This document shows, piece after piece, positions 1 through 64,000 of a stretch of 64,000 bases of DNA. How positions within the stretch are numbered: the stretch's first letter is position 1; every line of letters starts with the position of its first letter. The stretch comes from an uncultured Bacteroidota bacterium. GTDB lineage: Bacteria; Bacteroidota; Bacteroidia; 2-12-FULL-35-15. The position numbers were made by a program, and so were the translations under genes. The notes beneath the pieces are model-generated. The model was given only the letters and a program-made list of their open reading frames with translations, was not told the origin of the DNA and did no database searches. The stretch is from assembly GCA_903926385.1 (NCBI GenBank), contig CAIYIS010000059.1:62001-126000 (forward strand). Direction: 5' to 3'.

Positions 1-158
1 TAATGGTTAACGTGCCGAGTGTGTCCTGAGCGTAGAACACCTGAGTTTGAAAACAAACAAAAGTGATGAATAAAAATACTTTTAAAATATGTTTTTGCAT
101 AACGTTTTAATTTTTTGATTCTATTCTCGTATGTGTTGCGAGTTTCAATGTTATTATC

Positions 159-3100
159 TTAATCTGGTTTCTTATTTTCTACACTATCCTTCGGCATAAC
201 CGGCTCAGTAAATAAATTATTCTGCTGAGGCGAACTGCCTTCGAATTGAAGGTTGATAGGCTGTTCTTTTACTTCTTTTGCTTTTTTGGCGGCCTCTTCG
301 TCTGCTTTTATTTTGTCGAGTTTTTCCTGAGCTGTTTTTATTAACTCTTTATCGTCCGACTCGCTGATAATGCCTTTGAGGGTTTCTTTGGCCTGAAAAA
401 CATCTTTTAATGCCAAATAATTATCTGCCAAAAGAATCATCGCTTTGTCGGTCCAGTAAGGGAAATCCCACTCTCCGTTTATTAAATCGAATATCGTTTT
501 CTGCGACTTCTTAATGTCTTTTTTTAATGAATAAATGTAGGCTACATGGTATTTCGATTCGGCCCCCAATTCGTTTTTAGAATTCTCGGCCACCCATTGA
601 TATTCCTGCAGGGCTTCATCATATTTCTCTCCGTTGTCTGTTTTAGTGGTATCTATGATATGCGTTTTGTCGGCTATCTGGAAAGCAGAACTTGCATCAA
701 TATAATGAGCCTCGGTAATTAATTCTTTGCCCGGTTTCTCTAACGAAAGCACATTTTTAGCATTTGTTTTTGCATCGGCATAGTTTTTTAATTGGAAATT
801 ACAACGCATTAAACCAATCTTGGCAACGCTGGCGTTTTTCTGATTCTCGGCCACTTCTCCCAATTGTTTATAGTATTCCAGTGCGGTTTTGTAATCCTGT
901 TTTTTGAAAACAATGTCGGATGCCCGGTAAAGCGACTGTTCGGTAAATTCGCTTTTCGGCTTACTGATTACGTAGATAAATTCGTTTAAAGCATTATCGG
1001 TGTTGCCTGCTGCAAGGTCGCATTCGGCTTTATAGAAGTTAGCTTGGAGAATAAATATTCCGTTCGGGAAACGAGTGATGTATTTTTCGAAATCAGGAAT
1101 CACTTTTTTGTATTCCTGTTTCAGGTAATCTGTTTTTCCAATATCATAAGCTATCGAATCGAGCGAAGCTTCTGGAATGGCAGCACCAATGGATTTAAGA
1201 TAAAGGTCCAATTCTTCCACATTGCCTTTGGCGGTATAAATCTTCTTCACAATATCAATTGCCACACTCGCATCAGTCGATTTACGGTCGCGTTTAATCA
1301 ACTGGTCAAAGTAAACAAGAGCTTCCTCGTCATTCATTTTAAAATAATAAATCAATCCTATCTTACTTAAACACGTGTTCTGATAAAGGCTGTTTGGAAA
1401 GTCTTCGAGGAATTTTTTGTAAGCGTCAAGCGCCAAATCAGTTTGGTTATCGATATAATAAGTTTGGGCAAGTTCGAAACGTGCTTTCTGAATATAAGTG
1501 GAAGTGGAAGCAGAGTAAGTTTGAACAAACAATTTCAAATCATTAATCTTTTCAGAATATTTTTTCAGAACACCTTTTGCTAAAGCTTCCTGAAACAATG
1601 CGTAGTCAGCATTGATTAATTTCATCTTAAACGACTGGTCGTAATAATCGGCAGCATTAGAAAAATCGCGGCTCATAAAATAGCCATCACCTATCCGATT
1701 AAGCGCATCGTTAATTTTACGAGCATTGGCTTGAGGTTTAAACGTAACAAATTTGCGAAACCAGAGTACGCTGTTTTGCCAGTCGTTCAGTTTGTAATAT
1801 GAATAACCTATGTTGTAATTGGCCTCGCTTATCTCCGATTGTCCTATGGCTCCCGGTTCGGCTATGTACTCTGTGTAGTTATCAATAGCATTCTGATATT
1901 GTTTCAATCTGTAATTCGACTCGGCTTTCCAGTAAATAGCTTCTGCCGTTATTTCTTTATCGAAGGTATATGTTTTTGATTTGTCAAATAGTTTAATGGC
2001 TTCGGCATACTCCATATTATTAAATAAATCAACTCCTCTGTAAAACGCTACTTTCTGGAAAATCTGTTTCAGTTCGGGAGTAAGAACTTTAATTTTCTCT
2101 ATTGCTTCCAACGCGTCTTTATAGCTCTTGGTAGTTATAAAGACGTTTACAAGAAATGTATACGCCTCGTCTACATGCGTTCCAGTCGGGAAATCTTTGA
2201 TATAAGCCTGAAACGCTCTTATCGCCTCGTTGTATGGATTGAATGCAAGTTCGTAACAGAGTTTCGCATAATTATAAAGCGCATCTTCCTGAATGGTTTT
2301 GTCGAAATCAAGTTTGCTGGCTCTGCCGAATGCCACAATGGCACTTTGTTTTTTATCGGTTTTCAGGTAGCAGTCGCCAATGTGGTAAGAAGCATTTTGA
2401 GTAAGCGAGTCGTCAGCATCAGTAACTTTTACAAGGTATTCAATAGCTCCGTTGTAATCGTTGGTACGGTATAAAGCATACCCCAACTGATAATTATCCT
2501 TGCGTTGCAATCCGTTTGCGGCTTTCTCAAATTGTTTAAGGTAAGGAATTGCTTCTTTGTATCTGTTGGTACGGTAATACGATTCGCCTAAAATACGAGC
2601 TATTTCGGGTACACGTTTGGTGTTGGTTGAGTCGAGCAGATTGGGAGCATAATTAATTACCTCGTTGTACTTGCCCTGTAAATAGTATATCTGGGCAATA
2701 TAAAACGGAACAACGGAACCAAATGTCTCATTTTTTTGAAGAAGTAAAAAGTCTTTTAGTGCTGTTTCATAATTCTTGTCGTTGTAGGCTATGTGTGCTG
2801 CGTAATATTTGGCAGCCGAAGCATATTTATTGTCTACATCTTTTATTTCAAGGAAATCCTTTTTTGCTTCTGCAAATTTTTCGGTTTCGAAAAAACTATA
2901 TCCTCTCTTAAAATAAAATTCAGCTAAATCGTCAAGGGTCAAATCATAAATATCAACTTTCTCAAACCAATTGAGTGCGTCTCTGTATTTCTTTTTTCTG
3001 TAATTATAGGTTCCGAGATAGAAGTAAGCGGTTTTTACTTTGGGGCTTTCCGGATACTCGGCCACAAATTGTTTAAGAAATAACTCACCATCCTTGTTAA

Positions 3101-3353
3101 ATAATTCTGATGCACAAATGGCATTGTAATATTCGGCATCAATCCGAATAAGCGAATGCAGGTCAGTATGTGTTTCAATAACCTTTTCGAATAATTTTTG
3201 CGCTGCACCAAATTTCTCCTTCTGAAAAAGCTCTATTGCTGTTTTAAAATCAGCATCTTCGTGTGTGTAAATATTAGTGAGTTGTGCAAATCCGCATGCG
3301 GAAAGAAAAACACCAATCAGTAAACTTATATATTTGCTCTTGTTCATTCCCAT
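159..3353 (-). CDS. Large tetratricopeptide-repeat protein, secreted/lipoprotein-like N-terminus
   Basis: 1064-aa ORF with many TPR-like repeats (e.g. AIPYLKQFEKAANG, YNIGYSYYKLNDWQNSVLWFRKF) and an N-terminal signal SLLIGVFLSACGFAQ. Confidence 0.85.
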   Translation of the reverse strand: MGMNKSKYISLLIGVFLSACGFAQLTNIYTHEDADFKTAIELFQKEKFGAAQKLFEKVIETHTDLHSLIRIDAEYYNAICASELFNKDGELFLKQFVAEYPESPKVKTAYFYLGTYNYRKKKYRDALNWFEKVDIYDLTLDDLAEFYFKRGYSFFETEKFAEAKKDFLEIKDVDNKYASAAKYYAAHIAYNDKNYETALKDFLLLQKNETFGSVVPFYIAQIYYLQGKYNEVINYAPNLLDSTNTKRVPEIARILGESYYRTNRYKEAIPYLKQFEKAANGLQRKDNYQLGYALYRTNDYNGAIEYLVKVTDADDSLTQNASYHIGDCYLKTDKKQSAIVAFGRASKLDFDKTIQEDALYNYAKLCYELAFNPYNEAIRAFQAYIKDFPTGTHVDEAYTFLVNVFITTKSYKDALEAIEKIKVLTPELKQIFQKVAFYRGVDLFNNMEYAEAIKLFDKSKTYTFDKEITAEAIYWKAESNYRLKQYQNAIDNYTEYIAEPGAIGQSEISEANYNIGYSYYKLNDWQNSVLWFRKFVTFKPQANARKINDALNRIGDGYFMSRDFSNAADYYDQSFKMKLINADYALFQEALAKGVLKKYSEKINDLKLFVQTYSASTSTYIQKARFELAQTYYIDNQTDLALDAYKKFLEDFPNSLYQNTCLSKIGLIYYFKMNDEEALVYFDQLIKRDRKSTDASVAIDIVKKIYTAKGNVEELDLYLKSIGAAIPEASLDSIAYDIGKTDYLKQEYKKVIPDFEKYITRFPNGIFILQANFYKAECDLAAGNTDNALNEFIYVISKPKSEFTEQSLYRASDIVFKKQDYKTALEYYKQLGEVAENQKNASVAKIGLMRCNFQLKNYADAKTNAKNVLSLEKPGKELITEAHYIDASSAFQIADKTHIIDTTKTDNGEKYDEALQEYQWVAENSKNELGAESKYHVAYIYSLKKDIKKSQKTIFDLINGEWDFPYWTDKAMILLADNYLALKDVFQAKETLKGIISESDDKELIKTAQEKLDKIKADEEAAKKAKEVKEQPINLQFEGSSPQQNNLFTEPVMPKDSVENKKPD

Positions 3354-3509
3354 TTCTATGTTTTAATTGTGTAAAATTAGTAATGATAAAAGCATTAAGT
3401 TTTGATGATTAATTAAGTTATTAACGTGAGCCTGTTAAAAGTATTGTGTTGAAATAAAATTTGGATATTCACTAATCGAGTAATTTTCGCATGTTTTAAA
3501 GCATATAAA

Positions 3510-4184
3510 ATGGCACTTGATACAATCATCAGTTTAAATAATGTTTCTGTTTTTCAAAAACACAACCTTGTACTCAGCAATGTTTCTTTAAATATTGATA
3601 AGGGAGAATTTGTGTACTTACTAGGAAAAACAGGTAGCGGGAAGAGTAGTTTGCTCAAAACTCTTTATGCCGATCTTGAATTAAAGGAAGGCAATTGCAA
3701 TGTAGCTGGGTATGATTTGAAAACAATAAAACGAAAAGAAATACCCTTTTTGAGAAGAAAGCTCGGAATCGTATTTCAGGATTTTCAGTTACTTACCGAT
3801 CGCTCGGTGAACGATAACCTATTGTTTGTTTTAAAAGCTACTGGCTGGAAAAATAAGCATGATATGCAAAAACGGATAGAAGAAGTACTCGAAAAAGTTC
3901 ATCTGACTACTAAAAACTTTAAAATGCCTCACGAGCTTTCTGGAGGAGAGCAGCAGCGAATAGCCATAGCTCGCGCTTTATTAAACGACCCAGAAATGAT
4001 TCTTGCGGATGAGCCTACCGGAAACCTTGATCCGGAAACATCCGAAGGAATTATTAATATTTTACTTGAAATAAGCAGAAGTGGAAGAGCTGTGCTTATT
4101 GCGACTCACGACATCATGATGTTTGAGAAGTTTCCATCAAGAACTATTAAATGTGAAAACGGAAAATTGTCAGAAGTGGCTTAA
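3510..4184 (+). CDS. ftsE: FtsE-like ABC transporter ATP-binding protein
   Basis: Walker [13 protein letters not shown], signature [15 protein letters not shown], Walker [13 protein letters not shown]; FtsE-type size (224 aa). Confidence 0.75.
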
Positions 4185-4195
4185 GTTTTCCTGAA

Positions 4196-4759
4196 TTATT
4201 TTTTTACAAGTTTAATCGCCTTCCGGATTTGCAAAAAACTAAACTCGGATAAATCGTGCTCTATACTGCCTGAGCTGATGTCTATTTTAATGTGCTCGAT
4301 TACTTTCTTTTTGTGCTTTTCATATTGTTCTTTTGTCAGAAGCACATTGTAGCGTAGTTTCATTAACTGGTCTTTGTCCAAACCATACGATACTTCAACA
4401 CCCGGCACCTGGCTGCCGGCAAGTGTTACCGCACCACAGCCCTGACAACTAGCCTTTGAGTTGAAACAAGTGAGAGTTACCGTTTCGGCATTGGCTAAGG
4501 TGAAAGTTAAATTTTGCCCTGATTTAATGTCAAATGCTTTACGGTCGGCTAATATAATTCGAATATCAAAAAAGCAAGACGAGTCTACTTGCGAAATTCT
4601 GAAGTAAGAATTGAAGTCACCGCCCTGCGTAAACTTTTCCCAAGATGTATGCTTAACAAGGATATTGGATGTAGGGTCTATTTTCACCTCTTCAAGTTTC
4701 TGTGCAAAAACAAAAATAGGGGAAGAAATGAATATAAAAAGAAGAATAAGGTTTCTCAT
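4196..4759 (-). CDS. Hypothetical secreted protein
   Basis: Signal peptide MRNLILLFIFISSPIFVFAQ; start moved to the internal ATG at 4759 rather than the ORF-track start. Confidence 0.6.
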   Translation of the reverse strand: MRNLILLFIFISSPIFVFAQKLEEVKIDPTSNILVKHTSWEKFTQGGDFNSYFRISQVDSSCFFDIRIILADRKAFDIKSGQNLTFTLANAETVTLTCFNSKASCQGCGAVTLAGSQVPGVEVSYGLDKDQLMKLRYNVLLTKEQYEKHKKKVIEHIKIDISSGSIEHDLSEFSFLQIRKAIKLVKK

Positions 4760-4890
4760 ACGAATCAATTTATTGTTTTGCAATAATACATAACTTTCGG
4801 TTTTTAAAAAATGTTTTCCAAAAATATTTCGTGATGATAATCATTAGAGTTTAGAAAAATCGGATTTTTATTGTTGTATAGAAAAATATT

Positions 4891-4898
4891 TATCTTTG
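4891..4898 (+). promoter_or_regulatory. Candidate Bacteroidota -7 box TATCTTTG upstream of the DUF1761-like gene
   Basis: Exact match to the TAnnTTTG consensus, with TTGTTG about 15-17 bp upstream. Confidence 0.45.
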
Positions 4899-4921
4899 AC
4901 CCAACCAATACATAAAACAAA

Positions 4922-5428
4922 ATGCATATAAATATTCTAATTGTGTTAGCATCGGCCATAGTGCCCATGATAACAGGGTTTATTTGGTATAACCCCAAAG
5001 TGCTTGGCAACGCATGGATGCAAGCTGCAGAAGTAACCCCTGAAAAAATGAAAGGAGCAAACATGGCTGTTATTTTTATAATGGCATTCGTATTCAGCTT
5101 TCTTCTGGCATTCGAGATGCAGTTTCTGGTTATTCATCAGTACAGTGTTTACTCTTTGTTTAATCATTACATCACTCCTTCTAATCCAAATTACAGTGTG
5201 GATGTAGTAAATTCTGTGAACGATATGATGGCAAAATATGGTAACGAATTCCGCACATTTAAGCACGGAGCTCTTCACGGAACCATAGGAGGCATCTTAA
5301 TTTCATTGCCTATCATTGGCACTAACGCTTTGTTCGAACGCAAAGGGTTTAAGTATATTGCCATTAATACAGGTTTCTGGATTATCAATATGGCTTTGAT
5401 GGGTGGTATTATCTGTGCTTTCCCGTAA
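4922..5428 (+). CDS. DUF1761-like integral membrane protein
   Basis: 168-aa hydrophobic ORF with GFIWYNPKVLGNAWMQ near the N-terminus, typical of DUF1761. Confidence 0.7.
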   Translation: MHINILIVLASAIVPMITGFIWYNPKVLGNAWMQAAEVTPEKMKGANMAVIFIMAFVFSFLLAFEMQFLVIHQYSVYSLFNHYITPSNPNYSVDVVNSVNDMMAKYGNEFRTFKHGALHGTIGGILISLPIIGTNALFERKGFKYIAINTGFWIINMALMGGIICAFP

Positions 5429-5675
5429 CAAAAATTTTTGAGAATAATAGAATGGAAGCCTTGCCCAATTCTTTTATTCTTATCTAAATTCTCTTCAAAA
5501 TATTCCTTTTTACCAAAGCTCCTCTGCAGAGTGTATTCACTTTGTGTGATTAGGTATGTCTGTTTTCCCTTTGCATGCTTACCTTTTAAAAAGGGTCTAT
5601 AATATTCCTTGTTCGGCTGAGCAAAACTATGCAATTACCTTTGTTTCTATCAAAGTGAACTTGAATTTCCGAATC

Positions 5676-5836
5676 GAGGAGGATATGAATATACACGGCA
5701 TACATGTAAAATGACACGGGACACGTGTAAAATGTCAAATGACTTTGATAAAATGACAAATGACACGTGTAAGATGACACTTTACACGTGTAAAGTGACA
5801 CGAGACACGTGTAAAATGACAATTCATATCCTCCTC
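5676..5836. repeat. 21-bp tandem array (A, 6 units, 5693-5818) enclosed by a 15-bp perfect inverted repeat
   Basis: Units such as acacgggacacgtgtaaaatg and acacgagacacgtgtaaaatg at strict 21-bp spacing; GAGGAGGATATGAAT (5676-5690) and ATTCATATCCTCCTC (5822-5836) are exact reverse complements. Confidence 0.93.
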
Positions 5837-5911
5837 AAACGAAAAGACAGAAGTCAAACACTGCTTGAGATTTCAAAAATAAGATAAAGTGAATGGGAAA
5901 TTTAATGTTAA

Positions 5912-6454
5912 CTAAATAGTATTTTTAATTTTCTGCTCAATGGCAGACGTGGAAAAGCCTTCTAGAAAAGCTATAGTAACAACTTCCCCGCCTTTTTTTC
6001 TCACCACATCCGAACCTACGATGTATTTTTTACTTGCAGGATTGGTTTCTGTGGCATCATAATCGGCTCCTTTAACAAGTACATCCGGTTTTATAAATTG
6101 AATTAATTCGAGTGGTGTAGGTTCGTTGAATAAAATAACAGCACTAACAAAATGAAGAGAAGCAATAATCATAGCTCTTGTTACTTCGTCCTGCAGGGGC
6201 CTGGTTTGGCCTTTTCCAAGACCTCTTACCGAAGCATCACTATTTATTCCAACAATAAGATGTTTACCCAAATCGCTTGCTTTAGCGAGATAATCCACAT
6301 GTCCGCGATGAAGAATATCAAAACACCCATTCGTGAAAACAACTTTTTCTCCTTTATAGTTCCATACATTTAATCGAAATTCTAAATCAGTTGTTGTTAC
6401 AACTTTCGATTGGATAACATCCAAAGCCGGTAAAGGTGGGATTTTATAGAACAT
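5912..6454 (-). CDS. rfaE2: D-glycero-beta-D-manno-heptose 1-phosphate adenylyltransferase-like nucleotidyltransferase
   Basis: [42 protein letters not shown]; start moved to [12 protein letters not shown] at 6454. Confidence 0.85.
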
Positions 6455-7466
6455 TTGTTTTCTGAGTTTCTTTGTTGAAGATAGGCAACAACACCAATGA
6501 TAAAGACCCAACTGCCAATATCATTATAAATTGTGATACCCAAACGGCCCAGGCAAATGCATTAGCAGGTGCTTCGGTTATACTGTACACTGTCATTAAT
6601 ATTTGAATAACGATTAACTGATAAGCTCCCGTTCCTCCCGGTACAGCAATGATTCCGATGCTTCCAAAAACTACAATTACCATAGCAACCACAAAGGAAA
6701 GATGAGCAGTTTCGGGAAAAGCAAAGAAACAAACATACACTTGCAAAATGTACAATAGCCAAATTACGCAGGTTTGAAGAATAAAGAAAAATGGCTTCTT
6801 TACATTTTTAATGCTGAGTAATCCCTGCCATATTCCTTTGGCAAAACCCAGTATTTTTCCGGAAATAAGTTGTTTTATTTTTACTCTAAAATAAAAGAAA
6901 ACACCGAGCAGAGCTACAAAAACAACAAGCATTGCAATAAGCAAAAATTGATTCTGCATTAAGGCATGCCATTTTACCGCCACATTTTTAAATATTAAAT
7001 CATTGGCAATGCCAGATATTTTATCGAGTTCAATAGCAAAAGTAAGAAAGAAGATAAGTATTAAACAAACCATATCAAATGCTCTTTCGGCAATGACAGA
7101 GCCAAACCCTTCGGTAAAAGGCACCTTTTCGTATTTAGTAAGTAGGCCGCAACGCGTAACTTCTCCAATACGATGTATGGCAAAGTTGGCCAGATAACCC
7201 ACCATTACGGCAAAAAATGTGTTATACGTTTTAGGTTTGTGATGAAGTGGTTCCAGAAGCATTTTCCACCTCACTGCTCTGAAATAATGGCTAAGACCAC
7301 TGATAACAACCGAAAGAATCAGCCAGAAATAGTTAGCCTGTTTGATGGACTCAACTATATCACTGATTTGTTTCTCCGTTTTATCGCGCAAAGCCAGCCA
7401 AACCAATAAAATCCCCAATCCGAGAAAGAACAGGATTTTGATAACATTGATGGCTTTCTTCTTCAA
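6444..7466 (-). CDS. Lysylphosphatidylglycerol synthase TM-region / YbhN-like flippase family membrane protein
   Basis: 340-aa polytopic protein with [16 protein letters not shown] and [16 protein letters not shown] motifs; overlaps rfaE2 by 11 nt. Confidence 0.8.
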
Positions 7467-7469
7467 AAC

Positions 7470-7820
7470 TTATCTAAGTTTGTTGGTACGAGAATCGGGA
7501 AAAACAACGGTAGGATTGTGTTTCTTGGCTTCTTCAAAATCCATGGAAGCATAAGAAACAATGATAATCTGATGTCCAACACTTATTTTTAAAGACGCAG
7601 GGCCATTCAGACAAATAACTCCCGAACCTCTTTCTCCTTTGATAACGTAGGTAGAAAGGCGTTCGCCATTATTATAATTAAACACATCCACCTTTTCATT
7701 TTCAATCAGATTGGCAGCATCCATCAAATCTTCGTCAATGGTGACACTTCCAATATAATCCAGGTCGGCCTGAGTAACCGTTACTCTGTGTATTTTTGAT
7801 TTTAAAACTTCTATATGCAT
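7470..7820 (-). CDS. panD: Aspartate 1-decarboxylase
   Basis: [36 protein letters not shown] with the GS processing site and [18 protein letters not shown]; start moved to 7820. Confidence 0.95.
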
Positions 7821-7903
7821 ATTGGTTACAAAACTAAACAAATTATTTTGATTGTAGAATTTGAAAAGTTCAGAAGAGTATATTTTTGACAGAAAAAGTT
7901 AGG

Positions 7904-8803
7904 TTAAACCTTTTCTTCCTTTTTCTTCTCCATATAGTTTTCGTACAAAGTATGCACTATACCATCCGACAATCCTATCTGAGGAATAATTACTTTTTCT
8001 ATTTCTGCTTTCTTCAATACAGTAAGCAGTATTTTTGATGCAGGTATAATTACATCGGCACGGTCGGGGTTTAAACCCAGTGTTTGTACACGTTCTTCGT
8101 ATGTATACGAATCGAGCAATTCATAAAGGTTTTTCAATTTAGCGGTAGCAATGGGTTTGTTTAACTTTCTTCCCGACAATTTGAATAATTTATTAATATT
8201 CCCTCCCGAACCTATTGCCATTAATGGTTTATAACCTTTGGTCATTTCAGAAATCCAGTTCTTAAAATACCCCCAGTATTCTTTGTCAATCTGATTATGG
8301 AGCATTCGGATGGTACCAATATTGAATGACTGAGAAACAACAGCCTTTCCTTTGGAGAACAAAGTTATTTCGGTGCTTCCACCACCAATATCAATATACA
8401 GGTAATTATTTCCTTTGTCCAGATGCTCCTCTATGTGGTTGGAATAAATAATATCGGCCTCTGTTTTACCGTCAATAATTTCAATCTTAATACCGGCCTC
8501 TTTTCTAACTCTGTCCACAATGTCGTATCTATTCTCGGCATCGCGCATGGCAGAAGTTGCGCAGGCTCGGTAATCAAGCGCATCGTAAACACTAATCAAA
8601 TGTTTAAATGCCTTCATGGCAGTAACAAGTTTTTCTTCTTTTTCGGGAGAGATAACGCCATTAAGAAAAGAATCCTCTCCCAAACGGATGGGTACGCGAA
8701 TTAATTCTGCTTTCTTAAAGATGGGTTTTCCGTTTTCGTTATATACATTACAAAACAGCAGTCTCACTGCGTTCGAACCTATATCAATGGCTGCAAATTT
8801 CAA
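7904..8803 (-). CDS. ppx: Ppx/GppA family exopolyphosphatase
   Basis: AAIDIGSNAVRLLF, ATSAMRDAENR, YIDIGGGSTEITLF. Confidence 0.9.
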   Translation of the reverse strand: MKFAAIDIGSNAVRLLFCNVYNENGKPIFKKAELIRVPIRLGEDSFLNGVISPEKEEKLVTAMKAFKHLISVYDALDYRACATSAMRDAENRYDIVDRVRKEAGIKIEIIDGKTEADIIYSNHIEEHLDKGNNYLYIDIGGGSTEITLFSKGKAVVSQSFNIGTIRMLHNQIDKEYWGYFKNWISEMTKGYKPLMAIGSGGNINKLFKLSGRKLNKPIATAKLKNLYELLDSYTYEERVQTLGLNPDRADVIIPASKILLTVLKKAEIEKVIIPQIGLSDGIVHTLYENYMEKKKEEKV

Positions 8804-8809
8804 TAGGGT

Positions 8810-10870
8810 CTATTTCTTTTTAAGTTTAAAATATTTGTAAATTTCTTCTTGTGCTCTTATTTCTGTTTTATCTGCGCTTCTTCGGTATTCGTTATTCTGC
8901 ATACTTCCTAGCACCCGTGCTTTGGTATTGTCGGCCCAAAGAATATCCATAATTTGTTTTACCTGAAGTTGAATATTTTTATCATACACCGGCACTGCTA
9001 CTTCCGAACGGTGATCTAAGTTACGTGCCATCCAGTCGGCTGAGGACAAATAAATTTTTTCATTACCTCCATTATGGAAAATAAATACTCGGCTATGTTC
9101 TAAAAATTTATCGACTATACTTATTGCTTCAATATTATCACTAAGCCCTCTTACGCCTGCCACTAGCGAACAAATGCCTCTCACAAGCAATTTAATTTTC
9201 ACTCCTTCGGTACTGGCTTCGTATAGCTTCTTAATAATATTGGGGTCGACCAGATTGTTTAACTTTAAAGTAATGGCTGCCGGAATATTTTTTCTGGCAT
9301 TCGCAATCTCTTTATTGATAAGTGCAGTAACATTTTTACGCATGGTGAACGGAGATACCAGCAGATGTTTGTATGTTCCTGTTTTAAGGTTATCAGAATA
9401 AAACATAAATAATTTCTCTGCCTCCTCTGTTATTCTAGGGTCTGTGGTTAACAAACTATGGTCAGTGTATACTCTAGCGGTATCACCATTAAAGTTGCCT
9501 GTTCCCAAATGAGCGTAATGATGTAATTTACCATTCTCTTTTCTGCTTATTAAAAACAGCTTGGTATGCACCTTTAATCCGGGAACACCATATATAACAT
9601 TTGCACCTTCCTCTTGCAGCTTATTGGCCCAGTAGATATTCGACTCTTCATCAAAACGAGCCTGCAACTCAATAACAGCAACTACCGATTTTCCGTTCTT
9701 TAATGCATTAATCAGCGCCTTCACCACATTGGAATTGTTGGCAACCCGGTATAAAGTTATTTTTATACTCACTACTTTGGGGTCGATGGAAGCTTCGCGC
9801 AAAATATCTATGATATGGTCGAAAGACTGGTAAGGATAAGTAAGCAGCACATCCTTCTTTTTTATAACTTTCAACAAATTGGTTTGATTAACCAAATCAG
9901 GGTGTTTGAGGGGAGGTGTTTTTTTATAACTCAACTCTGGCGAACCTACATTCGGGAACTTTATAAAATCCTTGAAATTGTGATATCTGCCACCAGGTAT
10001 GGGATTCTCTTCTTTTCCAAGTTTTATTTTTTTCATAATAAACTCAAGAATGTCGGGAGATATCTGGCTATCGTAAACCAGCCTCACAGGTTGCCCTTTT
10101 TTTCGGTCTTTTAACCCCTTTGTTATTTTTTCTATAAAAGATTTGGACACATCATTGTCAATATCCATTTCGGCATCTCTGGTGAGTTTGATATTGAATG
10201 CTTCGATGTAATCGTGTTCAAAATTAGGGAATATATCTTCGAGACAAAATCTAATTACATCGTCCAGGAGAATAATAAAGTTCTTTTCTTTGTCTTTGGG
10301 AAGAACAACAAAGCGGGACAGAACATCTGTTGGTACTTCTATTAAAGCATATTTATTTTTTTTATCTTTTTGCTTTCGTCCAAGTTTTATAATCAGATAA
10401 CCTGATTTATCCTTAAGGTAAGGAAATTTAGAAGTTGAATCTAACATTATCGGGAAGAGAGAAGGCAAAACCTTTTCCCGGAAAAATGTCTTTATAAATA
10501 CCCGTTGCGAAGGAGTTACTTGCTTTTCATTGATGATAAAAATATTGTTTTTTACCAACTCCAGACTAAGTGTTTGATAAATCGATTCAAATTTTATTTG
10601 CTGCTGAATAACGGTTTTCTGAATGGCATTCAGAATTGCAACCGGATTTTCGCCCATTAACTCAATCGCTTTTTTCTGATGTTTAATTACTCGAGTAAGC
10701 GTGGCCACTCTTACACGGAAAAACTCATCTCTATTATTAGAAAAAATGCCGAGAAATTTAATTCTCTCTATTAAAGGTACGGTTGAGTCCTGAGCTTCCT
10801 GCAATACCCTTTCGTTAAAGGATAACCAGCTTAATTCCCTATTGATTAAAACTTTCTTTTCCTTTTTCAT
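8810..10870 (-). CDS. ppk1: Polyphosphate kinase 1
   Basis: NRELSWLSFNERVLQEA, IKITLYRVANNSNVVKAL, VHTKLFLI, HLGTGNFNGDTA. Confidence 0.95.
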   Translation of the reverse strand: MKKEKKVLINRELSWLSFNERVLQEAQDSTVPLIERIKFLGIFSNNRDEFFRVRVATLTRVIKHQKKAIELMGENPVAILNAIQKTVIQQQIKFESIYQTLSLELVKNNIFIINEKQVTPSQRVFIKTFFREKVLPSLFPIMLDSTSKFPYLKDKSGYLIIKLGRKQKDKKNKYALIEVPTDVLSRFVVLPKDKEKNFIILLDDVIRFCLEDIFPNFEHDYIEAFNIKLTRDAEMDIDNDVSKSFIEKITKGLKDRKKGQPVRLVYDSQISPDILEFIMKKIKLGKEENPIPGGRYHNFKDFIKFPNVGSPELSYKKTPPLKHPDLVNQTNLLKVIKKKDVLLTYPYQSFDHIIDILREASIDPKVVSIKITLYRVANNSNVVKALINALKNGKSVVAVIELQARFDEESNIYWANKLQEEGANVIYGVPGLKVHTKLFLISRKENGKLHHYAHLGTGNFNGDTARVYTDHSLLTTDPRITEEAEKLFMFYSDNLKTGTYKHLLVSPFTMRKNVTALINKEIANARKNIPAAITLKLNNLVDPNIIKKLYEASTEGVKIKLLVRGICSLVAGVRGLSDNIEAISIVDKFLEHSRVFIFHNGGNEKIYLSSADWMARNLDHRSEVAVPVYDKNIQLQVKQIMDILWADNTKARVLGSMQNNEYRRSADKTEIRAQEEIYKYFKLKKK

Positions 10871-10921
10871 AACTTAAAATACCTAACAGAACAAAAGTAA
10901 CGAAAAATACAATTACCTTTT

Positions 10922-11191
10922 CTACTTTGCTCCTTTCGTTTTTACTTTTTTCGGATTTGGTTTTACCGTATTCTTGGTATCCACTTTCTTGACATTTTCC
11001 TTTTTAGCAACAAGTTTCTTTTTCTGCACTGGTTTATATGCCTTAAAGAACTTTTTCGCCAATATTTTTGAGGCTCCATATACAATGTCGTTCACTTCCT
11101 TTGCTGCTTCTGGGTTAATTGCTATCAAAGCGTTTTCAATGATAGTCACCAATGAATGTTCCAGCTCTTTTCTTTGTTTCTTCTTGTCCAT
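10922..11191 (-). CDS. Small basic protein with Lys-rich C-terminal tail
   Basis: 89 aa; tail KPVQKKKLVAKKENVKKVDTKNTVKPNPKKVKTKGAK; same strand and 51 bp upstream of ppk1. Confidence 0.7.
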   Translation of the reverse strand: MDKKKQRKELEHSLVTIIENALIAINPEAAKEVNDIVYGASKILAKKFFKAYKPVQKKKLVAKKENVKKVDTKNTVKPNPKKVKTKGAK

Positions 11192-11300
11192 GATAATTAA
11201 TTTTTAGTTTATAAAATTATAGAGAATATTTACGCGAAATCAGACTGACAAAAATGATAACACTAAATTAACAACCAAACAAACCCACAAAAGGTATAGT

Positions 11301-11795
11301 TTAAATATTGTTTTTAGGAAAATCAAATAAAACTAATTTACCCGGAACGTCTATAAACTCTTCCCAGGTAGCACATTTATTAGTAATACCAACAATTCCG
11401 CAAGTAGGAATTGCCTCCATGGTTGTTCGCAATAATGCATTTGCACAGTCAGTAATTGTGGGATTATGGGCAAATAAAAACAACGTATTTACTTTACTAT
11501 TTGTTTCAGCAATTATGGAAAGGTATTTATCGTAATCAGAATGGTAAAGCGAAGGTTCAATTCGAATCTTCGCACTATTATAATCAGTATTTCGTGCAAA
11601 AATAAGAGCGGTGGTAAGTGCTCTTACTGCACAACTTGAAATAATTTCTTCAGGTTTGATACTAGCGGATTTAAAAACCAGACTCATTTTGTGAGCATCG
11701 GTATATCCTCGAGTGTTGAGTGGACGATCTATATCTGCAAGGGCGATATTAGCCCAATCTGATTTAGCATGACGAATAAGGTAAAGTGTTTTCAT
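11301..11795 (-). CDS. SixA-like histidine phosphatase
   Basis: LYLIRHAKSDW, RPLNTRGYTDAHKM, LFAHNPTITD. Confidence 0.9.
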   Translation of the reverse strand: MKTLYLIRHAKSDWANIALADIDRPLNTRGYTDAHKMSLVFKSASIKPEEIISSCAVRALTTALIFARNTDYNSAKIRIEPSLYHSDYDKYLSIIAETNSKVNTLFLFAHNPTITDCANALLRTTMEAIPTCGIVGITNKCATWEEFIDVPGKLVLFDFPKNNI

Positions 11796-11867
11796 ATTGA
11801 AAATTCAACAGTAAAACCTATATATCTAAGCCATCTATCAAACTTCTGACAGAGGCAATAATTCTTT

Positions 11868-13493
<1,626 letters not shown>

Positions 13494-13655
13494 TTATTTT
13501 GCTTAATCCTTAACCAGAGGAAGTTTTATCGGTTGGGCAAAAGTAAGAAAAAAATCCAACAGGAATATTGCGAAATGAATAAAAGTTTTACTCAAATAAC
13601 AAATCCAAATTAAATAATTCAGTAAGTTGTAAGTTATCTAACGAAAAGAAATGCT

Positions 13656-15998
13656 CTAAAAAGTCATAATAACGCTCAGTGTTGGCAGAATAGGCAATTG
13701 GTCTACTCGTTTGTATTGAATACGGTCAAAATAAAACACATTCTCACGACTATAAACATTGGTGGCACCTGCCGCTATTTCAAGTTTAGTATTTGCAAAC
13801 AGCAGAAAAGTACGTTTTATGTTCACATCTAAACGGTGGTACCATGGTAATTCCTTTACCTGGCTTTCATCAAAGAAATAATTCAAATCACCATTCGTGG
13901 AGGTATAGTTAGTATTTATCCCCTGCTGAAAGTTCAAGTCCTCATAAAAACCTCCTGTTGGTTTAAATGGAAACCCAGATCCCACATTCCATCGAGCATC
14001 AATTTCCCAATTTTTCTTTTTGCCCAAAGTGTATGACACAACCAAGTTCGCATTATGTCTTCTATCGTAATGAGTACGGTAATCTTGTATACCATCCCAG
14101 TGATTAACATACCCCAATGAATACACCACCCACACATACAATCTCTTGTAATCATACTTTAACACAACGTCCAAACCTTGAGCTCGCCCTGTCTCAATTA
14201 TGTAGTCTTTTTTCATAATGTCAGGTTTATTTGCATTTTCAAGCAATGTTTCATCATATATTTTGTATGGGTTTATGTTAGACAATTGAGTAAAATCTTT
14301 ACGATATACTTCAACATTTAAACCCACGTGTTTTGCCAAATCCATTTCGAAACCGGCAACATAATGATTTGCTTTTTGTAATTTCGACTTCACATTCACT
14401 ACATCTCCGTTCTCATTTACATAGGAGGTTGGCAAGTTATCCGGACCTGACAGGAAGCCATAAAACAAGTTCACCACTTCTCTATCAGTATTAGTTGCAA
14501 TCAAGTTTTGAGAATACATTCCTCCTGCAAATTTGAAGCGAATTTTATGTGTAACATTCCACTTAAAACTTAATCTCGGCTCAGGAGAAAACTCGGCAAG
14601 AGATGCATAATACTGAATGCGCATACTTGGTTCAATCAAAAGCTTTTTGTGTTTAGAAATCCATTTATATTTCAAATACCCGCCAATTTCGGTTGTGTAA
14701 TCATTTTGAAAAATATGTCGACCGATCGAATTGTAGAAATCAAAATAAGTACTGAATCCATCTACATCTATACCATAATTCAGCTCATTTTGACGCATGA
14801 AGTATGAGAAACCGATTCCCATATTAAAACCTTTTATCGTACTCGATTCTTCAGGCTGAGCTTCCGGTTTCATTTTTATTGCATATTGTGAATATGCAAA
14901 ATTACCATTAACCAAAACAGGTGAATTTTGAGGCACCAAAAGAAAATTCCCGCCTCCTCCGTATGAAACCCAATTCATATCCTGTAATGATTGGTAACTA
15001 ACCTTATCATTAAAATTAAATCCGAATAAATTCAACTTACTACCATTATTACTGTTAAACGACACCTTTCCGTAGTAATCATTGAAACTGAAAGGTAAAC
15101 CATTCGGATCAACATAAGAGTATAGCAGCTTAGATGTGGTAGGTAAAAAAGAAGTCTTGGCAGAAAGAATAAAAGAAGAGGTTCCATTACTTCCTTCTTT
15201 ATATCTTTTCAAAGGCCCTTCAGCTAGAACTTTTGCTCCGAAAGGAGAAAAAGCTACTTTACCAGCAACGCGTCTTTTGTTTCCATCACGTGTAGTGATG
15301 TCCATGATAGAAGAAATTCGTCCACCATATTCTGCACCGAAACCTCCACTGTATACATCTGCGTTGCGAATAATATCAGCATCAAAAACAGAGAATAATC
15401 CAATGGAGTGAAATGGGTTGTAAACAATCATTCCATCAAGCAAGACTTTATTTTGAATTGGCGAACCTCCACGAATATAAAGTTGTCCCCCTTGATCGCC
15501 CGTAAAAATAACTCCAGGCAAAACTTGGAGATATTGAGCTAAATCTGGCTCCCCTCCAACTGTTGGCAATTTTTTGATAGTTACCGGATCAATTTTATTC
15601 ACCGAAACTTGAGTTTCTGACTCTTTTGCTTGTTGTTCGGCAGTAATTTCTACCTCAATTAGTTTCACATTGCCTTTTACTAAATATAACTTTTGGTTAA
15701 GTATATCCCCTGCTTTAATGGTAATGGGTTGCTGGAGAGTATCGTACCCCAAAACCGATACAATCATAATTGTATAATTTCCGGGTGGTATTCGACTTAT
15801 GGTAAAGAAACCATTTACATCCGTTGCTATACCCATGGAGGTACCTTTGAGCACAACATTAGTAAACAAAACGGGTTCGCCTGTTTCTTTTACATAAACA
15901 AAACCTCTTACTGTTCCTGTTCCTGATTGAGAGAATGTAACCATTGAACCTAAAGTGAACAATGTGATAAAAATATATTTAATAAAACGTACAGACAT
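13656..15998 (-). CDS. TonB-dependent receptor with N-terminal carboxypeptidase-like regulatory domain
   Basis: GFVYVKETGEPVLFTNVVLKGTSMGIATDVNGFF followed by plug LPTVGGEPDLAQYLQVLPGVIFTGDQGGQLYIRGGSPIQNKVLLDG. Confidence 0.92.
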   Translation of the reverse strand: MSVRFIKYIFITLFTLGSMVTFSQSGTGTVRGFVYVKETGEPVLFTNVVLKGTSMGIATDVNGFFTISRIPPGNYTIMIVSVLGYDTLQQPITIKAGDILNQKLYLVKGNVKLIEVEITAEQQAKESETQVSVNKIDPVTIKKLPTVGGEPDLAQYLQVLPGVIFTGDQGGQLYIRGGSPIQNKVLLDGMIVYNPFHSIGLFSVFDADIIRNADVYSGGFGAEYGGRISSIMDITTRDGNKRRVAGKVAFSPFGAKVLAEGPLKRYKEGSNGTSSFILSAKTSFLPTTSKLLYSYVDPNGLPFSFNDYYGKVSFNSNNGSKLNLFGFNFNDKVSYQSLQDMNWVSYGGGGNFLLVPQNSPVLVNGNFAYSQYAIKMKPEAQPEESSTIKGFNMGIGFSYFMRQNELNYGIDVDGFSTYFDFYNSIGRHIFQNDYTTEIGGYLKYKWISKHKKLLIEPSMRIQYYASLAEFSPEPRLSFKWNVTHKIRFKFAGGMYSQNLIATNTDREVVNLFYGFLSGPDNLPTSYVNENGDVVNVKSKLQKANHYVAGFEMDLAKHVGLNVEVYRKDFTQLSNINPYKIYDETLLENANKPDIMKKDYIIETGRAQGLDVVLKYDYKRLYVWVVYSLGYVNHWDGIQDYRTHYDRRHNANLVVSYTLGKKKNWEIDARWNVGSGFPFKPTGGFYEDLNFQQGINTNYTSTNGDLNYFFDESQVKELPWYHRLDVNIKRTFLLFANTKLEIAAGATNVYSRENVFYFDRIQYKRVDQLPILPTLSVIMTF

Positions 15999-16167
15999 AG
16001 CGCTGATGATATTTTTTTAGATTCTTAAAAAACGTGCAAAACTAAGAAAATATTGATAACAGTGAAGGAATGTTTTTTAAAATGAACTAATTCGTCTTCT
16101 AACCGTATTTTTAACTTAAAATAAAAACATACAGTAAGAATTGATTGACTTAAGTAGAAACTAAGAA

Positions 16168-16581
16168 TTATAATTTGGTTTGAGCAAGTTGAAGTACTTT
16201 TTCAAACTCATTTGGTGTGATGGCGCAAACCGACAAACGACTAAGCCGAATAATTTGCATTTCAGACAAATCTTTTTCTGACTTTAACTGCGACAAGGTT
16301 ACTAGTTTTTTAAGTGTTTTTACAGGTGCCAAATCTACTACACTCCAAGCAATATCCGTTGTACTTGGATCTTGATACGCCTCTCTAACAACCTTAGCAA
16401 CACCAACAATACAAAGCCCTTCGTTACTGTGATAAAAAAAAACTAAATCGCCTTTTTCCATAGCACGCATGTTATTGCGAGCTGCATAATTACGAACACC
16501 TTCCCATACTGTTTTTTTATCTTTTACAAGCTGTTGCCAACTGTATACAGAAGGCTCTGATTTTACTAACCAATAATTCAT
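16168..16581 (-). CDS. EVE domain-containing protein
   Basis: MNYWLVKSEPSVYSWQQLVKDKKTVWEGVRNYAARNNMRAMEKGDLVFFYHS; start moved to 16581. Confidence 0.9.
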   Translation of the reverse strand: MNYWLVKSEPSVYSWQQLVKDKKTVWEGVRNYAARNNMRAMEKGDLVFFYHSNEGLCIVGVAKVVREAYQDPSTTDIAWSVVDLAPVKTLKKLVTLSQLKSEKDLSEMQIIRLSRLSVCAITPNEFEKVLQLAQTKL

Positions 16582-16899
16582 ATATTTTATTTTAGGGATG
16601 TAAAGATAAAGCATTTTTAAAACAAACCTCTTTCTTTTTTATTGTTTCCATGTTGCTTGTTTTTCCACAAACTTAAAAGCTGAATGTTTGCCTCTCTGAA
16701 TTATTGTTTCGGGTTTGAATAGAGAGTTGATGAATTCTTAATTGCGCCCTTCCTTACTTTTAAATTTCAAAACAGTTATTCAAGATGTCAAACATATTAT
16801 GATTATTCAGAAAGCAAAAGTCTGAAAATAGTCTCCAAAAGTTTCTTAAAATTAATTAAAAACAAAGAAATTTATTATTAAACACAGTCTCTTCCCCGC

Positions 16900-17004
16900 G
16901 AAACTAAGTTAATTTCTAACCTAATTATGTTTTTCATTTACTTAGTTAAGTAAACGATTTCCTTAACTAAGTTTTTGATCGACTTAGTTAGCCGATTATT
17001 TAAC
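16900..17004. repeat. Degenerate 21-bp tandem array (E, 5 units) in a divergent intergenic region
   Basis: Units gaaactaagttaatttctaac / ctaattatgtttttcatttac / ttagttaagtaaacgatttcc / ttaactaagtttttgatcgac / ttagttagccgattatttaac align at 21-bp spacing. Confidence 0.7.
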
Positions 17005-17166
17005 TCATTATCTACACATAAGCTTGACTAACTACAAATTAACAATAAGCTTCAATTGAATTTCTATTAAAACCCAATTAACTTCATCAAACTAAATTGC
17101 ACTTCAAATCATAGAAATAAAATGTATTCCTTTTTTTATTTTTCAATAAAATTAAATAAGTATTTG

Positions 17167-17174
17167 TAGTTTTG
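17167..17174 (+). promoter_or_regulatory. Candidate -7 box TAGTTTTG for the downstream lipoprotein
   Basis: Fits TAnnTTTG 28 nt before the ATG at 17202. Confidence 0.4.
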
Positions 17175-17201
17175 CCTTTATAAAAAGAAATAAATAATTG
17201 T

Positions 17202-17738
17202 ATGTATAAAGTATTTATAGTACTGACTAGTATTCTGCTAATAGCGTGTGGCAGAAATTCAGACCAAAATAAAATAGTGTGGGCTTCCAAAATAGAAACG
17301 ATTGTCCCCCTTGAAAAAGACAGTTTGGTTCAGATTCCTTATTTGGGTGATAAAAATAATTATGACAAAAAAGCCATTTTCGAATCGATAAAAAATGCTG
17401 TTCTTATAGGCCGCTTAAAAGCGTATTACCTTGACCCTGACTCCACCTATACCTTGGAAGAGTTTAAAACTATGCTCAATCAAATTAGTCAAAATAATGA
17501 GGAACCAGTAGCAGGGCGTCCTGGCGAATTCAGTTTAAAACCCATTACAGGTGAAGACATTGTACAGATGCGATTTGATGAACAAATGGAAATGGACACT
17601 GTAAATTATACATTAACCAACAATGTCTACGGCATCACATTTTACAGTTACAAACGGCTTAAAGAAACTGGAGAATCATTGGGATATAAATATCTTTTTG
17701 GAGTAAAGTTTAAAAACAGGCCAGTTGGCTGGAAATAA
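17202..17738 (+). CDS. Lipoprotein, weakly GldN-like
   Basis: Lipobox ILLIACGR; IVWASKIETIVPLEKDSLVQIPYLG...IFESIKNAVLIGRLKAYYLDPD resembles the GldN domain layout. Confidence 0.6.
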   Translation: MYKVFIVLTSILLIACGRNSDQNKIVWASKIETIVPLEKDSLVQIPYLGDKNNYDKKAIFESIKNAVLIGRLKAYYLDPDSTYTLEEFKTMLNQISQNNEEPVAGRPGEFSLKPITGEDIVQMRFDEQMEMDTVNYTLTNNVYGITFYSYKRLKETGESLGYKYLFGVKFKNRPVGWK

Positions 17739-17786
17739 TCAAACAATATTAATGATTTGATTATTTGTAATCCATTTTGATAATTT

Positions 17787-18551
17787 ATGAAAATACGTCT
17801 TTTTGCTTTCTTTTTTCTTTTCTTTTCTTTGTTCTCATTTTCATCAAAGGCTCAGAATGGTGATGACGAAAATGATGCAGATGATGAAAATGAACATTTA
17901 GATTTAGGTAGTTTGAATAATGATGGCAAAATTCATCATTATGTTTTTGATATCCGTGTTAATGCTACCGTTCCGAAACCCATGGGGAACAAAGCTTACA
18001 GGCGCTCATTTTTGGGAGTTTACGAAGCCTCTTTGGCTACCAATGTTTATTTATACAAGGGGATTTTTATTGGAGCTTCGGCCAAAAATGGCATGCTCAA
18101 AATAACAGAAAATAAAATTCCCAATTACAACGCACAAATGGAGATTGACAATGTTGCCGGAAAATTAGGAGGAGATTTATATCTTGGCGAACGCAAAAGA
18201 ATAATTTTTTCGGCTGCACTTGCCATTGGCCAAAACTGGACACACTATTACTCTTTTGTAAGAAAAGACACGAAAGACCCCTCCAAAGTTCTTTCCATTC
18301 CCCTCGACAACGCACGTTTTAATACATTTTTTTACGAACCCGAAATCAATTTGTATTTTCTTGTAGATAATAATATGGGAATTGGCGCCACCATAACATA
18401 TTCCTTATATAACCATACTTTCGACCCTTTTGAATTATATCTAAATCAATGGGCACCATTTGACCCAGGCCCAACAGGCAATACCAGTAACCTTAGCTTT
18501 GGCTTAGGATTTTATTACAATTTCTTGGAGAAAAAATATAAAGGAGAATAA
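17787..18551 (+). CDS. Secreted outer-membrane beta-barrel-like protein
   Basis: Signal peptide LFAFFFLFFSLFSFSSKAQ, acidic linker, amphipathic strands ending in LGFYYNFLEKKYKGE. Confidence 0.6.
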   Translation: MKIRLFAFFFLFFSLFSFSSKAQNGDDENDADDENEHLDLGSLNNDGKIHHYVFDIRVNATVPKPMGNKAYRRSFLGVYEASLATNVYLYKGIFIGASAKNGMLKITENKIPNYNAQMEIDNVAGKLGGDLYLGERKRIIFSAALAIGQNWTHYYSFVRKDTKDPSKVLSIPLDNARFNTFFYEPEINLYFLVDNNMGIGATITYSLYNHTFDPFELYLNQWAPFDPGPTGNTSNLSFGLGFYYNFLEKKYKGE

Positions 18552-18560
18552 TGGGTAACT

Positions 18561-18608
18561 TTTTAAATAAAATAAGCACGCTAAAAAGCGTGCTTATTTT
18601 ATTTAAAA
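18561..18608. terminator. Bidirectional intrinsic terminator between convergent genes
   Basis: Perfect 21-bp stem TTTTAAATAAAATAAGCACGC / GCGTGCTTATTTTATTTAAAA with 6-nt loop taaaaa. Confidence 0.9.
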
Positions 18609-18621
18609 AGAAGAAATCTTA

Positions 18622-18813
18622 TTAGATAACTTTTACATTCGAAGCATTTAATCCTTTTGGACCACTTTCTACTTCAAATGATACTTTATCGTTTTCACGG
18701 ATCTCGTCTACAAGACCTGAAGAATGAACGAAAATGTCTTTTTCACCTGATTCTGGTGTAATGAAACCAAATCCCTTTGTAACATTAAAAAATTTTACTG
18801 TACCTTTTTGCAT
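18622..18813 (-). CDS. cspA: Cold shock protein
   Basis: MQKGTVKFFNVTKGFGFITPESGEKDIFVHSSGL. Confidence 0.97.
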   Translation of the reverse strand: MQKGTVKFFNVTKGFGFITPESGEKDIFVHSSGLVDEIRENDKVSFEVESGPKGLNASNVKVI

Positions 18814-18898
18814 GTGTTAATTAATTTAAATTTAGCGCAAGGTAACAATAATAATTAATAAACGACTAAAATAAAATATTAAATATCATACACTTATT

Positions 18899-19513
18899 TT
18901 AGTCTTCCATGCGCTTAATTGAACAGCCTATCGATTTAGAGGAACTCGTTTTCACCGTATTTCCAATACCCACAGCACTTATTGCATCATTGAGGTAATG
19001 TTCCTTAGCTTCACTTGCATCCTTCACATTGTCGTCAATAGCGCCCCTGTATACAAGCCCTTTTTTGTCAAAAAGAAAGCATTGAGGAGTTCGGCTGGCA
19101 CCAAAAGCATTTGCAAGTTTTGAGTTTTTATCAACTACATAATTAAAATCGTACACTTGTGAAGATGCATATTTCTTCATCGCTTCAAACGAGTCATCAT
19201 CGTTTCGTTGAGCTTCGTTAGAATTTACCGCAATCACTCCAATCTTATTTTTCCGGGCCAATGTTGCCGATTCTTTAATACGAGCCTCACTAAGTTTTAC
19301 ATAAGGACATGTATTACAAGAAAAGATAACTAACAAACCATTTTCGCCCTTTACATCAGCCAAAGAAACTTCCTTGCCACTAATGTCCATCATTTTTAAT
19401 GATGCACCTGGAATTGGTTTGCCTATTTCCAATTCAGGATTTACAAGAGGTTTAAACGCATTTGCAGATAGAAAGATGGTAAATGAGCTTAATACGATTA
19501 TCGTTTTTTTCAT
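18899..19513 (-). CDS. Secreted thioredoxin-fold (AhpC/TSA/redoxin) protein
   Basis: VIFSCNTCPYVKLSEARIKE, SRTPQCFLFDKKGLVYRGAIDDN. Confidence 0.85.
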   Translation of the reverse strand: MKKTIIVLSSFTIFLSANAFKPLVNPELEIGKPIPGASLKMMDISGKEVSLADVKGENGLLVIFSCNTCPYVKLSEARIKESATLARKNKIGVIAVNSNEAQRNDDDSFEAMKKYASSQVYDFNYVVDKNSKLANAFGASRTPQCFLFDKKGLVYRGAIDDNVKDASEAKEHYLNDAISAVGIGNTVKTSSSKSIGCSIKRMED

Positions 19514-19549
19514 TGATGATGAATTTAGTTTGAGAACGTGAAATTACAA

Positions 19550-20632
19550 CTATCCCTTCACACCACAATCATTTCGGATTAATTCTTTATAAATAAATTT
19601 TTGCTGAAGCGATTCAAATGGGCGGTAAATGTAATATACTTCATTGTTCACTATTTTTATTTGATGTACATATTTATTTTTTAACTTATAAGTGCTAACT
19701 ATTTTCCCTGTGTTTTTATCAATGTGTTTCAAGTAAAAAACTCCGTCATGTTCATACTCTGCATACACTTCTTGATTTTCTTTATCCACCACCAACTGAT
19801 GTTTCCAATCCCTCCAATTTTTCGGATGATGATATGTTATTTGAACTGAATCAACTCTTTTATGGTATTTATCATATTTCAACATAGCGTTACTATAGTG
19901 ATCGAACACATAAACTGTATCATTTAAGATGAACAAAGGAGCGTAAAGCGGTGTATAAAAAACACTGTTTGTTAATCCGCTCATTATGGCAGCCACACGA
20001 TGTTTGTCCACACCATATTCATCGGCAAGTTTTATGGCCACAAGCTTTTCGCTCGGTTTCAGAAAATAATATTCCATATTATAACCTTTTAACGCTTCAT
20101 CATCCGTAATGGTTTTAAACGGAGTGGTGGTATGAGTTGAGGTGTTGTAACAATAATAATTAAACTGAGGATAATCTTTCTGATAATTGGAGAAATAGAT
20201 GTCCTTATTAATAGTATCAATACATGGCATAATTAAATTCCGATAATCTTTCACAGGCAGCGATGCTAATCTGATTTGAGTATCACTAATTTTTATCCTG
20301 TAAATATGATTTACACATATCACATTTATATATCCCAAATAATCTTTAAACAAACGTTCGGCTTCATCAGGAATTTCGCAACTTGATAGCACATTTTGTT
20401 GAGCATCTGCCAGCATCACATTGGCATATTCGAGACTTTTAGCCCAAGTAAGCAGTACGATTTTGTCATTGCAAAATTCATAATCTTCAACATTAAACTT
20501 CCAACTCCCAAAAACCGTGTCAGGGGCTTTATGGGCATAAACAGTAACCGAATTTAAATTATAATTTATTTGCCCAAGTGCGCAATTTATGATTAAAATT
20601 ACGAGCAATGACACTAAATAAAAGCGTTTCAT
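19550..20632 (-). CDS. Hypothetical secreted protein, beta-propeller-like
   Basis: 360 aa with signal peptide LVSLLVILIINCALGQ and strand-rich repeats. Confidence 0.5.
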   Translation of the reverse strand: MKRFYLVSLLVILIINCALGQINYNLNSVTVYAHKAPDTVFGSWKFNVEDYEFCNDKIVLLTWAKSLEYANVMLADAQQNVLSSCEIPDEAERLFKDYLGYINVICVNHIYRIKISDTQIRLASLPVKDYRNLIMPCIDTINKDIYFSNYQKDYPQFNYYCYNTSTHTTTPFKTITDDEALKGYNMEYYFLKPSEKLVAIKLADEYGVDKHRVAAIMSGLTNSVFYTPLYAPLFILNDTVYVFDHYSNAMLKYDKYHKRVDSVQITYHHPKNWRDWKHQLVVDKENQEVYAEYEHDGVFYLKHIDKNTGKIVSTYKLKNKYVHQIKIVNNEVYYIYRPFESLQQKFIYKELIRNDCGVKG

Positions 20633-20707
20633 TTTAACCTCCTTTTTATTATTAAGACAATCAAATTGAAAAATTCCATAAATTTGTTAACAATTTATTT
20701 TTTGCTG

Positions 20708-21286
20708 ATGTACGACTTTTACAAAATTCTTGACCTTCCACGCGATGCTTCAAATGAAGACATCAAACGTGCTTACAGAAACAAGGCTAAAGAAGTGCAT
20801 CCAGATGTAAATAACTCTCCGAAAGCCAACGAAGTTTTTGCTGTGGTAAATGAAGCTTATGAAACCTTGTCCGATGATAAGAAAAGGTATTTGCATGACA
20901 TGAAACTGAACTATGCCGATACAGCGAGAGCAAAAGCCGAACGAAAAAAACAATACTACGGCTCGTCAGTAAAAAACGATTCATATACAAACCCGTCTAG
21001 TTTTCATTATGATTGGAACACGTTTAAAAAGGGTAACCCAATTGAAAAAGATGACTACTACTATTTTCGTCAATCTCCTATTATTTACAATCTACTTTTT
21101 GTTTCAGGAATGTTTTTGGGATTTGTGATTGTTATCGTAACTATTATCGGGACTTTTAATAATTATTGGCCGAAACCATTCATTTTAATATCTGTCCTAG
21201 GATTCATCCTCATCTATCAAGGCTGGAAAGGCATTGTGGGTAAGAAAACATTACTTCATAATATTCTCAGAAAATTCAGAAGATAA
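20708..21286 (+). CDS. DnaJ-domain membrane protein
   Basis: MYDFYKILDLPRDASNEDIKRAYRNKAKEVHPDVNN with HPD motif, then TM segments; start moved to 20708. Confidence 0.88.
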   Translation: MYDFYKILDLPRDASNEDIKRAYRNKAKEVHPDVNNSPKANEVFAVVNEAYETLSDDKKRYLHDMKLNYADTARAKAERKKQYYGSSVKNDSYTNPSSFHYDWNTFKKGNPIEKDDYYYFRQSPIIYNLLFVSGMFLGFVIVIVTIIGTFNNYWPKPFILISVLGFILIYQGWKGIVGKKTLLHNILRKFRR

Positions 21287-21392
21287 TGTTTAAGTGAACT
21301 TGCCCATCAGAGGTGGAAATGGCTGAAGTGACTATACTTTATTTTATTCTAACAATTTTGCGAACTTTACACCCTAATTTTTGAATGAAAAG

Positions 21393-23924
21393 ATGTTTTT
21401 CCTAAAAAAGCTATTTCTATTGTTAATTTTAATGATTCTCTGCAGTCGCACATTAGCGCAGCAGGAAACTCTAATTACCGGAAGAGTAACCGAAATAGGT
21501 AGCAACAGTGGAATTCCATTTGTTAACATTTATTTTAAAGGTACGCTCATAGGTACAGTTACAGACTTTGATGGCAACTATTCACTTAGAACAACTACTC
21601 CAACTGACTCTGTACATTTACGCCTTATAGGATATTCTTCAAAAGCCAAACCGGTAAAAAAAGGAAAAACGCAAGTCATCAACTTTCAAATTAGTCCTGA
21701 AGCTTTGAGTTTAAACACTGTTGAAGTGAAACCAGGAATCAATCCAGCTTTGCGAATTATAAAAAATGCTGCCACGAACAAATCTAAATATAATCGAGAC
21801 AATCTTAACTCTATTCAATATGTGAGTTATACGAAACAGGAAGCGGATATTAATAATGTTACCAAAAAAATGCGAAAACTTAAGTTCCTGCATGGAATTA
21901 CCGACCTTTGGGATCGGATGGATTCTATAGCAGGAGAAGCGAGCAAGGCCAACTTACCTGTTTGGATGAGTGAAATTGTTTCTGATATATACTCTTACAA
22001 AGAGGCAGAAAAAAAACATGAGGATGTAACCGCTGTAAGAATAAAATTTGTTGGAATGAAAGACGGAAGTGCGATGTCTCAAATGCAGGGCACAGACTTT
22101 CAGAATTACAATTTCTGCAACAACACTGTTGCGATTGCATCCATAAACAAAGATTTCTTATCTCCAATAGCTGATAATGCAGGGCTATTTTATAATTATT
22201 ACTTAATTGACAGTACCACAATTGAGGGATACAAATGTTACAAGATAAATTGTCGGCCAAAAAACAAACACGATTTGGCATATACTGGTAATATTTGGAT
22301 TACTGACTCTTCATTCGCGATAAAACAACTTGACCTGGAAATAGTAAAAGAAGCAAATGTGAATCTGGTGAACCATGCCCGTATTCAGCAGGTAATGATT
22401 CCTACAGATGCTGGTCCTTGGGTACCTTCGCAAACAAGAGTACTAGTTGAATTTGCTACACCTGCCAAAAATCTAATAGGGGTTACCCTTCGTACATATA
22501 ATTCAAATAAATTTTATAAAGTCAATCAACCTAAAGAAAAGGATTTTTACAAAACCCGAATCACTTTTGCAGAAGATGCCATAACAAAAGATTCTTCGTG
22601 GTGGCACTCGAATCGTCAGGAACCACTCACTGAGTTGGAAAAGGGCGCATACAATATGATTGATACTGTGAGAAACACACGATTTGTAAAATCAGCTGTT
22701 AATATATTGTACTTTTTATTTTCAGGTTACAAAGATTTCGGTCCTATCGATGTTGGTCATTACATCAACACTTATGCCTACAACCTGTATGAAGGGGCTC
22801 GTGTACAACTTGGTTTCAGAACAAACAGTAAAATGAGTAAAAGTTGGGTTGTTAGAGGTTACGGAGCATACGGTTTCAAAGACAAGGGATTTAAATACAA
22901 TCTTCAACTTGAACGGATCATCACACGATATCCATGGAGTAATGCAGGCATTCAGTATCGTGACGATATAGATCAGATGGGTACTGGCTTTAATAATTCA
23001 TCACAAATCAATTTAGGTGAACCTCCAAATAATCTATACAATACCTTTTCTCACATCGCAAATGTGTCTAAACTTTTACGAAAAGAAGAAGCACGGATTT
23101 GGTATGAAAAAGACATAAACCGAGGACTAAATACTATACTTACTTTACGTAATGTTCGTACCACTCCCCTTTTCCCTATTACATATGGCGATTTATTCAA
23201 TATTTTCCAGCAAAAAAAATATACCATAACAGAGATCCTAATCGAATCTCGATTCTCTTTTAAAGAAAAATATGTCCAAAATGGCAACGAAAGAATAAGT
23301 TTTGGAAACAACAAATCTCCAATCATTTCACTGTATTACACACTTGGAGTGAAAAATTTCCTTGGAGGTGATTTTAATTACAACAAGCTAAGCATATCAA
23401 TTTCCAATCGTTTCCGAATGGCAACACTTGGTTACTCTCAAGTGTACATTAAGGCAGGCAAGGTATTTTCAGAAGTTCCTTACACACTTTTAGAAATCCC
23501 TAGAGGCAATCAAACAGATTTGTTTGCCAACAATACTTTTAATCAGATGAATTATTTTGAATTTGTTTCTGACCAGTATATTGAAGCATATTGGCAACAT
23601 CATTTCAGTGGATTATTCTTCAACAGAATTCCACTTCTCAACCGCACTGGCTTTCGTGAAGTAGTCGGTTTAAATATGGCATATGGCTCGCTTAGTGATA
23701 AAAATCTTCACTTCAACAAAAACAATTATTTCACTGTAATGGAAGACGTGCCTTACATGGAAGCTGATCTTGGAATAGAAAACATTCTAGATATTATCCG
23801 TGTTGATTTTCTCTATAGGCTAACTTATAATGATGATTTCTACATTCGAGATTACGAACTCGCTAACCCTGGAAGCCGAATCAGTAATTGGGGTATAAAA
23901 GTTGGTTTATCGTTTTCGTTTTAA
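21393..23924 (+). CDS. DUF5686-like protein with carboxypeptidase-regulatory-like domain
   Basis: ITGRVTEIGSNSGIPFVNIYFKGTLIGTVTDFDGNYSL plus large C-terminal barrel-like region; ATG start at 21393 (track start is TTG). Confidence 0.8.
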   Translation: MFFLKKLFLLLILMILCSRTLAQQETLITGRVTEIGSNSGIPFVNIYFKGTLIGTVTDFDGNYSLRTTTPTDSVHLRLIGYSSKAKPVKKGKTQVINFQISPEALSLNTVEVKPGINPALRIIKNAATNKSKYNRDNLNSIQYVSYTKQEADINNVTKKMRKLKFLHGITDLWDRMDSIAGEASKANLPVWMSEIVSDIYSYKEAEKKHEDVTAVRIKFVGMKDGSAMSQMQGTDFQNYNFCNNTVAIASINKDFLSPIADNAGLFYNYYLIDSTTIEGYKCYKINCRPKNKHDLAYTGNIWITDSSFAIKQLDLEIVKEANVNLVNHARIQQVMIPTDAGPWVPSQTRVLVEFATPAKNLIGVTLRTYNSNKFYKVNQPKEKDFYKTRITFAEDAITKDSSWWHSNRQEPLTELEKGAYNMIDTVRNTRFVKSAVNILYFLFSGYKDFGPIDVGHYINTYAYNLYEGARVQLGFRTNSKMSKSWVVRGYGAYGFKDKGFKYNLQLERIITRYPWSNAGIQYRDDIDQMGTGFNNSSQINLGEPPNNLYNTFSHIANVSKLLRKEEARIWYEKDINRGLNTILTLRNVRTTPLFPITYGDLFNIFQQKKYTITEILIESRFSFKEKYVQNGNERISFGNNKSPIISLYYTLGVKNFLGGDFNYNKLSISISNRFRMATLGYSQVYIKAGKVFSEVPYTLLEIPRGNQTDLFANNTFNQMNYFEFVSDQYIEAYWQHHFSGLFFNRIPLLNRTGFREVVGLNMAYGSLSDKNLHFNKNNYFTVMEDVPYMEADLGIENILDIIRVDFLYRLTYNDDFYIRDYELANPGSRISNWGIKVGLSFSF

Positions 23925-24131
23925 CCTTTCATAAGAACCCTTATTTGTAATACTATTCGAAACTCTTCGTCAAATGAATAGTTGAAGCTGTTCCCTCACC
24001 AATCAAGCTTCCCCATATTATTATTTATAAACATCTCTTTGTAGTTTTGTATTAATCTCTAAATTTGTCCACACTTTAAATGTAGGTTCTCTTGTATTAA
24101 TTGAAAATCAAAACCGTTAATTCTTATTAAA

Positions 24132-25931
24132 ATGGACAATTTTATAGTATCGGCACGTAAATACCGCCCCGCAACTTTCAACACTGTTGTCGGGCAGGCT
24201 CACATAACCAATACTTTAAAAAATGCAATAAAAACAGGACATCTAGCTCAGGCATTTTTGTTTTGCGGACCTAGGGGTGTTGGAAAAACGACATGCGCAC
24301 GTATCCTTGCAAAAACTATTAATTGCAGTGATAGAACGGAAACAACTGAAGCATGCGACAAGTGTGAAAGCTGTATCTCTTTTAATAGTGGAGCGTCTCA
24401 CAATGTTTTTGAACTCGATGCGGCTTCTAATAATTCAGTTGATGATATTCGAGCATTAATAGAACAGGTACGTTATGCTCCGCAATTAGGTGATTACAAA
24501 ATATACGTTATCGATGAGGTTCACATGCTCTCACAAGCTGCTTTTAACGCCTTTCTAAAAACACTCGAAGAACCACCAAAGCATGCAATTTTCATACTTG
24601 CAACCACTGAAAAACACAAAATCATTCCAACCATTTTATCTCGTTGTCAGATTTTTGATTTTAACCGTATTCAGATTGATGACATTGCTCAACATCTTGC
24701 TTTTATTGCAAAAAACGAAAATATAACAGCGGAAACAGATGCGTTACATATTATCGCCCAAAAAGCGGATGGAGCCCTTAGGGACGCATGTTCTATTTTC
24801 GACCAGATTGTTAGCTTTGCTGGCAGCACGGTTACATATAAAGCAGTAATTGAGAATTTAAATATTCTCGATTACGATTACTATTTTCAAGTTACAGATG
24901 CAATTTTAGGGGAAAATATCCCAACAGCTTTGTTGGTATTTAATGAAATTCTCAACAATGGTTTTGACGGACATAATTTTATAGCCGGTCTTGGTGATCA
25001 TTTCCGAAATTTATTGGTAAGCAAAGATGCCGTGACGCTTCAACTTTTGGAAGTGGGGGCCAACATTAAAGATAAATATAAAGAACAGGCCGCGAAATGC
25101 ACACTGCTCTTTTTGGTCAGAGGATTAACTATTCTCAACAAAACGGACATACAATATAAGAGTAGCAAAAATCAGCGACTCCAGGTAGAACTGGCACTTA
25201 TGCAACTATGCTCTATCAACTCCATCGGGACTGATACCGAAAAAAAAAATGACATAATCAAGCCAAAACAGGCTAATCAAGAAGTTGAAACCTTAAAAAA
25301 GGGAACTCTGACTCCCAGCAACTACTCTAAAAACGATAATCCTGATATACATTTAGCGCAGGAGCCAAAAATCAATCCAAAGCAAGATTCTGTAAAGACA
25401 GAAACTTCCGTAATTAGTTCTAGCAATCCGCAATCAATTAAAAAGTCGTTAATCAAAACAGCTTCTCCTTCCATCAACCAACATCTGAGCGTTAAGAAAG
25501 AAGATATGTCAACGAATAACAAGAATAAAGAAGAAGAAGCGAATGATGCAAGTCAGTTGTCAAGCGTTTTTTCCCAAAAAGACTTAGATATATACTGGAA
25601 CAAGTACGCTACTGATTTGAAAGCAAAAGGGAAAATAAGTTATGGTGTTGCTTTACTTGACAAACAACCAATTTTGAAGGACAATTGTATCATTGAGTTT
25701 ATGATAAACAGTAAAACGCTGGAAGAAACCATTAATGAAGATAAATTAAATTTACTTGGATACTTACGTAAAGAACTTTCAAACTTTAACATTAAGTTAC
25801 AATTACAAATGATAGCTACAGAAGAAAAAACTACCTTATATACCGCCAACGACAGATTCAAAAGGCTTTCAGAAAAAAACCCTAACATTAATAAATTTCG
25901 ACAGGCCTTCGATCTGGACATAGAATTTTAA
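24132..25931 (+). CDS. dnaX: DNA polymerase III subunit gamma/tau
   Basis: SARKYRPATFNTVVGQAHITNTLKNAI, FCGPRGVGKTTCARILAKTINC, VIDEVHMLSQAAFNAFLKTLEEPP. Confidence 0.97.
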   Translation: MDNFIVSARKYRPATFNTVVGQAHITNTLKNAIKTGHLAQAFLFCGPRGVGKTTCARILAKTINCSDRTETTEACDKCESCISFNSGASHNVFELDAASNNSVDDIRALIEQVRYAPQLGDYKIYVIDEVHMLSQAAFNAFLKTLEEPPKHAIFILATTEKHKIIPTILSRCQIFDFNRIQIDDIAQHLAFIAKNENITAETDALHIIAQKADGALRDACSIFDQIVSFAGSTVTYKAVIENLNILDYDYYFQVTDAILGENIPTALLVFNEILNNGFDGHNFIAGLGDHFRNLLVSKDAVTLQLLEVGANIKDKYKEQAAKCTLLFLVRGLTILNKTDIQYKSSKNQRLQVELALMQLCSINSIGTDTEKKNDIIKPKQANQEVETLKKGTLTPSNYSKNDNPDIHLAQEPKINPKQDSVKTETSVISSSNPQSIKKSLIKTASPSINQHLSVKKEDMSTNNKNKEEEANDASQLSSVFSQKDLDIYWNKYATDLKAKGKISYGVALLDKQPILKDNCIIEFMINSKTLEETINEDKLNLLGYLRKELSNFNIKLQLQMIATEEKTTLYTANDRFKRLSEKNPNINKFRQAFDLDIEF

Positions 25932-26055
25932 ACATATTTTGTAAACCTCTTCATTCGAAAGAATAAAACCGCAAATTTTTTAATTTGTATTTATATTAAT
26001 TTTAACTTCACGGACAGAAATCAACTGAATGTTTTAATTAAACAATACATATCTC

Positions 26056-26502
26056 ATGAATACTGAAAATTTCAAATCGATAAATATTCTATTAGTCGAA
26101 GATAACCCAGCAGATGTTCGCCTAACTCAAGAAGTACTTAAAGAGGGGAAAATTAACAACAAACTTAATGTGGTGTACGATGGTGAAGAAGCCATTCAGT
26201 ATTTACATAAAGAGGGTCCGTTTGCGGATGCAGAGTTACCAGACATCATATTACTTGATCTCAACCTTCCAAAAATTGATGGAAGAGAAGTACTAGAACA
26301 TATCAAAAAAGATGATAACCTGAAGCGAATCCCTGTCATCGTTCTAACAACATCGGATGCACAAGCTGATATTCTAAAAATGTATGAGAATCATGCTAAT
26401 TGTTACATTACTAAACCTGTAGATTTTGACGAATTTATTAGCGTTGTAAAATCCATTGAAGAATTCTGGTTAAACATTGTAAAGTTGCCACCAAAAAAAT
26501 AA
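26056..26502 (+). CDS. Rcp1-like single-domain response regulator
   Basis: [53 protein letters not shown]. Confidence 0.93.
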
Positions 26503-26632
26503 AGTAAATTAACTCTGAATTAATACTTATTCATTCATAAAACAAAAAATTATCACAGGATAAATATGAAGCTCAATTTGAAAAAATAAATGCCTTATAG
26601 AAATATAGTATCAAAATAAATCTGCTCAAACT

Positions 26633-29600
26633 ATGATACACCCTTTAAAAAGCTACATCGGAATAAGGAATATTGGATATAATTTTTTTGTTGCTCTTAT
26701 TTATTTCACCATTTCTTTCGTTGGTTATAGGTTAGCTTCGGGCAATGACGAAGTATCCTCGGTTTTGTCCGCTTCTGGAATAGCCCTTGCCGCCTTCCTA
26801 CTTTTAGGAAATCGAATTTGGCTGGGAATTTTTATTGGATCATTTATTTATAATTATTTCTTTTTTTTTAATTTAACCCATACTAATCTCGACACGATAT
26901 TATTATCAGCCTTCTTTGTTAGTACAAGTAATACCTTACAATCACTTGTAGGAAGTGTTTTTATTAAAAAAATCATTTCTGATGGCAGTCCTTTTGATAC
27001 TGCGCAGAACATTTATGGGTTCACCTTTATAACACTTTTCATTTGCATGATAAATGCATCTGTTAATGCCATTGTTATTACTTTTATCAATGGCAAACCT
27101 ATTTTCGATTTTACACAAATTTGGTTTTCGAGTTGGTTAAATGAAATCACCGGCACGTTAATTATTACCCCCTTGGTATTCGGTTGGACATACGGAGACG
27201 ACCATATTGTTAAGCCTACTAAATTAACAAAAGTTATTTTACTTTACACCCTTGTGTTTATTGCAGGAGGTGTGGTTTTCTTAGATTGGTTACCTGCAAT
27301 GACTCATCTTAAAAAAGCCTATCTTACCTTACCATTACTTTTGTGGGCTGCGCGAGGATTTGAACAAAGAGAAGTGGTTACAGCAATCGCTATTTCTTCA
27401 TCCATTGCAATTTTGGGAACTGTAAAAAAATTCGGCCCGTTTTCTAACGAAACAGTTGATGATTCATTTTTATCATCTCAGATATACGTGTCTATTATCA
27501 GTATTGCTATCCTTTCTTTAAAGGCCGCAAATAGTGAACGTAATCAATCTGAAGAAGAATTAAAGACTGCGCATGCGGAGCTTACAAACCTTGCAGAAGA
27601 AAGAAAAGCAAAATTAATTGCAACACTTCAGGATGTTGAAGATAATCAAAAAAGAGTTGAGATCATCTTTAATGTTTTGTCGAAGTATACCGCGTTGAAT
27701 TTTTCGGAGAAAGCCCCAATAAGCGGGAAGAGTGATGAGATAGACGCAATTTCTGCAGGACTTAATACATTAGGAGAAGAGCTTGAATATTCCATATCCG
27801 CTGAAAAAAAATATACAGAAAATTTAGAAAACCTAAATTCTCTGCTTCAGGAAAGCGAACAACAAATACAAACTATTTTTGACCATGCACCGGAAGCAGT
27901 TATCGTTATGGATGGTGAAGGAATTGTTGACAGATGGAACCCCACCGCTGAAGAAATCTTTGGGTGGAGCGCTAGTGAAATAATCGGCAAGCCATTTCAC
28001 GAATTTGTAATCCCGCAAAATCAACGAGAAATTTATTTGAAAGGAATAAAACATTTCCTTACTGTGAGAAAAAGACATGTGCTTAACGCTCCAATTGAAA
28101 TAGATGTAATCAATCGTTTTGGAAACCCATTTACAATTTCACTAAACATTTCTCCAACTCTTATGAAAGGCCGTTACTTATTCATTGCTTTTGCAAGAGA
28201 TATAACTGAAACGAAGAAGGCAGAGGAAAAACTTCACTATACATCATATATGGTGAACAATGCAACTGATGCAATTTTTGCAACTGATGAAAATTTCAAT
28301 ATTACATTTTGGAACAATGCATGCGAAAAGTTGTATGGATTCAAGGAAAATGAAGTATTGGGGAAATCGTATCATGAAATAATTAAATCGGAACACCCAT
28401 CTACAAGTTCCAGAGAGAACGCCTTACTTCAACTAAATGAAAAAGGCTCATGGAGTGGGGAGGTGTACCATTTTGCTCAATCTGGAAAACGTATTCCTGT
28501 GCTATCTTCTGATTCAATTTTAAGAGATAAATCCGGAAAAACAATAGGATACCTTTCTGTAACCAGAGATATCACTGAAAGGAAAAATGCTGAAAAAGAA
28601 CTTAAAGGTTCACAGGAATTTCTTAATTCAGTTGTTGAGAATGTTCCTAATATGCTTTTTGTGAAGGAAGCTATTAATTTGAATTATGTTCGACTTAATA
28701 AAGCTGGAGAAGATATACTTGGTTATACTCATATCGAGCTATTCGAAAAAAACGATTACGATTTTTTTACAAAAGAAGAAGCAGACTTTTTTACCAGTAA
28801 AGACAGAGAAGTCTTAAACAGTGGGAAGTTGATGGAAATAGCTGAAGAACTGATTCACACAAAACATAAGGGAGTAAGAACACTAGAAACAAAAAAAATT
28901 CCTTTGTTTGATGAAAATGGCAAACCTCAATATTTACTAGGAATTTCAAATGATATTACCGAACGAAAAAAAATGGAAGCCGAATTAAAAGAAAAATCAA
29001 CTGAATTAAGCCGGTCAAATAAAGAACTTGAACAGTTTGCATATGTAGCTTCACACGATTTGCAGGAGCCCCTAAGAACAATAAATAACTACATGCAACT
29101 TATTTCGAAGAGATACGAAAATAAATTGGATCAGGATGCTAAAGATTTTATAGCCTTTGCTCTTGATGGAAGTAACAGAATGAGAAATCTTATTAACAGT
29201 CTACTTGAATATTCACGAATTAACAGAGTAAAACCGTTTGAGGAAGTGAATCTGAACGAAGTGCTAAAAGAAGTCCTACATGATTTAAACAAACGTATAA
29301 CCGAAAATAATGCTACAGTAGATGTTCAATCTCTACCTGTTATTTTTGGTGATCACGTCTTATTAAGTCAAATTTTTGTCAACCTTATTTCAAATGCTAT
29401 AAAATTCAGGGGGGAAACAAATCCTGAAATTACTGTCTCCTACCAAAAAAGAAAAGATGAATTCTTATTCTCTATAAAGGATAATGGCATTGGTATCGCT
29501 CCTCAGTATGCAGAAAAAATATTTGTTATTTTTCAGCGATTGCATTCAAAAGGAAGTTATCCTGGAACAGGAATCGGTTTAGCTATTTGCAAAAAAATAG

Positions 29601-29698
29601 TTGAACGCCATGGCGGTGAAATCTGGATTGAATCAGAAAAAGGTAAAGGAACAACCTTTTATTTCACAATTAAGGAGAATCTAAAAAACAACAATTAG
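26633..29698 (+). CDS. MASE1-domain multi-PAS sensor histidine kinase
   Basis: N-terminal MASE1-like TM region, three PAS blocks, FAYVASHDLQEPLRTINNYMQL H-box, GIGIAPQYAEKIFVIFQRLHSKGSYPGTGIGLAICKKIVERHGG. Confidence 0.93.
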   Translation: MIHPLKSYIGIRNIGYNFFVALIYFTISFVGYRLASGNDEVSSVLSASGIALAAFLLLGNRIWLGIFIGSFIYNYFFFFNLTHTNLDTILLSAFFVSTSNTLQSLVGSVFIKKIISDGSPFDTAQNIYGFTFITLFICMINASVNAIVITFINGKPIFDFTQIWFSSWLNEITGTLIITPLVFGWTYGDDHIVKPTKLTKVILLYTLVFIAGGVVFLDWLPAMTHLKKAYLTLPLLLWAARGFEQREVVTAIAISSSIAILGTVKKFGPFSNETVDDSFLSSQIYVSIISIAILSLKAANSERNQSEEELKTAHAELTNLAEERKAKLIATLQDVEDNQKRVEIIFNVLSKYTALNFSEKAPISGKSDEIDAISAGLNTLGEELEYSISAEKKYTENLENLNSLLQESEQQIQTIFDHAPEAVIVMDGEGIVDRWNPTAEEIFGWSASEIIGKPFHEFVIPQNQREIYLKGIKHFLTVRKRHVLNAPIEIDVINRFGNPFTISLNISPTLMKGRYLFIAFARDITETKKAEEKLHYTSYMVNNATDAIFATDENFNITFWNNACEKLYGFKENEVLGKSYHEIIKSEHPSTSSRENALLQLNEKGSWSGEVYHFAQSGKRIPVLSSDSILRDKSGKTIGYLSVTRDITERKNAEKELKGSQEFLNSVVENVPNMLFVKEAINLNYVRLNKAGEDILGYTHIELFEKNDYDFFTKEEADFFTSKDREVLNSGKLMEIAEELIHTKHKGVRTLETKKIPLFDENGKPQYLLGISNDITERKKMEAELKEKSTELSRSNKELEQFAYVASHDLQEPLRTINNYMQLISKRYENKLDQDAKDFIAFALDGSNRMRNLINSLLEYSRINRVKPFEEVNLNEVLKEVLHDLNKRITENNATVDVQSLPVIFGDHVLLSQIFVNLISNAIKFRGETNPEITVSYQKRKDEFLFSIKDNGIGIAPQYAEKIFVIFQRLHSKGSYPGTGIGLAICKKIVERHGGEIWIESEKGKGTTFYFTIKENLKNNN

Positions 29699-30909
29699 AA
29701 TTTTCTTTTTCCGGAAAACCTTCTGTTATTGCCGAAATTTCTTTTCCTTTCAGGCTCGGGAGCTTCTGCAGGTCTTACAGTGGTGAACTTTGGTGTTGTC
29801 TCTGTTATTACAACATTTCCTACTAGTTTCAAAATATCTTTCCAGTATGCTTTTTCCTCGGATGCACAGAAAGAAATAGCCGTTCCGCCCTCTCCTGCTC
29901 TGCCGGTTCGCCCAATCCGATGAATATATGTCTCTGCCACCTCTGGTAATTCATAATTTATTACATGGGTCAGTTTATCAACATCAATTCCCCTTGATGC
30001 GATATCAGTGGCAACAAGAAGTTTTATTGTCCTATTTTTAAATCCTTCTAATGCTTTTTGTCTTGCACTTTGAGATTTGTTACCGTGAATTGCTTCAGCA
30101 GAAATACCATACTTCACTAATTCTTTTACAAGTTTGTTAGCTCCGTGTTTGGTTCTCATAAAAACCAATGCATGATTGATGTTTTCTTTTTCCAAAACCA
30201 TTTTCAGTAGTTCCTTTTTATCCTGTTTTTCTACATAATACATAGATTGCTTAACCGCTTCCGCAGGCGCTGATATAGCTGCTACCTGAACAGAAACAGG
30301 ATTCTGCAAAAGTCCATTTGCCAACTTCTTAATTTCTGGTGGTACAGTAGCTGAGAAAAAAACAGTTTGCCTCTTAATTGGAAGTTTTGTAATTATCCTC
30401 TGTATATCTCTGATGAATCCCATGTCGAGCATCCTATCTACCTCATCCAACACAAAAAATTCTATTGTGTGAAGTTTTATAAATCCCTGATTCATTAAAT
30501 CCATCAGCCGTCCCGGAGTGGCGATTAATATATCTACTCCTTGCTGCAATGCTCTTGTCTGATTTCCTTGAGACACTCCTCCGAAAATAACCGTGTGCTT
30601 CACATTAATATTTGTACCATAATCGGTAAAACTCTCTCCGATTTGGATGGCCAACTCTCGGGTAGGTGCCAGAATAAGTGCTTTTATCCCGGGAGTCTTT
30701 TTAGCTAGTTGTTTTGCATGAAACAATTGTAAAATAGGCAACGCAAAAGCTGCTGTTTTGCCCGTTCCTGTTTGTGCACAACCAAAAACATCTTTGCCAT
30801 CAAGAATAAAAGGAATTGATTTCTCCTGAATTGGTGTTGGATTTATGTATCCCTTTTTTGTTAACGCCTCACGAATTGGCAGTATTATATTTAAATTTTC
30901 AAATGTCAT
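29695..30909 (-). CDS. rhlE: DEAD-box RNA helicase, RhlE type
   Basis: PTPIQEKSIP, AQTGTGKTAAF, VLDEVDRMLDMGF, HRIGRTGRAGEGG. Confidence 0.92.
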   Translation of the reverse strand: MTFENLNIILPIREALTKKGYINPTPIQEKSIPFILDGKDVFGCAQTGTGKTAAFALPILQLFHAKQLAKKTPGIKALILAPTRELAIQIGESFTDYGTNINVKHTVIFGGVSQGNQTRALQQGVDILIATPGRLMDLMNQGFIKLHTIEFFVLDEVDRMLDMGFIRDIQRIITKLPIKRQTVFFSATVPPEIKKLANGLLQNPVSVQVAAISAPAEAVKQSMYYVEKQDKKELLKMVLEKENINHALVFMRTKHGANKLVKELVKYGISAEAIHGNKSQSARQKALEGFKNRTIKLLVATDIASRGIDVDKLTHVINYELPEVAETYIHRIGRTGRAGEGGTAISFCASEEKAYWKDILKLVGNVVITETTPKFTTVRPAEAPEPERKRNFGNNRRFSGKRKF

Positions 30910-31137
30910 AATTGATTATATAGTTTTTATTAGTCACCACAAATAGTTAGTGATTGCGGGAATTCCGACGTTATTTTAATTAAAGAAAGAAAGTGAAAAT
31001 TTAACTGAGTGGGAGAAGTACAGTTGAACAAAACAGTTATTAAAATACAAATTCAATTTTTTATCGCGACAAAGGTAGGCAATATTATTGAGACCATAGC
31101 GAAATATTGAAATAGCCGCCTACCCTGCCCTGCGGAG

Positions 31138-32406
31138 TTACTCAACAATCAACTTTTCGTTTGCAAGAATTTTGTCACCATCTGTCAAAATCAAATTATA
31201 TAACCCATCCCCTAACTGACTGACATCAATTTGTGCTTTATTTGAATTCAAAAAATGTCTTGTCATCACCAATTGCCCCACTGAATTGAATAAACGCAAA
31301 TCTATACCTGTACCAATTTTATCTTTCAACTCAATATTAATTCTTTCATTTACCGGATTAGGATAAATGAGAATAGAATTATTCTGAGCTAAAGAAGAAA
31401 TTCCGGTTAAATAATTTACCTGAATGGTATCAAACGCAAGAAATGATTTACAGTTATTCGAAGCGGTTAAAGAAATAACAAATTGCCCCAATGAAGGGTA
31501 GGTTTCTGATGGATTTATCTGAGTAGAATTATTACCATCACCAAAATTCCAACTATAGTTTGTGCTATTAGCCGACTGATTATTAAACTGAACAATATTT
31601 CCGTTTACAGAATTAGTAAAAGAAGCATTTGGAATATCTCCCCCACCTTGCCAGAGTGCAAGACTATCCAACACTGTTGCTCCACCTATTGATTGCAATA
31701 TAAAAGCATCGCCAGATGTTATCCCCGTTGGGAAAGATGCACCAATAGGTGATTTATGAAAAACAGAAGCATAGAAAACACATGCTGCAAGATAAGTTCC
31801 AAAAATAGTTGGATGACTTTGGTCTGTTTGATATAAACCAATTGAGGGGTAGTTATCACGTATATGTTTCCAGGCAACTCCAACGGGAGAACACGATGCA
31901 TGATTATCTGATGCCATTTGCAAATAGCTTTCACGTAAGCTTTGTTGCATTCCATTATAAGTACATATTGGAGGGTAAAAAGCACAATTACTTGAATCTC
32001 CGTTTTGCCTTCCCCAAGTCATATAAAATAAGGTTTCAGTACAACTATCATTCGCCACTATCATACTGTCCAATATCCTAGCATAAGGATATGTATCGGT
32101 TGCTACTTGGGATGGTGGAAAAGCAGGCATCTGACTTTGTTCTTGCAAAACCACATAATCCCAAGGTTGTTGATTTATTTTTGCTACTGTGGTTGCATTG
32201 GTTGAATGCAAATTAAGGGTGTAGCCTCCGGGTGCAGATGAATCAAAATTAATTGAATCTCCCTTGGAAAGGGCAAGGTCGTGGAGCGTTTGAGGCAAAT
32301 TGTTCACATAGGTATAACTATTACCAATGAATAATATCGAAGTGGTTTGCGCTGTTAGTTTTCCATACAACAACACGATTACTATAATTATTACTGCTTT
32401 TTTCAT
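31138..32406 (-). CDS. SGNH/DUF4886-like protein with PKD domain and T9SS type A sorting domain
   Basis: ILFIGNSYTYVNNLPQTL, PKD block YSWNFGDGNNS, C-terminal ILIYPNPVNERINIEL...LILTDGDKILANEKLIVE; start moved to MKKAVIIIVIVLL. Confidence 0.88.
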   Translation of the reverse strand: MKKAVIIIVIVLLYGKLTAQTTSILFIGNSYTYVNNLPQTLHDLALSKGDSINFDSSAPGGYTLNLHSTNATTVAKINQQPWDYVVLQEQSQMPAFPPSQVATDTYPYARILDSMIVANDSCTETLFYMTWGRQNGDSSNCAFYPPICTYNGMQQSLRESYLQMASDNHASCSPVGVAWKHIRDNYPSIGLYQTDQSHPTIFGTYLAACVFYASVFHKSPIGASFPTGITSGDAFILQSIGGATVLDSLALWQGGGDIPNASFTNSVNGNIVQFNNQSANSTNYSWNFGDGNNSTQINPSETYPSLGQFVISLTASNNCKSFLAFDTIQVNYLTGISSLAQNNSILIYPNPVNERINIELKDKIGTGIDLRLFNSVGQLVMTRHFLNSNKAQIDVSQLGDGLYNLILTDGDKILANEKLIVE

Positions 32407-32468
32407 CTCTTTTTTAAATAAAAATCCCAAACCTGAAAGTTTGGGATATCTGTTCAATTCTGTTTCCC

Positions 32469-32846
32469 TTATTTGTTTTCTTTAAACAAAAATTTAAGAT
32501 TTGTAATTTTCCTATAATCCTCTCCTGTTTTCTTTATGTCATCGTCATCTTGATCATAATGCCAGTGAATTTCTACATCTATTCCTTCCGATTGATAAGT
32601 CATCAGTATTCTCAAAATCTGTTTTACTGATATAATGGATGACGAACTCAAATAAACAAAATTGAATTTTATTTTAAAACTGGCAGGCTTTTGCTTTTTA
32701 TATTCAAGCAGCCAGTCAAGGGTTGACTGATAAAATTGCTTACAATCTTCGGGAAACGATTTTCCTTCCATCAAAAACCTTTTCTTATCAGCATCCAGAA
32801 GAATGTGAGGTGTACTTACACTTGATTCTAATTCTAGTCGTTTCAT
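32469..32846 (-). CDS. SiaC/DUF1987-like regulatory phosphoprotein
   Basis: SSVSTPHILLDADKKRFLMEGKSFPEDCKQFYQSTLDWLLEY, FVYLSSSSIISVKQILRIL. Confidence 0.85.
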   Translation of the reverse strand: MKRLELESSVSTPHILLDADKKRFLMEGKSFPEDCKQFYQSTLDWLLEYKKQKPASFKIKFNFVYLSSSSIISVKQILRILMTYQSEGIDVEIHWHYDQDDDDIKKTGEDYRKITNLKFLFKENK

Positions 32847-33425
32847 TTATGCTTGTACTTTTGCTCTCATACAGAATAATGAATAATCATTATTCAATGG
32901 TTCAAATTCAAAATCTATATTATTGTTCGATTTTAAAGCTATCGTTATAAATCCTAATCCGGCTCCTCCTTTTTTAGATAACTCTCCGTTGGATAATACT
33001 TCCAGATATTCTTTTTTCAAATCAGCATCATTAAGCGACTTTACTCTTTCCAATCTCTTCACAAGTTTTTCGGCTGAAGCTTTAGGTAAAACATTTCCGG
33101 AGTAAGTTATAAATTCATTCTCGTGTTTTCCGATAATAAAGTAGGTCATTTGATTGCTATTATTATCACGCTCGGCATGGAAACAAATATTTTGAAGTGT
33201 TTCGATTGCAATGTTGAATATTCTTTTCACCACACCTTTATTTACCCCCATATTCATCATCTGATTTTCAACAATTGTTGATATTGTGTTAACCTGATTC
33301 TGATCCAACTCCCCAACATGCATAACCATTTCCTTACTGTCTGCACCATGGCAAATAGCTCGTATGCTTTTTACTTTATCAGCAAAAACAGCCTGTTCAG
33401 AAGATTCCGGTTTAGTTATATCCAT
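32847..33425 (-). CDS. SiaB-family protein kinase-like (GHKL type)
   Basis: FNIAIETLQNICFHAERD, GGAGLGFITIALKSN; immediately upstream of the SiaC-like gene. Confidence 0.82.
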   Translation of the reverse strand: MDITKPESSEQAVFADKVKSIRAICHGADSKEMVMHVGELDQNQVNTISTIVENQMMNMGVNKGVVKRIFNIAIETLQNICFHAERDNNSNQMTYFIIGKHENEFITYSGNVLPKASAEKLVKRLERVKSLNDADLKKEYLEVLSNGELSKKGGAGLGFITIALKSNNNIDFEFEPLNNDYSLFCMRAKVQA

Positions 33426-33551
33426 CTTTTTCTTTAAAAGATTCTGTAAAAATAGTAAGTTGGTTCTTTAAAATTTTACCCAATAGTAGTAAATAATTTT
33501 TAATGGTTTACACATTTATTAACTTTTTTATCAAACTTAACCGTTAATATG

Positions 33552-33559
33552 TACATTTG
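33552..33559 (+). promoter_or_regulatory. Candidate -7 box TACATTTG upstream of the ChaN-like gene
   Basis: Exact TAnnTTTG 22 nt before the ATG at 33581. Confidence 0.45.
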
Positions 33560-33580
33560 GCGAAATTTAATTTACTAGTT

Positions 33581-34444
33581 ATGAAGCTTAAAACAATATC
33601 TGCCATTGCAATTACGTTAACTCTTTTTGCGTTTAAAGGAGACAAACCGGCTTACACCATTTACGATTCGAAAGGAAAAGAAAGTAATTATGACGACATG
33701 CTGAAAGACGCTAAAGATGCAGATATTATTCTTTTTGGCGAGTTACACGACAATCCTATTATTCACTGGCTAGAATTTGAACTAACCAAAGACGTTTACG
33801 CTGACAAAAAAAACAATCTGATTATGGGTGCCGAAATGTTTGAAGCCGATGACCAGATAGCACTTACCGAATATTTACAAGGAAAGATTACAGATAAAAC
33901 ATTGAAAGATGAAGTGAAGCTATGGCCTAATTACAAAACCGATTATAAACCTTTGGTTGAATTTGCTAAATCAAAACATTTACCTTTTGTAGCCGATAAT
34001 ATTCCAAGACGTTATGCAAACATAGTTTATAACAAAGGCCTTGTAAAACTTGACAGCATAGACCCTGAGGCAAAAAAATGGATGTGTCCGTTGCCTTTTA
34101 AATATGATGCTGAGTTAAAATGTTACAAAGAAATTAATGAAGCCGCGGGCGAACATTGCAACGACAATTTACCAATATCTCAGGCTATAAAAGATGCCAC
34201 CATGGCTTATTTTATACTAAAAAACTGGAAACAAGGTAAAACGTACATTCATTTTAATGGTTCGTATCACAGCAATTACCATCAGGGAATAGAATGGTAT
34301 CTCAAACTTTCGAATCCTAACTTGAAAGTGTTTACCATTGGAGCTAACGAGCAGGCAGGGTTAGATACGCTTGCAAAAGATGCTTATAAAATGGCCAATT
34401 ATATTATTTGCACACCCGAATCGATGACAAAAACACAACAGTAA
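33581..34444 (+). CDS. ChaN-family lipoprotein/haem-uptake-like protein
   Basis: ADIILFGELHDNPIIHWLEFELTKDVY, GAEMFEADDQ, HFNGSYHSNYHQGI; ATG start at 33581 (track start is TTG). Confidence 0.85.
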   Translation: MKLKTISAIAITLTLFAFKGDKPAYTIYDSKGKESNYDDMLKDAKDADIILFGELHDNPIIHWLEFELTKDVYADKKNNLIMGAEMFEADDQIALTEYLQGKITDKTLKDEVKLWPNYKTDYKPLVEFAKSKHLPFVADNIPRRYANIVYNKGLVKLDSIDPEAKKWMCPLPFKYDAELKCYKEINEAAGEHCNDNLPISQAIKDATMAYFILKNWKQGKTYIHFNGSYHSNYHQGIEWYLKLSNPNLKVFTIGANEQAGLDTLAKDAYKMANYIICTPESMTKTQQ

Positions 34445-34465
34445 AAAGCAACTGAGAATATACTG

Positions 34466-35812
34466 ATGGTTAAAAACTCCATTTTTATTAGTCTTCTCAT
34501 TGCTTGTTTGTTTTTATTGTGGGCTGCATTATTTAATGGCTTCCCCATTGTTTATCCCGACACTTCCACGTATTTGTCTTCCGGTTTTGAGTTAGAAACT
34601 CCGGCCGACCGACCTATTACTTATGGCTTATTTATTTTATTAACCAGCCTGCATGGCTTTTCGTTATGGGGTGTGGTGCTGCTTCAGTCGTTCGTATTAG
34701 CTTATGTTATTTTTCTTCTGTTTAAATATTTCACAGCATGCAGAAATCCGCAAATCTTTAGTCTTATTGCAATCATCTTCCTTTCGTTTACTTCGGGTTT
34801 GCCTTGGGTAAGCGGTATGTTGCTCCCTGATGTGTTCACTCCTATTTCGTTTATTTCTCTATTTCTGCTTTTCTTTTCAAGCAAACTAACCATAGGCGAA
34901 AGGATAGCTGTGTATGTAATTTTTATTGTGGCCAATGCCATGCACATGTCGCATCTATTAATTAACGTACTACTGATATGTTCATTTTTATTTATTACCA
35001 ATATTACTTTCTTAAAAAAACATCTTCCTGTTATCCGAACCGGAAAACTTATACTTTTCCTTTGCATTACATTTTCAGGTATCATCATTATGTCATCGGC
35101 AATGTCGAAATCAAAACATATTTTCTATATGGGACACATGGTGGAAAACGGAATACTTAAAAAGTTTCTGGACGAAAACTGCGCTTCTCAAAATTATAAA
35201 CTATGCGCGTATAAAGATTCTTTGCCGGCAAGTGCCGACAGATTTTTATGGGATTACAAAAACAGTCCGATATATAAAATGGGAGGATGGAAAGAATGCG
35301 ATGCAGAGTTCAACTCCATCATTGGTCAAACTTTTACCAAACCCGAATACATCAAACTTCATATTCAGGCTTCGTTGAGTGGCACAAAAAACCAGCTTAC
35401 TACTTTTAATATTGGCGAGGGAAACGTTAGCTTCGGGAAAGAAACAATGCTGTATCAGCGTATCGAAAAATTTATTCCCGGCAACATAGAGTCGTATGCT
35501 CACTGCAAACAAACCGAAAGTAAATTAACCCTTTTCAGTATATTCGATTGGCCTTATAAAATTGCTGTTTACTTTTCGCTTATTGTTCTTATTTTTCTCC
35601 TTGTTCTAAAACAATTAAGAAACAGAACCACCGCAGAACAGCGATTGTTAATTGTATTTACCTTTTTGGGAATTATCTATAACGACTTTGTATGTGCCAC
35701 CTTATCCACAGTGGCCAACAGATTTGCATGCCGTATTATGTGGCTCTTACCTTTGCTCCTGCTGATGATTATATTCAGCAATTTATCCGGTTCTCAAAAA
35801 AACAAACTTTAG
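34466..35812 (+). CDS. Hypothetical polytopic membrane protein
   Basis: 448 aa with about 10 hydrophobic segments. Confidence 0.65.
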   Translation: MVKNSIFISLLIACLFLLWAALFNGFPIVYPDTSTYLSSGFELETPADRPITYGLFILLTSLHGFSLWGVVLLQSFVLAYVIFLLFKYFTACRNPQIFSLIAIIFLSFTSGLPWVSGMLLPDVFTPISFISLFLLFFSSKLTIGERIAVYVIFIVANAMHMSHLLINVLLICSFLFITNITFLKKHLPVIRTGKLILFLCITFSGIIIMSSAMSKSKHIFYMGHMVENGILKKFLDENCASQNYKLCAYKDSLPASADRFLWDYKNSPIYKMGGWKECDAEFNSIIGQTFTKPEYIKLHIQASLSGTKNQLTTFNIGEGNVSFGKETMLYQRIEKFIPGNIESYAHCKQTESKLTLFSIFDWPYKIAVYFSLIVLIFLLVLKQLRNRTTAEQRLLIVFTFLGIIYNDFVCATLSTVANRFACRIMWLLPLLLLMIIFSNLSGSQKNKL

Positions 35813-37743
35813 TTCAGCTCCTCTGCTTTAGCTTGCAATTGTTCCCACTTGGTCATTTCTGAGTCCATTTGCTTTTTCATTTGCTCGTATCGTGCATACA
35901 TTTCCTTATCGTTAATGATGGTTTGATATTGGGCCGAATCCGACAATTTATCGTCTATTACTTTAATCTCTTGTTCCAGTCGGGCTATTTCTTTTTCTAC
36001 TTTACTTATGTCCGACTTTATTTGTTTCAATTGTTTTTCCTTTTCCAAATCCTTTGCATCGGGTTTTGGCTTTTCGGGCTTTGGCTCTGCTTTGGGCTTA
36101 ACAAAAGGTGTTTTGGTATTCATTTCGCTTAGTCGGTCCATCTTTATTTTTTCCATAAATTCGGTAATACCGCCCAAGTGTTCTTTTACTGTACCATGTT
36201 TAAATTCGTACATCTTATGTACCAAATCTGTCAAAAAATCTCTATCGTGCGACACAATGATGGCTGTACCTTCGTAGGCCAGCAAGGCTCTTTTCAAAAC
36301 CTCTTTACTTCTTATGTCAAGGTGATTGGTAGGCTCATCGAGCACCAACAAATTATAAGGTTCGAGCAAAAGCTTACATAGGGCAAGTCTTCCTCTTTCA
36401 CCTCCGCTCAGCACTCTTACTTTTTTATCTATATCATCTCCTCCAAATAAAAACGAACCCAACATGGTACGCACCTGCTTGCGCACATCGCCTACAGCCA
36501 GTTCGTCTATGGTTTCGAACACTGTTTTATTCTGATCCAAACGCTCCGCCTGATCTTGCGCAAAATAACCCATCTTTACACTATGACCCAAAATAACATT
36601 GCCTTCGTGCTCTATTTGTTTTGCAATCATTTTCATCATCGTACTCTTTCCTTCCCCGTTTCGCCCCACCAATGCTATCTTTTCGCCTTTGGTTAAAATA
36701 AATGTTGCATCCTTAAAAATACGTTTGGCACCATACACCTTACCTGCATCTTCCACCGTAAGCACTATCTTTCCGCTATGAGCCGGTGGCGGAAACCGAA
36801 ACGCTATAGCAGTGCTGTCGTTTTCGTCCACCTCCACTATCTCCATTCTGTCGAGTTTCTTTATCAACGACTGCGCAAAAGCCGCTTTACTTGCCTTTGC
36901 ACGGTATTTATCTATCAATACTTCGGTTTGATTAATTATTTTCTGTTGATTCTTGGCTGCATTCTCTTGCTGTTCTCTGCGCTCTGCTCTCAGCACCAAG
37001 TAGCGGGAGTAATTGGTTTTGTAATCGTATATTTTCTGATTCGATATTTCAATGGTTCGAGTGGTTACTGTATCCAAAAATTGCTTATCGTGACTAATCA
37101 GCATTACCGAACCTGCAAACGTACTCAGCGTTTCTTCCAGCCATTGAATAGATTCAATGTCCAAGTGATTGGTAGGCTCATCGAGCAAAAGAATATCGGG
37201 CTTGCGCAATAATATTTTTGCCAACTCTATCCTCATTCTCCATCCACCGCTAAACTCTGCTGTTTGCCTGTTAAAATCAGCACGTTCAAAACCCAGCCCT
37301 CTCAATATTTTTTCTATCTCCTCTTCTTTGTTAGATGCACCAATAATATCCAATCGGTGATTGATATCGGTAAGTTCCGTAATCAAATCCATATAGGCAT
37401 CGCTTTCGTAATCGGTGCGGGTTTCTATTTCGTGAGTTATCACAGCCAGTCTGGCTTCCAGTTTTTGAATTTCCTCAAATGCAGTAGCCGTTTCTTCGAA
37501 CACCGTGCGCCCGTGCTGGTGAATCATGTCTTGAGGCAAATACCCAATACGCGTATCGTTTGGCTTCGAAATCTCACCCTTAGTGGGGCTTTGCTCTCCT
37601 GCCAATAGCTTTAGCATAGTCGATTTTCCCGCTCCATTTTTACCTGCCAAACCTATACGGTCTTTCAGATTGATAAGGAACGACACATTATCAAACAAAT
37701 CGTATCCTCCAAAGGATACTGTTACGGAATTAACTGAAATCAT
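35809..37743 (-). CDS. ABC-F family ATPase
   Basis: Two ABC domains: GKNGAGKSTMLKLL/FSGGWRMRIELAKILLRKPDILLLDEPTNHLD and GRNGEGKSTMMKMI/LSGGERGRLALCKLLLEPYNLLVLDEPTNHLD. Confidence 0.95.
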   Translation of the reverse strand: MISVNSVTVSFGGYDLFDNVSFLINLKDRIGLAGKNGAGKSTMLKLLAGEQSPTKGEISKPNDTRIGYLPQDMIHQHGRTVFEETATAFEEIQKLEARLAVITHEIETRTDYESDAYMDLITELTDINHRLDIIGASNKEEEIEKILRGLGFERADFNRQTAEFSGGWRMRIELAKILLRKPDILLLDEPTNHLDIESIQWLEETLSTFAGSVMLISHDKQFLDTVTTRTIEISNQKIYDYKTNYSRYLVLRAERREQQENAAKNQQKIINQTEVLIDKYRAKASKAAFAQSLIKKLDRMEIVEVDENDSTAIAFRFPPPAHSGKIVLTVEDAGKVYGAKRIFKDATFILTKGEKIALVGRNGEGKSTMMKMIAKQIEHEGNVILGHSVKMGYFAQDQAERLDQNKTVFETIDELAVGDVRKQVRTMLGSFLFGGDDIDKKVRVLSGGERGRLALCKLLLEPYNLLVLDEPTNHLDIRSKEVLKRALLAYEGTAIIVSHDRDFLTDLVHKMYEFKHGTVKEHLGGITEFMEKIKMDRLSEMNTKTPFVKPKAEPKPEKPKPDAKDLEKEKQLKQIKSDISKVEKEIARLEQEIKVIDDKLSDSAQYQTIINDKEMYARYEQMKKQMDSEMTKWEQLQAKAEELN

Positions 37744-37805
37744 TTTTTATTTTAAAATTTTTAGGGGCGCAAAGGTAACAAACTATTCAATAAAGTTACA
37801 TACCT

Positions 37806-37910
37806 CAATTGGGAATTGGGCAATGGGTAATAGGCAATTGAGCAATTAGGCAGTAGACAATGTGGGAGGAATTTCAGATTTCAGATTGCAAATTTGGGGA
37901 TTGGGATGGG
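37806..37910. repeat. Degenerate low-complexity tracts (GGCAATTGAGCAATTAGGCA and TTTCAGATTTCAGATTGCAAATTT)
   Basis: Reiterated GGCAATT/GGTAAT words followed by CAGATTTCAGATT. Confidence 0.7.
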
Positions 37911-38019
37911 TGATTTGGGGTGTTTTTTGGAATATTTAATCGAAGGGGAGAATGGTTTGGGAGAAGAATTGGGAGGAATGGGATTTTGATTTTGAGGTTT
38001 GGGGGAATTTCAAAACAAC

Positions 38020-38061
38020 GGTCGAAAATAAGTTGACAATGATCGAAAATAAGTTGGAAAC
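38020..38061. repeat. 21-bp tandem pair (D)
   Basis: ggtcgaaaataagttgacaat / gatcgaaaataagttggaaac. Confidence 0.8.
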
Positions 38062-38067
38062 ATTGAA

Positions 38068-38130
38068 GAAGGGGCCTCACCCCTTCATCCCCTCTCCGAA
38101 GGAGAGGGGAAAAAACGTGACGATTGGGGT
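38068..38130. repeat. REP-like hairpin repeat, copy 1
   Basis: GAAGGGGCCTCACCCCTTCATCCCCTCTCCGAAGGAGAGGGG...GTGACGATTGGGG; 9-bp stem CCCCTCTCC-GAA-GGAGAGGGG. Confidence 0.85.
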
Positions 38131-38132
38131 AT

Positions 38133-38188
38133 GACCTCAGCCCTGCCCCTCTCCGCAAGAGAGGGGGTGATGCGTGACGGTTGGGGGG
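38133..38188. repeat. REP-like hairpin repeat, copy 2
   Basis: GACCTCAGCCCTGCCCCTCTCCGCAAGAGAGGGGGTGATGCGTGACGGTTGGGG, related to copy 1. Confidence 0.8.
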
Positions 38189-38335
38189 AAAGGAATTATG
38201 AATTAGGCTTCGGGCAGAGATGTTCGGAGTTTTTTTTGTGCTTACTTAAAGGTAATGAAAAGCTATGCGCTGACTAACTGCACCCGACCCGTGCGAAGTA
38301 TCCTTTTTTTTGGTTGGATGGAGATGAGGTTAATG

Positions 38336-38360
38336 GCCCTTAGACAGGCTCAGGGTGACG
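38336..38360. repeat. CCCTTAGACAGGCTCAGGGTGAC dispersed-repeat-like motif
   Basis: Near match to the widely dispersed CCCTTCGACAAGCTCAGGG word. Confidence 0.5.
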
Positions 38361-38447
38361 AAGAAGCTAATGGATGAAGAGAAAAAAAGATACCGCGCGA
38401 GGGCGGGAGAGGGGATTACGAAGGGAGATAAGGATGGTGCCCTAATT

Positions 38448-38550
38448 AGATTTGAGATATTAGATATGAGTATTGAGATGTGAGATTTGAGATTGATTAT
38501 TGCCTATTGCTGAATTGTCCAATTGATTAATTGAACAATTGGCTGATTGC
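38448..38550. repeat. Degenerate low-complexity tracts (AGATTTGAGATATTAGATATGAG and ATTGCCTATTGCTGAATTGTCC)
   Basis: Reiterated GAGATTTGAGAT words, then AATTG/GCCTATTG words partly inverted relative to 37806-37861. Confidence 0.7.
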
Positions 38551-38564
38551 GCGAATGCATGTTT

Positions 38565-39650
38565 CTAAAATTTATTCATCACTTCTATTACTCTCCTGAT
38601 GTCGTTCTCGGTGTGATAATAGGAAATGGGCAGGCTGAGGGTGGTTTGGTGAATGAGTTGGGCAATGGGAGTTGGTTGGGTATCGAGAATTCCTATCATG
38701 GCTTTTTGCTTGTTTGGGGCCAATGGGTAATGTATGTCGGTTTTGATATCGTGTTGGAGTAAATAGGCTTTTAGTTGGTCGCGCTTAGGGTGACGAATAT
38801 TGAAAATATGGTAGACGTCAAAATAATCGGGATGTACAACGGGTTTGACAAAATCGGAGTTGAGATGAGTTAAATAAAGCTGGGCAAGGTGGCGTTTGTG
38901 GTTTGTTATTTTGTCGAGATGTTTAAGTTTGACGGAAAGGAAGGCGGCCTGAATTTCATCGAGACGGGAATTGAAACCAACCAGGTCGTTGTAATATTTT
39001 TCTTTAGAACCATAATTGCGCAGGCCTTTGATGGTGGCTACATAGTTTTCGTGATTGGTGGTGATGGCCCCTGCATCGCCCATTGCTCCAAGGTTTTTGG
39101 TAGGGTAAAAGCTGAATGCATTGATGTGACCAAAGTTTCCGGCAAGGGTGTTTTTAAATTTGGCTCCGTGAGCCTGGGCGCAATCTTCGACTACTTTGAG
39201 GTTGTGCTTTTCGGCAATTCGATTGATGGCATCCATTTCGCACACTTTTCCGTAAAGATGAACGGCAATGATGGCGCATGTTTTGGAGGTTATTTTTTCT
39301 TCTATGAGTGATGCGTCCATATTATATGTATCGATGCTCGGCTCTACGAGCACAGGCACCAAACCATTGTGCAGTATGGAAAGTATGGTGGCTATATAGG
39401 TGTTGGAAGGAACGAGCACTTCGCTTCCTTTGGGAAAATCGAAAGCACGTAAAGCAATGATTAAGGCATCGAGGCCATTGGCCACGCCAATGCAGTGTTT
39501 GGTTTGGCAGAGAGCGGCAAACTCTTGTTCGAAATTTTTAACTTTATTGCCGAGTATATACCATCCGCTTTTGAGGGTTTCGCTAAACTCTTTTTCGAAT
39601 TCGGCAAAAAAGGGTTGGTTGAGTAGGGCTAGATTTTCGTATTCAATCAT
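38565..39650 (-). CDS. DegT/DnrJ/EryC1/StrS aminotransferase (FdtB/QdtB-like)
   Basis: [67 protein letters not shown]; start moved to [15 protein letters not shown]. Confidence 0.93.
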
Positions 39651-39651
39651 A

Positions 39652-40014
39652 TTAGTAAGGTTGATAGATGTAATCGTGTTCGTCAAAATATTCGGAAGCA
39701 AAGACCATTAAAATGGCATCGGGCGAAAAATTATACATGGTGTGCCAGTCTTTAGGCTCGATAATGAGGCATTTGTTGGGTTGATTTAATTCAAAAACAT
39801 GTTCTGAAACACCATCGTTATTATAAATAGTGCAACTTCCCTTAATACAAATGGCAGCCTGAATGGCTTTGTGATGGCGGTGTCCGCCCCGTTTGGAATC
39901 GTCAACTCCGTAAATATAAAACACACGTTTAATATCGAAGGGAATAACTCTTTCGATAACGGTTAAGTTTCCTCGTTTGTCGGTAAATGTTTTTAAATCG
40001 ATAAGGTGTGCCAT
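39652..40014 (-). CDS. FdtA/QdtA-type dTDP-4-oxohexose 3,4-ketoisomerase (WxcM-like cupin)
   Basis: [53 protein letters not shown] start at 40014. Confidence 0.9.
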
Positions 40015-40041
40015 CAATAGCTTTTTAATAGTTGGCTAAAA

Positions 40042-41094
40042 TTAATCATTTTTAAAATCACGGAGGGAATAAAAATAATGATGAGCAATACGGTGGCGGA
40101 GATACTTGCCGGAAATATTGAACAGTGAATATTTATAACCTGCGAGATAAAAATGAAGTTTGAGTTTGAAATTTAATGGAGGATAAGGTGTTTGGCCGCT
40201 TACTCCATTCGAATTAATGGATGTGTCGGTTTGTGCTACTCGTTGGCTGAGGCGAATGAGCAACTTTACATAGGGCCAAAACAAAAGGCGCTGCACCTCT
40301 TTGCTGATGGCGTATATCTGTCCGGTAAGAGATACGATATTGTCTTCATAAAACTTGAGTGCATGAAAATGAAAAAAGACTATATCAAATTGTTTACCCG
40401 AAGAAATTTCGGTTCCGAATAATTTATTATTTGTTTGATGAATGGTGTATTGCTGAACGTTCCAGGGGGCTATGCCACCTCCAAGATGTTGCATTTCTTT
40501 TACGCCCTGAAAGCGCGTTTGCCAATCATCCAGATATTTCTGGTCGCCAAACTTACCATCCTCAACACGATTGTAACACCATTCGATGCAGGCATTGCGC
40601 CACCAGTTGAGCACTCGCATTCCATTTGTATCGTTTTTAAAAGTTACAAACTGCACACAGTATTTTCCGCTTTCGATGGAGTTGTCGTACTCGGGTGTGT
40701 AGCGATGAGAAGTAATGAGCACGGAATCATCGCCCAGTTCATCATACAGCACTTTTGGATTAGTATAAAAAATAAGGTCGGCATCGATATAGGTGCAATG
40801 CGAAAGATTGAAATGAGTAATGCAATACAAAATGGTGGAAGAAGTGCTGGTCCAACAATATTCTCCGGCTGTTCGAGTAGGCTTAACACGAAGCAAATCT
40901 TCATCCTCGAATTCCTTTAATGAAATAACAGTAACATTTTTTAGCTGCTGAGTGTCGAGATAGTATTTGGTTTTATCATCAAAAGCAAAAACATATAAAT
41001 GAAAATCATCGCATGTGTTCAAAAGAGATTCGTACATGGCAATGCCTCTGGTGAGGTAAAAAGAATTAAAAAGTGTACAGAAATTAAGTTTCAT
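40042..41094 (-). CDS. Putative glycosyltransferase (GT-A, nucleotide-diphospho-sugar transferase-like)
   Basis: FCTLFNSFYLTRGIAMYESLL, CTYIDADLIFYTNPKVLYDEL DxD-like motif. Confidence 0.7.
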   Translation of the reverse strand: MKLNFCTLFNSFYLTRGIAMYESLLNTCDDFHLYVFAFDDKTKYYLDTQQLKNVTVISLKEFEDEDLLRVKPTRTAGEYCWTSTSSTILYCITHFNLSHCTYIDADLIFYTNPKVLYDELGDDSVLITSHRYTPEYDNSIESGKYCVQFVTFKNDTNGMRVLNWWRNACIEWCYNRVEDGKFGDQKYLDDWQTRFQGVKEMQHLGGGIAPWNVQQYTIHQTNNKLFGTEISSGKQFDIVFFHFHALKFYEDNIVSLTGQIYAISKEVQRLLFWPYVKLLIRLSQRVAQTDTSINSNGVSGQTPYPPLNFKLKLHFYLAGYKYSLFNISGKYLRHRIAHHYFYSLRDFKND

Positions 41095-41102
41095 CCGAAA
41101 TA

Positions 41103-41936
41103 TTATTTTATTGCTTCCATAAAAAGTGAATCGGGTTTGCGCACCAAACCATTGCCGGCATCGAGATTAAAACTGCTCCACTCGGGAATAGTACTTTCGA
41201 AAGCCGATTTGACTTGTGCGTTTTTGAAACCGGTTTCTTCAAAAAGTCTTTTCAGTGAATATCTGTCGTACATCCATTGATGCACTTCTCCACCCGACCT
41301 GAATTTACCAACCTTATAGGCTTCGTAATCTTTACCCAATACGAGTTGAATGGATTTGTTTTTTATTCGTTTGGAGATGCCTTTCCATAGAGAATTGGCA
41401 GGAGGTATTGAAGTATGAGAAGCGTTCGTATTTTCACCATCGCCCCGAATCATACTGATGATGCGCTCTACCTCGTGTCCGTTTCGTTCGAATAAAAAAG
41501 CATCGTTGTTGTTAGTGGTATCTCTTATATAATTTACCATTTCTCCTCCCGACTGTGTTCGTGCTACCTGATCGAACAACTCAAGCATGGTCCAGTTATA
41601 TTTTTGCTCCGCACCGGGAACGCCCTGTAAACTTTCGTTTAAGTACTTTACATAATTGAGTGCAATCATTTCTAAATCGGGAATAACAACACGGAGTGTG
41701 CCACCCGGTTTAAGTACCCGATAGCATTCTTTCATAAAATCTTTGGCTTTGGTTTTCGAAAAGTGTTCGAGTATATGAGAATGATACACCACCTGAAAGT
41801 GATTATCGGAAACAGGAATACCATCGAGAAGATTATGAGCAATTACCTCTTCGGCCTCAGCAACAAAATCAATATTGGTCCATGATTTATGAAAGGTGAC
41901 ACCGCATCCAAGATTCAAATAGGGTAGTTTGTTCAT
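41103..41936 (-). CDS. SAM-dependent class I methyltransferase
   Basis: YLNLGCGVTFHKSWTNIDF, HSHILEHFSKTKAKDFMKECYRVLKPGGTLRVVIPDLE. Confidence 0.88.
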   Translation of the reverse strand: MNKLPYLNLGCGVTFHKSWTNIDFVAEAEEVIAHNLLDGIPVSDNHFQVVYHSHILEHFSKTKAKDFMKECYRVLKPGGTLRVVIPDLEMIALNYVKYLNESLQGVPGAEQKYNWTMLELFDQVARTQSGGEMVNYIRDTTNNNDAFLFERNGHEVERIISMIRGDGENTNASHTSIPPANSLWKGISKRIKNKSIQLVLGKDYEAYKVGKFRSGGEVHQWMYDRYSLKRLFEETGFKNAQVKSAFESTIPEWSSFNLDAGNGLVRKPDSLFMEAIK

Positions 41937-41969
41937 TCTGTTTTGATATTTTTAAATCGATTTTATAAA

Positions 41970-43004
41970 TTACACATAACGATAAATAGAGGAGAAAAAG
42001 GCAACCGGGCATATCCATTCTTCATACAATTTTCGGCAATCTGCCTTCATCCTGTTTAGCTCTTCGAGAGAAATTGCTGAGTGAAACTGAACCAATTTGT
42101 CGGCAACGGAATCTATCTCGGAGCTATTAATCCATACCATATATTTTTTCCAATTGATAAACTCATCGAAAGGCAAAACCGAATCTGAATCAATGAATAC
42201 AGGAATTCGGCCAAGGCTTAATACTTCGTACAATCGATATGAAAAGTTGCCTGCCCCACGCAGCACCAAAGCATAATCGGAGCTGAGAATATTTTGAATA
42301 TACTCATTGCGGGCTGTATGCTTATCCATTCCTTCAGCCCAAAATCCTTTTCGGATAATTATGTTTGCTGTAACCCGATTGTCGTTTAGTAATTTCCTTA
42401 CTGCCTTTCCTCTCAATATTGGTCCGGGATTAACCAGCCTATTTTTTTTGTTCATCAAACTAGTGATGATACTTTTGGTATTTAATTTCTCTGTCCAATT
42501 AATAAAATCGACATACCCACAATAACTCACTACAGGCTTTTGCGATTTAACAGTGGGGTGAGCAAATGCCTCCTGAGCAGTTAATGAGAAGTCGGCACTC
42601 CAACCCGGCAAAGCAAACTCATTAGCCTGTTTGGAACTTCGGTAGAAAGATGTTCGGAAAATAATCGCATTGGGAAGGTTGATGGGTTTATCAATATCGG
42701 AATTGAAAAACACAATCATTTTCTTGTTGTTCTCCTTAGCTAATGCACTCATCCTTTCAGCCATTTTCATTCCTTCCGTATCGAAAACATATTCGAATGG
42801 CAAAACAAAAACATCGGCCTCACTTGGGCTTGCCACCATTTCGAAAATCTCTTTGCCTTTGCTTACATAATTGTCAAAACGACCGTATTCGGTATCACTC
42901 TCATCTTTTTCAGGATTTCCTAAATATGGATACAGCATTATGGTATGCTTTTTACCCGGAGGGATAAAAGAAATGTCTGTGTATATCTTTAGTTTTACTG
43001 ACAT
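41970..43004 (-). CDS. Exostosin-family glycosyltransferase-like protein
   Basis: SSDYALVLRGAGNFSYRLYEVLSLGRIPVFIDSDSVLPFDEFINWKKY. Confidence 0.8.
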   Translation of the reverse strand: MSVKLKIYTDISFIPPGKKHTIMLYPYLGNPEKDESDTEYGRFDNYVSKGKEIFEMVASPSEADVFVLPFEYVFDTEGMKMAERMSALAKENNKKMIVFFNSDIDKPINLPNAIIFRTSFYRSSKQANEFALPGWSADFSLTAQEAFAHPTVKSQKPVVSYCGYVDFINWTEKLNTKSIITSLMNKKNRLVNPGPILRGKAVRKLLNDNRVTANIIIRKGFWAEGMDKHTARNEYIQNILSSDYALVLRGAGNFSYRLYEVLSLGRIPVFIDSDSVLPFDEFINWKKYMVWINSSEIDSVADKLVQFHSAISLEELNRMKADCRKLYEEWICPVAFFSSIYRYV

Positions 43005-43012
43005 GCTGATTC

Positions 43013-43930
43013 CTATTTAAGTTTAGAACGCAGTTTTACGACTGCCCTTTTAAACAAAGAGACTTCTGATTTTTTTAAAGCTTTGAAATAATTGATAAAA
43101 GCCTGTTTTCCGAGTTTGTGCTCTTCGACAGTAATTGGCATTACATTTATTTTATTTGCCGATAAGGTAACATTAAGCATATCCGAAACTCCGCAATGCG
43201 TTCCGGAGCCATCTATTCCGATGTTTTGCACAAGTGATTTGCCAGGATATAAACAATATTTATTTTTCAGAAAAGCGGAAGCATACCAGCGAATGGCCCA
43301 TGAATCATTCTTTGTATCTATTTGCTCTTGCAGGATTTTTGAATACGGATAGGTTCCTTCAAAATCAAATTCTTTCTTAAGCGATTTATCATTTATTTCT
43401 TTCTGTAATTTCTTTCCATCTTTTTCGAACAACTCCCACCCTCTTGTCCATGTGGCCCACCCCCAGCAATCGGCACCTTTAATAAAAAAGGTTTCAGGTA
43501 ATTTTACATCCACGGGATAAATGTAACCAGAAATACATGCCACATCTTTATTATCGGCATAAACTTCTAAAGCATCATTCATAAAATTCAGAAAAAAGGG
43601 AGAGGTAACATGATCGTCTTCGAGAACAATTATTTTGCCGTACTTATCCAAAACCTGAGTAACTCCAGCAATGACAGAAGCAGCTAATCCGAAGTTTTTT
43701 TCACGCTCCACTACATGCACCTTTGCAAAACGGCTTTCATTTCGTGCAATTATTCTTACTTCGTTAATTCTATTTAATTGTTCTGATGAAGCTGTTGTTT
43801 TAGCTCCATCGCAAAAAATGTACAAATCGCTTTGGCCAGCATAGCCGTTATCCGCCAAAGCATCCAGTGTGAACTGAGTGTGTTGTGGACGATTGTAAAC
43901 AAATAAAACTACCGGGGCTAATACTCTCAT
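43013..43930 (-). CDS. GT2/GNT-I-like glycosyltransferase
   Basis: VLFVYNRPQHTQFTLDALADNGYAGQSDLYIFCDGAK, KIIVLEDDHVTSPFFLNFMNDAL, CWGWATWTRGW. Confidence 0.82.
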   Translation of the reverse strand: MRVLAPVVLFVYNRPQHTQFTLDALADNGYAGQSDLYIFCDGAKTTASSEQLNRINEVRIIARNESRFAKVHVVEREKNFGLAASVIAGVTQVLDKYGKIIVLEDDHVTSPFFLNFMNDALEVYADNKDVACISGYIYPVDVKLPETFFIKGADCWGWATWTRGWELFEKDGKKLQKEINDKSLKKEFDFEGTYPYSKILQEQIDTKNDSWAIRWYASAFLKNKYCLYPGKSLVQNIGIDGSGTHCGVSDMLNVTLSANKINVMPITVEEHKLGKQAFINYFKALKKSEVSLFKRAVVKLRSKLK

Positions 43931-43933
43931 TTA

Positions 43934-44824
43934 TTATTCTGTTTTTATCCAATTCCAGTCCTTTACTTTTATTCCGGCAGGATAATATTTCTTTACTTTA
44001 AAACCTAAAAAGTACTCGGGTGCGAATACTATTTTATTTGCCTTATCATTCAACCAAGCTGCCCACCAAGAAAACGAACTGTTGGCAATAATTACAATTT
44101 CTGCTTCTTTCAGAATCTGAAAATCGGTAATCTCATCATTGTTTTCGAAATAATAATTATCCGCGTTACCAAATTCCTGCTTCACAAATTCTATGTCGTC
44201 TGAAACAAATATTATATTATATTGTTCTATATCCTTTATTTGACCAAGACAATTTCTATAATAACTCATCGGCAAAGTGATGTCGCTTCCTCCTATTCGG
44301 TTATCGCCATGTTGAAGATAATCTTTTCGTCTGATGTGAAGCGCAATGTTTTTCTTAGTCTTCATGTATTGTTTCGTTTCAAGAAACACAGACTGATATT
44401 CAAGTTTAATGGCAAATAGTTTTTTTATATCATCAGCATATTTTTCATAATATTCTTCCGATTGAAAATAGCCTTCGTAATAAGTATTGTCTTTTAAATT
44501 TGTTAGCAAATAGTTTTTACTGTCGAGAGAATTGTCCCATACACAAACATTTTTGGCGACCCCCCAATCCATAAACCACCACTTAAATTCTTTGTAATCG
44601 CTACGTTTGCTTAGCAGTTTACTTTTGCGAAACAGATTAATAAAAATATATTTCAGCATTACACTTCTATTTTTCTTTTCAAAATCATGTTCCAATTCAA
44701 AATACTTTAACGATTTTGGGTTATACGCAAAGTAAGGAGTGTTTAACTTCTTACTTGCAACGTATCCAAAGGCCATTTGAAACATTTGGTTACACATCCC
44801 TCCCTGACAAAGAACTCCTATCAT
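43934..44824 (-). CDS. Alpha-1,2-fucosyltransferase-like (GT11) glycosyltransferase
   Basis: GGMCNQMFQMAFGYVASKKL, NIALHIRRKDY, IIANSSFSWWAAWL. Confidence 0.9.
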   Translation of the reverse strand: MIGVLCQGGMCNQMFQMAFGYVASKKLNTPYFAYNPKSLKYFELEHDFEKKNRSVMLKYIFINLFRKSKLLSKRSDYKEFKWWFMDWGVAKNVCVWDNSLDSKNYLLTNLKDNTYYEGYFQSEEYYEKYADDIKKLFAIKLEYQSVFLETKQYMKTKKNIALHIRRKDYLQHGDNRIGGSDITLPMSYYRNCLGQIKDIEQYNIIFVSDDIEFVKQEFGNADNYYFENNDEITDFQILKEAEIVIIANSSFSWWAAWLNDKANKIVFAPEYFLGFKVKKYYPAGIKVKDWNWIKTE

Positions 44825-44827
44825 CGT

Positions 44828-46417
44828 TTATTTTATATCGCTGTAATGTTGAATGAACTTGTTACTAAATATTTCATCCGAATGAGAAAGCACGAAGCTC
44901 ATGTACTTGTCGTTATATGTATCTCCCTTGAACGAGGCTAATGTATTAAAGATATTAGAATCTCCATGTAGGGTTTTATCTAAAAATGCCTGATAATAGA
45001 AGCTAAATATCTTCTCTTTGTTATGGTCATTTACCGGCATCTGTTCTCCTTTAATTATCTTAAAAAAAGTTTCGATGTCGCTGCAAGTATGCGTGAAACC
45101 GAAATTAGTGTATAAGTTATCATACAAAGCAACTGTTGGTATTTCAAAATAGGCCATCTCCAAACATACCGTTCCTCTTGCGGTAACTATTAAATCCGGA
45201 CGCAAGTCAATTACATTTAAGTTTGAAATATTTTCATCTAATATATGAAAGTTGTGATTATTGAGGCTTTTCACTAGGTCAATAGTTATTTCCTTACAAC
45301 CATCTACTCCGTTGGGATGAGTTTTGATAAATACATTTGTGTCCTTGATATCGTTTATTCCAATCAATGTTTGCCTGATAAACTGAAACAAATCGGGGAA
45401 CTGCAGTTTACGATTAACATGAGGTGAGTCGTAAAAATCATGAACATAAATCACCACATTTCTTTTTTGTGAAGCAAACAATCTTTTCAAATTTTCATCA
45501 AAAGGTTTGTCGGAAAATGCTGAAGTGCGCATATAGCTTGTGGCAGCATCTATCTTCCCCTCGAAACGAGATGTGAGTTTTTCTTTTGCTAGATTTAGTT
45601 GTGCTTCCGTTAATTTTTTCTCCGGGCTGAACAATGTGTGATTGATTTGATGATATGGAAATTCTTTACTGAGTTTTTGCACCACATATGAGTAACTACC
45701 GATACTGTAGACATCAATATTTTTATCCAAACAAAGTCGGGCAGGAATACCATGATGCAAATAGGATGTATATGTATTTACCAAAGCTTTTATATTTTTT
45801 CTGCTAAGCATTGCTCTGAAATTGTAAAATATATTTATTGCCACTTCAATTGTGAACTTTACATCTTCATTAATGTTTGTGATGGTTGGTTGATGGTAAT
45901 GCCTGAGATAATGATCATAAATAAGGTCGCCAACAAGTACACCTTCAAAGGTAATAGTAAGCACATCTTCGGGTTTGTTTAATGCACCGACAACCTCATT
46001 TAACTTTTGCAGAACAAAGGACTGGTCGTGATATTTGTCTTCACATCTAAAAACAATTCTGTCGCCAAAATGAAGGTATATTTTACTTAAACCGGACAAA
46101 AACCATTTATCGCAAATGGACTTATGTAAATTACTCCACCCCTTCCATGCCGACCAATGCGCATCGTATATCACTATCCCCAATTTGTGCTTCTCAGCAA
46201 GAACTTTGGCAGCACCTGCAATACGTATTGTAAACTCATAATCTTTTACCATTTGTACCAGCACCAACCCTTTCTCCTTACTCGGTGGCACAGATGATTT
46301 AAAGAAAAATATCTTTTGAGCAAACCTTCCACCCACTGCACTCAGTTCAATCTGTTTGTAGTATCGAAAAAAATCGTATGGAAAAAGAAAAATAACTCTT
46401 AAAATCCTTAATAGCAT
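44828..46417 (-). CDS. Putative surface-polysaccharide biosynthesis protein of unclear family
   Basis: 529 aa in the polysaccharide cluster; VFIKTHPNGVDG and RPDLIVTARGTVCLEMAYFEIPTVAL resemble capsule-transferase folds. Confidence 0.55.
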   Translation of the reverse strand: MLLRILRVIFLFPYDFFRYYKQIELSAVGGRFAQKIFFFKSSVPPSKEKGLVLVQMVKDYEFTIRIAGAAKVLAEKHKLGIVIYDAHWSAWKGWSNLHKSICDKWFLSGLSKIYLHFGDRIVFRCEDKYHDQSFVLQKLNEVVGALNKPEDVLTITFEGVLVGDLIYDHYLRHYHQPTITNINEDVKFTIEVAINIFYNFRAMLSRKNIKALVNTYTSYLHHGIPARLCLDKNIDVYSIGSYSYVVQKLSKEFPYHQINHTLFSPEKKLTEAQLNLAKEKLTSRFEGKIDAATSYMRTSAFSDKPFDENLKRLFASQKRNVVIYVHDFYDSPHVNRKLQFPDLFQFIRQTLIGINDIKDTNVFIKTHPNGVDGCKEITIDLVKSLNNHNFHILDENISNLNVIDLRPDLIVTARGTVCLEMAYFEIPTVALYDNLYTNFGFTHTCSDIETFFKIIKGEQMPVNDHNKEKIFSFYYQAFLDKTLHGDSNIFNTLASFKGDTYNDKYMSFVLSHSDEIFSNKFIQHYSDIK

Positions 46418-46565
46418 ATTTGCATTTGTGTTATTTCACAAAAGTAACTAATATCTCTTTTCTTTTACATCTGACCATTGTTGGAAGTTAACAACCTTTG
46501 GTTAGTAAAACGGCATTGTTGAGTAATTAAAAACAAATGAAAATGAAATGAATAACAGGGAAAGC

Positions 46566-47876
46566 TTAGCGCTGATATTTGGTGATGTCGAACTCGTAAG
46601 ATTTGCCATCATTAAAATCCCAACGATATGGAATGATTGGAGAGATGGTATCGTGGGCAACACTGTCGGCAAGTGTGCCGTTTAAACCTATTTCGGATAA
46701 AACAGAAGTGATATTAAATACAGCTACATCTTTTGAATCGGTGAGGGCATAAAGTCCTTCTTTTTCGCGGATACCAATCAGTACGGTATACTGCCCCGGC
46801 AACAAAGGCATATTTAAGAATGTACACTTAATTGTGTTTTTACCTTTTTCGAATTTAGAAGTGCGGTAACCATCTATTAAACCGGAAGCATTGGTAACTG
46901 GCCCTTTGGCAGATTTAATAGCAATAAACATATAAGGACTTTCGTATTCCTGCAATGAATTTAATTCTACTTCCACTTCTAGATTATCTCCGAACTGAAA
47001 GTTTTGCTGCACCATTCCACGCTGATCGCGGAGAACTATTTTTTCTACAATTACCTTTTCGTCACTGCTGTTTTTTCCAATAATAAATTCACCTGAATTA
47101 GAAACATTACCACTGAAATAATTTCCGGTGATAATTTCGGTATCGCCCATGGATTGAATCTTTCCGGCATTTAGTAAAATGGCTTTATTACAAAGACTGT
47201 TGATGGCACCCATATTATGACTTACAAAAATAACGGTGCGGCCGTCACCAGCTACATCTTTCATTTTGCCAAGACACTTGTTTTGAAAAGCAGCATCGCC
47301 TACGGCCAACACTTCGTCTACTATTAATATTTCGGGTTCGAGATGAGCGGCTACTGCAAATGCAAGGCGAACATACATCCCCGATGAATAGCGTTTAACC
47401 GGAGTGTCGAGAAACTTTTCTACTTCTGCAAAATCAACTATTTCGTCAAATTTACTTTCAATCTCGCGTTTGGTCATTCCTAAAATGGAACCGTTGAGAA
47501 AAATATTTTCTCGTCCGCTCAGTTCCGGATGAAATCCGGTACCCACTTCGAGGAGACTGGCTACACGACCATCTATTGTTATTCTTCCTTTGGTGGGGGT
47601 AACAATACGACTTAATATTTTTAGTAAGGTGGATTTACCTGCACCGTTTCGGCCTATAATACCTACTCTTTCGCCTGCATTAATTTCGAAGGAAACATCA
47701 TTTAATGCCCAAAACTCCTCTGTGGACTGATGAGAGCTATTAGATGAACTTTTAGATACTACTGACTTTACCTTGTTTGTTATTACATCCCGCAAGGCGG
47801 TATATTTTTCAGCATTCTGATGTTTCAGAATGTAACGTTTACTTAAATGTTCTACTGTTATTGCAGGCTGGCTCAT
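46566..47876 (-). CDS. wzt: Polysaccharide ABC exporter ATPase with C-terminal Wzt-type domain
   Basis: GIIGRNGAGKSTLLKILSRIVTPTKGRITIDGRVASLLEVGTGFHPELSGRENIFLNG plus about 180-aa C-terminal domain. Confidence 0.92.
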   Translation of the reverse strand: MSQPAITVEHLSKRYILKHQNAEKYTALRDVITNKVKSVVSKSSSNSSHQSTEEFWALNDVSFEINAGERVGIIGRNGAGKSTLLKILSRIVTPTKGRITIDGRVASLLEVGTGFHPELSGRENIFLNGSILGMTKREIESKFDEIVDFAEVEKFLDTPVKRYSSGMYVRLAFAVAAHLEPEILIVDEVLAVGDAAFQNKCLGKMKDVAGDGRTVIFVSHNMGAINSLCNKAILLNAGKIQSMGDTEIITGNYFSGNVSNSGEFIIGKNSSDEKVIVEKIVLRDQRGMVQQNFQFGDNLEVEVELNSLQEYESPYMFIAIKSAKGPVTNASGLIDGYRTSKFEKGKNTIKCTFLNMPLLPGQYTVLIGIREKEGLYALTDSKDVAVFNITSVLSEIGLNGTLADSVAHDTISPIIPYRWDFNDGKSYEFDITKYQR

Positions 47877-47883
47877 TACTCTA

Positions 47884-48726
47884 TTAAATTACATCGGCAA
47901 AGGTTTTTTCCATTCTTCGGAAATACCAAACCCCCACAAATAAAAACAATACACTTATGCCTATTGACATTAAAAATCCGGGTAAATACAAAGTAGTACT
48001 ACCTCCGAGGATACACCATCTGAATCCGTCTATTACCCCAACCATAGGGTTTAGGGAATAAATAAACTTAAGGTAAGCTGGCAGTGTGGGGTGATTATAA
48101 ATCATATTGCTGCTGAAAGCAACTGGCGATACGTATAAACCGAACTGAACAATGAAAGGAATAAGATAACGAAAATCGCGGTACTTAACATTGAGAGCCG
48201 AGATAAAAAGCCCTGTGCCCATAGCTGTGACAATGGCCAGCAAGAGAAAAAGAGGCAACATTAGTATTTTCCAATCGGGCATAAAGCGAGTAAAAATCAT
48301 TATCACTACAAGGATGGCGAAGGAAATGAAAAAGTCGATAAGGCAAACGATAACTGTACTGGCCGGAACAATTAATCGAGGGAAATATACTTTGGTAAGC
48401 AAATTAGAATTAGACACAAGAGAATTACTGGCTTCGCTGAAAGATGAAGAGAAGAACTGCCAAGGCAAGGTGGCTGTACATACCAATAACAAACGAGGCA
48501 CACCGGTGGGTACTTCGGAATGGAACAACCAACCAAGAAAACCCATTACAAAAATGGTGAGTAATGGTTTGGCCACACTCCACAGCACACCGATTACGGT
48601 TTGTTTGTAACGAACCAAGATATCGCGCCAAGCTAAAAAATAAAAAAGCCCACGGAAATTCCAAAGGTCGCGCCAGTAGTTACTGTCCTCGGTGTCGGGT
48701 TCAATTATTATTCTGTGTTTATTCAA
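47884..48726 (-). CDS. wzm: Polysaccharide ABC exporter permease
   Basis: YFLAWRDILVRYKQTVIGVLWSVAKPLLTIFVMGFLGWLF and SLNPMVGVIDGFRW. Confidence 0.92.
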   Translation of the reverse strand: MNKHRIIIEPDTEDSNYWRDLWNFRGLFYFLAWRDILVRYKQTVIGVLWSVAKPLLTIFVMGFLGWLFHSEVPTGVPRLLLVCTATLPWQFFSSSFSEASNSLVSNSNLLTKVYFPRLIVPASTVIVCLIDFFISFAILVVIMIFTRFMPDWKILMLPLFLLLAIVTAMGTGLFISALNVKYRDFRYLIPFIVQFGLYVSPVAFSSNMIYNHPTLPAYLKFIYSLNPMVGVIDGFRWCILGGSTTLYLPGFLMSIGISVLFLFVGVWYFRRMEKTFADVI

Positions 48727-48790
48727 AAGCTTTACTAATTAGTTGGCAAAAGTAGTTATTATCTTTTATAATCGAGCGTTGAATATTGTT

Positions 48791-50248
48791 CTACTTATCG
48801 ATGAGATTAATGATGTCGTCAAACACGGCTTCCTCGCTGGGGCGCTTGGCGTTCATATCTACTATGGTTCCTTTTTTATCGATAAGCATATAACGCGGGA
48901 TGGAATTGATTTGAAAGTATTTTACTATTTCACTGCTCCAGTCGCCCGGAACCAGGCCATTTTTAAAATCGCCTAAACCATTTTGCTCGATGGCTCGTTT
49001 CCATATCTCTTCTGTTTTATCAATAGAGATATAAAGGAAGACTACATTTTTCAATTGTTTTGGTGTAAACTTTTTGTGGAGTTCTTTGGAGAAAGGAAAC
49101 ATGCTGCGACAAGGGCCACACCAGCTTGCCCAAAAATCGACATAAACTACTTTGCCTTTTAAATCTTCGAAGGTAAAGTACTTTCCGTCTGTTCCCATTA
49201 TTTTAACACCTTCCTGAGGGCCGGAGGTTGCAGAAGAAGAGGCGGTGCTTTTATCATCAGGCACTTTCATGCGCATGCGCTTATCGCATTTGGCTTTGAG
49301 GAGGCGAGTGTAGTCGCCATTTTTTTCGTTGTAACTGAGCAAACCGTAAATATGTCGGGCGGTGTAAGGAGAGACGTTATCTACATTTTCATTGAGGTAA
49401 TTTGCCATAAAATAAACATTGGCTTTGTTGTTCAACGTTTGATTGGTGAAGGCCATTTTCTTTTCCATAGAAATAGAATTGTCGTTAAACTTATTAAAGT
49501 TGTTTAGGCGAGAGGTATTGTAGACCACATAATAATATAAAAAGTTACGATAGGTTTCGCAGTTGAGCGCCTCATCGTTATTGGCAAGTGTGGGAGTTAC
49601 TTCCTCGAGAAGAAGTGCGGGCAGGGGAGTAACCGTAAGTATGGACTTACTTTCGTTAGCATTAATGATGGGATACGCCTGCAACTGGTAGTAATAATTA
49701 TATTTAATGAGGTTGGTAACATAAGTATTAAAGCCGGCAGAAAACTTATCTTTCTCTTTATAGTTTTTATAAAAATCCATTTGCAGCTTGCGTTGAGCAA
49801 ATAAATAGTTTTCGTACTTATCAATGCCGGTGCTTAACATTCGTTGTTTGACGGCATCTTTATCGAAATCGTTTTTAAAGGTTTTGTAAAACTGCTTTAG
49901 AAACTCGTTTGGCACAATACCGGAACCCTGAATGGTTATGGCTTTGTAAAGCGAATCGTAAGCTATGTTTAGTTGCATATTATCGTTTGGTTCGAGCCAT
50001 AGATTAACCGATTGCTTATTGTACATAAGCTCTGCTATGCAGGGATTGGGCACGGTGAGGCTGAAACTGCAATTGTTGTCCTTGAGCAGAGCTATTACGG
50101 TAGGCTCATACTCGGAGATGTAATATTTATGGAGACGAATGATACAGGTGTCTTGGCTTGCCATAGAAAAATGACAGGATATGCTGGCATTTTGTGCTTG
50201 TGCCAAACTCACTGATAGTAGAGAAAAGATTAAAAATAGTTTTTTCAT
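48791..50248 (-). CDS. TlpA-like thioredoxin-fold protein with N-terminal DUF4369-like region
   Basis: GKVVYVDFWASWCGPCRSMFPFSKELHKKF; signal peptide. Confidence 0.88.
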   Translation of the reverse strand: MKKLFLIFSLLSVSLAQAQNASISCHFSMASQDTCIIRLHKYYISEYEPTVIALLKDNNCSFSLTVPNPCIAELMYNKQSVNLWLEPNDNMQLNIAYDSLYKAITIQGSGIVPNEFLKQFYKTFKNDFDKDAVKQRMLSTGIDKYENYLFAQRKLQMDFYKNYKEKDKFSAGFNTYVTNLIKYNYYYQLQAYPIINANESKSILTVTPLPALLLEEVTPTLANNDEALNCETYRNFLYYYVVYNTSRLNNFNKFNDNSISMEKKMAFTNQTLNNKANVYFMANYLNENVDNVSPYTARHIYGLLSYNEKNGDYTRLLKAKCDKRMRMKVPDDKSTASSSATSGPQEGVKIMGTDGKYFTFEDLKGKVVYVDFWASWCGPCRSMFPFSKELHKKFTPKQLKNVVFLYISIDKTEEIWKRAIEQNGLGDFKNGLVPGDWSSEIVKYFQINSIPRYMLIDKKGTIVDMNAKRPSEEAVFDDIINLIDK

Positions 50249-50296
50249 TGTCGGTATTGTTTTGTTGTGATTGTAAAGTTGGATAAGGCTATTGAT

Positions 50297-51055
50297 TTAT
50301 TGATTTTCGGGCAGAAAAAGTTTTGCACTGCCTTTAGCGATTGTCATTTTGTCGAGATGGCCCATAGTATGTTTGTCGGAAGTGAGGAGATGGATGTGCA
50401 AAAAGGTGTCGTGGTGAGTAAAGATGGTCTTATGTTCGGTAGAAAAGAAGCCTATTAACTCGGCATCGGTGTTGGCGATGGGAAAGCTGCGTTTTCCGAT
50501 AGCAGCATCTTCGGGCGAGGTAACCTTGGTGCCATCGGGAAGATTCATAACATGGACAGAGGCTTGCTCCATACGGGCTGTGATTTTGAAGAAAAACGGA
50601 CGAGGACTGTTTTTGGTGGTTTGGTTAAGAAAGTCTTCGAGTTGGGCAAGGTTTTGAACGGTGTCGGGCATGGGAGTGAGGAGCCAGCCGGAGATGTGAG
50701 CGTATCCGAAAAAGGGAGCTTTGAGTTGAAACGACTCGGTGACGGACATGGTGGAATCAGTGATGACTTGAGCTTTATAGGCATGACCATCTATAATGGT
50801 AATTTCTCCTTTTAGATTTTCGACAGGGCCAAAGCCACAAAGATTGGTTTTGTTGGCAATGGTATCGATGGAAATGCGAGCAAAAAGTTCGCCTTTGCGC
50901 ATTACATTTTTCATAGCGCCTACTATAATAGGTGTGGCTGAGATGGGTTGAGAGGCTGAGGCAGATGGGCCAGACGGGCCGGAACAGGCATACATCATTA
51001 GCAAGGCAGATACGGCCAGGGCTATTATTGAATGTTTGATCGGTGAGGTTATCAT
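50297..51055 (-). CDS. Hypothetical lipoprotein
   Basis: MITSPIKHSIIALAVSALLMMYACSGPSGPSAS lipobox; start moved to 51055. Confidence 0.65.
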   Translation of the reverse strand: MITSPIKHSIIALAVSALLMMYACSGPSGPSASASQPISATPIIVGAMKNVMRKGELFARISIDTIANKTNLCGFGPVENLKGEITIIDGHAYKAQVITDSTMSVTESFQLKAPFFGYAHISGWLLTPMPDTVQNLAQLEDFLNQTTKNSPRPFFFKITARMEQASVHVMNLPDGTKVTSPEDAAIGKRSFPIANTDAELIGFFSTEHKTIFTHHDTFLHIHLLTSDKHTMGHLDKMTIAKGSAKLFLPENQ

Positions 51056-51260
51056 TAGTATTACTGGTATTTGATTTAACAAACACTACCTTAATGGGGC
51101 AGTGAGTTAATTATTTTGCAAATATATAAAGGTTATTTTTACTGTACTATATATTATGGTATGAAATGGAGGGGTGAAAAGGGGGGTGAGGGGGGTAGGG
51201 GATTTCAAATTACCAATTTCAGATTTCGAATTGGGGGTAGGGGAATGGGAGAAAAAAGGG

Positions 51261-51485
51261 AAATCTGAGAGAAAAACAGCCGAACTAAGAAAAAAAACGT
51301 CAGTACAGAGAAAAAACACGCTATCAAATAACAATCGTACGCTATCAGAATGCAATCGTACGCTATCAAATGACAATCGGACGCTATCAAATAACAATCG
51401 TACGCTATCAAATGACAATCGTACGCTATCAAATGACAATCGGACGCTATCAGAATGCAATCGGACGCTATCAAATGACAATCGA
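51261..51485. repeat. 21-bp tandem array (B): 8 near-identical units (51318-51485) plus about 3 degenerate units upstream
   Basis: acgctatcaaatgacaatcgt/g units at strict 21-bp spacing; upstream +frame heptads KSERKTA/ELRKKTS/VQRKNTL keep the period. Confidence 0.95.
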
Positions 51486-51575
51486 AAGGGCCTCACCCCT
51501 CGCAGGCGCACAAGCTGGCTCAAACAGCCACTGGCTGTTTGCCCTCCTCTCCGAAGGAGAGGGGGAGGGACTTAA
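51486..51575. repeat. REP-like hairpin repeat, copy 3, interrupted by an extra hairpin segment
   Basis: aagggCCTCACCCCT ... CCTCTCCGAAGGAGAGGGGGA with an internal segment containing CAAACAGCC-ACT-GGCTGTTTG (51521-51541). Confidence 0.8.
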
Positions 51576-51724
51576 TGATTCGTAAATTTTGCCAGTAATT
51601 GTTCTCCTCTCTCCTTTGGAGAATAGCAAGTGGGGAGGCAATTAACTACCTGCAAACAACTTTAGGAATAGTAATTTATCTATTACTTTTTTGTAAAAGA
51701 AACACATTTTTTTACAAAAAAAGA

Positions 51725-51854
51725 AGGCAATGTTGACTCAAAACATCCCCTTTTCATGTCGAAACATCCTCGTTTCGTGTTGAAACGTCCTCGTTTCGTG
51801 TTGAAACATCCATGTTTCGTGTTGAAACGTCCATGTTTCGCGTCAACATTGCCT
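51725..51854. repeat. 21-bp tandem array (C, 5 units, 51741-51845) enclosed by a 13-bp perfect inverted repeat
   Basis: aaacatcctcgtttcgtgttg-type units; AGGCAATGTTGAC (51725-51737) and GTCAACATTGCCT (51842-51854); extends to 18/20 over 51718-51737 / 51842-51861. Confidence 0.93.
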
Positions 51855-51996
51855 GCTTATTTTCATAAATCCTGATGAAATGTGGTATCAATTCTTAATT
51901 CCTATTTCTCAACATACCGTTAGGATTCAAAACATAATCAGCAGAGTAAATAATGATTATGTTAAACGTTAAATATGCAGTACGATTATTTGATTA

Positions 51997-52053
51997 GAGG
52001 CCTCACCCCTTAATCCCCTCTCCGAAGGAGAGGGGGAGTTACTTGACGGTTGG
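51997..52053. repeat. REP-like hairpin repeat, copy 4
   Basis: GAGGCCTCACCCCTTAATCCCCTCTCCGAAGGAGAGGGGGAGTTACTTGACGGTTGGG. Confidence 0.85.
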
Positions 52054-52079
52054 GAAGGGAAAGGAGGATAGGGAGAAAT

Positions 52080-52127
52080 ATGCGTTACAAACGCATCTCT
52101 CGTGCGCCCTCGTTACAAACGAGGGCG
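52080..52127. repeat. Pair of 3-nt-loop hairpins sharing a GTT-ACA-AAC core
   Basis: ATGCGTT-ACA-AACGCAT (52080-52096) and CGCCCTCGTT-ACA-AACGAGGGCG (52105-52127). Confidence 0.85.
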
Positions 52128-52321
52128 AGGGGGGGGCCATAGTGTGACGGTTGGGGTAAGATTTTATTTAATACATATATAATATATGTATATTTGTGGG
52201 AGGAAATTAAGCGGGTATGGTTTGCAGGGGAGAAAATATTTGTAAAGGCATCGTTTCTGCAAAATTTAAAGAGAAATTATGGAACACCAACAAGGGCGAA
52301 AATTATAAGACCCGTAACCGA

Positions 52322-52768
52322 ATGAAATACTACCTGACAATTTTATTAGCTTTAGAAACATTCATTTGCTTCGGACAGACAAATACTAACTTTGACTATA
52401 TTGCAAACAAATGGGTAGAAGGAAAAGTAAATGAAAAAGGAATTGTTGTTAAAGCAGAAATAAGAAGAGGCGGTTTGTATCATTTGAACATTAATCAAGA
52501 CGCAACAACCGAATTTGGCGCACCAGACAATTGTGGTTATGGAAGCGGAACACGTTATGGAACTTGGGAACTAAATCAGCAGGACGCTTCAATTACATTT
52601 TATTTTTCTAAACTATATAGAATATTAACAAACCCTCACGAAAAGGTTGACATTAACCAAACAGAAACTTATAAAATAATTAAGTTGACACAAGACGAAC
52701 TAATATTGACAAGTATTGTAGAAGGGAAATTGTGGACAATAGCATTTGTAAAACGACTAGAAAAATGA
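52322..52768 (+). CDS. Hypothetical small secreted protein
   Basis: MKYYLTILLALETFICFGQTN signal peptide; ATG at 52322 instead of track start 52217. Confidence 0.6.
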   Translation: MKYYLTILLALETFICFGQTNTNFDYIANKWVEGKVNEKGIVVKAEIRRGGLYHLNINQDATTEFGAPDNCGYGSGTRYGTWELNQQDASITFYFSKLYRILTNPHEKVDINQTETYKIIKLTQDELILTSIVEGKLWTIAFVKRLEK

Positions 52769-52784
52769 ATCCCCCCCCGTTAGT

Positions 52785-52891
52785 CGTAGCGTCCCGCTAC
52801 GTCTGGTTTAACCGGCATCTTGCCGAAAACTAAAACTGGTAAAGAAATAAGTCCAGAGGACTTGTAAAATGAAACGTAGCGAGATGCTACG
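52785..52891. repeat. Run of four short hairpins with 3-nt loops
   Basis: CGTAGCG-TCC-CGCTACG, CGGCA-TCT-TGCCG, AAGTCC-AGA-GGACTT, CGTAGCG-AGA-TGCTACG (one G.T). Confidence 0.8.
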
Positions 52892-52954
52892 CTTAACTAG
52901 GAATGCTTCGCTGCACTCGCAATTACTGATGGGTGATGAAACCGGAAGCTTGGG

Positions 52955-52990
52955 TAAAAATAAGAGCCGAAACAAATGTTTCGGCTCTTA
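52955..52990 (-). terminator. Intrinsic terminator of the M16 peptidase gene
   Basis: Perfect 14-bp stem TAAGAGCCGAAACA / TGTTTCGGCTCTTA (loop aa), followed on the minus strand by a T-run. Confidence 0.88.
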
Positions 52991-53013
52991 TGATTATGAA
53001 GGGTGATGCGGGT

Positions 53014-55977
53014 TTAATAACCAAAAATTTCTTCGAGAGAAAGATAAGTTACTTTGCCATATTTTTCGAGTATTTTAGTGTCGAGTGCTTCTTTTTTACC
53101 TACCACAAGTGTGGTGTATTGGCGGTTTTTAACGTGGTTTTCTTCGAAATCGCGAATGTCTTTTAAAGTCATTAAAGGTACTTTTTCGAAAACTTCTTTA
53201 CGTATGTCGGAAGTTAAGCCCAGTTTTTTGGCGCTTTCGTAATAAAACAATATTCCGGCTTTGGTAATACGTTCGGAGCGGATGCTCTGAATTATCTGGT
53301 CTTTGCAGGCTTTAAAGTTATTTTCGGACTCAGGCATTTTATTGATAAGGTTCATCATTCCGGCCATGGCTTCGGGCAATTTGTCGGCTTGAGTACCGAT
53401 GTAAGAAAACACAAAATTGTTTCGGGTAAGCGAATTGGCCGATTGATAAGAGGAGTAAACGGAATAAGCAAGAGCCTTGGATTCGCGCATGTCCTGAAAC
53501 ACTACGGATGACATACCTCCTCCGAAATACTCGTTGAATAAACGAATAACGGGTTTGTTTTTTCTGTCGAACATGTCGTCTTTAGCTATAAATATAATTT
53601 CGGCTTGTTTCATATCGTAGTTGGCCACGTATACATTGTTATTAGCATCAGGTGTTTTGAATTCGACCAAAGGAGGAAGAGGCGCTAATTTTTCGGGAGT
53701 TTTGTGAATAGCGTTGAGTTGATTTAAAAACTCATCGGTGGTGGCACTTCCATAGTATAAGATGTGATGGTCGAATGACGTTATTTTATTAACCAACCCT
53801 ATTAAGTCGGCAGGGTTTAATTTTCTCAATTCGTCAGTTGACAATACATTGGTGTATGGATTTTGTTTTCCGTATTTACCATAAGCAAACATGGCGCTGT
53901 ATAGAATTTCTTCTTTGCTCAATTTAGCATCGGTTCTTTTTTTCAAAATATCTTCCACCAAATTTTTTAATGCTGTCTCATCGGGCTGTGCATTGGCAAG
54001 CAAATCTTCGAACAACAGGGCTGCTTCTTTAAAATTTTCGGTAAGGCCTCGAAGGCTAACCCATATTTGGTCTTCGCCAGCATACACATCGAAAGAGCAA
54101 CCCAATCGGTAAAACTTTTGTTGCACTTCTTCTGCTTTCATGGTTTTGGTGCCAAGATATTTTAAATACTCAATGGCTACAGATAGTTTTTTATCGTTGT
54201 TGGTGCCCATATTGAGCACATAATACATATCGAAGGTTTTGTTTTCTTTGTTCTGATTGTAATAAACAGGTATACCACTTTTTAATTTCAAGGTTTGAAT
54301 ATCTTTTTCGAAGTCGATAAACACCGGCTGTATGTCTTGGGATGGAGTAGAAATTATTTTCTGAACAAAAGCACTTTGGTCGTTACGGTTTACCTCAACA
54401 GGAGTGATGGCAGGCTTTTCAACCTTTTGTACTGATTTGTCTTCGCCTGTTACTTTATATACTACCACATAATTATTACCATAATTTTTAGTAGCAAATT
54501 CCATTACTTGTTGTTTGGTAATTTGAGATAAACGCTGAATTGAGTACACACAGTTTTTCCATTCTTGTCCGCTGATGAAGGCATTAACAAAGGCATCGGC
54601 ACGAGCTCCGTTATTTTCGTAGGTTTTGGTTTGCTCGTATTTCATATCGGTGATAACAGCGCTCAACAACCAATCAGGAAAATCACCTTTTTTTACCTTT
54701 TCGATTTGCTCGAGCAATAATGCTTTTACATCATCCAGACTTTGTCCTTCTTTTGGTGTAGCGCTTAAAACGTGAGCCGAATAATCTTTAAACGCCATGT
54801 CCATTGCATTTCCGTTAATCAATTTTTGTTTTTGATTTAAATTCAAATCGATTAATCCGGCTTTTCCGTTGTAGAGAATTCGGTTAATAATTCTAATCAT
54901 ATCGGCATCTTTACTGCCTGCTCCGGCAAAACGGTAACCAATTGATATATTTTCGGCATCGGGGCCAATTACTTTTTTAATTACCGGTTCGGTAATGGGA
55001 GGTTCGGCATAAGGCACATAAGTGGGGATAGGTTTGCTTTTCCAAGAACCAAATTTCTTATCAATCATTTTAATTGTTTCGTCCATATCGAAATCGCCAG
55101 ACAAACAAATGGCCATATTATTGGGCACATACCAAGTATTGTAATATTCTTTTATTTTTTTCAAAGAAGGATTTTTAAGATGTTCGATGGTTCCGATGGT
55201 GGTTTGAGAACCATAAGTGTTTTTAGGAAACAATCCGGCAAACAAGGCTTCCCAGGCTTTTTCGCCATCGTTATCAAGTCCTCTGTTTTTTTCTTCGTAA
55301 ACAGCTTCGAGCTCTGTGTGAAACAAACGCATAACTGGATTGCGGAAACGCTCAGATTCTATTGTTGTCCATTTATCAAGCTGATTGGAAGGAATGTCGT
55401 TTACATATACGGTTTGTTCGAGCCATGTATATGCATTGGTTCCGGTGGCTCCAATGGACGACATCATTTTATCATATTCGTTGGCAATAGCAAATTTGGA
55501 TGCATATCCTGAAACGCTATCTATTTTATGATACACTATCTTTCTTTTGGTTTCATCTGTAGTTTTACGGTAAATTTCATACAGGGCTTCTATCTTGGCC
55601 AACTCTGCCGATTCTTTAACGAAATCTTTGGAACCATACACATCGGTTCCTTTAAATAACATGTGCTCGAGATAGTGAGCTAAACCGGTAGCATCGGCTG
55701 GGTCGTTTTTACTTCCTGCACGGGTAGCAATATAGGTTTGAATGCGAGGAGCATTTTTATAGACGGTCATATATACCTTCAAGCCGTTGGCAAGAGTGTA
55801 AATACGGGCTTTCAGAGGGTCGTCCGAAATGGTTTCATATTTAGAAATATCACCGCCAGTTACAGCCGGAGTTTTTGTTGATTGAGTTGCCGCTGTTTGT
55901 TGAGCATACGAATGGATGCAACACAGAAATGCAACTGCAAAGAATAATTTGGTACTTAACTTGATTACTTTTTTCAT
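53014..55977 (-). CDS. M16 family (pitrilysin-like) two-domain metallopeptidase
   Basis: GLAHYLEHMLFKGT (HxxEH) and C-terminal inactive-type repeat; signal peptide from MKKVIKLSTKLFFAVAFLCCIHSYAQ; start moved to 55977. Confidence 0.93.
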   Translation of the reverse strand: MKKVIKLSTKLFFAVAFLCCIHSYAQQTAATQSTKTPAVTGGDISKYETISDDPLKARIYTLANGLKVYMTVYKNAPRIQTYIATRAGSKNDPADATGLAHYLEHMLFKGTDVYGSKDFVKESAELAKIEALYEIYRKTTDETKRKIVYHKIDSVSGYASKFAIANEYDKMMSSIGATGTNAYTWLEQTVYVNDIPSNQLDKWTTIESERFRNPVMRLFHTELEAVYEEKNRGLDNDGEKAWEALFAGLFPKNTYGSQTTIGTIEHLKNPSLKKIKEYYNTWYVPNNMAICLSGDFDMDETIKMIDKKFGSWKSKPIPTYVPYAEPPITEPVIKKVIGPDAENISIGYRFAGAGSKDADMIRIINRILYNGKAGLIDLNLNQKQKLINGNAMDMAFKDYSAHVLSATPKEGQSLDDVKALLLEQIEKVKKGDFPDWLLSAVITDMKYEQTKTYENNGARADAFVNAFISGQEWKNCVYSIQRLSQITKQQVMEFATKNYGNNYVVVYKVTGEDKSVQKVEKPAITPVEVNRNDQSAFVQKIISTPSQDIQPVFIDFEKDIQTLKLKSGIPVYYNQNKENKTFDMYYVLNMGTNNDKKLSVAIEYLKYLGTKTMKAEEVQQKFYRLGCSFDVYAGEDQIWVSLRGLTENFKEAALLFEDLLANAQPDETALKNLVEDILKKRTDAKLSKEEILYSAMFAYGKYGKQNPYTNVLSTDELRKLNPADLIGLVNKITSFDHHILYYGSATTDEFLNQLNAIHKTPEKLAPLPPLVEFKTPDANNNVYVANYDMKQAEIIFIAKDDMFDRKNKPVIRLFNEYFGGGMSSVVFQDMRESKALAYSVYSSYQSANSLTRNNFVFSYIGTQADKLPEAMAGMMNLINKMPESENNFKACKDQIIQSIRSERITKAGILFYYESAKKLGLTSDIRKEVFEKVPLMTLKDIRDFEENHVKNRQYTTLVVGKKEALDTKILEKYGKVTYLSLEEIFGY

Positions 55978-56114
55978 AAATGATGTTTTAATAATTTTTT
56001 GTAAAAATAGAATTAATTCTACAGAAAGAACAAAACAAGTAATTATTTCATCCATACTTTTAATTATTCGTAATTTCGTAAAAAATTTCGGACACTAATT
56101 ACAGTGTAACTATT

Positions 56115-56579
56115 ATGAAACGTGTAGCCATCTTTCCGGGTTCGTTCGACCCGATAACAAAAGGACATGAAAACATTTTGCGCAGAGCTTTGCCCCTGTT
56201 TGACGAAATCATTATTGCCATTGGGATAAACAACAGCAAGCAAAATTACTTTCCGATGGAAAAAAGAAAGGAATGGATAAGGCAGGTGTTTGCTGATGAA
56301 CCCAAGGTGAGAATAGAATCGTATACGGGACTCACCATTCATTTTTGTAAAAAGATGAATGCAACCTATATTCTTCGCGGATTGCGCACCTCTGCCGACT
56401 TTGAATTTGAGAAATCGATAGCCCAGAACAATAAGATAATGGCTCCCGAAATTGAAACAGTGTTCATTTTGCCTATACCGGAATTATCTGCTATCAATTC
56501 TACCATAGTGCGCGATATTATTAGAAACGGTGGAGATGCTACTCCGTTTGTTCCAAAAGGAGTAGTTTTTGATATTTAA
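56115..56579 (+). CDS. coaD: Pantetheine-phosphate adenylyltransferase
   Basis: VAIFPGSFDPITKGHENILRRALPLFDEIIIAIGIN, YILRGLRTSADFEFE. Confidence 0.97.
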   Translation: MKRVAIFPGSFDPITKGHENILRRALPLFDEIIIAIGINNSKQNYFPMEKRKEWIRQVFADEPKVRIESYTGLTIHFCKKMNATYILRGLRTSADFEFEKSIAQNNKIMAPEIETVFILPIPELSAINSTIVRDIIRNGGDATPFVPKGVVFDI

Positions 56580-56636
56580 TAAATGAACAAAAAAGCTACT
56601 GACAGGGCATTAATCTTGCAAGTGGGTATTTAAATT

Positions 56637-58061
56637 ATGAACAGACTCTTTTTATTTATTTCATTTTATTTAATTCCGTTGATTGCGGCCTCGCAAAACA
56701 TAAGTATAAAGGGGAAAGCAAATACTTATGAATATAAAGAAATAGGTGTTTGGGTAAACAAAGATTATATTTCGAACGCACAAAAACAACTCACATATTC
56801 GGTAATAGATTCAACAGGAACTTTTTTGCTTGAATTTAAATCAAAAGAAATTCTGTACATCACATTAAAGATAGATAAATACATTGCATCGATGTATGTG
56901 GAACCAAATGCCAATTACGCTGTAATTATTTCCCCTCCCGACTCTACAACGTATCAAAATCCGAATATTGAACATACGGTGAAGCTTTCGATAAGCCTCA
57001 CCAAAAAGGTAGAGATAAATGCACTGACCATAGATTACGATAAACGCTTTGATGATTTTTTTACGAAAGATTACAAATCGTTTGTAAGTCGTGCTCCTCT
57101 TGTTAAAATAGACTCTTTTAAACAGGCTATGCATTCGTATTACTCTACTGTTAAGAATGACTTTTTTGATGCGTATATCACCTATACTATATCCGCACTG
57201 GAAGAGAAAACAAAAATGAGTCAGAAAAAATTATTCGCAAACTATATTCAGGGAAAGCCTATATTGTATAACAATACGGAGTACATGAATTTTTTTAATG
57301 CTTTTTACAAACAGGCATTGCAAAACTTTTCACTTTCTAAAGAAGGATTTCCATTGAGCTTTCAGATAAATGATAAAGCCAGCCTTTCGGGAGTATTGAA
57401 TATTCTCAAACGAAATGCATTTTTGCCTAATGATACGTTAAGCGAATTGGTTTTGCTAAAAGGTCTGTACGAATCTTATTATGACGGAACATTTCAGCCA
57501 AGCAGTATTTCTTCTCTATTGCAGCAGATAGCCAACGAAAGTAAAGTAGGCGAACATCAGCAAATAGCACGAAATATTTTAAGTTCATTCTCCAAACTTC
57601 GTAAAGGAACTCCTGCTCCATACTTTGAATTACCCGATAAGACAGGAGTTACGCATAACCTTAATGATTTTAAAAATAAGAGTTATGTTTACATCATGTT
57701 TTATGATGCCAAATGCACTTCATGTTTGGAGCAGATGAGGGTAATTACTTCGTTCAAAAAACAATACGGTGAGCGGATTTCGTTTGTATGTATTTCGAAT
57801 GACAAAACGAATGCTGAACTTAAAGACTTCTGTACAAAAAACCCGAAATTTGATTGGTTGTTTTTATACGATAACAGTAATGGGCAATTAAAAACGAATT
57901 ACGAAATAAAATCACTTCCATCATATTTTTTAATCAATCCTGAAGGAGATTTTGTACAGGTACCAGCCGAAAGTCCGGACGGTGATATAGACCGAGCTTT
58001 TTTTGATATTGTAAAGCCAAAAGCAAAATTGCATAATATCGGAGATAAACGGGATAATTAA
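56637..58061 (+). CDS. TlpA-like thioredoxin-fold protein with DUF4369/DUF5106-like N-terminal region
   Basis: FELPDKTGVTHNLNDFKNKSYVYIMFYDAKCTSCLEQM. Confidence 0.8.
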   Translation: MNRLFLFISFYLIPLIAASQNISIKGKANTYEYKEIGVWVNKDYISNAQKQLTYSVIDSTGTFLLEFKSKEILYITLKIDKYIASMYVEPNANYAVIISPPDSTTYQNPNIEHTVKLSISLTKKVEINALTIDYDKRFDDFFTKDYKSFVSRAPLVKIDSFKQAMHSYYSTVKNDFFDAYITYTISALEEKTKMSQKKLFANYIQGKPILYNNTEYMNFFNAFYKQALQNFSLSKEGFPLSFQINDKASLSGVLNILKRNAFLPNDTLSELVLLKGLYESYYDGTFQPSSISSLLQQIANESKVGEHQQIARNILSSFSKLRKGTPAPYFELPDKTGVTHNLNDFKNKSYVYIMFYDAKCTSCLEQMRVITSFKKQYGERISFVCISNDKTNAELKDFCTKNPKFDWLFLYDNSNGQLKTNYEIKSLPSYFLINPEGDFVQVPAESPDGDIDRAFFDIVKPKAKLHNIGDKRDN

Positions 58062-58218
58062 CAAACTGAAAAATCGTTTCCGAATCCCGGATAACACATC
58101 AATCAGAAATCTTTTACAAATTTAACCTTCGATTACACAAATATAATAGGTATAGTAGAATATCGGCCCCCTATTAGAATATTTTCATTTCTTGTTGTCC
58201 CTTCCGCCTAACAAAGAA

Positions 58219-58872
58219 TTATTCTATGGTTTTTATTACCTCCTGTATGGAAGGATAGGTGTTTTTCAATATAGATGCTAATTTATCCTTCCTTACCCAT
58301 TTCACTTTTGTAATTCCTTCTTCGAGCTGAGGTATAAGTTTTGAGTCATCATTGCATTGCATTTTGAACCAATGTGTGGGCTTTAGTACTGGTTTCTCTT
58401 CCAAGAAATAGGTATGATAAGTGGTAATTAGTTTCTTTACCTCGGTCAGCTTTTTTACTCCGCACTCTTCTTTCACTTCACGTTTGGCGCAGGTTTTTAT
58501 TACTTCTCCTTTTTCTCTTTTCCCCTTTGGCAAGTCCCATTTTCCATTTCTGAAAATAAAAAGGTATTCGTCTTTTTCATTCTTTACAAGTCCTCCGGCT
58601 GCTTCTATGATTTTAAAATGAGATTTAAATTGTTCGAAATAGTGCTCCACATCCTTGGCAATGAAAATATAATTTGTAAGTTTCTTAGTTTTTGACAAAT
58701 TTCTAATGTCAGGAATCATTAATTTTTTGTAGATAATTGTCAATTGTTTCTTTGAAAGTGAATGAAGATTACATAACATTTCATTCGTATCCAACCGCTC
58801 TGCCAATTGTTCATCATTGCTAAAACAGATACATTTATCGCTTGTAAAAATTTTAAAAGTCTCAGTTTTCAT
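58219..58872 (-). CDS. NUDIX hydrolase
   Basis: Nudix box GKREKGEVIKTCAKREVKEECGV. Confidence 0.9.
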   Translation of the reverse strand: MKTETFKIFTSDKCICFSNDEQLAERLDTNEMLCNLHSLSKKQLTIIYKKLMIPDIRNLSKTKKLTNYIFIAKDVEHYFEQFKSHFKIIEAAGGLVKNEKDEYLFIFRNGKWDLPKGKREKGEVIKTCAKREVKEECGVKKLTEVKKLITTYHTYFLEEKPVLKPTHWFKMQCNDDSKLIPQLEEGITKVKWVRKDKLASILKNTYPSIQEVIKTIE

Positions 58873-58901
58873 AATTTTTCATTTTAAGTTAACTTAGTTT
58901 A

Positions 58902-58909
58902 TATCTTTG
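58902..58909 (+). promoter_or_regulatory. Candidate -7 box TATCTTTG directly upstream of the pyrE ATG
   Basis: TAnnTTTG match ending 4 nt before the ATG at 58914. Confidence 0.45.
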
Positions 58910-58913
58910 CGGC

Positions 58914-59555
58914 ATGAAAGTGAATGACGAATCCGCGTTAAAAATAGCAGAATTTTTATTACAAATAAAAGCAATAAAATTACAACCAAACAAACCTTTT
59001 ACCTGGGCATCGGGATGGAAATCTCCGATATATTGCGACAACCGTGTTACTTTATCGTATCCAAAAGTACGAACTTTTATTAGACAAGAATTTGTAGAAA
59101 GTATAATTGATACATTTGGTAAGCCTGATGTGATTGCGGGAGTTGCTACAGGAGGTATCGCTCAGGGCGCACTTGTGGCTCAGGAAATGGGCCTTCCGTT
59201 TGTATACATTCGTTCGGAAGCAAAAAAACATGGCCTTACTAATATGATAGAAGGGGTAGTAGAAAAAGGACAGTCGGTAGTGGTAATCGAAGATTTGATT
59301 TCTACCGGTGGCAGCAGCCTAAAAGCTGTTGAAGCATTGCGCGAAGCTGGTTGTGAGGTAAAAGGAATGGCTGCCATATTTACATATGGTTTCAAAACAG
59401 CAGGAGATAATTTTAAAAAAGCAAAATGCAAGCTCATTACCTTGAGCAATTACGAGACCCTTGTTAAAAAAGCACTACAAACTGAGTATATAACCGAAAA
59501 AGACTTAAAATCGCTTCAGGAATGGAGAGAAAACCCGGCTGAATGGGGAAAATAA
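58914..59555 (+). CDS. pyrE: Orotate phosphoribosyltransferase
   Basis: FTWASGWKSPIYCDNRVTLSYPKVR, VVVIEDLISTGGSSLKAVEALREAG. Confidence 0.95.
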   Translation: MKVNDESALKIAEFLLQIKAIKLQPNKPFTWASGWKSPIYCDNRVTLSYPKVRTFIRQEFVESIIDTFGKPDVIAGVATGGIAQGALVAQEMGLPFVYIRSEAKKHGLTNMIEGVVEKGQSVVVIEDLISTGGSSLKAVEALREAGCEVKGMAAIFTYGFKTAGDNFKKAKCKLITLSNYETLVKKALQTEYITEKDLKSLQEWRENPAEWGK

Positions 59556-59610
59556 AGTAACCTTTTGAGGGAAATTGAGCAGAAACAATTAATCATAAAG
59601 AAAAAAGATT

Positions 59611-60009
59611 ATGACAATCATAGAAAGTGAAATAGTAGATATTGATAATTCATCCGAGTATATTTTTAATTACCTGGCCGATTTCAATAACTTTCAAAAA
59701 CTAATGCCTCCACAGGTTACAAATTGGACATCTACCAGCGAAGAGTGTTCGTTTACCATTAACGGTATGGCAACAATCGGAATGAAGATTATTGAGAAAA
59801 ATCCGTTTACAAAAATCACCATCTCCTCAAACGGCAAAGTGCCCTTTGAGTTTAATCTGTTTGTTTTGCTAAAGGAAAAAGATGCAAGTCATTGTACAGG
59901 TCAGCTTACTTTTGAGTCGGACTTGAACATGATGATGAAAATGATGGTGGAAAAACCACTCACCAATTTCTTCAATATGCTTGCTCAAAAAATGAAGGAG
60001 ATTAAATAA
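59611..60009 (+). CDS. SRPBCC-family protein
   Basis: ESEIVDIDNSSEYIFNYLADFNNFQKLMP; START-like length and layout. Confidence 0.8.
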   Translation: MTIIESEIVDIDNSSEYIFNYLADFNNFQKLMPPQVTNWTSTSEECSFTINGMATIGMKIIEKNPFTKITISSNGKVPFEFNLFVLLKEKDASHCTGQLTFESDLNMMMKMMVEKPLTNFFNMLAQKMKEIK

Positions 60010-60763
60010 AAACAATTTCTTTCAGGTCGAACGCTATTGTTTCGCCTGTTTTCATTAGTACGTTCAGTTTTCCTGAATCTCCCACTCCGGTAATATTCCC
60101 TTCGAAAGTTTGATTATTTGCCGAAAATAAATTCCATGTATTCAAACGGTATAAACGCTGCAAATACTCAAAATCTATATTTTCAAGTTTATTGGCCTTC
60201 AGTTGCAAGTACCTTGCCTCTATGTGAGAACAAAGTTGTTCAATCACTTCTTTTAAATCGGTCTCTCTGTTTGTAAGTAATGCAAGCGATGTAGATTTAT
60301 TAGTGGAGACAAAATGAGTTTGATTAATGTTAATGCCTATACCCACCACAGAACTTTGAAGTTTATTATCTCTCCAGATATTTTCAATTAATATACCCCC
60401 AATTTTTTTATCATCAATATAAATATCATTTGGCCATTTTATTTTTATACGTCCTGCCATTTCAACTTGAAATAAAATATCTGCCAATAAGTCAGCAACG
60501 GCAAGCGAAATAATTTTGATGAGTAAATATTGCTTATCGGCACATATAAAAGTGGGATGCAAAACAAGGCTCAAAGCTACGTTTTTATTGGGCTGCGACT
60601 CCCATTGATTACCTCTCTGCCCTCTTCCGTTGGTTTGATTAAATGTGTATATCAACGAACCTTCGGGTATGTTATTTTGGCGTAACATTTCGGTGGCATA
60701 ACTGTTGGTAGAGTCTACCGATTTGAGATAAATAATATTTTGCCCGATAAATAATGTTTTCAT
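60002..60763 (-). CDS. birA: Biotin--[acetyl-CoA-carboxylase] ligase
   Basis: STNSYATEMLR, NQTNGRGQRGNQWESQPNKNVALSLVLHP, KWPNDIYIDDKKIGGILIE. Confidence 0.93.
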   Translation of the reverse strand: MKTLFIGQNIIYLKSVDSTNSYATEMLRQNNIPEGSLIYTFNQTNGRGQRGNQWESQPNKNVALSLVLHPTFICADKQYLLIKIISLAVADLLADILFQVEMAGRIKIKWPNDIYIDDKKIGGILIENIWRDNKLQSSVVGIGININQTHFVSTNKSTSLALLTNRETDLKEVIEQLCSHIEARYLQLKANKLENIDFEYLQRLYRLNTWNLFSANNQTFEGNITGVGDSGKLNVLMKTGETIAFDLKEIVFI

Positions 60764-60854
60764 ACCGCGTAAATGCGAAAGTTTTGATTAATTTTGTCGA
60801 TATTTATTAAAAACTGTTCTGCAAAGAACGAAATAAAAAGATAATAATTGAATA

Positions 60855-61388
60855 ATGGCCAATAAGAAAGATACAATACCCAAGAAAAAGACGGTAAAAA
60901 AGGTTCCGGCAAAAAAAGTAGCAGCTAAAAAAGCAACTCCTGCTAAAAAATCGGCACCTGCAAAAAAAACAAAAGCCGCTTTAAAATCAGTCCCTAAAAC
61001 TTCAAAATCTAAACCCATAAAAAAAGCAAAGAAAGATGCTGCGCAGATTTTGGCAGATGCTGCTGTGGATGGGATACTGGAAGTAAAAGGTAGAAACATT
61101 TCTATTCTCAATCTGAAAGAAATATCCAACCGAGTTTGCGATTACTTTATTATTTGTCAAGCTGACTCCAATACTCAGGTAAAAGCTATAGCCGAATCGG
61201 TTGAAGAAACAATAAAAAAAGCTACAGGAGAGCGTCCTTACCGTAAGGAAGGATTTGAAAATTCAGAATGGATTTTGGTGGATTATGTAACTGTGGTAGT
61301 TCACATTTTCCAAACTCAAATTAGAAACCACTATAATTTAGAATCACTTTGGGCGGATGCCGAAATTGAAGAAATTGCATTTGAATAA
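60855..61388 (+). CDS. rsfS: Ribosome silencing factor RsfS with Lys/Ala/Pro-rich N-terminal extension
   Basis: DGILEVKGRNISILNLKEISNRVCDYFIICQADSNTQVKAIAESVEE core; N-terminus KKVPAKKVAAKKATPAKKSAPAKK. Confidence 0.92.
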   Translation: MANKKDTIPKKKTVKKVPAKKVAAKKATPAKKSAPAKKTKAALKSVPKTSKSKPIKKAKKDAAQILADAAVDGILEVKGRNISILNLKEISNRVCDYFIICQADSNTQVKAIAESVEETIKKATGERPYRKEGFENSEWILVDYVTVVVHIFQTQIRNHYNLESLWADAEIEEIAFE

Positions 61389-61406
61389 TTATTATTAAAA
61401 ACATTT

Positions 61407-63599
61407 ATGAGCGAAAACCAGGAAAAAGAGGAGACACAACCAGAACCAACCTCCCCTCAAAACAATTCACCCAAAAAGCCAAAACTGCCAAAAAGTCCGT
61501 TTAATTTTTACTGGATATATGGAATTATCGCTGTAGCATTAATTGCAATGCAATTTATGAGCAGTATGAACAGTGGCTTGAAAGTGAAAAGTACCACAGA
61601 GTTTATTGAGACTATGCTGAAACAGCATCATGTCGTAAAGATTGTTATCGTTCCATCCGAAAACATTGCAGAGATTACTATAGGGAAAGATTTCCTAAAA
61701 CTTCCTCAATATGTTGCTGATGATTTGAAGCCAAATGGACCTCACTATAAAATAAAAATCACTGATGTAACCACCTTCAACAACAGGTTAACAGAAGCAC
61801 AAAAAGATTTTGCTCCGGAACAAAGAGTGGATGCTGAAAACGAAAACCGCACCACCTGGTATGATCAGATGGGATGGATATTACCTATTTTAATAATGGT
61901 GATTATTTGGGTTATAATAATGCGCAGAATGGGAGGTGGCGGTGGTGCCGGTCAGATTTTTAACATTGGAAAATCGAAGGCAACTTTATTCGACAAGGAC
62001 ACAAACGTAAACATAACCTTTAATGATGTTGCCGGTTTAGAAGGTGCAAAAATTGAAATCAAAGAAATAGTAGATTTTCTTAAAAACCCCAAAAAATATA
62101 CTATTTTAGGAGCAAAAATTCCAAAAGGAGCATTATTAGTAGGCCCTCCGGGAACAGGTAAAACTTTGCTGGCAAAAGCTGTTGCTGGTGAAGCTAAAGT
62201 ACCTTTCTTCTCGCTTTCCGGGTCAGATTTTGTTGAAATGTTCGTGGGAGTTGGAGCTTCTCGTGTACGAGATTTATTCCGCCAAGCGAAAGAAAAAGCA
62301 CCTTGCATTATATTTATTGATGAAATAGATGCAATTGGACGTGCACGAGGCAAATCTCCTGCTCAAGGAGCAAATGACGAACGTGAAAACACGTTAAATC
62401 AGTTGCTGACAGAAATGGATGGATTCGGAACAAATAGTGGTGTTATTATTCTGGCCGCCACAAACCGTGCAGATATTCTGGATAGAGCATTAATGCGTGC
62501 CGGTCGTTTCGACAGGCAAATCTACGTTGATATGCCCGATTTGAATGAACGAAAAGATATATTTAAAGTACATTTAAAACCACTAAAACTAGATGATACA
62601 GTTGATGTAAATTTTCTTGCAAAACAAACTCCTGGCTTTTCGGGCGCAGATATTGCAAACATTTGTAATGAAGCAGCGCTAATAGCAGCCCGATTTGATA
62701 AAAAAGAAATTGGGAAACAGGATTTCCTTGATGCGGTAGATCGTATCATTGGTGGTCTAGAGAAGAAAAATAAAATCATCTCTGTACATGAGAAACAAGT
62801 CATCGCCTATCATGAAGCAGGACATGCTGCTGTGAGTTGGTTACTTGAACATGCCAGCCCTTTGGTAAAAGTAACTATAGTTCCTAGGGGCCGTTCGTTG
62901 GGTGCTGCTTGGTATCTGCCAGAAGAACGCCAGATAACAACTACAGAACAATTAATGGACGAAATGTGTGCAACGCTTGGAGGGCGTGCTGCTGAAGAAA
63001 TAGTATTTGGAAAAATTTCGACAGGAGCACTAAGCGACCTTGAGAAAATAACCAAACAGGCTTATGCAATGATTACCATTTACGGACTAAACGAAAAAAT
63101 TGGTAATATTAGCTATTATGATTCTACAGGTGCGAACGAATACGGCTTTACGAAGCCTTACAGCGAAAGAACAGCGCAAACCATAGACGAAGAAGTCAGT
63201 AAAATGATTGAATTAGCTTATGTTCGCGCTAAGGATATACTTACTCAAAACAAACCTTTATTAAAACTTCTTGCTGAAAAACTGCTGGAGAAGGAAGTTA
63301 TTTTCAAAGAAGATTTGGAAACAATTTTCGGAAGACGTCCTTATGAAGTGGAAGAATTAGTACAACCAAAATTAGTAGAAACTCCACCATTAGCCGAACA
63401 GAAAAAGGAGGAAGCAGAAAAGACAGAAATCAAAAGTGCGCCCGAAAAAGAAGTTACAGATATTAAGGCTGAAGTGGAAGCGAAGGTGAAAGCTGAAGTT
63501 AAAGCAAAAGAGAAAAAAGAAAAGAAAAAAACTGAAGATAACAACGAGCCTTCTGATCTGAATAAAGAACAGGATGCACCTAAAGACACATTGTTTTAA
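61407..63599 (+). CDS. ftsH: ATP-dependent zinc metalloprotease FtsH
   Basis: [58 protein letters not shown]. Confidence 0.98.
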
Positions 63600-63602
63600 A
63601 CT

Positions 63603-64000
63603 ATGGCAGACGTTACTTCCAGGGAAAAAATATTAAAAAAAATCCGAAAGGCTTTAATTCATAAATCAACTCAGGAAATAGGTGATGTGGATTTGGACTC
63701 TGAAATTTATGTAGCATCTGATGAACCTTTGGAAATTCAGTTCGCACAAAACTTTTCAGCATTAAATGGAAAATTTGTTTTCTGTGAAAATGAAGTTGAG
63801 TTTATCGAGAACTTTGAATTCTTTGTAAAAGACAATAATTGGAAAAACATTTATTGCTTAGAGCCATCTATCAAAAATATTTTCAAAAAAGGACAAATCC
63901 TCTATTCTGATAAGGAGGAAGATTTTGCCCAAACAGATATTGGTGTTACTCTCTGCGAATGTTTAATTGCCCGTACAGGAAGTATTATTATTACTTCTAA
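63603..64000 (+). CDS. LUD-domain protein (LutC/YkgG-like), truncated by the window end
   Basis: Own translation from the ATG at 63603: MADVTSREKILKKIRKALIHKSTQ...GVTLCECLIARTGSIIITS; TGSI motif typical of LUD. Confidence 0.85.
   Translation, partial: MADVTSREKILKKIRKALIHKSTQEIGDVDLDSEIYVASDEPLEIQFAQNFSALNGKFVFCENEVEFIENFEFFVKDNNWKNIYCLEPSIKNIFKKGQILYSDKEEDFAQTDIGVTLCECLIARTGSIIITS

What the first reader, a model, noticed from the sequence alone, without database searches (positions are those of the whole stretch)
5676..51861. Five intergenic loci with tandem arrays of exactly 21-bp period but different unit sequences
Arrays A (5693-5818), E (16900-17004), D (38020-38061), B (51318-51485) and C (51741-51845) keep 21-bp spacing with largely unrelated units. 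All lie between genes, in convergent (A), co-directional (D) and divergent (E, B, C) contexts, so they are not simply terminators. Units of A and B share AAATGACA / TCAAATGAC, hinting at a part-constant, part-variable unit. 21 bp is two B-DNA turns, which would put a bound protein on one helical face, and is also 7 codons. A family whose period is conserved while its sequence diverges suggests a spacing-dependent function or a dedicated amplification process. I cannot name a described family that matches.
Basis: partly seen in the sequence, partly recalled or inferred. Interest (0 to 1): 0.8.

Follow-up and report, generated by a model that had tools for sequence, protein, structure and literature searches.

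The report
Genome-wide intergenic repeats locked to 21 bases
A Bacteroidota bacterium (and some but not all of its sister species) carries an estimated two hundred intergenic DNA repeat arrays whose unit sequences are mostly unrelated but whose unit length is almost always exactly 21 or 42 bases, which points to an unknown process or protein that reads DNA length (two helix turns) rather than sequence.

Summary
In 1.185 Mb of the window's own genome, lag-21 arrays number 65 against 1-8 for each period 16-20 and 22-24; 42 and 63 are equally common. About 63 high-confidence arrays were found, extrapolating to roughly 200 per genome (sample slightly biased upward). Units differ between arrays; 18 arrays have 42-bp units, 11 of them with little or no 21-bp similarity, and most of these look like a 21-mer plus its diverged inverse. 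Three sister species show the same quantum; two show none in 100 kb each. The arrays are not coding, terminators, A-tract curvature elements, heptamer repeats or a known Rfam family. Inverted-repeat content is two to three times a periodicity-preserving null. Single-base indels are four- to five-fold rarer than in other repeats of the genome. Positions are barely conserved between species (1 of 9). Best reading: independently born, often hairpin-prone minisatellites made and homogenised by a lineage-specific process locked to two B-DNA turns; a phase-dependent binding function is the main rival. The responsible factor is not identified. I found no published description in the papers searchable here.

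The parts
5676..5690 (+). left arm of the inverted repeat that brackets array A (GAGGAGGATATGAAT)
   Evidence: (15/15 match to the right arm)
5693..5821 (.). array A, about 6 units of 21 bp (ACACGTGTAAAATG core), dyad-rich; one unit holds a 20-bp perfect palindrome (CACTTTACACGTGTAAAGTG)
   Evidence: dyad p=0.004; fold z -3.7/-4.9
5822..5836 (-). right arm of the inverted repeat of array A (ATTCATATCCTCCTC)
16900..17004 (.). array E, degenerate 21-bp array; AACTAAG and its inverse CTTAGTT recur
   Evidence: lag-21 identity 0.54; region-wide P about 0.01
38015..38057 (.). array D, two copies of a 21-bp unit (ACAACGATCGAAAATAAGTTG)
51318..51485 (.). array B, 8 units of ACGCTATCAAATGACAATCGT in constant register; related units on contigs C15 and C52
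51726..51737 (+). left arm of the inverted repeat that brackets array C (GGCAATGTTGAC)
51741..51845 (.). array C, 5 units of AAACATCCTCGTTTCGTGTTG, hairpin-forming (TTTCGTGTTGAAA); second copy with its flanks elsewhere on the contig
   Evidence: (z -3.2/-3.9)
51842..51853 (-). right arm of the inverted repeat of array C (GTCAACATTGCC)

Best explanation
These are intergenic minisatellites born many times independently in this lineage. SHOWN: the unit length is 21 bp or 42/63/84 bp whatever the sequence; units are enriched in inverted repeats (dyads or hairpins) on both strands alike; 42-bp units mostly look like a 21-mer plus a diverged inverted copy, often with two different dyads exactly 21.0 bp apart; single-base indels are depleted; positions are hardly conserved. 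INFERRED: arrays arise and are homogenised at the DNA level by a lineage-specific replication, repair or recombination activity that duplicates (preferentially dyad-containing) DNA in steps of exactly two B-DNA turns (21 bp = 2 x 10.5), so that only units in the same helical register are copied. Unit sequence is incidental. The enzyme is not identified.
For: Period spectrum: 65 arrays at 21 and 70 at 42 against 1-8 at neighbours; TRF score >=80: 19, 20, 11 and 6 at 21, 42, 63, 84 against mostly 0-2 elsewhere; smallest lag >=80%: 21 (50), 42 (16). Replication in G014 (21:17, 42:23), G043 (8, 4) and G042 (3, 3) with neighbours at most 2. 5-bp inverted repeats 2.5x null in 21-arrays and 2.2x in 42-arrays, about 3x in relatives, non-array flanks 1.7x; fold z below -1.5 in 52-54% of arrays on each strand. 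42-only arrays strand-symmetric, Fisher 1e-5 and 2e-7; dyads exactly 21.0 bp apart in 6 of 20 against about 0.3 expected. In 21-arrays unit similarity decays with distance and edge units are the most diverged, as in unequal exchange or slippage. No compensatory change within arrays, so hairpins are not maintained by covariation. 1 of 9 orthologous flanks has an array in a relative. Gene context close to background.
Against: Ordinary slippage gives no length quantum, so an unnamed activity must be assumed. About 40% of arrays show no fold-back excess, and consensus dyad symmetry of pure 21-bp arrays is not significant overall (Fisher 0.65). Array G+C (0.40) does not follow the flanks (0.35, r = -0.11), which does not favour simple local seeding. 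Stems vary less than loops (0.195 vs 0.286, p = 0.002) and indels are depleted (10/1473 against 17/518), which can also mean selection. Some families are dispersed with shared ends, so not every array is an independent birth.
Confidence: 0.45

Rival explanations
1. Phase-dependent binding platform: an architectural or dimeric DNA-binding protein with loose sequence preference binds sites that recur on one helical face; selection keeps the 21-bp register while the letters drift.
For: Exact 21n lengths with no 31/32, 20 or 22 classes; four- to five-fold indel depletion; stems less variable than loops; two different dyads exactly 21.0 bp apart in 42-bp arrays.
Against: No common unit across arrays; positions hardly conserved; no clear preference for a gene context; some sister species have none in 100 kb; no AA/TT phasing at 10-11 bp inside units.
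Confidence: 0.3
2. Structured RNA: arrays are transcribed and their hairpins act as RNA (terminator, mRNA stabiliser, sRNA).
For: Strong fold-back in about half of the arrays; stem-like inverted flanks around a few.
Against: No Rfam match in the window; both strands fold equally well on average; single G-T and A-C changes equally common (101 and 97) and no covariation; arrays common in divergent gaps.
Confidence: 0.08
3. Mobile miniature elements (MITE- or REP-like) with terminal inverted repeats whose inside has been amplified.
For: TCGGGGAGGA-capped family at 12 places; array C duplicated with flanks; GGTGGCACTTTG-capped pair with different insides.
Against: 84 of 126 array ends are unique; strong inverted flanks in only a few of 61 arrays; Y1 transposase counts do not follow array presence.
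Confidence: 0.1
4. Coding repeats of 7 or 14 residues.
For: 21 and 42 are multiples of three; many arrays contain an open frame; few indels.
Against: No mod-3 variability (1 of 51 arrays p<0.05, Fisher 0.77); 43 arrays with an open frame against 38.8 expected; no excess of 18-, 24-, 27- or 30-bp arrays comparable with 21; single-base indels mostly uncompensated.
Confidence: 0.02

Closest known systems
Tandem repeats of archaeal Borg elements (PMC9879509)
   Same: Many independently formed, fast-evolving tandem arrays with unrelated units, present in one genome type and nearly absent in its associates; generating machinery unknown.
   Different: Borg units have varied lengths (only 14-38% of intergenic ones divisible by three), are perfect, A-rich, and about half lie in ORFs; here the length is 21n, units are imperfect, arrays are intergenic and dyad-rich.
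Heptamer and TAACTGA direct repeats of bacteria including Bacteroidetes (PMC4679880, PMC6344855)
   Same: Abundant intergenic direct repeats with an unexplained fixed period.
   Different: Short 7-bp units; the 21-bp arrays have no 7-bp sub-period. True heptamer arrays coexist in this genome as a separate class.
REP / BIME / REPIN palindromes (PMC3733652, PMC3116915, abstracts)
   Same: Intergenic, palindromic, 20-40 bp modules.
   Different: REPs are dispersed sequence families tied to a RAYT transposase (own knowledge); here units differ between arrays and Y1 transposases do not track them.
Plasmid iterons (own knowledge)
   Same: Direct repeats of about 20-22 bp that put a protein on one face of the helix.
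   Different: One sequence per replicon, bound by its Rep protein; here an estimated two hundred chromosomal arrays with different sequences.

Membership tests
Bacterial minisatellite / VNTR | head-to-tail repeat arrays of units above 10 bp | tested here: met
Bacterial minisatellite / VNTR | copy number varies between strains | not testable with these tools
   one genome per species is held; no strain pairs
Borg-type tandem repeats | perfect units without SNPs | tested here: not met
   1473 substitutions against consensus in 11.5 kb of arrays
Borg-type tandem repeats | arrays recently formed and absent from relatives | tested here: inconclusive
   1 of 9 orthologous flanks has an array in a relative; two sister species have none in 100 kb
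REP/REPIN elements | one dispersed palindromic sequence family with a RAYT gene | tested here: not met
CRISPR array | constant repeats separated by unique spacers | tested here: not met
   no spacers; contiguous units
Heptamer repeats | 7-bp period | tested here: not met
   identity at lags 7 and 14 at background
Intrinsic terminators | downstream of genes, enriched in convergent gaps | tested here: not met
   divergent 22, convergent 8, co-directional 24; background 62/28/104
Coding repeats | codon-position bias and open frame beyond chance | tested here: not met

The most novel reading that the evidence does not exclude
A dedicated, patchily distributed DNA-amplification activity (or chromatin-like protein array) that recognises DNA only by helical register, copying or holding intergenic DNA in quanta of exactly two B-DNA turns irrespective of sequence.
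Probability: 0.35. Interest if true: 0.9.

Novelty: new variant of a known kind. Interest (0 to 1): 0.72.

Why it matters
Tandem-repeat unit lengths in bacterial intergenic DNA are normally not fixed across unrelated arrays. A genome with dozens to hundreds of unrelated arrays all quantised to 21n bp makes the question of what sets repeat unit length directly testable. It offers natural replicates with and without the trait inside one genus, and points either to an unknown amplification activity or to an unknown phase-reading nucleoid protein.

Tried and rejected
Terminators: context matches background. RNA families: no Rfam hit in the window. Conserved RNA structure: no covariation, no strand bias. 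Coding: rejected. Curved DNA by in-unit A-tract phasing: no excess at lags 10-11. Heptamer origin: none. Universal terminal inverted repeats: only a minority of arrays. Shared neighbouring gene: the largest cluster of flanking proteins carries what looks like a secretion C-terminal sorting domain (YPNP motif, read by eye, not scanned against Pfam), common in Bacteroidota and so not taken as specific. Lack of the hairpin nuclease SbcCD: only 2 of 31 genus members (G005, G015) have SbcD over cut-off, and species without arrays also lack it, so at most permissive. RAYT/Y1 transposases: no correlation. Literature searches found no description of a 21-bp quantum.

Full report
WHAT WAS CHECKED. The window is bases 62001-126000 of contig 59 of a 4.27-Mb, 85-contig genome. 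Its genes (a GldN-like gliding protein, EVE domain, ABC transporter and others) and the named relatives found for one of its proteins place it in Bacteroidota; the genus could not be named because the own genus did not appear in the named results. All five arrays are real. Lag 21 is the best lag of 15-30 and no dinucleotide shuffle of 1000 reaches it; E is degenerate and D has two copies. The stated gene contexts are right.

THE GENOME-WIDE TEST. I took 61 stretches, 1.187 Mb in all (about 28% of the genome; one 2.35-kb stretch is masked and was dropped from later analyses), and counted arrays by lag autocorrelation (42 bp, at least 67% identity). Period 21 gives 65, the periods 16-20 and 22-24 give 1-8, period 42 gives 70 and 63 gives 53; period 7 gives 23 and is a separate class. 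Tandem Repeats Finder agrees: at score 80 or more there are 19 arrays at 21, 20 at 42, 11 at 63, 6 at 84, mostly 0-2 at other periods and 4 at 41. Taking the smallest lag that reaches 80% identity, 50 arrays are fundamentally 21 and 16 are fundamentally 42, while 20, 41, 44 and 48 have 2, 6, 1 and 1. About 63 high-confidence arrays lie in the sample, about 53 per Mb and so roughly 200 per genome. A few stretches were chosen because they held matches, so this is slightly high.

LENGTH, NOT SEQUENCE. Units of different arrays are mostly unrelated: 84 of 126 array ends cluster with nothing. Of the 18 arrays classed as 42-bp in the own genome, 11 fall in a '42-only' class, and in nine of these the identity at lag 21 is 0.06-0.25, i.e. 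chance or less. The 42-bp class therefore does not come from weakly similar 21-mers in direct order. These 42-mers are strand-symmetric beyond permuted controls (Fisher p 1e-5 in the own genome, 2e-7 in relatives), as if made of a 21-mer and a diverged inverted copy. Where two dyads can be placed in a 42-bp unit they are exactly 21.0 bp apart in 6 of 20 cases against about 0.3 expected; two of the six belong to one family.

DYADS AND HAIRPINS. Against a null that permutes the positions of the unit but keeps the array periodic, 5-bp inverted repeats are 2.5-fold (21) and 2.2-fold (42) in excess, and about three-fold in relatives, while non-array flanks reach 1.7-fold over mononucleotide shuffles. 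Fold energies have mean z -1.7 and -1.8 on the two strands; 52-54% of arrays are below -1.5 and almost none above +1.5. The property is strand-symmetric. Within arrays there is no compensatory change (14 observed, 14.2 expected) and G-T and A-C single changes are equally common, so RNA structure is not what is maintained. Stems vary less than loops. Pure 21-bp arrays as a class are not significantly dyad-symmetric in consensus, so a hairpin is frequent but not obligatory.

REGISTER. In 52 arrays (11.5 kb) there are 1473 substitutions from consensus but only ten single-base indels (plus one slip of a whole 21 bp). Dispersed non-array repeats of the same genome show 17 gaps per 518 mismatches. 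The 21-bp register is thus kept four- to five-fold better than in this comparison set; the two counts used different aligners, so the factor is approximate.

DISTRIBUTION. Three sister species show the same quantum: G014 (388 kb: 17 at 21, 23 at 42, 12 at 63, 22 at 84, other periods at most 2 except 14 with 6), G043 and G042; one array was seen in G004. G008 and G009 show none in 100 kb each; smaller samples of other species are inconclusive. These stretches were chosen by matches to other repeats of the window, not at random. Among 80 named Bacteroidota loci (1.4 Mb) period 21 has 9 hits against 0-4 for other periods; MAG Cfx3-09 (L174) has a clear 21-bp array and UBA5371 (L167) two weaker ones. 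In only 1 of 9 cases is there an array in a relative beside the ortholog of a gene that flanks an array here, so arrays seem to come and go.

WHAT IT IS NOT. The arrays are not in coding frame: no mod-3 signal, open frames close to expectation, no comparable excess of other multiples of three. They are not terminators: 22 divergent, 8 convergent, 24 co-directional against 62, 28, 104 for gaps in general. There is no 7-bp sub-period and no AA/TT phasing inside units, and no Rfam family in the window. SbcD is missing over cut-off from 29 of 31 genus members, with or without arrays, so its absence may permit hairpins but does not explain the trait; Y1 transposases do not track it.

HOW IT MOST LIKELY WORKS. 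21 bp is the smallest whole number of bases that is a whole number of B-DNA turns (2 x 10.5); 31 or 32 would drift, and they are absent. I infer that intergenic DNA, preferentially dyad-bearing, is duplicated and homogenised in this lineage by an activity that works only in phase, so that off-phase units are neither made nor spread. The alternative, selection for a protein platform with loose sequence preference on one face of the helix, explains the indel deficit and stem conservation equally well but predicts some positional conservation that is not seen. A minority of arrays belong to dispersed families with inverted caps (TCGGGGAGGA at 12 places; array C and its copy), showing that finished arrays also get copied around.

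COMPARISON. The nearest described phenomenon is the tandem repeats of Borg elements (PMC9879509): independent, genome-specific, but with free unit length, perfect copies and A-rich. The SPADE survey of 7006 prokaryote genomes (PMC6344855) stresses heptamers; a search of its main text for '21 bp' gave nothing. My literature searches were limited to open-licence papers, so an earlier description in a subscription journal cannot be excluded.

Noticed in passing
window 38446-38494; L042:3019-3092; L052:12353-12445; L075:16964-17036: A separate class of true heptamer arrays (GATTTGA / TTGATTA / GTTAGTT types) coexists with the 21-bp arrays.
   Followed up: partly
window 38075-38170, 51490-51580, 51995-52150: A dispersed repeat containing CCTCTCCGAAGGAGAGG with variable surroundings occurs many times in the genome and in sister species, often next to arrays.
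   Followed up: partly
L016:564, L017:272 and 720, L019:858, L022:300, L023:619, L045:618, L038:5836: Many arrays lie within about 1 kb of contig ends, so arrays probably break the assembly and copy numbers may be underestimated.
   Followed up: no
L235-L246 (TCGGGGAGGATGTGAA family): Inside arrays TCTTGGA and its reverse complement TCCAAGA replace each other in place, and one unit reads as a near-perfect palindrome (GGTAAGGAGTCTTCCTTACC), as expected of template-switch (quasi-palindrome) mutation.
   Followed up: partly
genus of G000 (31 genomes): Canonical SbcD passes the family cut-off only in G005 and G015; the rest of the genus seems to lack this hairpin nuclease.
   Followed up: partly
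L053 after 17366, L042 after 1780, L019 after 12584, L039 before 5898: Four arrays lie upstream of members of one small family of proteins of unknown function.
   Followed up: no
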